A stretch of DNA of 35,875 bases from Nitrospirales bacterium (lineage in GTDB: Bacteria > Nitrospirota > Nitrospiria > Nitrospirales > UBA8639): assembly GCA_029261255.1 (NCBI GenBank), contig JAJDBQ010000081.1, forward strand, positions 1 to 35,875, written 5' to 3'. Under the pieces are notes generated by a model. It was not told where the DNA came from. It searched no databases and saw only the letters and a program-made list of their open reading frames with translations. Of this stretch, positions 1 to 35,875 are shown piece by piece. Both the position numbers and the translations under genes were made by a program. Positions within the stretch are counted from its first letter, which is position 1; every line of letters begins with the position of its first letter.

Positions 1-1
1 T

Positions 2-1204
2 CGTGAAGAAGCCATGACGCGAGCCGTGGAAATGGTTCGCCATGCACGAAGCTATGTCGAGGATGTTGAATATTCACCGATGGATGCGACGCGTTCAGAT
101 CTTTCATATCTCTGTGAAGTGGTCGAGGCCGTTGTCGAAGCTGGTGCTGGCACGGTGAATATTCCTGACACGGTGGGGTATACGACACCGCAAGAGTTTG
201 GAGAGTTGATTCGGGCATTGTGTGAACGGATTCGAGGCAAGGGTGCGATCATCTCGGTTCATTGCCATAATGATTTAGGGTTAGCCGTGGCGAATTCTAT
301 GGCGGCCATTCATGCCGGTGCTGGACAAGTTGAATGTACCGTCAATGGGATTGGTGAGCGAGCGGGGAATGCCTCATTGGAAGAAATTGCGATGGGGTTG
401 CGTACGCGCAATGATTTTTACCAAGCCGATACACAGATTCACTCAGAGGAAATTTCTAAGTCGAGTCGTCTGGTGAGCAATATCACCGGAATGGTCGTGC
501 AGCCTAATAAGGCGATTGTCGGGGCGAATGCGTTTGCCCATACTTCTGGGATTCATCAAGACGGCTTGCTTAAAGATAAGAATACCTATGAAATTATGCG
601 CCCCGAATCAATCGGTCTCTCGCAAAGCCGGTCGGTCATGGGGAAATTGTCTGGACGCCATGCTTTTCGCGATGAGCTGTCGAAGTTGGGCTACACGCTG
701 TCTGATCAGGAACTGCAGGAGGCGTTTGAGCGATTCAAGAGATTAGCGGATCAGAAAAAGGAATTGTTTGAAGAAGATTTGGAATCCATCGTCAATAAAG
801 CCGTGACCAAAGTGCCTGAACGGTATGTTTTAAAAGGACTACGGGTAGAAAGTGGGTTAAGCAAGCCCCCTTCGGCTACGATAGAGTTGCTTATCAATGG
901 CCAGTTGTCCAGTCAAACCGGTACAGGTGATGGACCAGTGGATGCCGTCTACCGAACGATTACGGCCTTAACCGAAACCAAAAGCCTTTTGAAGGCCTAT
1001 ATTGTGAAAGCAATCACTGGCGGTACGGATGCGCAGGGGGAAGTGTCAGTTCGAGTTGAGGAAAATGGAGATGTCGTGAGGGGGCATGGGTCCGATACGG
1101 ATATTATTATTGCGTCTGCACAAGCCTACCTCAATGCTCTGAATAAATTAGCAGATTTGATGGAACGTCATGGCAGAGGTGAGCAAAATATTGGATTGTG
1201 TTAA
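2..1204 (+). CDS. leuA: 2-isopropylmalate synthase, 5'-truncated by window edge
   Basis: The enzyme condenses acetyl-CoA with 2-oxoisovalerate, the first committed step of leucine synthesis, in the cytoplasm. The reading frame is open from base 2, so the N-terminal part of the TIM barrel (roughly 110-120 residues, judging from the usual length of about 510) lies outside the window. The metal-binding HCHND motif, the INGIGERAGN-type loop (here VNGIGERAGNASLEE) and the QPNKAIVGANAFAHTSGIHQDG stretch (split here for length: QPNKAIVG, then AFAHTSGIHQDG) are diagnostic of LeuA. The C-terminal third has the shape of the leucine-binding regulatory domain, so feedback inhibition is likely. Homocitrate or citramalate synthase is less likely because of these LeuA-specific stretches. 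leuB follows downstream. Confidence 0.95.
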   Translation, partial: REEAMTRAVEMVRHARSYVEDVEYSPMDATRSDLSYLCEVVEAVVEAGAGTVNIPDTVGYTTPQEFGELIRALCERIRGKGAIISVHCHNDLGLAVANSMAAIHAGAGQVECTVNGIGERAGNASLEEIAMGLRTRNDFYQADTQIHSEEISKSSRLVSNITGMVVQPNKAIVGANAFAHTSGIHQDGLLKDKNTYEIMRPESIGLSQSRSVMGKLSGRHAFRDELSKLGYTLSDQELQEAFERFKRLADQKKELFEEDLESIVNKAVTKVPERYVLKGLRVESGLSKPPSATIELLINGQLSSQTGTGDGPVDAVYRTITALTETKSLLKAYIVKAITGGTDAQGEVSVRVEENGDVVRGHGSDTDIIIASAQAYLNALNKLADLMERHGRGEQNIGLC

Positions 1205-1293
1205 CGAGGAGCTCACTGTCATGCCATTGTCGGTGTAACGAACGTCCTACCTTTTTCTATCGCGACACTCAGAATTTTCATTTTGATGATATC

Positions 1294-1325
1294 GGGAGAT
1301 TGTGCGGAGCAATCTTCTCATTTTT
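1294..1325 (+). terminator. Probable intrinsic terminator between leuA and leuB
   Basis: A nine-pair stem (1294-1302 with 1310-1318, two of the pairs G-T wobbles) encloses a seven-base loop and is followed by CATTTTT. This is a modest intrinsic terminator downstream of leuA. It could also act as an attenuator that sets leuB expression, because leuB begins only 27 bases later on the same strand. No leader peptide rich in leucine codons was recognised in the 147-base gap. Confidence 0.5.
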
Positions 1326-1351
1326 ATTGATTATTGTTTAGTGAGGGAGTG

Positions 1352-2434
1352 ATGAGTACACGTATTGCGGTGTTATCCGGTGATGGCATTGGTCCTGAAA
1401 TTATGCCTCAAGCCATTCGGGTTCTTGAAACCATTGGGAAGGTGTGCGGGCGGACATTTGAACTGACCTCGGCACAAGTTGGAGGTGCAGCCATAGATGC
1501 CACTGGCTTCCCGCTGCCGGAAGAAACCTTAGAATTAGCCAAGGCTAGTGATGCCGTATTGTTGGGGGCGGTGGGCGGTCCCAAATGGGAAGGGTTGGAC
1601 TATGAGCGACGACCGGAACGAGCGCTCTTAGGCTTACGTGAGCAACTTGGTCTTTTTGCTAACCTCCGACCAGCTAAAATGTATGCGCCGTTGATCGACG
1701 CATCGAGCATCAAGCCTGAGATTATTGAGGGTATCGATGTTCTGGTTGTGCGTGAGCTGACGGGTGGAATTTATTTTGGAAAACCAAAAGGGATTGAAAA
1801 AACCGAGACCGGACATCGGGGGTTCAATACGGAAGTCTATACAACAGAAGAAATCCGTCGGATTGCTGAAGTGGCGTTTCAGGCTGCTCAAAAGCGACGA
1901 GGGTTAGTCCATTCAATCGATAAAGCGAATGTTTTGGAGTCTTCCGAACTCTGGCGACGAGAAGTCATCAAGGTGCATGGGAATTTTTCAGATGTTGAGT
2001 TACGGCATATGTACGTCGACAATTGCGCGATGCAATTAGTCCGTTATCCAAAGCAATTCGATGTGATTGTCACGACGAATTTATTTGGGGATATTTTGAG
2101 TGATGAAGCGGCCATGTTGACTGGCTCGATTGGTATGCTTCCTTCAGCGAGTGTGGGGGCAACGGTTGGTATGTTTGAGCCTATTCACGGGAGTGCCCCA
2201 GATATTGCGGGAAAGAATATGGCGAATCCTATTGGTATGATGGCGTCTGTGGCGATGATGTTAACCTATGCCTGTGATTTACCCAAAGAAGCGCAATTAA
2301 TTGAAACGGCCATTCAGAAAACGCTGGAATTAGGGTATCGAACCAAAGACATTGAAGGTCCTGGTACGACACTGCTCGGAACCAAAGAGATGGGTGATCA
2401 AATTGTGAAACAATTGAAAGAGCTCGCTGCATGA
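1352..2434 (+). CDS. leuB: 3-isopropylmalate dehydrogenase
   Basis: LeuB oxidises and decarboxylates 3-isopropylmalate with NAD+, the third step of leucine synthesis. The 360-residue product matches the family length. It opens with the GDGIGPEIM nucleotide-site motif, has the catalytic tyrosine in [10 protein letters not shown], the catalytic lysine in IDKANVLE, and the metal-binding aspartates in [14 protein letters not shown]. The ATG at 1352 is preferred over an in-frame upstream start at 1334 because GAGGGAG lies just before it and the protein then starts [14 protein letters not shown], as relatives do. Its TGA overlaps the start of the next gene (ATGA at 2431-2434), implying translational coupling. 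Confidence 0.96.
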
Positions 2435-3642
2435 TGGATCAATGTCCAAAGGGAGTCATATCGACAGTAGCCGGGAATGGCGAATCAGGCCATAGTGGAG
2501 ATCAGGATTTGGCCACGAAAGCTTGTATCAATGAACCGAAAAACCTTTGCTTTGATGCTGAGGGGAATTTGTATATTGCTGATTCAGAGAATCATGCTAT
2601 TCGTCGTGTGATGCGATCCACGGGGCTGATCGAAACGGTTGTTGGATCTGTTCCACACTCGTCAGTGGGTGAGGAGAGTCAGCCAGCTCCTGTTGTGGCT
2701 CCTGAACCAATTGAAGAAGTGGATCCTTTGGCTGATATCGTCGATAGTCCAGAAAAGGCATACACCCAAACACCTGATCTGAGTGGGACCGTTCGGTATA
2801 TTGTTGGACAAGGAATGGGCAGAGATCGATTTGCCGGAGATGGCGGATTGGCTATCGAGGCCTTATTGAATTTTCCTTCTGCGGTTGTTGTCGATCATAC
2901 CGGAGCGGTGTTCATTGCCGATACGCTAAATCATCGGGTTCGTCGGGTTGATCCTCAGACGAACGTGATAGAAACGGTGATTGGCACAGGGAAAACTAAA
3001 TGGAGTGGTGATGGTGGGTTAGGCCAAGAAACAACATTGAATGAGCCTGTGGCCTTGGCCGTTCATGGGACCCAATTATATATCGCCGACCAAAGCAATA
3101 ATCGTATTCGAATGTTGGATCTTGAAACGTACATCGTGACCACGGTCGCTGGAACAGGCGATTCAGGTTACAACGGTGATGGCATGCCCGCGATCGAGGC
3201 GGGTTTGGCAGGGCCAAGTGGCTTAGCTCTTGATCCTGAGGGAAATTTATACGTGGCCGATACGTTTAACGGGCGCATCCGCAAGGTTGCTCAAGATACG
3301 GGAATCATTTCAACATTTGCGGGGGACGAAGCCGAGTTTCGGTATGAAAAGGGAGCCAATGAGCGAGCGACAGCGTTATCCCGACCCTATGGCATTGCGA
3401 TGACGTTAGAAGGACAGGTGCTGATTACTGATTCAGATAATCATTTACTCAGACAATGGGATCCAGAAAAAAAGGAAATGAGTCTAATTGCTGGAACCGG
3501 TCTGGCAACGTTTTCTGGTGATGGAACGGTGCCTTCGGAGAGTGCATTGAATTTCCCCTTTGGGGTGGCCGTTGATTCTTCGGGTAACATTGCCATCGCC
3601 GATACCTTTAATCATCGTATTCGATATATTGCAGTTTCATAG
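2431..3642 (+). CDS. Six-repeat NHL beta-propeller protein
   Basis: The 403-residue protein consists almost wholly of six NHL repeats, each with the pattern TVAGTG-x-SGDGG ... LNxPxGLAxDxxGNLYIADTxNHRIRxV. Examples are [31 protein letters not shown] and [16 protein letters not shown]. Six repeats suit one closed propeller. A proline- and glutamate-rich insert (about residues 75-120) separates repeats 1 and 2. No signal peptide is visible, so it is probably cytoplasmic. It overlaps leuB by four bases and ends 6 bases before asd, so it is co-transcribed with amino-acid biosynthesis genes. NHL propellers bind proteins or RNA, or serve enzymatic roles; nothing here identifies the ligand. Confidence 0.9.
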
Positions 3643-3648
3643 GCACAC

Positions 3649-4662
3649 ATGAAAACTAAAAAATCAGCGTATACTGTTGCTGTCGTTGGGGCCACTGGAG
3701 CCGTCGGGACAGAAATGATCCAGGTTCTAGAGGAACGAGGATTCCCTGTTGGAGAATTGGTTCCTCTGGCTTCGGCTCGATCGGAGGGAAACGAAGTAAC
3801 CTTCCGTGACCAAGAGCTTCCGGTCAAGGTTCTTCAGCAGGACTCCTTCAAAGGAGTTGACCTCGCGTTGTTTTCTGCCGGGGCCAGCGTGAGTAAAGAA
3901 TTTGGACCTATTGCGGTGAAAGCCGGAGCGGTCGTTGTGGATAATAGTTCGGCTTGGCGGATGGATCCCAAGGTGCCGTTGGTTGTTCCTGAAGTGAATA
4001 CGTTGGCTCTTGCACAACATCAAGGACTCATTGCCAATCCGAATTGTTCGACCATTCAAATGGTCGTAGCTCTGAAACCCTTACATGATGCCGTGAAGAT
4101 CAAGCGAATTATCGTGACGACTTTTCAGTCTGTTTCGGGGACAGGTAAAGAGGCGATGGAAGAACTCGCTGATCAAACACGGAAGTTGTTGGCTATGGGG
4201 GAAGTGCAAGCCGACGTCTATCCTCATCAGATTGCTTTTAACTGCTTGCCCCATATCGATGACTTTTTGCCGAATGGATATTCTAAAGAAGAAATGAAAA
4301 TGGTGCATGAAACGCAAAAAATATTTGGCGATTCATCCATCCAAGTGACAGCCACGACCGTTCGTGTCCCGGTTTTTGTGTGTCACGCCGAATCGATTAA
4401 TATCGAAACTGAGCGGAAAGTGAGCGCCAATGAAGCGAGAGCGCTCTTGTCAGCGGCTCCGGGCATACAAGTGTATGATGATCCCAGCCGTAATCTCTAC
4501 CCCCTTCCTATCGATGTTGTGGGAACCGATGATGTGTACGTGGGTCGTGTGCGAGAAGATGAATCAATTCCCAATGGATTGAATTTGTGGGTTGTGGCCG
4601 ATAATTTACGAAAAGGCGCGGCCTTGAATGCGGTGCAAATCGCAGAAGTCCTAATCGCATGA
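3649..4662 (+). CDS. asd: Aspartate-semialdehyde dehydrogenase
   Basis: Asd reduces aspartyl phosphate to aspartate semialdehyde with NADPH, the branch point towards lysine/diaminopimelate, threonine and methionine. The 337-residue length is normal. The N-terminal GATGAVGTEM nucleotide-binding loop, the active-site cysteine (about residue 133) in ANPNCSTIQ and the RVPVFVCH segment near the catalytic histidine are all present. It follows the NHL gene by 6 bases, so the run leuB-NHL-asd is very likely one operon. No strong Shine-Dalgarno sequence precedes the ATG, consistent with reliance on coupling from upstream translation. Confidence 0.96.
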   Translation: MKTKKSAYTVAVVGATGAVGTEMIQVLEERGFPVGELVPLASARSEGNEVTFRDQELPVKVLQQDSFKGVDLALFSAGASVSKEFGPIAVKAGAVVVDNSSAWRMDPKVPLVVPEVNTLALAQHQGLIANPNCSTIQMVVALKPLHDAVKIKRIIVTTFQSVSGTGKEAMEELADQTRKLLAMGEVQADVYPHQIAFNCLPHIDDFLPNGYSKEEMKMVHETQKIFGDSSIQVTATTVRVPVFVCHAESINIETERKVSANEARALLSAAPGIQVYDDPSRNLYPLPIDVVGTDDVYVGRVREDESIPNGLNLWVVADNLRKGAALNAVQIAEVLIA

Positions 4663-4786
4663 TAAGATCAACATGGAGTCGTGGAGCTAGCAGTTTTTTT
4701 CGAAGTTGTAGCCTCTCAAGCTGAGGATGCGAGTAAATGTCATGGATCGTCTAATCCTTCCTATCATGTGCATCGGGTAGACACTT

Positions 4787-5983
4787 GTGAAGGCGGTCGT
4801 CCCCTATTTTCTCCGCACATCGTTTCTTCTTGTCTGTTTTTTCCTGTTTCCTGCCCTAGGGTTTAGTGCCATCCAACAACATGAGATCCGGCTCGGTTTA
4901 ACGGATTCGGCACGAGTGCTCTCTGTCCGATCTTCTAGTCATTTTTTTCTGCAGGTCCCTTCTGGTAAGCGGTATAAAATTTCAGAGTCAGTGACGATCA
5001 AACGTCAGGGCGACACGTTGCTCTTGAATGATCGAAAAATTACGGCCTCCTTCGTATCTGTTCAAGGGGGAGATGAGGTCTACCATCTCAAAGTGCTTAC
5101 AGATGCTGATATTTCGTCATCGAAGAGTTCAAAAAACGAATGGACTGTTCGCGGACCATTAGACATTAAACGTGTACCAACTGGGTTAGCGGTCGTGAAT
5201 CGAATTAATCTGGAAACATATGTGGCGGGAGTTGTTTCAGGAGAAGTGAGTCCAACGTGGCCGATTGAAGCGCTGAAAGCTCAAGCCGTGGCCGCTCGCA
5301 CGTATGTGCTCTATAAACAAATGAAGATGCAGGAACAACCATTTGATGTCTTCGCGAGTGTTCAGGACCAAGTGTATCATGGGCATGCGGCTCGTCCGGA
5401 ATCGGTACTTCGTGCTATTTCGGAGACCAAAGGACATGTGTTGACTCATGAACGGCGTCCCATCTACGCGGCGTATTCATCCACGGCTGCTGGACCCACA
5501 GAAGATGCCCTATATGTGTGGGCGTTGGATTTGCCCTATTTAAAAGGCGTGAATTGTCCATTTGATGAGCAATCCCCACGGTATAATTGGCGGACATCTT
5601 TTACGTTTGATTATCTTGAAAACCAGTTGCGCAAAGAAGGATATGCCGTCGGTAGTGTGGCCACGTTTACACCGTATACGTTTACACCTTCGGGACGAGT
5701 TGATCGGGTGCGCCTCCTGCATTCTCGTGGTGAAATAATTTTGCGTGGGCAGGATTTGCGACGCATCGTGGGATACTCCAAAATCTTTAGTACGAATTTT
5801 TCGGTCAAGTCGTTGGGCGCCAACGTTGAGGTCGTTGGCCATGGCGCAGGACATGCCGTTGGTATGTGTCAGTGGGGCATGCGAGAAATGGCTGAATTGG
5901 GTTATGACTATCAATCCATCTTGCGGCATTATTATCCTGGCACGTCGCTTCTTCCCTTAAGCCGCGTCAATCTTATTCCTTGA
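4787..5983 (+). CDS. SpoIID/LytB-domain cell-wall protein
   Basis: A secreted 398-residue protein of the SpoIID/LytB family. Known SpoIID is a lytic transglycosylase acting on glycan strands lacking stem peptides; in non-sporulating bacteria the family is linked to septal peptidoglycan or amidase activation. The N-terminus (residues 1-28) is a clear signal peptide with a long hydrophobic core ending near GFSA. The core domain contains GEVSPTWPIEALKAQAVAAR, whose GEV glutamate corresponds to the catalytic residue, and the C-terminal signature GHGAGHAVGMCQWGM. The start is a GTG at 4787 that gives a complete signal peptide. It lies about 120 bases after asd and may still be in that transcript. 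Confidence 0.9.
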   Translation: MKAVVPYFLRTSFLLVCFFLFPALGFSAIQQHEIRLGLTDSARVLSVRSSSHFFLQVPSGKRYKISESVTIKRQGDTLLLNDRKITASFVSVQGGDEVYHLKVLTDADISSSKSSKNEWTVRGPLDIKRVPTGLAVVNRINLETYVAGVVSGEVSPTWPIEALKAQAVAARTYVLYKQMKMQEQPFDVFASVQDQVYHGHAARPESVLRAISETKGHVLTHERRPIYAAYSSTAAGPTEDALYVWALDLPYLKGVNCPFDEQSPRYNWRTSFTFDYLENQLRKEGYAVGSVATFTPYTFTPSGRVDRVRLLHSRGEIILRGQDLRRIVGYSKIFSTNFSVKSLGANVEVVGHGAGHAVGMCQWGMREMAELGYDYQSILRHYYPGTSLLPLSRVNLIP

Positions 5984-5987
5984 GGAC

Positions 5988-6129
5988 GTTAGGCGTGAAA
6001 CGTGAGGCGTAAGGCGTAGGAAATCAGGAGTTTCGACGCAGAGATAGGAAATGATACATGATTTTTTCTTTTGTACCTCTTACGAAGCATCTTTCTTTTT
6101 ACCTGACCCCCTCACACTTTACGCCTAAC
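5988..6129. repeat. Intergenic repeat unit with imperfect terminal inverted repeats
   Basis: The segment between the SpoIID-like gene and queA is bounded by a 20-base imperfect inverted repeat: GTTAGGCGTGAAACGTGAGG at 5988-6007 and its near-complement at 6110-6129. The interior is AT-rich, and a second GGCGTAAGGCGTA tract follows the left arm. A related CTTGACGCCTTACGCC tract occurs near 35480. This looks like a dispersed non-coding repeat (REP/MITE-like) and could fold into a large hairpin at the end of the upstream transcript. Confidence 0.55.
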
Positions 6130-6160
6130 TTTTTACGAGTTGTTTCTTGCCGGCCTAGCC

Positions 6161-7180
6161 ATGAATCTTTCCGACTTTAATTTTCCGTTTGATCCAGCCC
6201 TGGTTGCGAAGTATCCCGTTCATCCTAAAGATCATGCACGTTTGTTAGTGCTCGAGCGCGAACAAGGCCGGATTGTCGATCGTCAGGTGAAGGACCTTCC
6301 AGAACTTCTTCAAGCAGGAGACTTATTAGTCGTCAACGACACCAAAGTCATTCCGGCCCGTTTGTGTGGAAAAAAAGTTCTGAGTGGTGGGCGCATTGAA
6401 ATGTTGTTTGTCAAAACAATCGATACCATGCATGCAGAAGTCTTGATCAAGGGACGTATCGGAGTAGGGCAAGTCGTTGAATTTCGGGGTTCAGGTCAGG
6501 CACAGGTTGTCGAAAAGCAATCTGGACGAATTGTGATTCGATGGCTAGGGCCAGGGGACCTGCAAAATCATTTGCACCAATACGGTGAATTACCCTTGCC
6601 GCCGTATCTTAAACGTGAATCTGAATTGCGCGACCAAGATGATTATCAGACCATGTTTGCCAATGTTGAAGGGGCTGTGGCCTCTCCTACGGCCGGGCTT
6701 CATTTTACGCCCACTCTCTTGCAAGCCCTATTAACGAAAGGGATTCGATGTGCCAAGGTCACATTGCATGTAGGGCTCGGAACGTTTCAGTCCGTCAAGA
6801 CAGAGGTGCTTGAAGAGCATCAGATGCATGCTGAATGGTTTGACGTATCAGAGGATGTGGTGGCACAGATTCAAGAGGTTCGGCTAAGGGGAGGTAGAGT
6901 GGTGGCAGTCGGAACAACGGTCGCCCGCAGCCTAGAATCAGCAGTGAATGAAGAAGGTGAGATAAGGGCTGGATCAGGAGAAACCGAGATTTTTATCCTG
7001 CCAGGTTTTCAATTTCGTGTGGTGGATGCTCTGATGACGAATTTCCATTTTCCGGAGACAACCTTATTGATGCTCGTGTCAGCATTTGCAAGCAGAGAAA
7101 TTGTGCGAGACGCCTATGCTCATGCTGTTCAGGAACGTTACCGATTTTACAGCTACGGCGATGCGATGCTTATTCAGTAA
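6161..7180 (+). CDS. queA: S-adenosylmethionine:tRNA ribosyltransferase-isomerase
   Basis: QueA transfers and isomerises the ribosyl group of S-adenosylmethionine onto preQ1 in tRNA to make epoxyqueuosine. The protein from ATG 6161 has 339 residues, normal for the family, and starts MNLSDFNFPFDPALVAKYP, as QueA proteins do. Diagnostic stretches include RIVDRQVKDLP, GDLLVVNDTKVIPARL, VEGAVASPTAGLHFT, VTLHVGLGTFQ and NFHFPETTLLMLVSAF. An in-frame TTG/ATG region upstream (from 6140) is not needed for homology. It converges on the minus-strand SurA-N gene. Confidence 0.96.
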   Translation: MNLSDFNFPFDPALVAKYPVHPKDHARLLVLEREQGRIVDRQVKDLPELLQAGDLLVVNDTKVIPARLCGKKVLSGGRIEMLFVKTIDTMHAEVLIKGRIGVGQVVEFRGSGQAQVVEKQSGRIVIRWLGPGDLQNHLHQYGELPLPPYLKRESELRDQDDYQTMFANVEGAVASPTAGLHFTPTLLQALLTKGIRCAKVTLHVGLGTFQSVKTEVLEEHQMHAEWFDVSEDVVAQIQEVRLRGGRVVAVGTTVARSLESAVNEEGEIRAGSGETEIFILPGFQFRVVDALMTNFHFPETTLLMLVSAFASREIVRDAYAHAVQERYRFYSYGDAMLIQ

Positions 7181-7312
7181 AAAAGGGAGAAGTTAGAAGG
7201 GAATAGTGAGAGGAAAGGCAAAAGATGAAGCAAGGAAAATCGAGAGCGCTTAGGGGGCAAGAAGTCTTTGTATTGAGCTTCTCATTTCTAACTGCTTACT
7301 CCTTACTTTAAG

Positions 7313-8011
7313 TTAGAGCAATTCTTGGTGAATCGTCACGTCTCCACGGGCTCGTAGCTCAGCTTGAAAGGCTTGAAGCGAACGTTGTTTCTTCTGAAGA
7401 AGGAATTGCATCTTTGTTTGTTCAAAGGCTTTTAGGTCAGGTTCAGCGCCTTCTAATGTTTGACGATCATTCAGGTCTTTGACTTCTTGGAGTTCCGCAG
7501 GCGTCAGGGTCGTCACTTCGGAGACCAATAACTTGGCTTTTTCAATCAGCAACTCAATCTGTCGTTGTTTCTCGTATTCACTGGGCTTCATCCGGTTGGC
7601 TGCTAACAGCCGCTGATAGTATTGCGGATCAAACACGCCATCTTTTTTGAAGTCATCACGCTTGACGATGGAATCGGCGAGCTCTTGTGGTGAGACGACG
7701 AGTTCAAATTTATCTGCTAACACTCGCCATGATTTGTTGGTGATCAACGTATCCAAGGCCAATTGCTGAATGGTTTCATCTTTCACATCATCCTGTTTGA
7801 GTTGCTCTCGATAGAACCGGTCATAGCGTTGCTTCGCTCGAAGGTATTCTTGCCTCGTCACTTTATACGGTCCGACTTCGGCCACAGCATTAGGTGCGGA
7901 CCCGTCATAATCCCAGGCTCCCACGATGACAAAGGTGATGCCAATGGTAATGAGAATGACCCAAAGAATCCAGGGATGCTTTTCTGAGCCTTCCCGCATG
8001 GTGCGAAGCAT
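7313..8011 (-). CDS. Membrane-anchored SurA N-terminal domain protein
   Basis: A 232-residue protein with one N-terminal membrane segment (about residues 13-33, WILWVILITIGITFVIVGAW) followed by a periplasmic SurA-N/PpiD-like helical chaperone region (about 40-170), including the typical VTRQEYLRA, LALDTLITNKSW and FDPQYYQRLLAANRMKPSEYE stretches. It stops before any PpiC-type rotamase domain, so it should bind unfolded outer-membrane or secreted proteins without isomerase activity. The start ATG at 8011 is divergent from gltX across a 244-base promoter region. Truncated relatives of this kind occur naturally, so I do not call it broken. Confidence 0.85.
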   Translation of the reverse strand: MLRTMREGSEKHPWILWVILITIGITFVIVGAWDYDGSAPNAVAEVGPYKVTRQEYLRAKQRYDRFYREQLKQDDVKDETIQQLALDTLITNKSWRVLADKFELVVSPQELADSIVKRDDFKKDGVFDPQYYQRLLAANRMKPSEYEKQRQIELLIEKAKLLVSEVTTLTPAELQEVKDLNDRQTLEGAEPDLKAFEQTKMQFLLQKKQRSLQAFQAELRARGDVTIHQELL

Positions 8012-8255
8012 GAATTATCCTCCATTATGAACTCAATCAGTGATGTGGAAAGATTGTAAGTTGGGCCGTGCGTAAACGCAAGTTTCAAGATGAAGCTAGA
8101 ACTTTACATCGACTTTGACTGCATGGTAATGAAATATCGTATACATCTGATGATCATGACAGAAAGAAGATGCCTCCTCTCGTTACCCCAATCCGTCCGA
8201 CTGAATCTGATTTCCCACTTGCTATATTTTAGGTCTGATCCTGCACGAGTTATTG

Positions 8256-9671
8256 ATGTCTAAGATAAGGGTACGATTTGCACCAAGTCCGACAGGCTTC
8301 CTCCATATTGGAGGGGTGCGAACCGCTTTATTTAATTGGCTCTTTGCGCGGCATTCGGGAGGAACCTTTATCCTCCGAATTGAGGATACAGACAAGGATC
8401 GGTCAACGGATGAGGCCATTCAGGTCATCATGGACGGCATGAAGTGGACAGGCTTAGATTGGGATGAAGGGCCAATTCGGCAAACCGATCGCTTGGAACT
8501 CTATCGGGAAAAGGCAATGGACTTGTTCAAGCAAGGCCTTGCCTATTGGTGCGTCTGCACTCCGGAAGAGTTAGAAACGAGAAGGAAAGAGGCTCAGGCC
8601 AGAGGCGAATCGATTAAATATGATGGGCGCTGCCGGAATCGTGGAATTTCTGAACCGACTGAACCAGCTGCGCTGCGGTTTTCGGTTCCGCAAGAAGGGC
8701 AGACGGTTGTTCAGGATTTGATCAAAGGGGAAATCGTCTTCGAAAATACCGTCTTGGATGATCTCATTATTCTACGCTCCAATGGCTATGCCACGTATAA
8801 TTTCTCGGTTGTCGTGGATGATGGCCTGATGAATATTTCTCATGTGATACGTGGAGATGATCATGTCAACAATACGCCACGACAGATTCCACTCTTTGAG
8901 GCATTGGGACTTCCCGTGCCGCAATTTGCGCATCTTCCGATGATTTTAGGGGCAGATAAAACCCGACTCTCTAAACGGCATGGAGCGACGTCGGTCCTGG
9001 CCTATAAAGAAATGGGGTACTTGCCGGAAGCACTCGTGAATTATTTGGTGCGTCTAGGTTGGTCCCACGGAGACCAAGAAATATTTTCGATCAAAGAAAT
9101 GGTAGAGCACTTTGATTTTAAACATGTGCAGTCTTCCGCGGCGGTCTTTAATCCCGAAAAACTCAAATGGGTCAATGCGCAATACCTTCGAAATACGGAA
9201 CCCCAAGAAGTTGCTGAGGTGCTTACTCCATTTTTGGAAGCAGCAGGATATGATGAGGCGGCACAAGCAAGAATTCCCGGAGGAGTAGAAGCTTTGATTC
9301 CCTCATTGCGGGAGCGATCGGAAACCCTCTTGGATTTTGTGGAAGGCGCCGTTCCCTATTTAGTGGAAGCCATGGAGATGGATGAAGCGGCAGCGACCAA
9401 ACATCTCAAAGCAGCCATTGCTCCAAGCTTGCAAGAATTTGCCGATTTAGTTGAAGCAGAACCAGACTTTTCCAAAGAAACGCTGGAGGGACTTTTCCAT
9501 GGCCTCATCGAACGAAAAGAATTGAAAATGGGTAAAGTTGCGCAACCATTGCGCGTCGCACTAACAGGTCGAACGGTCAGCCCTGGTATTTACGAAGTTA
9601 TGGCCTTGTTAGGAAAAGACCGAACCCTTCAACGCATCCGTGCTGGCGTCGAACGCGCTTTGAAAAACTAA
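8256..9671 (+). CDS. gltX: Glutamyl-tRNA synthetase
   Basis: GltX charges tRNA-Glu, and in bacteria without GlnRS also mischarges tRNA-Gln. The product has 471 residues from ATG 8256; an overlapping TTG at 8253 is a weaker choice. The class I HIGH motif is present as HIGG near residue 17 in RFAPSPTGFLHIGGVRT, and the KMSKS loop as KTRLSKRHG near residue 235. The C-terminal anticodon-binding helical domain is complete. No clear Shine-Dalgarno sequence precedes the start. It lies 163 bases upstream of a tRNA-Gln gene. Whether it is discriminating cannot be told from this window. Confidence 0.96.
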   Translation: MSKIRVRFAPSPTGFLHIGGVRTALFNWLFARHSGGTFILRIEDTDKDRSTDEAIQVIMDGMKWTGLDWDEGPIRQTDRLELYREKAMDLFKQGLAYWCVCTPEELETRRKEAQARGESIKYDGRCRNRGISEPTEPAALRFSVPQEGQTVVQDLIKGEIVFENTVLDDLIILRSNGYATYNFSVVVDDGLMNISHVIRGDDHVNNTPRQIPLFEALGLPVPQFAHLPMILGADKTRLSKRHGATSVLAYKEMGYLPEALVNYLVRLGWSHGDQEIFSIKEMVEHFDFKHVQSSAAVFNPEKLKWVNAQYLRNTEPQEVAEVLTPFLEAAGYDEAAQARIPGGVEALIPSLRERSETLLDFVEGAVPYLVEAMEMDEAAATKHLKAAIAPSLQEFADLVEAEPDFSKETLEGLFHGLIERKELKMGKVAQPLRVALTGRTVSPGIYEVMALLGKDRTLQRIRAGVERALKN

Positions 9672-9834
9672 GACCTTGAACTATCCTCTTTTATTCTTGT
9701 TCCCTTTCCCATGTGCGGAGAGGGCAGGGTGAGGGGAGAGGTGCTCAAAAGGAAAAGGAATTCTAAACAATTCTGCAGGTTGTTCATTGCGTATCTTGAC
9801 TGCATGCCAATCCTGATTTAAGCTCATCGTACGT

Positions 9835-9908
9835 TGGGGGATCGTCTAATGGTAGGACGTCAGATTCTGGTTCTGATTGTGGGGGTTCAACTCCTCCTCC
9901 CCCAGCCA
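9835..9908 (+). tRNA. tRNA-Gln (anticodon CUG), integration target
   Basis: A full cloverleaf can be drawn. The acceptor stem pairs TGGGGGA (9835-9841) with TCCCCCA (9898-9904). The D arm carries the TAATGGTAGGA-type loop. The anticodon stem is TCAGA/TCTGA with loop TTCTGGT, giving anticodon CTG. The variable loop is four bases, and the T arm is GGGGG/CCTCC around TTCAACT. The discriminator is G, and CCA is encoded (9906-9908). The 3' 49 bases, from the anticodon arm to CCA, are repeated exactly at 26383-26431, so an integrative element has entered here and restored the gene. Confidence 0.95.
9860..9908 (+). repeat. attL core: 49-bp direct repeat within tRNA-Gln
   Basis: These 49 bases (the 3' part of the tRNA-Gln gene, starting at the anticodon stem) recur identically and in the same orientation at 26383-26431. 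The flanking bases differ on both sides (G versus A before, C versus A after), which defines the ends. Identity of this length at the two ends of an integrase-bearing segment is the standard mark of site-specific integration into a tRNA gene. Confidence 0.93.
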
Positions 9909-9932
9909 CTTTTCCTCTCTCAGCTCCCTGTC

Positions 9933-9954
9933 TAGCAATCACCTAGCAATCACC
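9933..9954 (+). repeat. Left arm-type integrase sites (two 11-bp repeats)
   Basis: TAGCAATCACC occurs twice head to tail, at 9933-9943 and 9944-9954, 25 bases inside attL. The same pair, with one base changed in the second unit, lies at 26250-26271 inside the right end. Tandem short repeats at both ends of an element and next to its integrase are the expected pattern of arm-binding sites for the integrase N-terminal domain. Confidence 0.75.
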
Positions 9955-10012
9955 AGGACGCAAAAGAAAATCGAACTTGGGTGCCTGGAAGCCTGCTGCT
10001 ACAATTGGCGGT

Positions 10013-10663
10013 ATGGCGAAGTCCAATCCTATTAAATCTCGTCGAAAACCTCAGCCGCAATTAGATACCAAAAGTTGGCTTGAGCCAGAACGCCAATCGC
10101 TTGAGGACGTAGCTTCCCAATGGGGAAGGTCACTTTCTTTTGTCGAGGAATGCGTCCGGACATTGAAATTTAGACATGTCATCTTTGTGAACGACTCCAC
10201 ACGTGGTCTGCCAGTCACGGATCATTTTTTTTTCCATAAAGACTGTTGGCCTTTTGGCGATACCACCATGAACCGGGTGGGTACACGTCCACCGATTTTC
10301 GCTCACCTTTGTGACCCTTCTGCTTACCCTAATGGTTATTATTGGCCAAGCGGAGCGAAAGTTTTCATTCCAGTTGAAGAGATTAAACGGATTAAAAAGG
10401 AAAAAGAGAGAAAGAAATCTGGCCAGCAAATATTTTTAGAAGCAGATTATCATTCGAAGCAATTAGAGGCTGCCAACTATTGCTCACATCGCCTGTATGG
10501 CCTTGGAGAGTTTGTTGCTAATCGTGGGCACCGAGACCAAATATTGAAACTCCTCGAAGAAAAATATGGTGGCCAAGAATGGCTGTCTTCCAAAATGAAA
10601 GAACGAATCGTTCAAATGGTTAACAAGAATCCTCTCGGAGGTTCTCCTCGACTCAATCATTAG
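10013..10663 (+). CDS. Hypothetical element protein, left end
   Basis: Not recognised. The 216-residue product from ATG 10013 (an in-frame TTG at 9977 would extend it by 12 residues) is basic at the N-terminus, with KSNPIKSRRKPQPQ. It then has a short segment, SLEDVASQWGRSLSFVEECV, with helix-turn-helix-like spacing, a histidine/aromatic-rich middle, and a lysine-rich helix (IKRIKKEKERKKSG). DNA binding is plausible but unproven. It is the first gene inside attL and is transcribed away from the tRNA. No strong ribosome-binding site is seen for either start. Confidence 0.6.
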   Translation: MAKSNPIKSRRKPQPQLDTKSWLEPERQSLEDVASQWGRSLSFVEECVRTLKFRHVIFVNDSTRGLPVTDHFFFHKDCWPFGDTTMNRVGTRPPIFAHLCDPSAYPNGYYWPSGAKVFIPVEEIKRIKKEKERKKSGQQIFLEADYHSKQLEAANYCSHRLYGLGEFVANRGHRDQILKLLEEKYGGQEWLSSKMKERIVQMVNKNPLGGSPRLNH

Positions 10664-10757
10664 TTGGTCAGAAAAACCTGGCCCCCCTTCCCAAACCGTT
10701 TTTCCCTAAATATTTCAAAAAGTTAGTGGTTCCTGGTCTTTCTTTTTGGTCATAACC

Positions 10758-10767
10758 CGGGTACCCG
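10758..10767. promoter_or_regulatory. Perfect 10-bp palindrome upstream of HTH gene
   Basis: CGGGTACCCG is a perfect palindrome 95 bases before the likely start of the HTH protein gene. Its position in a short intergenic gap ahead of a putative regulator/excisionase suggests an operator. A palindrome this short can occur by chance. Confidence 0.3.
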
Positions 10768-10861
10768 TTCCCCCGTTGTGATCAGAATTGCAATGCGCCA
10801 TTGTGCGCTCATGAATGGCAATCGCATTTATTCAAACTCTTGGGGGCCAGCGAGGGACAAA

Positions 10862-11077
10862 ATGTCAAACAGCACAATTCAGCCGGAAATGCTTCGTCAT
10901 ATGCGGACCGATGAAGCGGCCAATTATCTTCGACTTTCCAGGTCGACCTTGGAAAAGTTGAGGCTGAGCGGGTTGGGTCCGCCTTACATCAAATCAGGCC
11001 AACGCATCGTTATTTACAAACTAGAAGATCTCGATGGTTGGTTGGAAGGGCGGAAACATTTATCAACAAGTGAATGA
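10862..11077 (+). CDS. AlpA/excisionase-like helix-turn-helix protein
   Basis: A 71-residue DNA-binding protein (ATG 10862; an upstream in-frame start at 10778 adds 28 unlikely residues). The fold is the MerR-like winged HTH of excisionase/AlpA proteins: MRTDEAANYLRLSRSTLEKL, followed by the PPYIKSGQRIVIYKLEDLDG wing and helix. In phages and satellites such proteins switch on excision or the early operon. It lies directly ahead of the coiled-coil and RepA-like genes on the same strand, as alpA does in many islands. A role as recombination directionality factor for the integrase at 25010-26233 is likely but inferred. Confidence 0.8.
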   Translation: MSNSTIQPEMLRHMRTDEAANYLRLSRSTLEKLRLSGLGPPYIKSGQRIVIYKLEDLDGWLEGRKHLSTSE

Positions 11078-11081
11078 AAAA

Positions 11082-11113
11082 AGCCCCGCCCGAGCGTGAA
11101 CTCAGAGCGGGGC
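11082..11113 (-). terminator. GC-rich hairpin, T-tract on minus strand
   Basis: GCCCCGC (11082-11088) pairs perfectly with GCGGGGC (11107-11113) around an 18-base loop. The hairpin is preceded by a run of six A on the plus strand, so it reads as hairpin plus T-tract only on the minus strand, although genes on both sides are on the plus strand. It may stop antisense transcription, or act as an RNA structure between the HTH gene and the next operon. Confidence 0.5.
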
Positions 11114-11132
11114 AAAACACGGGAGAAATGGA

Positions 11133-11477
11133 ATGGGAAATACTAACGAACTCTATGATGACTCGCAAGGTCATCCGCATTACCGGGAAGACCTCATAGA
11201 TTTTCCAGTTTCGAACGTCTTCGCTGATTATTATTTCCAAGAGGGGTATTCAACTTATCGGCCACCTCAATCAAAGCGGCAAGCATCGGCCAGCGACGCG
11301 AACTTAAAACGCAAGGTTGAAAGCCTGGAAATCAAGGGGAGCGGACTCCAGGCCGAATTCGAAGGACTCACACGAAAAGTTGAGGCCCTTTCACAAGAGA
11401 TCGAGGATTTAAAAGCACAGCCACCAACGAAACGTAATGGTAGGTCAATTGGTGTCCCTGTGGAGGATTTGGAGTGA
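11133..11477 (+). CDS. Small coiled-coil protein preceding the RepA-like ATPase
   Basis: Not recognised by family. The 114-residue product has an acidic, aromatic N-terminal half (FPVSNVFADYYFQEGYSTY) and a coiled coil at about residues 55-97 with heptad spacing (LKRKVESLEIKGSGLQAEFE and onward). Its start has GGGAGAAATGG nearby. Its TGA overlaps the GTG start of the ATPase gene (GTGA at 11474-11477), so the two are translationally coupled and the products may interact, perhaps as a replication accessory or loader. Confidence 0.65.
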   Translation: MGNTNELYDDSQGHPHYREDLIDFPVSNVFADYYFQEGYSTYRPPQSKRQASASDANLKRKVESLEIKGSGLQAEFEGLTRKVEALSQEIEDLKAQPPTKRNGRSIGVPVEDLE

Positions 11478-12688
11478 TATCCCCGACTACCGAAAAAACC
11501 GGAACCGGTTTTTCCATGTTTTGGCAAGATGCCGATCTTCTCTTTGAGTTTGAAAATTTTTCAGAAACGAAAGCTTGGGGCCCCGTCTGTGAACTTGGCG
11601 TCACGATAGGGCTCAATGGCCACGCGGTTAGAATTGAGCAAGCCAGGGTCAAATTGGCCAGCGTCAGTGATCGAGGCCAATGGACAAAACGGTTGCAGGA
11701 AGTCCATCCACACCTTCCTTGGAAAGAGATCATCCAAAGTTCCTTTATCCGAGTTCAGAGTGAACGGCGGAAGGGTGAACCTCCTATTCGTTTGTCCGAA
11801 GCGGCGCAAGGTCCAGCTGCCGCCTACCGTATCAACCCCCTGATCCACGATGAGTTGCCCTCTACCATCTTCTGTGAAGCTGGCAGCGGAAAAAGCTATC
11901 TGGCACTTCTATGTTGCATGCTGGTCGAGGCAGGGGAAACCGTCTGTGGTTTGTCGGCTGTCAAAGGTCGAACATTATTCCTTGACTGGGAAGTATCCGC
12001 ACAAGTCCATGGTGAGCGATGGCGACTGCTTCGAACCGGACACCCTGAATTAGCCGCTAGTGACCCTCTCTACAAACGCATGAATGCGCCTCTACCCGAT
12101 GACCTGCAATCCGTTCAACGGTTGGTCACCACCCATGACATTCAATTTGTAGTGGTTGATTCGCTCGGTCCTGCAGCCGGTCAAGAATTATTGGGAGCAG
12201 AAACGGCAATTCGTTTTTTTCAAGCAGTTCGTACTTTGAAAACCGCCGTGTTGGTCATTGGGCATACGGCCAAAAATTCTGAAAATAAAAGCATTTTCGG
12301 TTCCGTATTTTTCTTCAATTTAAGCCGGAATGTGTTCGAACTCAAAAAATCTCAAGATTCCCAAGATGATGTTCTACGAATAGGTCTTCATCATCGCAAA
12401 TCAAATCTTTCCAAGCTCCATCGACCGTTTGGATTGGAACTATCTTTTGATCCTGAACAGGTGAAATTTTCAAGCTTTGATTTAGGCACAGATACGGAAT
12501 TGGCCAAAGACCTTCCGTTGAAAGACCGGATGGTCAAAGTCCTGGGACAAGGAGCCATGACCGCCCGAGAATTGGCCGAGGAAATAGACGCCAAACTTGC
12601 TCAGGTGAAGGTACGCCTCAGCCAAAATAAAGGCGAATTATTCATTCAAATGGGACAGGATAAATGGGGCTTATTACGCAAGTTTTAA
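11474..12688 (+). CDS. RepA-like RecA-fold ATPase
   Basis: A 404-residue AAA_25/RepA-type ATPase of the kind used as a replicative helicase or helicase loader in plasmids, prophages and satellites. The P-loop is EAGSGKSYLALL near residue 136; the usual first glycine of GxxxxGKS is a cysteine here. A Walker B-like FVVVDSLG lies near residue 225, and VIGHTAKN follows as a sensor strand. The last 60 residues (MTARELAEEIDAKLAQVKVR) look like a winged helix. Translation starts at GTG 11474, overlapping the previous stop. The GTAAC-rich repeat cluster immediately downstream is a candidate origin. Confidence 0.8.
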   Translation: MISPTTEKTGTGFSMFWQDADLLFEFENFSETKAWGPVCELGVTIGLNGHAVRIEQARVKLASVSDRGQWTKRLQEVHPHLPWKEIIQSSFIRVQSERRKGEPPIRLSEAAQGPAAAYRINPLIHDELPSTIFCEAGSGKSYLALLCCMLVEAGETVCGLSAVKGRTLFLDWEVSAQVHGERWRLLRTGHPELAASDPLYKRMNAPLPDDLQSVQRLVTTHDIQFVVVDSLGPAAGQELLGAETAIRFFQAVRTLKTAVLVIGHTAKNSENKSIFGSVFFFNLSRNVFELKKSQDSQDDVLRIGLHHRKSNLSKLHRPFGLELSFDPEQVKFSSFDLGTDTELAKDLPLKDRMVKVLGQGAMTARELAEEIDAKLAQVKVRLSQNKGELFIQMGQDKWGLLRKF

Positions 12689-12697
12689 TGAAATGCC

Positions 12698-12860
12698 GGT
12701 TACTGATAACTGTAACCGCTAACTGGGGTGTAACTTTGGACACGCAAGTTATTGAAATATTGAGAGTTACACCTGTAACTGGTTCTTGTAACTACGCCTT
12801 GAGAGTTACAACGACACACCCCCTCTTTCTTAAGAGGGTGTTGTAACTCGTGGTGTAACC
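12698..12860. repeat. Cluster of nine GTAAC/GTTAC motifs, candidate origin or operator array
   Basis: In 163 bases directly after the RepA-like gene, GTTAC or its complement GTAAC occurs nine times (starting at 12699, 12712, 12730, 12766, 12775, 12788, 12805, 12843, 12855). Longer units recur: TTGAGAGTTACA at 12760 and 12799, TTGTAACT at 12787 and 12842, and GGTTAC/GTAACC forms an inverted pair at 12698-12717. A 7-bp hairpin CCCTCTT/AAGAGGG also sits inside. Spacing is irregular (9-38 bases), unlike classical iterons, but the density is far above chance. Confidence 0.7.
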
Positions 12861-12931
12861 GGTCAAAAAGGAACTTAAAAGTGAGAGCACATGAAGGCAT
12901 GTTTTATTCATCCATTCAACGAAAGGATCAC

Positions 12932-13087
12932 ATGACCATCAAAGAAAGACTCAAGGTTGCAGGTTCGATCATCGTGGCCGTTTTCTGGGATCTATGGCGG
13001 CCTATACGCAGGCAAGGCATTCCAAACAATCATTCCCGGCCCGATAGGGGCCACTTACCATCATCCAAGCGAAAGGGTCCACAATGA
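12932..13087 (+). CDS. Small basic protein with hydrophobic segment
   Basis: Not recognised. From ATG 12932, which has GAAAGGA six bases upstream, the product is 51 residues: a short amphipathic start (MTIKERLKVAG), a hydrophobic stretch (SIIVAVFWDLW) and a basic, polar tail. A GTG at 12881 with AAGGAA upstream would give 68 residues. It overlaps the next gene by ATGA at 13084-13087, which supports its being translated. It is possibly a membrane-associated early protein. Confidence 0.5.
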   Translation: MTIKERLKVAGSIIVAVFWDLWRPIRRQGIPNNHSRPDRGHLPSSKRKGPQ

Positions 13088-13707
13088 AAAACGCACTCAA
13101 AAAAATCATGCTGACTGACACTGACACCCAACCTGAGTCAATCATTCCTCAATGGCGGGATGATCCGGAGTTTGTAAAGTGGACAGACAAAGCCCGAGAG
13201 ATCAGCCAACAACTACATCAAGCCGAATCCGAGCAACGAGGAATCAAGGAAGACGTGGAGCAGGCACAACAGGCAATCATCGAGGCCAAAAGCTCACTTA
13301 TCTTAGGCGAAGGGACCGAGTCGGAAGTGGTTGCAGCGGAATCGCATTTGGAGAACTGCCAACAAAAAAAGAATGCATTGGGCCTAGAAACCAAAGCCTT
13401 GGCAGCTGCACAAAATAGGGCCGAACAAGAAGCCAAGGAAAGCGAGGCAGCGGCCAAAGAGCAAGCCAAGGCGATCATCTTGCCCCTATACCAAGAGCTG
13501 GTCGCGGGCACACTGGCAAATATTGAGGCCGTGATCGAGAGCGATCAGGCGGTGCAAGACTTTGAGAGGTCAGTCAGCCAAAGCGGATTGACATTGTATC
13601 CTGGCTCATTCGGCTCACCTTTCACCCTTAACAGCCTGAATATTCCCCATGGCGTGAAAGATTACAAGCGAACGGTTGAGGGCCTGCTCAATAAGACCAA
13701 GCTCTAG
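13084..13707 (+). CDS. Coiled-coil protein of phage-like style
   Basis: Not recognised. The 207-residue product is an alanine-, glutamate- and glutamine-rich coiled coil over about residues 35-150 (ISQQLHQAESEQRGIKEDVE, AAAQNRAEQEAKESEAAAKE), followed by a short globular C-terminus containing GLTLYPGSFGSPFTLNSLN. The start overlaps the stop of the upstream small gene. Proteins of this shape in phage and satellite genomes include scaffolds and tail-assembly chaperones, but no specific function can be claimed. Confidence 0.65.
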   Translation: MKNALKKIMLTDTDTQPESIIPQWRDDPEFVKWTDKAREISQQLHQAESEQRGIKEDVEQAQQAIIEAKSSLILGEGTESEVVAAESHLENCQQKKNALGLETKALAAAQNRAEQEAKESEAAAKEQAKAIILPLYQELVAGTLANIEAVIESDQAVQDFERSVSQSGLTLYPGSFGSPFTLNSLNIPHGVKDYKRTVEGLLNKTKL

Positions 13708-13772
13708 GCAGTAGGCCAAGGGGCAAAAGAATAATCAATCGATATTTATTTATATGGGGGGAGGGTAACAGA

Positions 13773-13931
13773 ATGAAGGATCAACCCAAGCACAAAGAGA
13801 AGAAGAGTGAGGGGGAACCCAATACTTTGGCCGCATTGGTTCATGAGCCTGAGGTCAAAGAGATGATCAGCAAAGCCGAGTTGGGAACGGTTCATTTAGT
13901 CATACCAGAGCACCACCCAGTAGCCCTGTAA
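13773..13931 (+). CDS. Small hypothetical protein, 52 residues
   Basis: ATG 13773 follows a strong GGGGGAGGG ribosome-binding tract. The product has a lysine-rich polar start (MKDQPKHKEKKSEGEPNT), then LAALVHEPEVKEMISKAELG, a predicted helix, and a hydrophobic end (VHLVIPEHHPVAL). No family is recognised. It lies between the coiled-coil gene and the terminase-like gene on the same strand. The clear ribosome-binding site is the main reason to believe it. Confidence 0.5.
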   Translation: MKDQPKHKEKKSEGEPNTLAALVHEPEVKEMISKAELGTVHLVIPEHHPVAL

Positions 13932-14138
13932 AAGGCGCATGGACAGGGCACAGTAAAGAGGGCGAGTGGATGATCAAGAAAAAAAGAACGTCGAAGGATG
14001 GACAATTAGCGGTTGTTCATGTGGGGATTTAGTTGGGGTTATATCAATATAAACACTCAAGGGTCCTGTCTGGCGGCATGGCGGGTATGCACGGGAAATA
14101 TCCGCAATAAAAACAACGAGTTACGTACAACAAAATTC

Positions 14139-14813
14139 ATGGAAAGAAAAGAACCAATAAAGATGCCCCAAAACGAGGCGGCGAAAAGAGCAGCAACAGG
14201 AACTAAGAAACCAAAAGCCGAGGGGAAAGCCAACCCAAAACCAAAGGCCAAACCTCAGTCGCGGGTTAAGGCAAGCCGAGTGTTGAAAAACAAGAAATCC
14301 CCGATTTGGGCATTCACTTTTCGGGATGCTGCCCGGATGAGCGGCACAAGAACCAAGACGCTTCAAGACTGGATCCTGTTGGGTGCGATTAAGAGGCGGA
14401 AGGACGGCGGATTCAACATCACGGAGATTTTAGAATTGAAGGCCAAAGAGGGAGGGGGCAAGAACTTAAAGAGTGGGGCCACCAAGAGCCTGAAGGCCCA
14501 AAAAAGTTATGAGGACTATTGGGCCACGAAGGCTGAAACGATGGCCCTCAATTTACAGGTTCAGAAAGGGGAGTTAATCAATCTAGAAGATGTGACTGAA
14601 GCCCTTATTGAGCGAGAGGTAATTTTAAAGAATCGCCTACTCGGGCTGCCTAGTTTATTTGCCTCTCAATTGGCGGGTTGTGAGCCGGGAGAAATTGAAC
14701 AAATAAGCAGGAAGGCGATTGCCGATTTGTTGAGAGATTTAGTCCGGCAAGGATCGGCAGCCTACAACAAGGCTCGGTCTAAAGAGGCGCATCAAAGCGC
14801 GGAAGCGGAATAA
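14139..14813 (+). CDS. Terminase small subunit, Nu1-like
   Basis: The product is 224 residues from ATG 14139 (216 from ATG 14163; the open frame reaches back to 14013). After a lysine/alanine-rich tail it has an N-terminal winged HTH, FTFRDAARMSGTRTKTLQDW, with the wing in LGAIKRRKDGGF. A helical region follows (YWATKAETMALNLQVQKGEL and INLEDVTEALIEREVIL), ending in RLLGLPSLFASQLAG. This is the layout of phage lambda Nu1 and related packaging proteins, which recognise the cos/pac site. A large terminase subunit is missing from the element, so the protein would have to redirect a helper phage's motor, as TerS of chromosomal islands does. The start is uncertain because no clear ribosome-binding site is visible. 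Confidence 0.75.
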   Translation: MERKEPIKMPQNEAAKRAATGTKKPKAEGKANPKPKAKPQSRVKASRVLKNKKSPIWAFTFRDAARMSGTRTKTLQDWILLGAIKRRKDGGFNITEILELKAKEGGGKNLKSGATKSLKAQKSYEDYWATKAETMALNLQVQKGELINLEDVTEALIEREVILKNRLLGLPSLFASQLAGCEPGEIEQISRKAIADLLRDLVRQGSAAYNKARSKEAHQSAEAE

Positions 14814-14838
14814 TTTATTTTCAACAAAAGGAGCTTGT

Positions 14839-15378
14839 ATGAACATGGAGCCACATCCCAAAGATTCATTTTCGAGTGTGATGCGTTATACGTTGGGCCG
14901 CCCAGGAGAAAGCTCCCTTGACCTGTATGCCCAAAGTCCGAATATCGGTATTACTAGGACGTTTGAGGGTGGGCGAATGGCCGGCAACGATACCAAAGAA
15001 TTTCGCATCCCCGAGCGGTGGGTCATCCGTGGCGGGTGTTGCTTGGCTCTCTGCCAAGATAGTTTGGTCAGGCCAGCCCTTCCAGAATATGGCCTTGAAC
15101 GGATTGTTGGATTCTGTATTCGAACCATCGAGAACAATCGGGTAGCCGTGAGGGTCGCCGGCTCGATTCTCTTGAAGGTGGAAGGGCTTGGCTTGAACGA
15201 TGCCGGGAAAACGGTCTTTGTCATTGGCCCCAATACGTTCACCTTCAACAGTCAGGTGGGCGGGATGCCTTTAGGAACAGTGAAACACATTGAAGCCGCG
15301 GGAGCCATGGTGAGCTTTGGGGCTCGACAAAAAGTCGCAAAGGAATGCTACGCGGGTGCAGTCGGAAGACACTACTAG
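14839..15378 (+). CDS. Possible phage decoration/capsid-cement protein
   Basis: A 179-residue, beta-rich protein behind a strong AAAAGGAGC site. The segment from residue 60 on has the rhythm of DUF2190-type capsid cement proteins: VIRGGCCLALCQDSLVRPA, then IVGFCIRTIENNRVAVRVAG, then KTVFVIGPNTFTF and PLGTVKHIEAAGAMVSFGA. That is, a gated value, a recurrent barrel, and a final strand with the AAGA-type ending. The similarity is judged by eye only. The location, just after the terminase-like gene, supports a virion role. An unrelated small beta-barrel remains possible. Confidence 0.45.
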   Translation: MNMEPHPKDSFSSVMRYTLGRPGESSLDLYAQSPNIGITRTFEGGRMAGNDTKEFRIPERWVIRGGCCLALCQDSLVRPALPEYGLERIVGFCIRTIENNRVAVRVAGSILLKVEGLGLNDAGKTVFVIGPNTFTFNSQVGGMPLGTVKHIEAAGAMVSFGARQKVAKECYAGAVGRHY

Positions 15379-15411
15379 GCCGGCATGATGCCGAGAGAAA
15401 GGAACGGGGTG

Positions 15412-15681
15412 ATGAAAACCAATGGGGTCAACCTCGACCAACACATAAACGGGTGGCCGACCGATGAACGGCTAGCAAGAATTGTGATTCACCTTGAGGT
15501 GGCAGAAAGCATTTTCAATGATGGTTTCCCGGGCATGACACGGGAATTCGAAACCCCGGAACAGATGTTCGCCCATGCTGAAGAATTGAGGGAACGTCAG
15601 CGACGTCCGGCAACCCTTGGGCAAATTCTTCAGCGAGGATTGCAAGCGTTTCAATACTTCACACGAAAAAAGGGAGGGTGA
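15412..15681 (+). CDS. Small hypothetical protein between virion-type genes
   Basis: Not recognised. ATG 15412 has AAAGGAACGGGGTG upstream and gives 89 residues; an in-frame ATG at 15385 would add nine residues. The protein is mainly helical (DERLARIVIHLEVAESIFND, TPEQMFAHAEELRERQRRPA) and has a basic C-terminus. Its stop lies 4 bases before the start of the scaffold-like gene, so the two are probably translated from one message. Confidence 0.6.
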   Translation: MKTNGVNLDQHINGWPTDERLARIVIHLEVAESIFNDGFPGMTREFETPEQMFAHAEELRERQRRPATLGQILQRGLQAFQYFTRKKGG

Positions 15682-15685
15682 GATC

Positions 15686-16309
15686 ATGAGAACAGCCACC
15701 GAACAAAACTTAGGGGGCGGGGCTTCTTTGCAGGACATTGAAACGAAGGTCTTTGCCATCCTTGACCGATTGGTCGATTCAAAACGCCAATCCAAGCCAG
15801 AAAGGAAACCCAAGCCAATCACAAAGCAAAAGGCAGTCAAGCAACCATTTACCGCGACGGGGGGCAGAACGATGGCACAGACGGTTGAACTACAACGACA
15901 GGCGCAACGAGCGGAACGCATCAGACTTTCCAAGATCTACGAAGCCGGGAGAAAGCTCGGGCGCCCCACTGCATTTCTCAGCAAGTTGGTTGAGAGTGAG
16001 GTCTCATTGGAGCAAGCCTTTGCGGCCATCATTGACGATGTGGGGGAAAGAAAATCCAAAGGCCAAGGAACGAAGATCTTGCCCGGCCGACCACGACAAT
16101 CGGTAACCGCATCCCAAGTATCGACACCGAGTCTGGATCCAGATAGCCCAGAAGCAGCCGAGTTTTCATTTAAGCAAGAATGGTCACGGAGTGGGGCCCT
16201 GCAATCCGAGTTTCCCAACTTCAAGCACTACGCGGCGTTCAGGCGGCATGAGTCGCATATCAAGATTTTAGGGGGCAGGGTACTGAAGGGCGAACGGGTT
16301 GGTCGGTAG
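15686..16309 (+). CDS. Possible prohead scaffold-like protein
   Basis: 207 residues from ATG 15686, which has GGGAGGGTG just upstream. The first 80 residues are polar and basic. The middle, ERIRLSKIYEAGRKLGRPTA followed by FLSKLVESEVSLEQAFAAII, and the end, FKQEWSRSGALQSEFPNFKH then YAAFRR, resemble the C-terminal scaffold part of many S49/ClpP-type prohead proteases. There, a repeated helix-turn unit is followed by an EW...L..EF..F..YLAYR-like motif. No protease domain is present. A free-standing scaffold homologue would suit a satellite that remodels helper capsids. The match is by eye and needs a profile search. Confidence 0.45.
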   Translation: MRTATEQNLGGGASLQDIETKVFAILDRLVDSKRQSKPERKPKPITKQKAVKQPFTATGGRTMAQTVELQRQAQRAERIRLSKIYEAGRKLGRPTAFLSKLVESEVSLEQAFAAIIDDVGERKSKGQGTKILPGRPRQSVTASQVSTPSLDPDSPEAAEFSFKQEWSRSGALQSEFPNFKHYAAFRRHESHIKILGGRVLKGERVGR

Positions 16310-16636
16310 TGGTATGAGTTTCGGGCTAGGAGTATCTGATCTCTATAGAGTAAAAATGAGAAAGGTCCGTTTCAGCTTTTCTCTACCTCCACTCTATTGC
16401 GAATGGATACCGACTACCTAGCTCGGGTGCTCAAGGATGGGGGATTGCTGTTTTGACTGTTGGCGGCGATTCCCATTCCTTGAGGAATGGTCGGCTTCCT
16501 GGCCCGGTGCTTGGGGAGAGAGTGTCGCTTCTGTGACCTTCTGAATCGTCCGCTCTTGGCCAAAATTGGACATTATGAACGCCTCGCCCTGCGGCTTATT
16601 TGTCCGATAGCAATACCTTATTATGTTATGTATTAC
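16310..16636. other. Gap between convergent genes, with hairpin
   Basis: No convincing gene is seen in these 327 bases; the open frame from 16487 has no ribosome-binding site and a cysteine-rich, low-quality composition. The segment separates the plus-strand phage-like operon from the minus-strand 588-residue gene. A hairpin CCATTCC-TTGA-GGAATGG at 16473-16490 is the one clear structure, but no T-tract follows it. Confidence 0.6.
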
Positions 16637-18403
16637 TTAGTCCTTTTGGTCTTCCAGTGTTTTAAAAAGCAGTTTGCCTATACACCAAATAGATTGTCCA
16701 AAATTCGAAATCAGTTGTTCGCCTTGTCTTAAAAACGACTTGCTCTTGTCAATTCCAGCGAGCTCTAATGCCTCTCCAATCTTCGAACTGGTCGGGTGAG
16801 CATCACCTACTCGCATGTCATACACACCAGCAATTGCGCGGAACACTGATCCAGCTTTATCAGTCCCAACCCTCTGGGCCAAAATATCCTGAAGAAGCTT
16901 ATTCGAACCGAGTTTATCCTTATCTGAATGCGTTGAAATCTTACGGAGCGCACGAACATCAAGCCGATCCGAAAAAACACGAACAAGCTCTTTAGCTAAT
17001 CTTAGCAATGACGCCTGATCTTTGCTCGCGAAGCGGGATATATGCTGCATGGCTGCGGCATATTCTATGTCGTGAGTGTAAAGAGAAGCGTTGAACTCTT
17101 GACGGAATCCCCTCTCTAGCAACTTCATAACCTTGAAGAGAAGATCTTCAACAGCATGGGTAGATGCTGGATGAGATTTTACTTGTGATGCCAATAGCTC
17201 AGTTGAAACCTTTCCATCCGGAACAACGTTATGAGCAGCCCAAATATGCTGCTCCCACGGGTCAAGGCGGGCAATATCATAAGCGTAGACAGTGATAAAA
17301 TCCGAGGAATTTATTCCGAAGTGAGTCCCACGCCCTGATGTAGAGCAAATGCCACCTGTTTCTGCCGTATACCACTTAAGAGAAAAACCGCGAAGACCGA
17401 GAAGCTCGCTTACTACGCTGGAACGGAACCACAACCATCGACCAATGTCTTCATTGTTTAAATCGGCAGATGCCATGCGCGTTCCGTCAGTTTCGACGAT
17501 GAATTGGGGAAGATTCTTATCAGCATCCCTTCGAACACGAATACTCTGCCCTTGATGTTCAATCCATTCGTCTCGCCAAAACTCGCCCTCTACCCGTATA
17601 CCGTCGTAACCACTATGATCTCCCCGTGAGCTTTCATGGTCGGTGTTGTCATCACTTACTGGCCCCATCACTGGGGCGTCTTCGTCTTCATCAACATCAG
17701 TTCGCCAAGCCCGAGATAAAATCCAATTTCCTCCATAGACATCATTCAACCTGCGAACTCTGAGCTCAAATCGCCCTCCGTCTCGCTGTTCTTGCTTATC
17801 TGCCAAACTTGCGTATTCACTCCCTTGCAGCGAAGCAACATTTTCCACTCTTTGGCGATAGCAAGAGAGACGAAGTGATAGGTTCCTTGCTGCCAAATAA
17901 TCGAGAAGAAACTCTCGCTTAATCTCGATCATGCGGTGTTCGCCGTTTTGATCGAGAACCTCCCGAGCTACCACAACGAAATTCTCTTCTGGCCTTACCC
18001 AGTTTGTTCCTTCCTTTATCAGACGAAGCGCAATAACTAGATCAGGATTTAGCACCCATAGACTTCCGCCAACTACTGGTTGAGGGTGTTCGAAGACAAG
18101 GTGAACTCCGACTGGTTCTTTGTCATTGCATTGATATTGTTCGATGGACGAGTAGTAACCATCCTCGTAAGCATAAGGCTGGACCCTGCAACCGACTCCA
18201 ATATCAGTCCAACTAAGTTGTTCCGCGACTTCTCGATGCTCCGGAGGGAACGCAACAGACCCACATCCAAAATACTCACTGACGTAGCCTATATTTTGAA
18301 CTTCACCCTGCTCCTCATCGCAGGAGGCTCTCAAGGGAACCCAGGTCGCACGAGAGAAGGCTCGACGAGTTTCTTTCTCTAAGAGAATCCAGTCTTGGTC
18401 CAT
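16637..18403 (-). CDS. Large hypothetical protein with C-terminal HEPN-like motif
   Basis: No family recognised with certainty. The 588-residue soluble protein has an acidic, beta-rich N-terminal half with a low-complexity acidic insert (DVDEDEDAPVMGPVSDDNTD). Its C-terminal third is helical, ending in AIAGVYDMRVGDAH (about residue 530), which contains R-x4-H. That is the catalytic signature of HEPN ribonucleases, in the usual position within a helical bundle (RAIAGVYDMRVGDAHP...EALELAG). Large proteins with a C-terminal HEPN domain are common abortive-infection effectors. The gene is the largest in the cargo half and stands alone on the minus strand. Defence function is inferred. Confidence 0.6.
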   Translation of the reverse strand: MDQDWILLEKETRRAFSRATWVPLRASCDEEQGEVQNIGYVSEYFGCGSVAFPPEHREVAEQLSWTDIGVGCRVQPYAYEDGYYSSIEQYQCNDKEPVGVHLVFEHPQPVVGGSLWVLNPDLVIALRLIKEGTNWVRPEENFVVVAREVLDQNGEHRMIEIKREFLLDYLAARNLSLRLSCYRQRVENVASLQGSEYASLADKQEQRDGGRFELRVRRLNDVYGGNWILSRAWRTDVDEDEDAPVMGPVSDDNTDHESSRGDHSGYDGIRVEGEFWRDEWIEHQGQSIRVRRDADKNLPQFIVETDGTRMASADLNNEDIGRWLWFRSSVVSELLGLRGFSLKWYTAETGGICSTSGRGTHFGINSSDFITVYAYDIARLDPWEQHIWAAHNVVPDGKVSTELLASQVKSHPASTHAVEDLLFKVMKLLERGFRQEFNASLYTHDIEYAAAMQHISRFASKDQASLLRLAKELVRVFSDRLDVRALRKISTHSDKDKLGSNKLLQDILAQRVGTDKAGSVFRAIAGVYDMRVGDAHPTSSKIGEALELAGIDKSKSFLRQGEQLISNFGQSIWCIGKLLFKTLEDQKD

Positions 18404-18493
18404 AGATGATCATTTACCTTCTTCAATACATGGTCTCAATGTCCGATTTGGGTCGTGTGCCGTCCTTAAACTAACTCACAAATTTGAATCCCA

Positions 18494-18688
18494 CTATTTC
18501 CCCTTGGGCAGAAGCCCCTTCTTCTCTAATTCCTGAATCTTTAAATCGAGCAGATCCATGATGAGGTCTCGGACGGACTTGTGTTCAGCCGCAGCCGCCA
18601 TTTTGATCCTATAGAACTGGTCTATCGGAATGTCTCTCAAATTGAGAGCGGCGGTTTCTTTTTCTTCTTTCTTGGGTTTCGGTGCCAT
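18494..18688 (-). CDS. Ribbon-helix-helix DNA-binding protein
   Basis: A 64-residue protein with a lysine-rich tail, a short strand (TAALNLRDIP) and two helices (DQFYRIKMAAAAEHKSVRDL, then IMDLLDLKIQELEKKG), the layout of CopG/Arc-type ribbon-helix-helix repressors, which bind DNA as dimers. It lies 90 bases upstream of the 588-residue gene in the same orientation and is divergent from the microprotein genes starting at 18871. It is a good candidate for regulator of either side, or an antitoxin-like partner. Confidence 0.7.
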   Translation of the reverse strand: MAPKPKKEEKETAALNLRDIPIDQFYRIKMAAAAEHKSVRDLIMDLLDLKIQELEKKGLLPKGK

Positions 18689-18870
18689 GTCTCAAACGGT
18701 ATCACGGGCCTAGAGATGTGTCGATGACACTTTTTTGCCGATCTTAGCTATTCCTCTTTTGTGGTATTGATTGGTTCATAGCGAATCTAGAAATGTATCA
18801 AGTATTGAGGCGTAGCTGACGATAAGGAAGGGACAGGCGAAGCAGAGAACTCCAAACCCGGAGGTGACGA

Positions 18871-19020
18871 ATGCACGACGCACAACAATGGCAAGGCTTA
18901 ACAGAGCGGGTTCAACAACAATGCCGGGAACTCGACCGGCATATTACGCGATGCGTGGAATTAAGCCGAACCGGCTCTTCCGACTTTCCAAGGTTGGATC
19001 CGCCCGAGGTGCGGTCATGA
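18871..19020 (+). CDS. 49-residue hypothetical microprotein
   Basis: ATG 18871 has GGAGGTG at ideal spacing. The product (MHDAQQWQGLTERVQQQCRE ... SDFPRLDPPEVRS) is hydrophilic, with one amphipathic helix. Its TGA overlaps the ATG of a membrane microprotein (ATGA at 19017-19020). The strong ribosome-binding site and the overlap support it over the longer frame starting at 18864. No function is assigned. Confidence 0.6.
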   Translation: MHDAQQWQGLTERVQQQCRELDRHITRCVELSRTGSSDFPRLDPPEVRS

Positions 19021-19124
19021 CTGGGGCTAGCGTGGTTTTCCCGGTCCTTGTCGCCACGGTGTTTTGGCAACTCGCTCAGGATTTTCAAGTAGTCATGGAA
19101 TCGGTGTGGTGGATCTTAGAATGA
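19017..19124 (+). CDS. 35-residue single-pass membrane microprotein
   Basis: The product MTGASVVFPVLVATVFWQLA (continuing QDFQVVMESVWWILE) is one transmembrane helix with a short aromatic tail. It starts inside the stop codon of the preceding microprotein and is probably translated by coupling. Short hydrophobic peptides next to a possible regulator (the ribbon-helix-helix gene) can be type I-like toxins, holin-like or regulatory peptides. None of these can be shown here. Confidence 0.5.
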   Translation: MTGASVVFPVLVATVFWQLAQDFQVVMESVWWILE

Positions 19125-19167
19125 GTGGGCTCTTTGTAGAACGAACCAATTCAAGGAGAGGTGCGAT

Positions 19168-19488
19168 ATGGCGAGACAACGAAAATTGATCTTGGGTCCG
19201 GACCCTATTTCGCAACCACTGCTCCGACAGTTGGAACAGATTCGCATCGAAGAGACCAGAGCGAAATCGTTTGACGAGTTAGTTCACGCTGCAGTGGTCC
19301 ATTACGTGTATTTAGTCAACACAATGAATCTTGGCCTAAATGCGCGACTCTTGCCCATACTTTCAGAGCTGCCAAACGGAGAGCCTATGCCGAGGAGATT
19401 CACTCATCAGGAACGAGCGAAATGGGGGAAGGTGATTTCGTTGTTGCCTTATCTGGAACGAGAAGGAGACTTATCGCAGAACACGTAG
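19168..19488 (+). CDS. Hypothetical protein, 106 residues
   Basis: Not recognised. ATG 19168 follows AAGGAGAGGTG, a strong ribosome-binding site. The protein is mostly helical and basic at the N-terminus (MARQRKLILGPDPISQPLLR), with a KSFDELVHAAVVHYVYLVNT helix and a C-terminal PRRFTHQERAKWGKVISLLP segment. It lies 43 bases after the two microproteins on the same strand, forming a three-gene run. Confidence 0.6.
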   Translation: MARQRKLILGPDPISQPLLRQLEQIRIEETRAKSFDELVHAAVVHYVYLVNTMNLGLNARLLPILSELPNGEPMPRRFTHQERAKWGKVISLLPYLEREGDLSQNT

Positions 19489-19569
19489 ACTGGCATGTCA
19501 TCTACCACGGTCAGCACCCGCTTGGCCGCCTGAGATACTCTTGGTGATCATGGTGAATCAGAAGTCAAT

Positions 19570-19711
19570 GAGCGGTGATCGTAAAGAAAATCTAGAAAGG
19601 CCACACCATACAAAGCAGAAGGTATAAAGCAAAGGATTGGAGATAAGGTAGGTGGATAAAGCCCAGGATCTATGGGAATAGCATATTAGGGTACCGTCTG
19701 AATCACCGCTC
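19570..19711. repeat. 10-bp inverted repeat pair
   Basis: GAGCGGTGAT at 19570-19579 has its exact complement ATCACCGCTC at 19702-19711, 122 bases away and abutting the stop codon of the membrane gene at 19712. The two may mark the ends of a small insertion or allow a long-range fold in the 3' end of that transcript. The 223-base gap has no other recognisable content. Confidence 0.35.
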
Positions 19712-20287
19712 TTAGCTATCTTTGTCTGCTTTCGACCGCTGCCAAATCACCATCAGCACGACCACAATCAGGCATCCTCCCCATGGAATCAAGAAATGGT
19801 TGATCCACTGAGGTTCGAAGTTGGGTAGAGCGACACTCAAAAGGATCACTGGCGTGGCGATAACTCCCAGGCCGACAAAAGAATCGAAGGACCGGCCGCT
19901 GGATATAAGCAAAAAAATGCCCACAAGTGACCATGGCATTATGGCGTATAACAGCGTTTCGGTATTAAGTGATGACATCTCCCCCTTTGGTAGGGGCTGC
20001 ATGAAGCCACGAAGCTGGAGCTTCAGGTTGTTAAGCGATGCCAAAATATCCTCGTCATTGATATCTTGTGCGGATTCCTGAAGCGCTAGAACTCGTTCAA
20101 GGATAGCAGCCTCACGATCGAGTCGCGTAAGCTCGAAATTCCCCGTAACCTTTTCATACACTATTAATGCCAGTACGACTGTTATAAGTAAACCTGCAAC
20201 AAACAAGAGCCGAGGCCACGAGAACTCAGTAATGAGTTTCTCAAAGAATTGGACAATTGAATTAACTGTTTTATCGGAAGACACCAT
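19712..20287 (-). CDS. Multi-pass membrane protein of unknown function
   Basis: Not recognised. 191 residues. One N-terminal membrane helix (about 28-46, LLFVAGLLITVVLALIVYEK) is followed by an acidic cytoplasmic or periplasmic coiled region (TRLDREAAILERVLALQESA). Three further membrane helices then lie in the C-terminal half (AIMPWSLVGIFLLISSG, VGLGVIATPVILLSVALP, HFLIPWGGCLIVVVLMVIW). The layout resembles membrane effectors or sensors near defence genes, but there is no recognisable domain. Confidence 0.6.
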   Translation of the reverse strand: MVSSDKTVNSIVQFFEKLITEFSWPRLLFVAGLLITVVLALIVYEKVTGNFELTRLDREAAILERVLALQESAQDINDEDILASLNNLKLQLRGFMQPLPKGEMSSLNTETLLYAIMPWSLVGIFLLISSGRSFDSFVGLGVIATPVILLSVALPNFEPQWINHFLIPWGGCLIVVVLMVIWQRSKADKDS

Positions 20288-20594
20288 ATATATTTCTGCC
20301 TAACTATTGAAGACAATTACTTTTATTGCTAACAATCTTTGGTGATGCTGATGTCTCAGAATTATGTTCTCGGTTACCTATTGAGGGTGCCTCGGATGTT
20401 AACTTAGAACCACAACCCATGTTCGAACAATTCTTTCCCACAGGTTATGAAAATTCGGTATGTCCATAATGCAACAGATTGCTTAAAAAAGAAAGGATTA
20501 CCTTTTCGAGTAAGTCCCAAAACCATCAAGGCCTGATGGCCAGTCACTTAACAAATTGGTTTAAAAATTGGAATAAGAGTTCTAGGAGAAGACA
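20288..20594. other. Intergenic gap, nothing identified
   Basis: These 307 bases between two minus-strand genes contain no open frame with a credible start, no strong hairpin and no repeat that I could find. The promoter for the membrane-protein gene at 19712-20287 is presumably here. Confidence 0.5.
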
Positions 20595-20948
20595 CTAGGC
20601 ATTCGCCTCAGGCATCTTATTGGCCGTCTGTTTTCCCCATTCCAATAACTGAATAGTCCGGCCTAGAAGCTCCTTGGCGTGATCAGCCGAGAGGCCATGC
20701 TTAAGGATCACTTCCATGAGTTCTTCAATGACGGCGTTCTCTTGAGCGGTGAAGCGTTTGGAGGATGGGTCGGTAGAGTTAGCAGAGTCGGCTTTCTGTT
20801 TCAGCTGTTGGGCGAGCGTCAGAATTTCTTGCTTGGTGAGGAGACCTTTTTGTTCGAGCAATTCCCCGAGAGCGGCGAGCTCATACATCGAATCGATGGT
20901 CATGTCACAGAGGTTCTGGAAGTCTTTGCGGTCTATGGGGTCAGGCAT
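20595..20948 (-). CDS. Small helical hypothetical protein
   Basis: Not recognised. From the codon at 20948 (MPDPIDRKDFQNLCDMTIDS) the product has 117 residues and is predicted all-helical, with MYELAALGELLEQKGLLTKQ and FTAQENAVIEELMEVILKHG, then LSADHAKELLGRTIQLLEWG. The open frame continues upstream to 21098, but the extra 50 residues have a composition unlike a real N-terminus and no support. No clear ribosome-binding site is visible at either start. Confidence 0.55.
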   Translation of the reverse strand: MPDPIDRKDFQNLCDMTIDSMYELAALGELLEQKGLLTKQEILTLAQQLKQKADSANSTDPSSKRFTAQENAVIEELMEVILKHGLSADHAKELLGRTIQLLEWGKQTANKMPEANA

Positions 20949-21100
20949 AGGAAAATCGTATACGGGTGGGAGCCAGGATGACAATGGTAACACCAACCTT
21001 CCCCATCCGAGGAATGGTACTCCCAGGCTCCATCCTTCATGATGTGAGTCCTTTGTTAAAAGCACCTTGGCGGGAAAGAATGCCCCCGCTAAGATCATTG

Positions 21101-21133
21101 CGCCCCCTGGGATTAGGACTTCTTCAGGGGGCG
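21101..21133 (+). terminator. Strong GC-rich inverted repeat
   Basis: CGCCCCCTG (21101-21109) and CAGGGGGCG (21125-21133) form a perfect nine-pair stem with a 15-base loop, followed on the plus strand by TGGTGTTTTT. It reads as an intrinsic terminator for plus-strand transcription, yet genes on both sides (20595-20948, 21156-21881) are on the minus strand. It may block transcription running in from the opposite direction. Confidence 0.55.
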
Positions 21134-21155
21134 TGGTGTTTTTAGATCACTGTAT

Positions 21156-21881
21156 CTATTGAAAAACTAGATCCCAACTATATATCAAGATATTACCGAG
21201 GAAATATAGAATGCAAAATAAATAGAGAACCGTGGGAAGTAAATAAATAAAATCTTCAACAAATCCGAAAACTTTTGTAATTATTTTTTCATTAGAAATT
21301 GTAACATGGTGATAAGATTGGTCTGGAATAACTTGCAGATCCCCTGGTGCTATAAAGGGAAAATGTCGTCCTAAAACTCTATGAATGGCTTGATTCGCAA
21401 TGGCATCACCTTTATTTGCGTACTCCTTTTCTACGGAAATGAAAAATTCCGAGTAATAATTACCGGGAACAGATTCTTGCCTTTTGACAAAGGGAAGAGT
21501 TGAATGTTTCCCTTTTTTCAAATTAGAAAGATGTAAATCCCTTTGTTTGCTTCGTTTTTCAATCTGGCTCTCTTCCACAGGCTCAACCAGCACTCCAAAT
21601 TCTTTGAGCCACCTTCTTAATTGATAAGGTATTGGTTTCTGAAAGCATTGGCGGTATAAAAAAAGAAACAAAGCATAAAAGATTACTACATAGGTTAGTA
21701 CAATAATTACCCAAGGATTTCCAATGGTTAGCTCTCCCAGCCAAGGAATAGTTAGTTTGTTAGATGAAAATTTTGCATCTCCGAATGTGATAACAAAGAA
21801 AATTAAACTCATTCCTAGAGTAAAGCGGCGTAATCCAGCCTCGCGAGGATCTACTTCGTTCTGAGTGTATGATGATTCCAT
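21156..21881 (-). CDS. Membrane protein of unknown function
   Basis: Not recognised. 241 residues. Two or three membrane helices lie in the first 80 residues (FTLGMSLIFFVITFG and NPWVIIVLTYVVIFYALFLF). A soluble central region (about 85-200) includes NYYSEFFISVEKEYANKGDA, and a final membrane hairpin is FIYLLPTVLYLFCILYFLGN. The coding sequence is visibly AT-rich compared with the backbone genes, consistent with recent transfer. It lies 149 bases downstream of the TIR gene on the same strand and may be expressed with it. Confidence 0.6.
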   Translation of the reverse strand: MESSYTQNEVDPREAGLRRFTLGMSLIFFVITFGDAKFSSNKLTIPWLGELTIGNPWVIIVLTYVVIFYALFLFLYRQCFQKPIPYQLRRWLKEFGVLVEPVEESQIEKRSKQRDLHLSNLKKGKHSTLPFVKRQESVPGNYYSEFFISVEKEYANKGDAIANQAIHRVLGRHFPFIAPGDLQVIPDQSYHHVTISNEKIITKVFGFVEDFIYLLPTVLYLFCILYFLGNILIYSWDLVFQ

Positions 21882-22030
21882 TGAATCCTAATTAAATTAC
21901 TGCCCATTTTCCCTAGCGCATTTTACAAGGGCTCAAGACATTGCGGTCGATCATTCCTCGGATTATTCACCAACGTTCTCATCTGAAACGTTTCTATCTG
22001 TTCTCACGAATTAAGCGGCCGTACATTCCC

Positions 22031-23071
22031 TCATTCCGCCTTTTCCTTCTTAGTCGGCTGGTCTTCTTTCAGGTCTTTCAATAAACGTTTAAAGGCTTTT
22101 TGATATGCTGAATTGGTTTCCCAATTGGTAAAGTCGGGAATGTAATAATCGCGGACTTTATCGGCCAAATCTTCTCCTACAGTCGCATCGAAACATTCCC
22201 AGGTTTGAATATGCTTGAAATCGACCAACCCAAGAGGAAAGAGTTTTCGTTTGTTCTGTTGGCCCTCAGCTTTGAGCGTTCGCTTTAATTCGGTTACCAC
22301 CCACTTACTGTTCATACTATTGGGGGAGAGAATCAGCAACAATTTGTCATGTACTCGAATGGCCGAATCAATTTGATGATAGAGTTTCATCCCACCCCGA
22401 ACATCCTCAGGTGCAAACCAACAACGCACCCCGGCATCTTGAAGGTCTGAATAGAGACGTCTTGCAAAATCTTCATCCTTTGAGGAATAGCTAATGAAAC
22501 ATGAATAAAACTGGAAGGCTTGGTTGTGAAAGAGAGAAGGAATATATGTAATGAATTTTTCAGACAGTCCGCATCTTTGCAAAAACTTGTTGCCAAGATT
22601 TTGAGAAATCCTAAGCGTGTGCTCATCCAAATGACTGGGTCCATTATGGTGGCAAGTTCTAAGTCCGTAAACGTTTGAAAGGTCAACATTGGCGAAAATT
22701 GTGTAAGCTAATGTTGTTGCCGTGAAGTTTGTCCTTGTAAAAGACCCTAACATGAAAATGGCAACGGTCAGGTTTGCGCCAGTAAGATCTGCCTCGTTCA
22801 AAATCGCACCACCAAGGTTCGCCCCAGCGAGCTGCGCCTGGACAAGGTTGGCCTGGCTTAGATTCGCGCGCGTCAATATTGTTCCATTGAGAAACGCCTG
22901 ACTTAGGTCTGCACCGCTCAGGTCCACAAGGTCGAACCTCGCTCCGTTGAGATTTGCCCTGCTTAAGTTGGCACCTCTGAGGTCTATATATTCATTTACA
23001 TATTTCTTTCGCCACGCATTCCAGACCTCAACGCCTTCCTTGAGTTTTGCGAGATGTTCAGGATTGGCCAT
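22031..23071 (-). CDS. Pentapeptide-repeat and TIR-domain protein
   Basis: 346 residues from ATG 23071; a TTG at 23086 would add five. Residues about 32-135 are pentapeptide repeats of A(D/N)LxxA type (LRGANLSRANLNGARFDLVD), predicted to form a right-handed beta-helix. Residues about 188-330 are a TIR domain: FISYSSKDEDFARRLYSDLQ, then GVRCWFAPEDVRGG, then LLLILSPNSMNSKWVVTEL. The W257-x3-E261 pair matches the catalytic glutamate position of NAD+-cleaving TIR domains. Known bacterial TIR proteins of this kind act in anti-phage abortive infection, and pentapeptide helices often act as recognition or scaffold modules. Its defence role is inferred from domain type and its location in an element. 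Confidence 0.88.
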   Translation of the reverse strand: MANPEHLAKLKEGVEVWNAWRKKYVNEYIDLRGANLSRANLNGARFDLVDLSGADLSQAFLNGTILTRANLSQANLVQAQLAGANLGGAILNEADLTGANLTVAIFMLGSFTRTNFTATTLAYTIFANVDLSNVYGLRTCHHNGPSHLDEHTLRISQNLGNKFLQRCGLSEKFITYIPSLFHNQAFQFYSCFISYSSKDEDFARRLYSDLQDAGVRCWFAPEDVRGGMKLYHQIDSAIRVHDKLLLILSPNSMNSKWVVTELKRTLKAEGQQNKRKLFPLGLVDFKHIQTWECFDATVGEDLADKVRDYYIPDFTNWETNSAYQKAFKRLLKDLKEDQPTKKEKAE

Positions 23072-23304
23072 AAGGGGGATTCTCAAGGAGTAGGAAGCAA
23101 ATTCATTCTGCTGGTGTTCAGGTTGCTACCATACAAAATCTGCTTGATAAAGGGAATGGAGAGAAGGGATGCAGTGGGTTAATGGGTCGCCTTGTGTCTG
23201 GGAACAAAATGGGTTGAATTATTAGGAAAAATCTGCATACTACCATCAATCATATAACTGCCTCATTTCAATATTTACGTTTCTAAAATAAGTGAGAGTT
23301 GAAA

Positions 23305-24624
23305 ATGAATAATTTTGTCCGGGTAGCCGCTTTACTTCTAGCAACCGTCATGTTGAGTGGATGTTTAGCAAACATGAACTCTATATATAGGGAATTTGAT
23401 GTTAACCGCGGTCAGAGTGTTTCCATAGATGCAAAGCAGCGAGTCGTGCTGGTCACAAAAAATGGGGTATGTGCTGAGCCTAGCCCAGATGCACTTTCTG
23501 TAATAGGGGCTTCTCTAGCAGCCAGTGGTGCGACTCCTCAGCAAATTTCAGTGCAGCTGGCAGCTGCGATGTCAGAGACCGGTTCCAATATCGGAGTCAG
23601 ATCCCAAACAATTCAGCTTTTGCGGGATGCTATGTATAGATTGTGTGAGGGACACATAGGTGGTGCAATACGTGGCCCAGCCTTTATTAAACTTCAAAGA
23701 GTGTATCAAAATGCAATGATGGGGTTACTTGCGATTGAACAATTAACGGGGGCTGTTGCCCCTAGAGCTAGAATCATAAACGCTTCGGCTAAAGCTGATT
23801 CCGGTACTTCATTACTCGAAGCTCAGAAGTCTCTTGAGATAGCTCGAGAGAGCTTGGATAAATTAGAAAAATCCCTCAAGAAGGCAAATGACGATTTGGC
23901 GAAGGAGCAAGGAGCCCTGAGAGAAAAAAACAAGGAATCTGAAACTCTTAAAACAGCTTCCGAAAGTGATTCTAGTAAAACAGCCGAGGCAGCGGCAGCG
24001 GCTAGTAAAGCTACTCAACAGAAAGAGATGACAGATAAAACACAAAAAATCGTAGACGACCTCCAAAAGCAAGTCGAGGACGCAAAAAAGAATTTGAAAG
24101 CTGCAGAAGAGTTTCGTGATCGTTCCAGAGGTGTAAAATCCAAGACTGGTGGTAAGGGACAGTTTTTAGGAAACACAGGATCAACGAGTTCCACAATATC
24201 AAAAGAAGCTGCCAAGGAGTTAGGAGCCGCAGTAGTGGCTATTGTTAAAGAAATTGTGAACGCAAGTTATGCCGAAGAAACGTGTTTAGAAATTGAGTTG
24301 AAGAATTTAGAGTTGCAGGCGGCTGCCCCTGCCCTTGCCCCTGCCCCGGTGGCAGCTCTTGGTGCTGTGAAATATTTTGATAAGTTTGGTAATGCGCGAG
24401 AATTTTGTGAAAAAATTCTAAACCTAAAAGCACGTCAAGCTTTTCGGGAAACTGCAGAAAAACCAAATTCTTTGCCAGGCCAAAATGCAGATTTTGAGGC
24501 ATTACGGCAAATAGAATTAGAAAATGAAAAGATGCGTCAGCAACTCAGGAAAATAGAACTAGAACGTGAGTTAAAAAGGCAGAAAGAACTTAAAGCTACA
24601 GAGGACATAAAACTCGGGCCATAA
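23305..24624 (+). CDS. Coiled-coil lipoprotein
   Basis: 439 residues from ATG 23305 (TTG 23299 is in frame). A lipoprotein signal peptide ends in the lipobox LSGC (about residue 20), so the mature protein is lipid-anchored. A globular region (30-150) is followed by a long lysine/glutamate/alanine coiled coil (SLEIARESLDKLEKSLKKAN and on, about 175-275), a glycine/serine-rich segment, an APALAPAPVAAL linker and a charged C-terminal helix (about 390-439). No family is recognised. It is the only plus-strand gene of the right half and is divergent from the TIR gene across 233 bases. Confidence 0.7.
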   Translation: MNNFVRVAALLLATVMLSGCLANMNSIYREFDVNRGQSVSIDAKQRVVLVTKNGVCAEPSPDALSVIGASLAASGATPQQISVQLAAAMSETGSNIGVRSQTIQLLRDAMYRLCEGHIGGAIRGPAFIKLQRVYQNAMMGLLAIEQLTGAVAPRARIINASAKADSGTSLLEAQKSLEIARESLDKLEKSLKKANDDLAKEQGALREKNKESETLKTASESDSSKTAEAAAAASKATQQKEMTDKTQKIVDDLQKQVEDAKKNLKAAEEFRDRSRGVKSKTGGKGQFLGNTGSTSSTISKEAAKELGAAVVAIVKEIVNASYAEETCLEIELKNLELQAAAPALAPAPVAALGAVKYFDKFGNAREFCEKILNLKARQAFRETAEKPNSLPGQNADFEALRQIELENEKMRQQLRKIELERELKRQKELKATEDIKLGP

Positions 24625-25009
24625 ATTTAAATTCAAGGGAAGGAATGAAGGGGAGAATAAAATAGAAAACAGCACTATGTTTTCAATTGTTTGGAAGCAA
24701 AACGTCTGATTCTTTTGTTTAGCCAATTAGATATTTCAGAAAACCTCCTCCTAGCAAGTTGAGGGGGAACTTGGGCTAGTCTTGTGAAGCGGATCCAGAA
24801 GATAAGACTGAAAAATTAAAAGTTTACCTCTGAACACTTAGGCCTTTCATTTGCGGACGATACTGACTCTATCTCATTCACACTAAAAAGTGTGAGATAT
24901 CATCTGTCTTTATAGGAATTTTGTAACTCCTAATCACACTCAATCATTCTAGGGTAGTAGTGTTCTTGGTCGCCTTGCCAAGCGGAGAGTAATTAGTGCC
25001 TTCCATCGG
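24625..25009. other. Gap between convergent genes with a 7-bp hairpin
   Basis: No gene is visible in these 385 bases. TCACACT-AAAA-AGTGTGA at 24878-24895 is a perfect seven-pair stem with a four-base loop, lacking a T-tract. It sits between the lipoprotein gene (plus strand) and the integrase gene (minus strand), so it could end either transcript, or be a binding site. Confidence 0.5.
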
Positions 25010-26233
25010 CTATTTTTTCACCTTCTTCCGTGGTCTTAGAATCGAATGGAGAGGCGCCTTCGATTTTCCAGACATTGCCGCATGAAGACGATCTCCAATT
25101 TCATCATTCGCTTTTTTCAGCGGGTCTTGATCAAGATGGGCATAGCGATTCGTGGTTGCAGCATGGCGATGGCCGAGCAAAGCTCCGATCGTAGGTAGAC
25201 TCATTCCTGCTCCGGCTCCTACGCTGGCAAAGCTATGCCGGAGATCATGAAGTCGCACATCTTCAAGATTCGCCTCTTTCCGTAACTCTATCCATCCAGC
25301 ATGAAGGTTAACTAAATGGGCGCCACGTTTATTGCCTGGAAGGACATAGGGGTTCCCCTCAATCCGTGGCAATGAATCCAACACGGCTAGGGCAGGGGCG
25401 TTGAGGTAGACGGTTTTTGCACCAGTTTTAGAATCAGGGAGTCGAAGGTTCTGCTTCTCAAAGTTTATGAAGTCCCACCTGAGCGTCAGAACTTCAGAGA
25501 GTCGTGCTCCAAGAAAGATCAAGAGTTTGATCGCTGCAATGACAGAGAGTGAATGAGCCTTATCCTGTTCCGCCTTTGCGAGGACTTTTCCTAATCGTGT
25601 GAGTTCTCCTTCGTTTAAGAACCGCTCCCGTTTTTCCTCTTTATACTTTGGAACGTGGCGGCAGGGATTTGACCCATCAGGACGGTACCCCCATTTCTCC
25701 GCTAGGTTGAAGAGGGTTGTGAGGACTGCGAGGACTCGATTCGCTGCGACCGGCGTTTGCTTAAGGTCATGATGCAGTTTGGCAATGTGAGATCGAGAGA
25801 TTTTATCGATGCGTTTGGCTCCCAATGTGGGAAGCACTAAGTTGTTGAGGTTGCGTCGATCTTCGGCTACGGAGCGAGGTTTCTTCTGAAGCTCTGCGTA
25901 TTCTTTCAGATAGCGTTCAGCGAATATGGTTAAAGTCAGACCCCCTTTGTCCTGTTGCTTCGCTTCCGCTGGATCTGTTCCAGTTGCAATGAGTCCCAAG
26001 AGTCGCGTGGCTTCTTTTCGAGCGGCATCGGGTGTCCATGGTCCATGTTTCCCAAGCGTATAGCGTCGAGAGGCTGACCCTCTTCCTCCCATGCGGTATT
26101 GGAGAATATAGATTCGCGTGCCAGTAGGTGTGACTTTTAAGCCAAATCCATGTAGGTCCGTGTCCCACAAAAACCGGTCAGTTTTTGCTAGAGTAATGCT
26201 ATCAACAGCTCGTTTGGTGATTTTGCCTTGCAT
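25010..26233 (-). CDS. int: Tyrosine-type site-specific integrase
   Basis: 407 residues in the phage/island integrase family with an Arm-DNA-binding domain (DUF4102-like, about 1-95: LWDTDLHGFGLKVTPTGTRI). A SAM-like core-binding domain (about 100-180) and a catalytic domain follow. The catalytic residues are R244 in GARLSEVLTLRW, K269, H329 and R332 in LHDLRHSF, H355 in LLGHRHAATTNRY, and the nucleophile Y364. It recombines attP with the tRNA-Gln attB. The start ATG at 26233 lies 17 bases from the right arm repeats, so its own promoter is probably overlapped by integrase sites, suggesting autoregulation. Confidence 0.96.
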   Translation of the reverse strand: MQGKITKRAVDSITLAKTDRFLWDTDLHGFGLKVTPTGTRIYILQYRMGGRGSASRRYTLGKHGPWTPDAARKEATRLLGLIATGTDPAEAKQQDKGGLTLTIFAERYLKEYAELQKKPRSVAEDRRNLNNLVLPTLGAKRIDKISRSHIAKLHHDLKQTPVAANRVLAVLTTLFNLAEKWGYRPDGSNPCRHVPKYKEEKRERFLNEGELTRLGKVLAKAEQDKAHSLSVIAAIKLLIFLGARLSEVLTLRWDFINFEKQNLRLPDSKTGAKTVYLNAPALAVLDSLPRIEGNPYVLPGNKRGAHLVNLHAGWIELRKEANLEDVRLHDLRHSFASVGAGAGMSLPTIGALLGHRHAATTNRYAHLDQDPLKKANDEIGDRLHAAMSGKSKAPLHSILRPRKKVKK

Positions 26234-26249
26234 GGTCTGATGTCCTGGC

Positions 26250-26271
26250 TAGCAATCACCCAGCAATCACC
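26250..26271 (+). repeat. Right arm-type integrase sites (two 11-bp repeats)
   Basis: TAGCAATCACC at 26250-26260 followed by CAGCAATCACC at 26261-26271, the same paired unit and orientation as at 9933-9954. They lie between the integrase start and attR (112 bases from the attR core). Both pairs are followed within a few bases by GCAAA. The conserved pairing at both ends supports arm-site function. Confidence 0.75.
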
Positions 26272-26382
26272 GCAAATGAAGTCAGGGGAAACTAGAGGAT
26301 AGACAATGCAAGATGATAGGCGTAAAATCAGTGTATTATCAAGGGGAATGAGGCACGATGAAAGATCATGAAACGTACGTCA

Positions 26383-26431
26383 TCAGATTCTGGTTCTGAT
26401 TGTGGGGGTTCAACTCCTCCTCCCCCAGCCA
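26383..26431 (+). repeat. attR core: second copy of 49-bp tRNA-Gln 3' end
   Basis: Exact copy of 9860-9908, spanning the anticodon stem to CCA of the tRNA but lacking the acceptor 5' strand and D arm, so it is not a tRNA gene. It defines the right end of the element. Confidence 0.93.
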
Positions 26432-26469
26432 ATTTCCTACTGACTTCATTGACAGTAAGGGAATATTCC

Positions 26470-27204
26470 ATGGCACATCCATTTCAACTTATTGTCACTA
26501 TCTTCTAGGTGCTCGGCTTTGCCGCCTGCGGGGACTTGGAAAATGCTGAGTCTGAGTCGGCTTCCGCTTCGGCACTATCTGATGAAGCTCGATTCGATCG
26601 CGACATTCGCAAAAAGGGCTGCATGCTTCTCACCACAAAACTTGTCAGTGCAACATTTGATGTCCCTGCCGACAAGCTCAAGCAGATGAAAATTTTGGGT
26701 TGCCTCTACACTGGGGGCCATGAGAACGAGATTGTGGAGGCTCATATATCGATGATTAGTGTGCACAAGAGTGAAGAGTCCGCCGCTCAATGGTTTGGCA
26801 ATGCGACCAAAAGCAAGACGGCTGAAGAGATGACGGCCGAGATGGATAAAGTCGCCAGGCAGCTTGATGCAAAGGCAGAATTGGATCCCAACGCCAAATC
26901 CATGGCCAAAGTGATCATGGGATCGGTCGGTGGTAAGACGGTGAATTTTGAAGACGTCGCGGGTGTTGGTGAAGAGGCACGAGTCAATGACGATGGCGAT
27001 GTGCACGTTCGAGTGGATAATTTGACGTTCATCGTCTCCGCCTACAAGGGTGCTAAGGAACCGCCGCTGGATCTTAAAGGGGTGGACCTCAAGCAGATGG
27101 CGGTCGTTGCAAAAGAAAGCGCGAAACAATGGGCTAGCGAAACTGCGCCGCAGCGTAAGAAGGATGGTACGCGGTTGGCCAAGGCCATCGTTGCAGGACT
27201 CTGA
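26470..27204 (+). pseudogene. Lipoprotein gene interrupted by TAG in its signal peptide
   Basis: ATG 26470, with TAAGGGA eight bases upstream, reads MAHPFQLIVTIF, then an in-frame TAG at 26506-26508, then VLGFAACGDLENAE and 220 further uninterrupted residues. Reading through the stop gives a normal lipoprotein signal ending at the FAAC lipobox. The remaining open part (from GTG 26509, 231 residues) is conserved-looking and lacks further stops, so the change is recent, or is a sequencing error or recoding. The body has no recognised family; features include KTVNFEDVAGVGEEARVNDD and VRVDNLTFIVSAYKG. Restart at GTG 26509 would leave most of the signal out. Confidence 0.6.
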
Positions 27205-27721
27205 GTCTAATGAACCTGACTCTTTAACAGGCACGGTCCTCATGAAGATGATTTCTCGACAGGCAAGCTGCAATTTCTTCATCTTTTTTCCTTTTGATTC
27301 TTTTTGTTGCTGAACGATTTCATGCCGAGGGCACACGTGTCATGAAAATGCATACCCCCTGCCGCGCCTATTTTTAATCCTGAAAAAGAGACCTGTCGGA
27401 AATTATTTTCCCCAGTCTTCCTCCCAGTTAGGTCTTAGTTTTTGGCCTAGTTGTAGGCCTACATCAATCGCGCTTGATCACAATCAAAAGACTAAATGTC
27501 TTGTCTTCATAGGGTGAATGTGGCACTCTACCCCTCTTAATCATTCTGTCTCATATTTAGGTTTGGGTGAATTCTGGTTCTGATTATGAGGGTTCAAATT
27601 CTTCTCCCCCCAGCCAATCATTTTTCGATTATATTTCCAAGAAAATGTCACGACAGTGTGGTCTTACTTCGTTGATCCAAGAAAAGACTTAAAAGTCGAA
27701 TCAAACGAACATCAAGTGTGA
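27205..27721. other. Gap containing a degenerate third att site
   Basis: No gene is seen in these 517 bases. They contain the third tRNA-Gln-like tail at 27571-27616 and short AT-rich stretches. The gap ends at the AAA+ fragment. Confidence 0.6.
27571..27616 (+). repeat. Degenerate third copy of the tRNA-Gln att sequence
   Basis: ATTCTGGTTCTGATT is identical to the two att cores, after which a few bases differ (about six of 46) through to the shared CCCAGCCA end. Like attR it lacks the 5' half of a tRNA. It is most simply the decayed attR of an older element that used the same tRNA-Gln gene. Confidence 0.8.
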
Positions 27722-28318
27722 ATGGTCGCGATGGGTTGTTTTAAGCAGACAAAAGAACACGTGAACGGGCATCAAGCCGGGTCGAAATTGGTCTTCTCCT
27801 CAAGGCAAATCGAGACGTTTCGGCGGATGGCTCAAGAAACTCGCCAATTGGGTGTGCCGGGTAGGAGTGGAAAACTCGCTTCTTCGTCATCAGGTGTTTT
27901 GGCGCTTTTTTCTGGCTCGAGTGGTACGGGGAAAACGATGGCGGCAGAGGTCATTGCTCGAGAGCTAGGAACGAGAGTCGTTCCGGTCAATCTTAAACGC
28001 ATGATCAGTAAATTTATTGGTGGAACAGAAAAGAACTTTGATCGGGTTTTTGAGACAGCCAAAAAGAACGGTTCGGTGTTGTTCTTTGATGAAGCAGATG
28101 CTTTATTTGGAAAACGAAGTGAGGTGAAAGATGGTCATGATCGATATGCGAATCTGGAAGTGAGTTATCTTTTGGCCAAGATAGAGGCGTATCGTGGATT
28201 GGTCATTCTTGCTTCAAATCGGCAGGTCAATCTGGATCCCAAGGTTACGTGTCGAGTGAAATACGTGCTCGAGTTTTCTCCTCCAATCCCTTCCCCTGCC
28301 GTTCAACCCAGGTCATAA
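27722..28318 (+). CDS. AAA+ ATPase fragment lacking lid domain
   Basis: 198 residues. Walker A SGSSGTGKT (about 64-72), FIGGTEKNFDRVF, Walker B VLFFDEADALFGKRSEV (about 117-133), DRYANLEVSYLLAKIE and sensor-1 VILASN, then an arginine-bearing NLDPKVTCRVKYVLEF. This is the AAA+ core seen in ATPases of contractile injection systems (Afp15-like) and related proteins, with the same GKRSEVKDGHDRYANLEVSYLL run. Full-length relatives carry an N-terminal domain and a C-terminal lid; here the frame ends soon after the arginine finger with a proline-rich tail. It looks like a truncated or domain-reduced gene. The next gene starts 2 bases after the stop. Confidence 0.8.
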   Translation: MVAMGCFKQTKEHVNGHQAGSKLVFSSRQIETFRRMAQETRQLGVPGRSGKLASSSSGVLALFSGSSGTGKTMAAEVIARELGTRVVPVNLKRMISKFIGGTEKNFDRVFETAKKNGSVLFFDEADALFGKRSEVKDGHDRYANLEVSYLLAKIEAYRGLVILASNRQVNLDPKVTCRVKYVLEFSPPIPSPAVQPRS

Positions 28319-28319
28319 C

Positions 28320-28571
28320 ATGGATATCAGTATTCGATGGCTCTGGGCCGCCATGCTTGGCGGGAGTATCATGTTAGCGGTGCCTGGCAATACGGATGTA
28401 GCAAGAATGGTTGGTGATGTGGTGGGGCATTTATTTTCGGCATGCCTTCTAGCCATTGTGCCGATTGTGGGATATCGTGTGTTGTATAAGCAGATTGGTG
28501 AAAAAGAAATTACCTTTATTGTCGGTGCGTCTTGGGTCTATTTGGTCCTGTCCCAATTTCTTGGTTCTTAA
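28320..28571 (+). CDS. Small membrane protein
   Basis: 83 residues with three probable membrane helices (about 5-22, 32-53 and 63-81), of which LFSACLLAIVPIVGYRVLY is the clearest. The start lies directly after the AAA+ stop and the gene ends 13 bases before the lipoprotein start, so the three probably form one transcript. No family is recognised. Confidence 0.55.
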   Translation: MDISIRWLWAAMLGGSIMLAVPGNTDVARMVGDVVGHLFSACLLAIVPIVGYRVLYKQIGEKEITFIVGASWVYLVLSQFLGS

Positions 28572-28584
28572 GGATGACGCCAAT

Positions 28585-29061
28585 ATGACAAAATGGATCG
28601 TATTGATTCTCGTGGCTTTTCCGATGATGGGTTGCGCCAGGACCTATGAGCGTGAGGCTCAATTTATCCAAGAAGAATATGCGCCGTATGAGGGCAAAGG
28701 TACTGCGAAAATTTGTGGACAGGCCTATGTCAGGCTGGATGGTGGCAATCAACATGTCGCCTCAACCAATAATGTGTTGTTAGCCCCGGTCACCTCGTAT
28801 ACAGAGGAAGCGTTTAAGCTCAAAGTCCTGCGTGGTCGGAACATGGTGGACCCTGATCCTCAGGCAATGAAGTTTGAAAAATATACGAAGACGGATGATG
28901 AAGGGCGGTTCTGTTTTGCCGACTTACCTGCGGGAAATTATTATGTTGTCGCTGATATCGTCTTGCCCTCTTCCACGAAAGAGCATCGTGAGAGTCAGTT
29001 GGCCCATGCCAAAGCTTCAGTCAAGGCCGAGGAAAATGTCTACATTCTTGTGACTCGATAA
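28585..29061 (+). CDS. Small lipoprotein with carboxypeptidase-regulatory-like end
   Basis: 158 residues from ATG 28585 (AAGGATGACGCCA upstream). The signal peptide MTKWIVLILVAFPMMGC ends in lipobox MMGC. The mature part has GTAKICGQAYVRLDGGNQHV, then YTKTDDEGRFCFADLPAGNY and YYVVADIVLPSS, the pattern of a CarboxypepD_reg/SdrD-like beta-sandwich (DExGRFxFxDLPAGxYxV). Probably a periplasmic or surface-anchored protein of unknown partner. Confidence 0.75.
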   Translation: MTKWIVLILVAFPMMGCARTYEREAQFIQEEYAPYEGKGTAKICGQAYVRLDGGNQHVASTNNVLLAPVTSYTEEAFKLKVLRGRNMVDPDPQAMKFEKYTKTDDEGRFCFADLPAGNYYVVADIVLPSSTKEHRESQLAHAKASVKAEENVYILVTR

Positions 29062-29209
29062 ACTACTATTGAAAAGAAAATGGGATGGTCGTCCTCACGG
29101 AAGCTAGGTCTCTTGTTCCAAACTTACTGCCTGCCATGGAAGTCCAGTTTCCTTGAGTAGGGATACTGGCGCATTGCGAATCTCTATTTAGGCTTACCAG
29201 GATTGTCCA

Positions 29210-30322
29210 ATGAAACAAATTGACTTGATTGCTGGGGCCAGGCCCAATTTCATGAAGATTGCGCCGATTATTGATGCGTTGAACGCAGCAGAGGTGAGAG
29301 GTGGGTCTTTGCGATTTCGCTTGATTCACACGGGGCAGCACTATGACCGTACCATGTCGGGTAGTTTCTTTGAAGAGCTGTCTATTCCGCACCCGGACAT
29401 TAACTTGGAAGTCGGGTCAGGTACTCAAGCTGAACAAACTGCTGCCATCATGGTCAATTATGAAAAAACCTTACTGAAAGACAAAAGCGATCTGTGTCTT
29501 GTGGTTGGTGATGTGACATCAACCATGGCCTGTGCTATTGCAGCACGTAAAGTCGGGGTACCGGTTGCGCATGTTGAAGGCGGTATCCGTTCTGGCGATT
29601 GGACAATGCCAGAGGAAATTAACCGAGTTGTGACGGATTCCATCACCAATTGGTTTTTTACTACGAGCGAAACGGCGAATGACAATCTCCGTCGATGCAA
29701 TGTTACAGACGACCGGATATTCTTTGTGGGCAATACGATGATTGACACTCTGCTTAAGCAGCTTCCACGTTTGAAGGCGCCAGCCTGTTGGGAGACACTG
29801 GCCTTAGAGCCTGGGAAATATTTTGTCGTGACCCTACATCGTCCTGCGAATGTCGATGGTGAGCAGAAATTGTTACGGCTACTCCATGCTATTTCGGATG
29901 GGACACATGGGTTACCTGTCGTTTTTCCTGTTCACCCACGAACCGCTAAAAATCTTCGTGACCAGCAGAACCTTCCGCCTCATTTGAATTGCATTGATCC
30001 CCTCGGCTATTTGGAATTCAACTACTTGGTGAAACATGCCTGTGGGGTCATCACCGATTCTGGTGGGATTACGGAGGAGACCACTGTACTTGGTGTCCCA
30101 TGTTTGACCTTACGGGACAACACTGAGCGGCCAGAAACTATTACGATTGGGACCAATGAGCTCATTGGAACGGACCCAAATAATGTCACTCCCGCTTTGG
30201 CAAGGTTAATGGCGGGCCAATGGAAAAAAGGAGCCATTCCGCCAAAATGGGATGGCCACGCGGCCGAACGCATTGTTGAACATTTGGAACGGTTGCTTAG
30301 CAAGGATAAAATCAATTCTTAG
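29210..30322 (+). CDS. wecB: UDP-N-acetylglucosamine 2-epimerase (non-hydrolysing)
   Basis: The enzyme interconverts UDP-GlcNAc and UDP-ManNAc for surface polysaccharides. 370 residues, as expected. It shows AGARPNFMKIAPII at the N-terminus, HTGQHYDRTMSGSF, VEGGIRSGDWTMPEEINR with the conserved catalytic glutamates, VTLHRPANVD with the conserved histidine, and ITDSGGITEETTVLGVPCLT in the UDP site. The start ATG at 29210 lies in a gap of about 150 bases after the lipoprotein gene. It is the first gene of the polysaccharide region, though separated from the next by 690 bases. Confidence 0.93.
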   Translation: MKQIDLIAGARPNFMKIAPIIDALNAAEVRGGSLRFRLIHTGQHYDRTMSGSFFEELSIPHPDINLEVGSGTQAEQTAAIMVNYEKTLLKDKSDLCLVVGDVTSTMACAIAARKVGVPVAHVEGGIRSGDWTMPEEINRVVTDSITNWFFTTSETANDNLRRCNVTDDRIFFVGNTMIDTLLKQLPRLKAPACWETLALEPGKYFVVTLHRPANVDGEQKLLRLLHAISDGTHGLPVVFPVHPRTAKNLRDQQNLPPHLNCIDPLGYLEFNYLVKHACGVITDSGGITEETTVLGVPCLTLRDNTERPETITIGTNELIGTDPNNVTPALARLMAGQWKKGAIPPKWDGHAAERIVEHLERLLSKDKINS

Positions 30323-31011
30323 TGATTCTAGAGAGTCTGTCGTAGCAAAGTCCCTAGCTCCTCTCTTAATTAATCAAGACCGACTCCCCTAATACGTAGA
30401 GCCATTTTGAAATTGAAAAGAATAACGCCACTTCCCATAACCCAAAACAGACGAGGCACTGGTAGAGTTCTAGCTTCAAAAGTATTAAGCCTATATTTTC
30501 CCCGTCTCACAGTTTCTCTATGGTAACTTCCAAAAATCGCGTTGGAATCACCTGCCTACCTGACTGATTAAATCGAAGGTGGTGTATGTATAAACCTTCA
30601 CCTTGATGGGGAATTGTACTTTGATATGGCTCGCAATTTTTAAAGAAAATGAGCTATACTCTAGGCATATATTACTACTAATGTTTTTAATTCTGCATTG
30701 ATTTTTTCCCATGCTGTTTTTATCTTTCATCCACCTATCCGATTTCTCCCCACTATACTGATTGAATTTATTTTTTTGAGTAACAGAGCCCTACAAGGTT
30801 GAATTTCAGGCGGGATTGTACTTATCAAATAGAGAAATCCATTTGATTTGTGATCGAGTGGTAAGCAATATCCCAGAGTCATGGGGGGGTGGATTCGTCT
30901 ATCTTCCCTTTGGGATATTGTAATGTGGGAGGCCATTCAGGAGATCGTCCACTCAGTCGCCTCTTTGTTAGCCATTGAATTATCTTTTGGAAAGCAAGGG
31001 TATTCGTTGTG
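30323..31011. other. Long intergenic region, nothing identified
   Basis: The 689 bases before the ExeA-type gene contain no supported gene; the short minus-strand frames have no ribosome-binding sites. The sequence is AT-rich in the middle (30600-30720) and likely contains the promoter of the exopolysaccharide operon. I could not assign a -35/-10 or -24/-12 pair with confidence. Confidence 0.5.
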
Positions 31012-33084
31012 ATGTATCTAGAATTTTTTGGATTGCAAGCTAAGCCGTTTCACACCACTCCTGATCCGTACTTTCTTTATTTGAGTCCAAGTCACAAGCA
31101 GGCCTTGGGTTCGATTATCTATGGGGTCAAAGAAAAAAAAGGGTTTATTGCGGTAACCGGTGAAGTCGGTCTGGGAAAAACCACAATCCTCCGGGCATTT
31201 CTCGCTCAATTTGACCAGGTAAATCAGCAGACAATAAATCTCTTTAACCCCAATCTGTCATTTGCGGGAGTACTCAGGGTTCTTTTATGTGAATTAGGAC
31301 ATGAACCGATAAATGGGAGCGATGCAGAAGTTGTGGAGCAACTGCATACAGTGCTTATTGAGGAACATCAAAAAAGCAGGTCGGTCGTGCTTCTGATTGA
31401 CGAAGCCCAGAATATGCCTGTGGCAACTCTAGAACAACTGCGAATGTTGACTAACTTGGAAACGACGAAAGACAAACTCATTCAAATTGTGTTGTTGGGA
31501 CAACCAGAACTCGATGTGCTTCTAGATCGATATGAATTACGACAGATACGGCAACGCATAGCGTTACGAGCGATCATCCATCCCCTCTCTCAGCAAGAAA
31601 GTGTTGAGTATATTCAGCATCGTTTGGAAAAAGCCGGCGGGGAGGGGAAGGCGATTTTCACAGCTGGAGCCTTGAAGTGTATTGTTCGAGAAGCCAAGGG
31701 CATACCTCGGCGGTTGAATATTCTTTGTGATAATGCGTTAGTCACATCGTTGGGATACACAAAAAACCCCGTGACTGCTCGTATTGCTAAAGAAGTGATC
31801 AATGACTTGGCAGGCAAGTCATCTCACGCACTTTGGAAATTAATACCCTTGGCCGCAGGGGTGCTCATCCTTCTCCTGGCGCTCGTCGCACTTATACCTC
31901 TGACTGATTTTAGATTGTCCAACACCCCGCCATTAGAAAAGATTGGATCCCTGTTCGACCAAGGAGTGAATCAAGGTCAGAGTACCTTGAGTATTGCTGA
32001 AGGTTCGAATCCTTCTAATGAGGAAAATGTTCAGTTTGTTGAAGCTGTCACTTCCGTACCGGAGGCGGTAGAACAAATTTTGGTGGACTCTGTTGATCTG
32101 TTCCCCATTCCACAGAATTCTGATGTCACCAACCAACCTACGGTGCAACCAGCATCGCGCGTGAGCGAGAAGCTGGAAGAGCGATCCATGCCAGAAGTCA
32201 TGCCTCAGATTCTTGCGATCAACGATGATACGACAACACCACAGTCTGAAAACCTCAAGCAACCTGCTGTGCAACTAGCACGGCCTGTGAGCGAAAGGCT
32301 GGAGAAGCGATCCACAGCAGAAGGTATGACTCAGGTTCTCGCGATCAACGATGATCCTGCAACACCGCAGTCTGAAAATCTTAAGCGACCTCCCGTGCAA
32401 CCAGCACAGCCTGTGAGTGCGAAGTCAAATGAGCTCGCAAAGCAAGAAGTAGTAACTCCGGTGATACTGCGCACGGACACGAAGGTGCAACCGGTATTTC
32501 CCACTAAGAAGCCGAAGAGTGTTTCGTTAGCCTCACCGCTTACCAGGATCATGAAAAAAGGTGAGACTTTGGCAGGGTTAATGCAGGAGGTGTATGGATC
32601 ATCAAGTCCTGCAATGCTTCGATTCGTGCTTAACCACAATTCGCATATCGTCAATGTGCGAAAAATTTATCCAGGTGAACAGATAGTGTTTCCGTCGTTA
32701 ACCAAAATAGAGGATAAAAAAAAATCGGCGGATGATGCCCACGTCTTAGTTGCACATACAGGTGAGCAATTGCGGTCTTCCAAGAAAATATATACTCAGA
32801 ATTCGGTTTCGGTGCGCACCAAGTCGAATGAGAAAAAAGCTGAAGCGAGACGCACGCAACCCTATGCTGTGGTTGTCGTACAAGAAGGCGATACCCTGGA
32901 AAAATTGGCCGAAATTGTCTATGGCGCGGCTCATCCTCGCTATATTCAGCGTATATTGGACTTTAACCCCAAAATTCTGAGTGCCAAGAAAATTTTCCCA
33001 GGGCAGGATGTCGTGTTCCCTAGACTGCCTGAAGAAGAGAAAATTCTCATGAAGCAATCTGTTTCAGCCAATTCGTCTGAATAG
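31012..33084 (+). CDS. ExeA-type ATPase fused to two LysM domains
   Basis: 690 residues from ATG 31012 (GTG 31009 adjoins it). Residues about 1-270 are an ExeA/GspA-like AAA ATPase (MYLEFFGLQAKPFHTTPDPY, Walker A GEVGLGKTT, Walker B VVLLIDEAQNMP) of the type found in XrtA/exopolysaccharide clusters. A membrane helix at about 275-298 precedes a periplasmic proline-rich linker with two and a third 42-residue repeats. Two LysM-like domains follow (MKKGETLAGLMQEVYGSSSP ... KIYPGEQIVFPSL, and VVVQEGDTLEKLAEIVYGAA ... KIFPGQDVVFPRL). The layout suggests a cytoplasmic ATPase linked across the membrane to peptidoglycan. It is followed by CpsD- and Wzz-like genes. Confidence 0.9.
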   Translation: MYLEFFGLQAKPFHTTPDPYFLYLSPSHKQALGSIIYGVKEKKGFIAVTGEVGLGKTTILRAFLAQFDQVNQQTINLFNPNLSFAGVLRVLLCELGHEPINGSDAEVVEQLHTVLIEEHQKSRSVVLLIDEAQNMPVATLEQLRMLTNLETTKDKLIQIVLLGQPELDVLLDRYELRQIRQRIALRAIIHPLSQQESVEYIQHRLEKAGGEGKAIFTAGALKCIVREAKGIPRRLNILCDNALVTSLGYTKNPVTARIAKEVINDLAGKSSHALWKLIPLAAGVLILLLALVALIPLTDFRLSNTPPLEKIGSLFDQGVNQGQSTLSIAEGSNPSNEENVQFVEAVTSVPEAVEQILVDSVDLFPIPQNSDVTNQPTVQPASRVSEKLEERSMPEVMPQILAINDDTTTPQSENLKQPAVQLARPVSERLEKRSTAEGMTQVLAINDDPATPQSENLKRPPVQPAQPVSAKSNELAKQEVVTPVILRTDTKVQPVFPTKKPKSVSLASPLTRIMKKGETLAGLMQEVYGSSSPAMLRFVLNHNSHIVNVRKIYPGEQIVFPSLTKIEDKKKSADDAHVLVAHTGEQLRSSKKIYTQNSVSVRTKSNEKKAEARRTQPYAVVVVQEGDTLEKLAEIVYGAAHPRYIQRILDFNPKILSAKKIFPGQDVVFPRLPEEEKILMKQSVSANSSE
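32134..32420 (+). repeat. Tandem 126-bp repeats inside the ExeA-LysM gene
   Basis: Two full 126-base units (32134-32259, 32260-32385) and part of a third (from 32386) encode the linker motif (Q/R)P-x-VQ-x-A-x-x-VSE(K/R)LE(E/K)RS ... LAINDD-x-x-TPQSENLK. The period is in frame, so copy number can vary without breaking the protein. The repeat probably sets linker length through the periplasm. Confidence 0.85.
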
Positions 33085-33143
33085 ATTCTTGCTTGATTTT
33101 GACGGGCAGAGTCTTTCAATAACTTTTCCTGAGGAATTGTTCT

Positions 33144-33887
33144 ATGAGTAAAGTGTATGAGGCTCTGCTATATGCCTCCGAAGGTCAGCAGGAGCTGTTG
33201 AAGGTCGTTCGGATAGAACGACCACGTTCGCAGCCTGTTGTCCTCTCTAGCTTACCTGCGCTGAGAATGAAGCGGGAGATGGTTCAACTTCAGCAACACC
33301 TTGCCAGTCTTATTCCTGACCCACAGGACAATATTCTTCAATTTATTAGCAGCCGGAACCAAGAAGGAGTTTCGACCATTGTTCGAGAGTTTGCAAGAGT
33401 ATTGGTTGAATTGAAAGGTAAATCGGTATTACTCGTAGATGGGGATTCCGAAAAGTTGACTCAACATTATACTCTTGGGATTGAACCCAAAATGCCTTTG
33501 CAGCAAATCATGAATAGTGGTGGTAATTTAGATCAGGTGATCACTCCAGTCATGGATTCGCGCTTGTTTCTTGCTAGGTTATTTGAAAGTAAGCAACAAG
33601 CCGTTCAACTTGCTAGCTCTGCCAGCCAAGAAAATTTATGGACGCATATACGCAAAAAATTCGACATGATTGTTATTGATGCTGCACCGATTGATATCTC
33701 GGATGAGAGCTTAGGGTTGTGCGCGGTAGTAGATGGAGTCGTGATGGTTGTAGAAGCAGAAAAAACACGTGCTAAGGTGATCTCTCACCTCAAAGCCCGG
33801 ATTGAGCAGAGTGGTGGAAATCTCCTCGGTATGGTCTTTAATAATCAGCGCCATTACATTCCCAAGTGGCTCTATCAGCGATTATGA
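33144..33887 (+). CDS. CpsD/BY-kinase-like ATPase with altered Walker A
   Basis: 247 residues, cytoplasmic, of the CpsD/CapB/XrtA-associated tyrosine-kinase family that couples with Wzz-like proteins in polysaccharide export. It has Walker A' VLLVDGDSEK (95-104) and Walker B MIVIDAAPI (DMIVIDAAPIDIS). The Walker A loop reads RNQEGVSTI (72-80), with valine at 76 in place of the essential lysine of GEGKST. The C-terminus (NNQRHYIPKWLYQRL) has only two tyrosines, not a full tyrosine cluster. The start has GAGGAAT upstream. It may be a pseudo-kinase partner of the Wzz protein that follows. Confidence 0.85.
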   Translation: MSKVYEALLYASEGQQELLKVVRIERPRSQPVVLSSLPALRMKREMVQLQQHLASLIPDPQDNILQFISSRNQEGVSTIVREFARVLVELKGKSVLLVDGDSEKLTQHYTLGIEPKMPLQQIMNSGGNLDQVITPVMDSRLFLARLFESKQQAVQLASSASQENLWTHIRKKFDMIVIDAAPIDISDESLGLCAVVDGVVMVVEAEKTRAKVISHLKARIEQSGGNLLGMVFNNQRHYIPKWLYQRL

Positions 33888-33968
33888 ATCTATGATTAAT
33901 GTAACAATATTAGCTATAGCGTGCCTCAGATATAAGTGTCTACTACTCTGGTTCTCGTCGTATTGAAT

Positions 33969-35453
33969 ATGAACAATCTTTCTTTGCAACCATCGGAACT
34001 CGAGTATCAGAGTGATTTCTTGAGGATTCGGGATATCCTCACCGTTTTTTTTAAGCATCAGCGAGAGATCATTGCGATCTTTTTGTTTTTTACGATTCTT
34101 TCCCTTCTTATTCCGATGCAGATAACGCCAATTTATCAAGTCGAGGCAAGTCTCATGGTAAAAATAGGAAGAGAGCATATGTACAATCCAGAAGTCGGTG
34201 GGCAATCTCAGAAGGTGGGATTCAATCTTCAAGCCCTCATCGCTCCAGAAATTGAAATTCTGAAGAGCCGAGATCTTAGATTGAAAGTTTTGGAAGTACT
34301 TGGAGTTGGCACTATCTATCCTGATCTTGTAAAAAAAGATTCTTTAAATGGCGCACCCTTAGAAACAGCTCAGAGCCGGATTAAGAGGAATTTAACTGTT
34401 ACGCAATCTGGGAAATCAAATGTTATACGAGTCATTTTTGAACATGACAATCCTCAAGTTGCGGCACGTATGGTAAACGTCCTCAGTGAACTCTGGAAAG
34501 AAAAGCATCTCGCCATTTTCAGTAACCCTCAGGCTTCATTTTTAGAGGAACAGGTTGAAATTTTCCGCAAAAAATTTGAACAATCAGAGACCATTCTGCA
34601 GAAATTCAAGGAAGAACATGGGATTTCTTCCATTGTGGAGCAACGGACACTTCTCCTTGATCAACGGCAAAAATTCGACAGTAGATCAAAGTTTACCGAA
34701 GACCAAATCCAGGGGGCAGGTTCAAAAATACACTCACTGAGGGGACAGTTAGAGAATATTTCTGAGTACATACCTATGTGGACTGAAAAGGAACAGTCGG
34801 ACCAGTTGATTGATTCTACACGGCAGGAGTTGCTGTCTCTTCGGCGAAAAGAACATCAATTCCTCGGTAAATACGATGAGAACAGTCGAATGGTGACTGA
34901 TATTCGTGAAGAGATAGCCCTTACTCAGGCTTATCTTGCAGAACAAGAAGCTCAAATGAAAGATGCTCAGGTGACCACTGTCAGAAATCCAGTCTCTCAA
35001 GACCTTCAGTTGACGCTCCTGACTACAGAATCAGAATTAACGTCTCTTAAGACTAAGCGAGGAGTCATTTACGGACAAATAGAAGAAATTGATCGTAAAA
35101 TTGCACGGTTGAATCGATTAGAAAAGCAATTTGATGGGCTTCAACGTGCAGTCGACAAAGACAAAGAAAATGAAAGAAATTATGTGGAAAAACTTGAAAT
35201 GGCTAATGTTTCAACACAAATGGATGATCAAAATATTGCCAATGTCAGTGTGATTCAATCAGCGTCAGCACCTAATTCACCAATTAAGCCTAGGAAGTCT
35301 TTAATCTTCTTTGTTGGGATGGTTGTGGGGCTCTTAGGAGGAATGGCGTGGGCATTTGTCTCGGAATTACTCAAGACGAGTTATATGAGGCCAGAGCAGG
35401 CTTCTCTGGAGCAAGGGATCCCTCTTCTAGTCAGCATTAGTCATAAGGCCTAA
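33969..35453 (+). CDS. Wzz/GumC-type polysaccharide chain-length protein
   Basis: 494 residues from ATG 33969; a GTG at 33936 would add 11. It has a Wzz domain at the N-terminus with a membrane helix at about 35-58 (IIAIFLFFTILSLLIP). A long periplasmic coiled coil (about 190-420) follows, and then a C-terminal membrane helix (IFFVGMVVGLLGGMAWAFVS) with a proline-rich approach (NSPIKPRKS). It is a polysaccharide co-polymerase of the PCP-2/GumC class, expected to work with the BY-kinase-like protein just upstream. No clear ribosome-binding site separates the candidate starts. Confidence 0.9.
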   Translation: MNNLSLQPSELEYQSDFLRIRDILTVFFKHQREIIAIFLFFTILSLLIPMQITPIYQVEASLMVKIGREHMYNPEVGGQSQKVGFNLQALIAPEIEILKSRDLRLKVLEVLGVGTIYPDLVKKDSLNGAPLETAQSRIKRNLTVTQSGKSNVIRVIFEHDNPQVAARMVNVLSELWKEKHLAIFSNPQASFLEEQVEIFRKKFEQSETILQKFKEEHGISSIVEQRTLLLDQRQKFDSRSKFTEDQIQGAGSKIHSLRGQLENISEYIPMWTEKEQSDQLIDSTRQELLSLRRKEHQFLGKYDENSRMVTDIREEIALTQAYLAEQEAQMKDAQVTTVRNPVSQDLQLTLLTTESELTSLKTKRGVIYGQIEEIDRKIARLNRLEKQFDGLQRAVDKDKENERNYVEKLEMANVSTQMDDQNIANVSVIQSASAPNSPIKPRKSLIFFVGMVVGLLGGMAWAFVSELLKTSYMRPEQASLEQGIPLLVSISHKA

Positions 35454-35732
35454 GCGTCGGATCCCGGTGATGCTCGTAACTTGACGCCTTACGCCAAAAG
35501 CATTGAAGTCTGAGAAAGCATTCTTTCAGGACTTAAATTCAATCGTCATATTTAAGGAAAACCAACTAAACGCGCAAATTAAATCTTGGAATGACGTCGA
35601 GAATTTATTATTGATCGATTGCGGCACTTGAAATTCAACTATCTGCGAAATCATAGCTCTGTAGTTTATCGACAATTTTAGTGCTTTGACTCGTGAGGGC
35701 GTCACGGTGGAATTGAATATTTTTGGCAACAC
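35454..35732. other. Intergenic region before IS element
   Basis: No gene is supported here. A CTTGACGCCTTACGCC tract near 35480 resembles the GGCGTAAGGCGTA tracts near 6000, suggesting the same dispersed repeat family. Short minus-strand open frames lack ribosome-binding sites. Confidence 0.5.
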
Positions 35733-35875
35733 TAAGAAGTGGTCCCCAGTCCTTGGACAGAATAATTAGGATGCTAAGTGAAATCTTCTGCGCTATATTT
35801 CTTTTCAACGAAAGGAGCAGGAGATGGCACGACGATCCCGACGGAATCATTCCCCAGCATTTAAGGCCAAGGTGG
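35733..35875 (+). mobile_element. Left end of IS3-family insertion sequence, cut by window
   Basis: The segment beginning near 35733 (AAGAAGTGGTCCCCAGTCCT) has the appearance of an IS3-family terminal repeat and is followed about 90 bases later by an orfA start. The exact outer boundary and the target duplication cannot be fixed because the other end is outside the window. Confidence 0.55.
35824..35875 (+). CDS. IS3-family transposase orfA, 3'-truncated by window edge
   Basis: ATG 35824, with AAAGGAGCAGGAG upstream, opens MARRSRRNHSPAFKAKV before the window ends. The RRNHSPAFKAKVA start is typical of IS3-family OrfA (HTH_Tnp_1) proteins, which bind the terminal repeats and make the catalytic OrfAB by frameshifting. 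Only 17 residues are visible. Confidence 0.8.
   Translation, partial: MARRSRRNHSPAFKAKV

Follow-up and report, generated by a model that had tools for sequence, protein, structure and literature searches.

The locus examined here raises the question of whether an element of about 16.5 kb in a tRNA gene of a Nitrospira-like Nitrospirales bacterium is a phage satellite, the remnant of a prophage or an integrative element of another kind. An earlier note had read it as a candidate satellite of the PICI/P4-like type. Most of what is known about phage satellites comes from Proteobacteria and Firmicutes. Nitrite oxidizers and comammox bacteria are among the Nitrospira-type bacteria, and to our knowledge the phage biology of this group is obscure; in the literature searched, no paper was found joining a phage satellite with Nitrospira. 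The window, meaning the whole stretch of DNA analyzed, comprises 35,875 nucleotides of contig JAJDBQ010000081.1 (GCA_029261255.1, forward strand). Judged from its sequence, the element is probably an integrated phage satellite. It combines a tyrosine integrase and att sites in tRNA-Gln(CTG) with an AlpA-type regulator, an iteron-like cluster beside a RepA-type ATPase, and a small terminase of Nu1 type for which no large partner was recognized.

Two copies of the 3' end of tRNA-Gln flank the element (9861-26434), and a further copy follows it:

9835-9908, forward strand: tRNA-Gln (CTG), integration target, 3' part forming attL (ARAGORN; direct repeat)
9861-9911, forward strand: attL core, matching 26384-26434
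26384-26434, forward strand: attR core, the partner copy
27571-27616, forward strand: third, worn att copy (87% over 45 query bases)

Both cores sit inside a direct repeat of 61 bases (9852-9912 and 26375-26435; 93% identical). A related genome (G039) has the empty site: there, 5 bases beyond the tRNA, the sequence continues with the counterpart of window position 27622 onward. Because the same flanks and tRNA are only 5 bases apart there, the insertion in the window is real, and the att-bounded element that the earlier note had placed in tRNA-Gln is borne out. The third copy may be the original tRNA 3' end, displaced by an earlier insertion. An excerpt of PMC13376191 describes phage satellites as spanning 7-20 kb between att repeats, with an integrase, regulation and replication genes, and no structural genes; the window element has 16.5 kb between its att copies and carries an integrase.

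Profile searches identified both the integrase and the AlpA-like helix-turn-helix (HTH) protein expected from the first reading:

25010-26233, reverse strand: tyrosine integrase (Phage_integrase 8.9e-19; arm-binding domain Arm-DNA-bind_3 4.4e-16; phrog_1 1.9e-55)
9927-9954, forward strand: candidate integrase arm sites, two TAGCAATCACC in a 28-mer
26244-26271, forward strand: second copy of this arm-like repeat (93% match to 9927-9954)
10778-11077, forward strand: AlpA-type HTH regulator/excisionase (HTH_17 1.9e-10; phrog_66 4.2e-8)

The window contains four matches to TAGCAATCACC (up to one mismatch), all at the two element ends, and this number was reached in 2 of 100 shuffles. We regard these repeats as candidate arm sites of the integrase.

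The element also has its own replication genes, centered on the RepA-like ATPase and adjacent motif cluster described in the earlier note:

11133-11477, forward strand: small coiled-coil-like protein directly before the ATPase (sub-threshold coiled-coil Pfam matches only; phrog_7303, function unassigned, 4.4e-4)
11474-12688, forward strand: RepA-type replication ATPase (AAA_25 4.2e-12; phrog_6012 DNA helicase 5.4e-6)
12699-12861, no strand: iteron-like cluster with 8 TGTAACTG (up to one mismatch) and 9 GTAAC/GTTAC

Downstream of the ATPase, the eight copies of TGTAACTG fall within 151 bases, compared with at most five in 60 shuffles of the 395-base stretch, and none of 200 random 270-base stretches reached eight copies of any word. 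Iteron-like clusters occurred in seven of eight elements tested (six of seven excluding the window element), each with its own repeat, and the cluster in the window is, from its sequence, the probable replication origin. A weak DNA polymerase/primase PHROG match (8.8e-5) falls within the ATPase region. Two related loci (G090 and G237) encode a small protein at the same place before the ATPase; these are homologous to one another, and no homology to the window protein at 11133-11477 was established.

The genes that may link the element to phage particles lie together, with a 98-aa ORF among them:

14139-14813, forward strand: small terminase subunit (TerS), Nu1 type (phrog_57 3.3e-10, profile positions 16-178 of 199)
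14839-15378, forward strand: probable capsid decoration protein (phrog_1731 0.046; fold search)
15385-15681, forward strand: 98-aa protein (no Pfam family; PHROG only at E 0.061)
15686-16309, forward strand: probable scaffold protein (phrog_4523 8.6e-5, positions 190-286 of 644)

The claim of a Nu1-like small terminase was upheld by a match to nearly the whole profile; the protein had no Pfam match and has a relative in G041 (E 1.1e-4). Matches to phage families or folds were also obtained, as claimed, for the decoration-like and scaffold-like proteins, but with weaker support. The decoration protein was modeled with low confidence (mean pLDDT 53), and all 50 PDB matches listed for the model came from tailed-virus particles or parts of their tails (best E 5.1e-3). 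A homolog occurs in G065, close to an integrase and tRNA-Glu, and a search with a two-sequence alignment for the decoration protein found no viral relative. The profile match and model suggest, weakly, that this is probably a capsid decoration protein. For the scaffold protein, whose ORF start was taken at 15617 in the PHROG search, a similarity to phage LPPA33 was seen (37% over 59 residues, E 0.3 against all phages). With moderate-to-weak support from its sequence, it probably resembles the segment that precedes the capsid portion of head fusion proteins; six Nitrospirales fusions of this kind were compared with it, none giving a match. A scaffold match in G191 (E 4.7e-4) lies inside a phosphoribosyltransferase and is due to chance, and a motif 'EF..Y.A' present in the scaffold protein and a G033 protein (in a G065 protein only by eye) is too short to carry weight. 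In tblastn searches against phages, TerS and the decoration protein found no match and the ATPase one weak match, and single-protein scans of viral contigs with these three proteins found none.

Cargo or unassigned DNA makes up about 10 of the 16.5 kb and includes the following ORFs:

9977-10663, forward strand: 228-aa protein (no Pfam or PADLOC family; PHROG only at E 0.05)
13084-13707, forward strand: coiled-coil-like protein, 207 aa (no other match among 1160 ORFs of compared elements)
16637-18403, reverse strand: 588-aa cargo protein (no Pfam, PHROG or PADLOC family)
20595-21098, reverse strand: cargo, C-terminal part common to the G041 element (61.5% over 65 aa)
21156-21881, reverse strand: cargo protein, membrane-like by eye, common to the G041 element (36% over 234 aa)
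22031-23086, reverse strand: pentapeptide-repeat and TIR protein, defense-like cargo (Pfam 2.7e-23 and 5e-22)
23299-24624, forward strand: 441-aa cargo protein (no Pfam or PADLOC family; lipoprotein-signal-like start by eye)

The TIR part alone of the protein at 22031-23086 matched PADLOC SAVED_TIR (7.1e-14). A suspected homology of the 207-aa protein to coiled-coil proteins of the related elements was unsupported in the ORF comparison. The 441-aa ORF weakly resembled tape-measure (0.0038) and virion structural (0.0092) PHROGs; we take these to be coiled-coil matches and did not count them.

Neither Pfam nor PHROGs (20 ORFs each, 19 common to both) recognized a large terminase, portal or capsid gene in the element, in agreement with the earlier note. 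Six-frame genome searches (phrog_57, GpA, phrog_4523, phrog_2 and Phage_capsid) gave no further large terminase (TerL) or capsid match in the window. Thus, the element has no complete structural module, and the large terminase, portal, capsid, tail and lysis genes of a prophage were not recognized in it, leaving aside the weak tail matches of one coiled-coil-like ORF. In the host's own genome (88% complete), none of these five families was found outside the element: there was no GpA, no Phage_capsid and no second phrog_57 or phrog_4523 match, and the sole phrog_2 match was PhoH. No helper was recognized in this genome, and the families searched revealed no prophage of which the element could be a remnant. 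As a positive control, the same Pfam scan was applied to G023:C28, a phage region from the host's bacterial family, where it found capsid, protease, portal and GpA genes. Pfam by itself has gaps: the control region's TerS escaped it, and the tape measure of G237, found by PHROGs, was absent from its list.

Among 294 other genomes of the phylum, seven carry relatives of the ATPase. These occupy eight loci, all less than 9 kb from an integrase and seven of them in a region with a tRNA. Five of the eight are att-bounded tRNA elements (11.1-16.9 kb) that keep the ATPase-repeat core and differ in their phage genes, down to none recognized. Beside the ATPase lie TerS and TerL in G090, TerS and a tape measure in G237 (where the ATPase is split over two frames), and a TerL-like protein in G178 and G228; the remaining four loci (G136, G306a, G306b and G323) had no recognized packaging gene. 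A G306a protein that looked TerS-like by eye had no PHROG or Pfam family and was not counted. For 101 proteins of the five att-bounded elements, the 25 Pfam families listed (of 27) included no capsid, portal or tail family. For 83 further proteins (five elements, G306a and G323), none of the 25 PHROGs listed (of 38) was a head or tail family, in a scan that left out the TerS, TerL, tape-measure, ATPase and integrase genes. A scan of genome contigs with two ATPases returned one locus only, G323, already among the eight.

Other small tRNA-adjacent loci with a phrog_57 TerS occur in four genomes of the host's genus (three att-bounded), and phrog_57 profile matches were also found in G005, G012, G014 and G016. 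Another element of this genus (L035, in G036) carries a protease-capsid fusion and a short TerS-like protein. GpA terminase was present in 2 of 48 genomes of the host's family. In IMG/VR, the ATPase family was found at 23 loci, 7 of them on contigs of 38-51 kb; large contigs include L087, with a GpA large terminase near the ATPase, and L088, with a P22-type portal. The fragments L085 and L086 carry TerS with capsid and tape measure, and terminal repeats, a sign of a circular genome, were seen in none of the eight loci checked out of the 23. Since the ATPase family also occurs on large viral contigs, the ATPase alone is no marker of satellites. The satellite reading draws on three proteins in phage families or folds (TerS clearly phage, the other two moderately to weakly) and on the related small att-bounded elements in other genomes, similar elements being present in other Nitrospirales.

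Comparison with known systems supports the label 'PICI/P4-like' as a way of working but not as membership, as no P4 or PICI hallmark was found beyond the integrase, AlpA-type HTH and TerS. As far as an excerpt of PMC6092414 goes, PICI/SaPI elements have a specific att site, int, alpA, a replication gene and origin, TerS in some, and putative phage-resistance genes, all of which have recognized or candidate counterparts in the window element. It differs in having an AAA_25 RepA-type ATPase with iterons instead of Pri-Rep (Pfam showed no primase family in the scanned ORFs) and in its host phylum. P4-like satellites likewise have an integrase, an AlpA/Vis-type regulator and their own replication protein, but the window element is not a member: no Sid, Psu or alpha-primase family was found in 20 ORFs by Pfam or 20 by PHROGs. 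It also differs in having TerS; we know of no TerS in P4. Excerpts describe P4 as packaged by the P2 terminase, with Sid as a scaffold (PMC10690885) and Psu as a capsid building block (PMC11718236), and on this description the two are comparable in function to the scaffold-like and decoration-like proteins of the window element.

The cfPICIs are also small integrated elements with phage packaging genes. According to part of PMC10690885, they encode capsid, protease, portal, connectors and both terminase subunits; of the genes named there, only TerS was recognized in the window element, which falls outside this group, and the G036 element is nearer to it. PICMI, PLE, VEIME and tycheposons are satellites or packaged islands of marine bacteria, the last three likened here by description, not sequence. 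The capsid-remodeling protein of PLE is a scaffold. In an excerpt of PMC10945586, PLE remodels the helper capsid with its own protein, whereas PICMIs, in the text available from PMC10803314, have no capsid remodeling and encode no terS, unlike the window element with its TerS and probable capsid-linked genes. The G023:C28 region has a TerS in the same PHROG (phrog_57) but also GpA TerL, portal and a protease-capsid fusion, which the window element is without; the fusion had no significant match to the scaffold protein. On these sequence comparisons, the best reading is a satellite outside P4-like elements and cfPICIs, unlike classical PICIs in replication, that would take its particle from a lambda-type helper.

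Decay of a lambda-type prophage that lost its structural module, with the TerS, decoration and scaffold genes left by chance, could account for genes that satellites and phages have in common, and the ATPase family does occur on large viral contigs, once near a GpA large terminase. We consider this improbable. The reading frames of the recognized core genes are open, neither att copy is missing, and six-frame searches gave no other TerL or capsid match in the window. Att-bounded elements at several tRNAs also follow a similar plan, a core plus a few phage genes, a recurrence not expected from independent decay. Still harder to credit is a plasmid-like integrative element that replicates by its own RepA, acquired phage genes and moves by other means or not at all. 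RepA with iterons is a plasmid-type module, and the large share of cargo or unassigned DNA would suit such an element, but no relaxase or transfer gene was found in 20 ORFs (Pfam), TerS lies near two probable virion-linked genes, and terminase, capsid or tape-measure genes occur in related elements as well.

A version of the satellite reading, overlapping with it in probability, holds that only TerS matters for packaging and that the decoration-like and scaffold-like proteins are otherwise employed. The weak profile matches of both proteins, the poor decoration model and the unmatched head-fusion proteins are consistent with this, but two separate weak capsid-assembly signals lie near one another directly after TerS, and the decoration homolog in G065 lies near an integrase and tRNA. 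We regard a satellite without capsid remodeling as rather unlikely.

For the preferred reading, a satellite with probable capsid-linked genes, we suggest the following cycle. Infection by, or induction of, a lambda-type helper (Nu1/GpA terminase, portal, protease-capsid fusion) would turn on the AlpA-type regulator, and the excised circle would replicate with the help of the ATPase and repeat cluster that it carries. The element's TerS would recruit the helper's GpA large terminase to satellite DNA, while the scaffold-like and decoration-like proteins would enter the helper shell, perhaps altering its size or stabilizing it, with tail and lysis supplied by the helper. The cargo, including the TIR-pentapeptide protein, may shield the host from other phages.

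It is conceivable, though short of probable, that the element belongs to a yet-unnamed satellite family of Nitrospirales and perhaps beyond, in which a fixed replication core (an HTH regulator of AlpA or other type, an AAA_25 ATPase and iterons of changing sequence) is combined with one exchangeable phage-gene slot fitted to the helper. As part of the same tentative reading, the slot would hold TerS, decoration and scaffold in the window, TerS and TerL in G090, TerS and tape measure in G237, a TerL-like protein in G178/G228, and TerS, capsid and tape measure in L085/L086. If this is true, the same engine would be turned against the packaging, capsid or tail of different helpers. A constant core with changing packaging, capsid and tail genes would make helper switching by satellites testable, and the TerS sequence could indicate the helper.

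The element in tRNA-Gln(CTG) is probably a phage satellite. The earlier note had read it as one, and the satellite features that can be tested by sequence were all found. It departs from P4-like satellites in a tested feature of theirs, departs from cfPICI in a tested cfPICI feature, and differs from classical PICI by its replication protein. A literature search returned no paper joining 'phage satellite' with 'Nitrospira', and among the matches listed for mixed satellite and Nitrospirota topics, none covered both kinds.

The extent of the insertion was given by comparison with another genome of the genus, G039. Its left flank matches the window at 92% over 1640 bases, its tRNA is identical to the window tRNA-Gln (74/74 bases), and its right flank matches from 27622 at 83% over 1442 bases. 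In G039, flank, tRNA and flank are contiguous, with only 5 bases between the tRNA and the right flank, so the DNA from 9909 to about 27621 is inserted. It consists of the 16.5-kb element and, to its right, a remnant of 1.2 kb with a third att copy, now worn, at its end.

9835-9908, tRNA-Gln(CTG), integration target
25010-26233 (-), integrase, adjoining the right att copy
26375-26435, second copy of a 61-base direct repeat covering the 3' part of the tRNA-Gln (93% identity)
26435-27621, remnant between two att copies, holding one 231-aa ORF
27571-27616, third att copy, worn, at the end of the remnant

Within the repeat core, from 9861 on, a single base differs between copies, near the core end. 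A 28-base repeat lies just inside both element ends, each with two copies of TAGCAATCACC (one with one mismatch); by their placement, these are candidate integrase arm sites. The remnant is probably the leftover of an earlier insertion at the same tRNA. Behind this tRNA, G040 and G041 carry about 8-10 kb of other DNA with further att copies, and G032 and G044 carry less than 1 kb of other DNA; the site is a hot spot.

Pfam and PHROGs were each run on 20 ORFs of the element, 19 of them common to both. Above the Pfam cut-off were HTH_17, AAA_25, pentapeptide plus TIR, and integrase. The small terminase (TerS, 14139-14813) matched phrog_57 (3.3e-10, PHROGs). The 441-aa ORF at 23299 weakly matched a tape-measure PHROG (0.0038) and a virion structural one (0.0092); we take both as coiled-coil matches. 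A 588-aa cargo protein (16637-18403) went unmatched in Pfam, PHROGs and PADLOC.

That the element is the remnant of a prophage is improbable. We searched the source genome (4.36 Mb, 251 contigs, 88% complete, with the window as its entire contig C231) for capsid and terminase genes using phrog_57, GpA, phrog_4523, Phage_capsid and phrog_2. The earlier note had proposed comparing the element with prophages of this genome for a matching TerS or scaffold; phrog_57 and phrog_4523 matched once each, at the window TerS and a window ORF. GpA, the lambda-type large terminase (TerL), and Phage_capsid had no match in this genome. The sole phrog_2 match was PhoH (Pfam 1.4e-94). In a positive control from the same bacterial family (G023:C28), Pfam detected the capsid, protease and portal families as well as the two domains of GpA, but missed TerS.

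The scaffold-like ORF (15617-16309) matched phrog_4523, 'major head and protease protein' (8.6e-5, PHROGs), at profile positions 190-286. Six known Nitrospirales head fusions align to this profile at 4-279 or 321-641, so the match falls where the first part ends, ahead of the capsid part. Compared directly with the scaffold-like protein, none of the six was significant (E 0.13 or worse). Among phages, tblastn matched only two, LPPA33 and Y8 of Pseudomonas, at 37% across 59 residues (E 0.3 with all phages as the database, 6.6e-8 with seven chosen proteins). The LPPA33 protein (662 residues) has Phage_capsid_4 at 362-659; the window match falls N-terminal of this domain, in a part with no Pfam name. 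With moderate to low confidence, the window protein may be a free scaffold domain.

The decoration-like protein (14839-15378) had a marginal match to a virion structural PHROG (0.046). Its AlphaFold model, from a two-sequence input, was poor (mean pLDDT 53), and the best 50 PDB rows reached E 5.1e-3, none below 0.001. Every chain in these rows belonged to a tailed-virus particle or to a part of its tail. A single entry, the outer shell of the Borrelia phage BB1 procapsid, supplied 30 rows, with chain lengths of 120-175 residues; six rows were named as head-stabilising proteins (a TW1 entry, lambda gpD and phage 21 SHP four times), three were phi29 gp12 or prohead, and others were capsid entries of HFTV1, phiCD508, T1, Adjutor, Pam3, P74-26 and Sf14. 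Judging by length, the unnamed capsid-entry chains are probably decoration proteins. In a viral library, the single match below 0.001 was an unnamed 1029-aa protein; a capsid fiber protein ranked 2 and a DUF2190 protein 14, with many others long or unnamed. One of 294 other phylum genomes (G065) had a homolog (E 4.3e-7), at a contig end with an HTH gene, integrase and tRNA-Glu nearby.

Relatives of the RepA-type replication ATPase (11474-12688, +) occurred at eight loci in 7 of 294 other phylum genomes, all from another family of the same order, including a Nitrospira sp. MAG (VGXC01000033.1). An integrase lay within 9 kb at 8/8 loci and a tRNA in the region at 7/8. Both att copies were located at five loci, the remainder being G323 (contig end), G306a and G306b.

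Elements with a related ATPase (sizes include both att copies)
G090, 16.1 kb, tRNA-Glu
G237, 16.9 kb, tRNA-Glu
G228, 15.4 kb, tRNA-Arg
G178, 14.8 kb, tRNA-Met
G136, 11.1 kb, tRNA-Glu

Pfam was run on 101 proteins of these five, omitting four ORFs split across two sequence pieces, the G237 integrase among them. It matched 27 families, and the 25 listed include none for capsid, portal or tail. PHROGs, run on another 83 proteins (76 of the five elements, 4 of G306a and 3 of G323), matched 38 families, and the 25 listed include none for head or tail. With PHROGs on chosen proteins, G090 had TerL (3.4e-216), TerS (1.8e-15) and, close to them, an HNH endonuclease (1e-8); G237 had an 84-aa TerS-like protein (3.7e-10) and a tape-measure protein (5.6e-43); and G228 and G178 had TerL-like proteins (1.5e-5 and 6.1e-6), the latter without Pfam support. 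In G237, the tape-measure gene (L061:16237-18498) lies directly behind the TerS-like gene, and no other tail gene was recognised in the element. No packaging gene was recognised in G136, G323 or G306. The elements in L048/L049, L059/L060, L050, L053/L054 and L061 also had Pfam IMS translesion polymerase, S24 peptidase and SRAP, as well as MazF-like toxin, PIN and DnaJ domain matches.

Just 3' of the ATPase, we counted the commonest 8-mer (up to one mismatch, either strand) in stretches of 162-395 bases. Counts were 8 in the window, 10 in G090, 14 in G237, 9 in G178, 8 in G228, 8 in G306a, 10 in G136 and 5 in G323. When each stretch was shuffled 60 times, the observed count was reached in 0/60 for the first seven stretches and 1/60 for G323. 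Control stretches of 270 bases, 200 of them drawn at random from these regions, never reached 8 (maximum 7). The repeat word varies between elements. This iteron-like cluster is a probable replication origin.

The ATPase family extends beyond satellites, since 7 of 23 IMG/VR loci found with a seven-sequence alignment were on contigs of 38-51 kb, with a GpA TerL after the ATPase in L087 and a P22-type portal upstream in L088. In two IMG/VR fragments (L085, L086), genes for a tape measure, the RepA-type ATPase, Terminase_4 and a capsid follow one another; HTH-like and integrase-like genes lie upstream, judged by eye.

Matches to phrog_57 occurred in 10 of 48 family genomes, the source genome counted. 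In four others, the match lay in a small tRNA-adjacent locus.

G033:C372 (L030:9473-17782), 8.3 kb, tRNA-Arg: AlpA-type HTH, 765-aa primase, Nu1-type TerS (1.2e-20)
G041, 12.7 kb, tRNA-Leu: TerS (4.1e-5), two cargo genes common to the window
G036:C33 (L035:2327-12271), 9.9 kb, between two tRNA-Gln(TTG) copies: integrase, DnaB
G040, worn locus, second att copy not found

Two phrog_57 loci adjoin a GpA TerL (G036:C195, G023:C28), and matches in G005, G012, G014 and G016 were weak. The layout of the G033 element is P4/PICI-like. The G036:C33 element encodes a 651-aa protease-capsid head fusion (2.1e-149) and a short TerS-like HTH (4.5e-5), and portal and TerL were not seen among the part of its proteins scanned; it is a candidate minimal capsid-forming satellite. 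Two cargo proteins are shared between the window (20595-21881) and G041 (L009:12484-13209 and 17165-17389), at 36% for one and, over 65 aa, 61.5% for the other, and a 711-aa protein of the G041 element matches the PADLOC LmuA and Avs1a models. Together, the shared cargo and the 711-aa protein are candidate defence genes.
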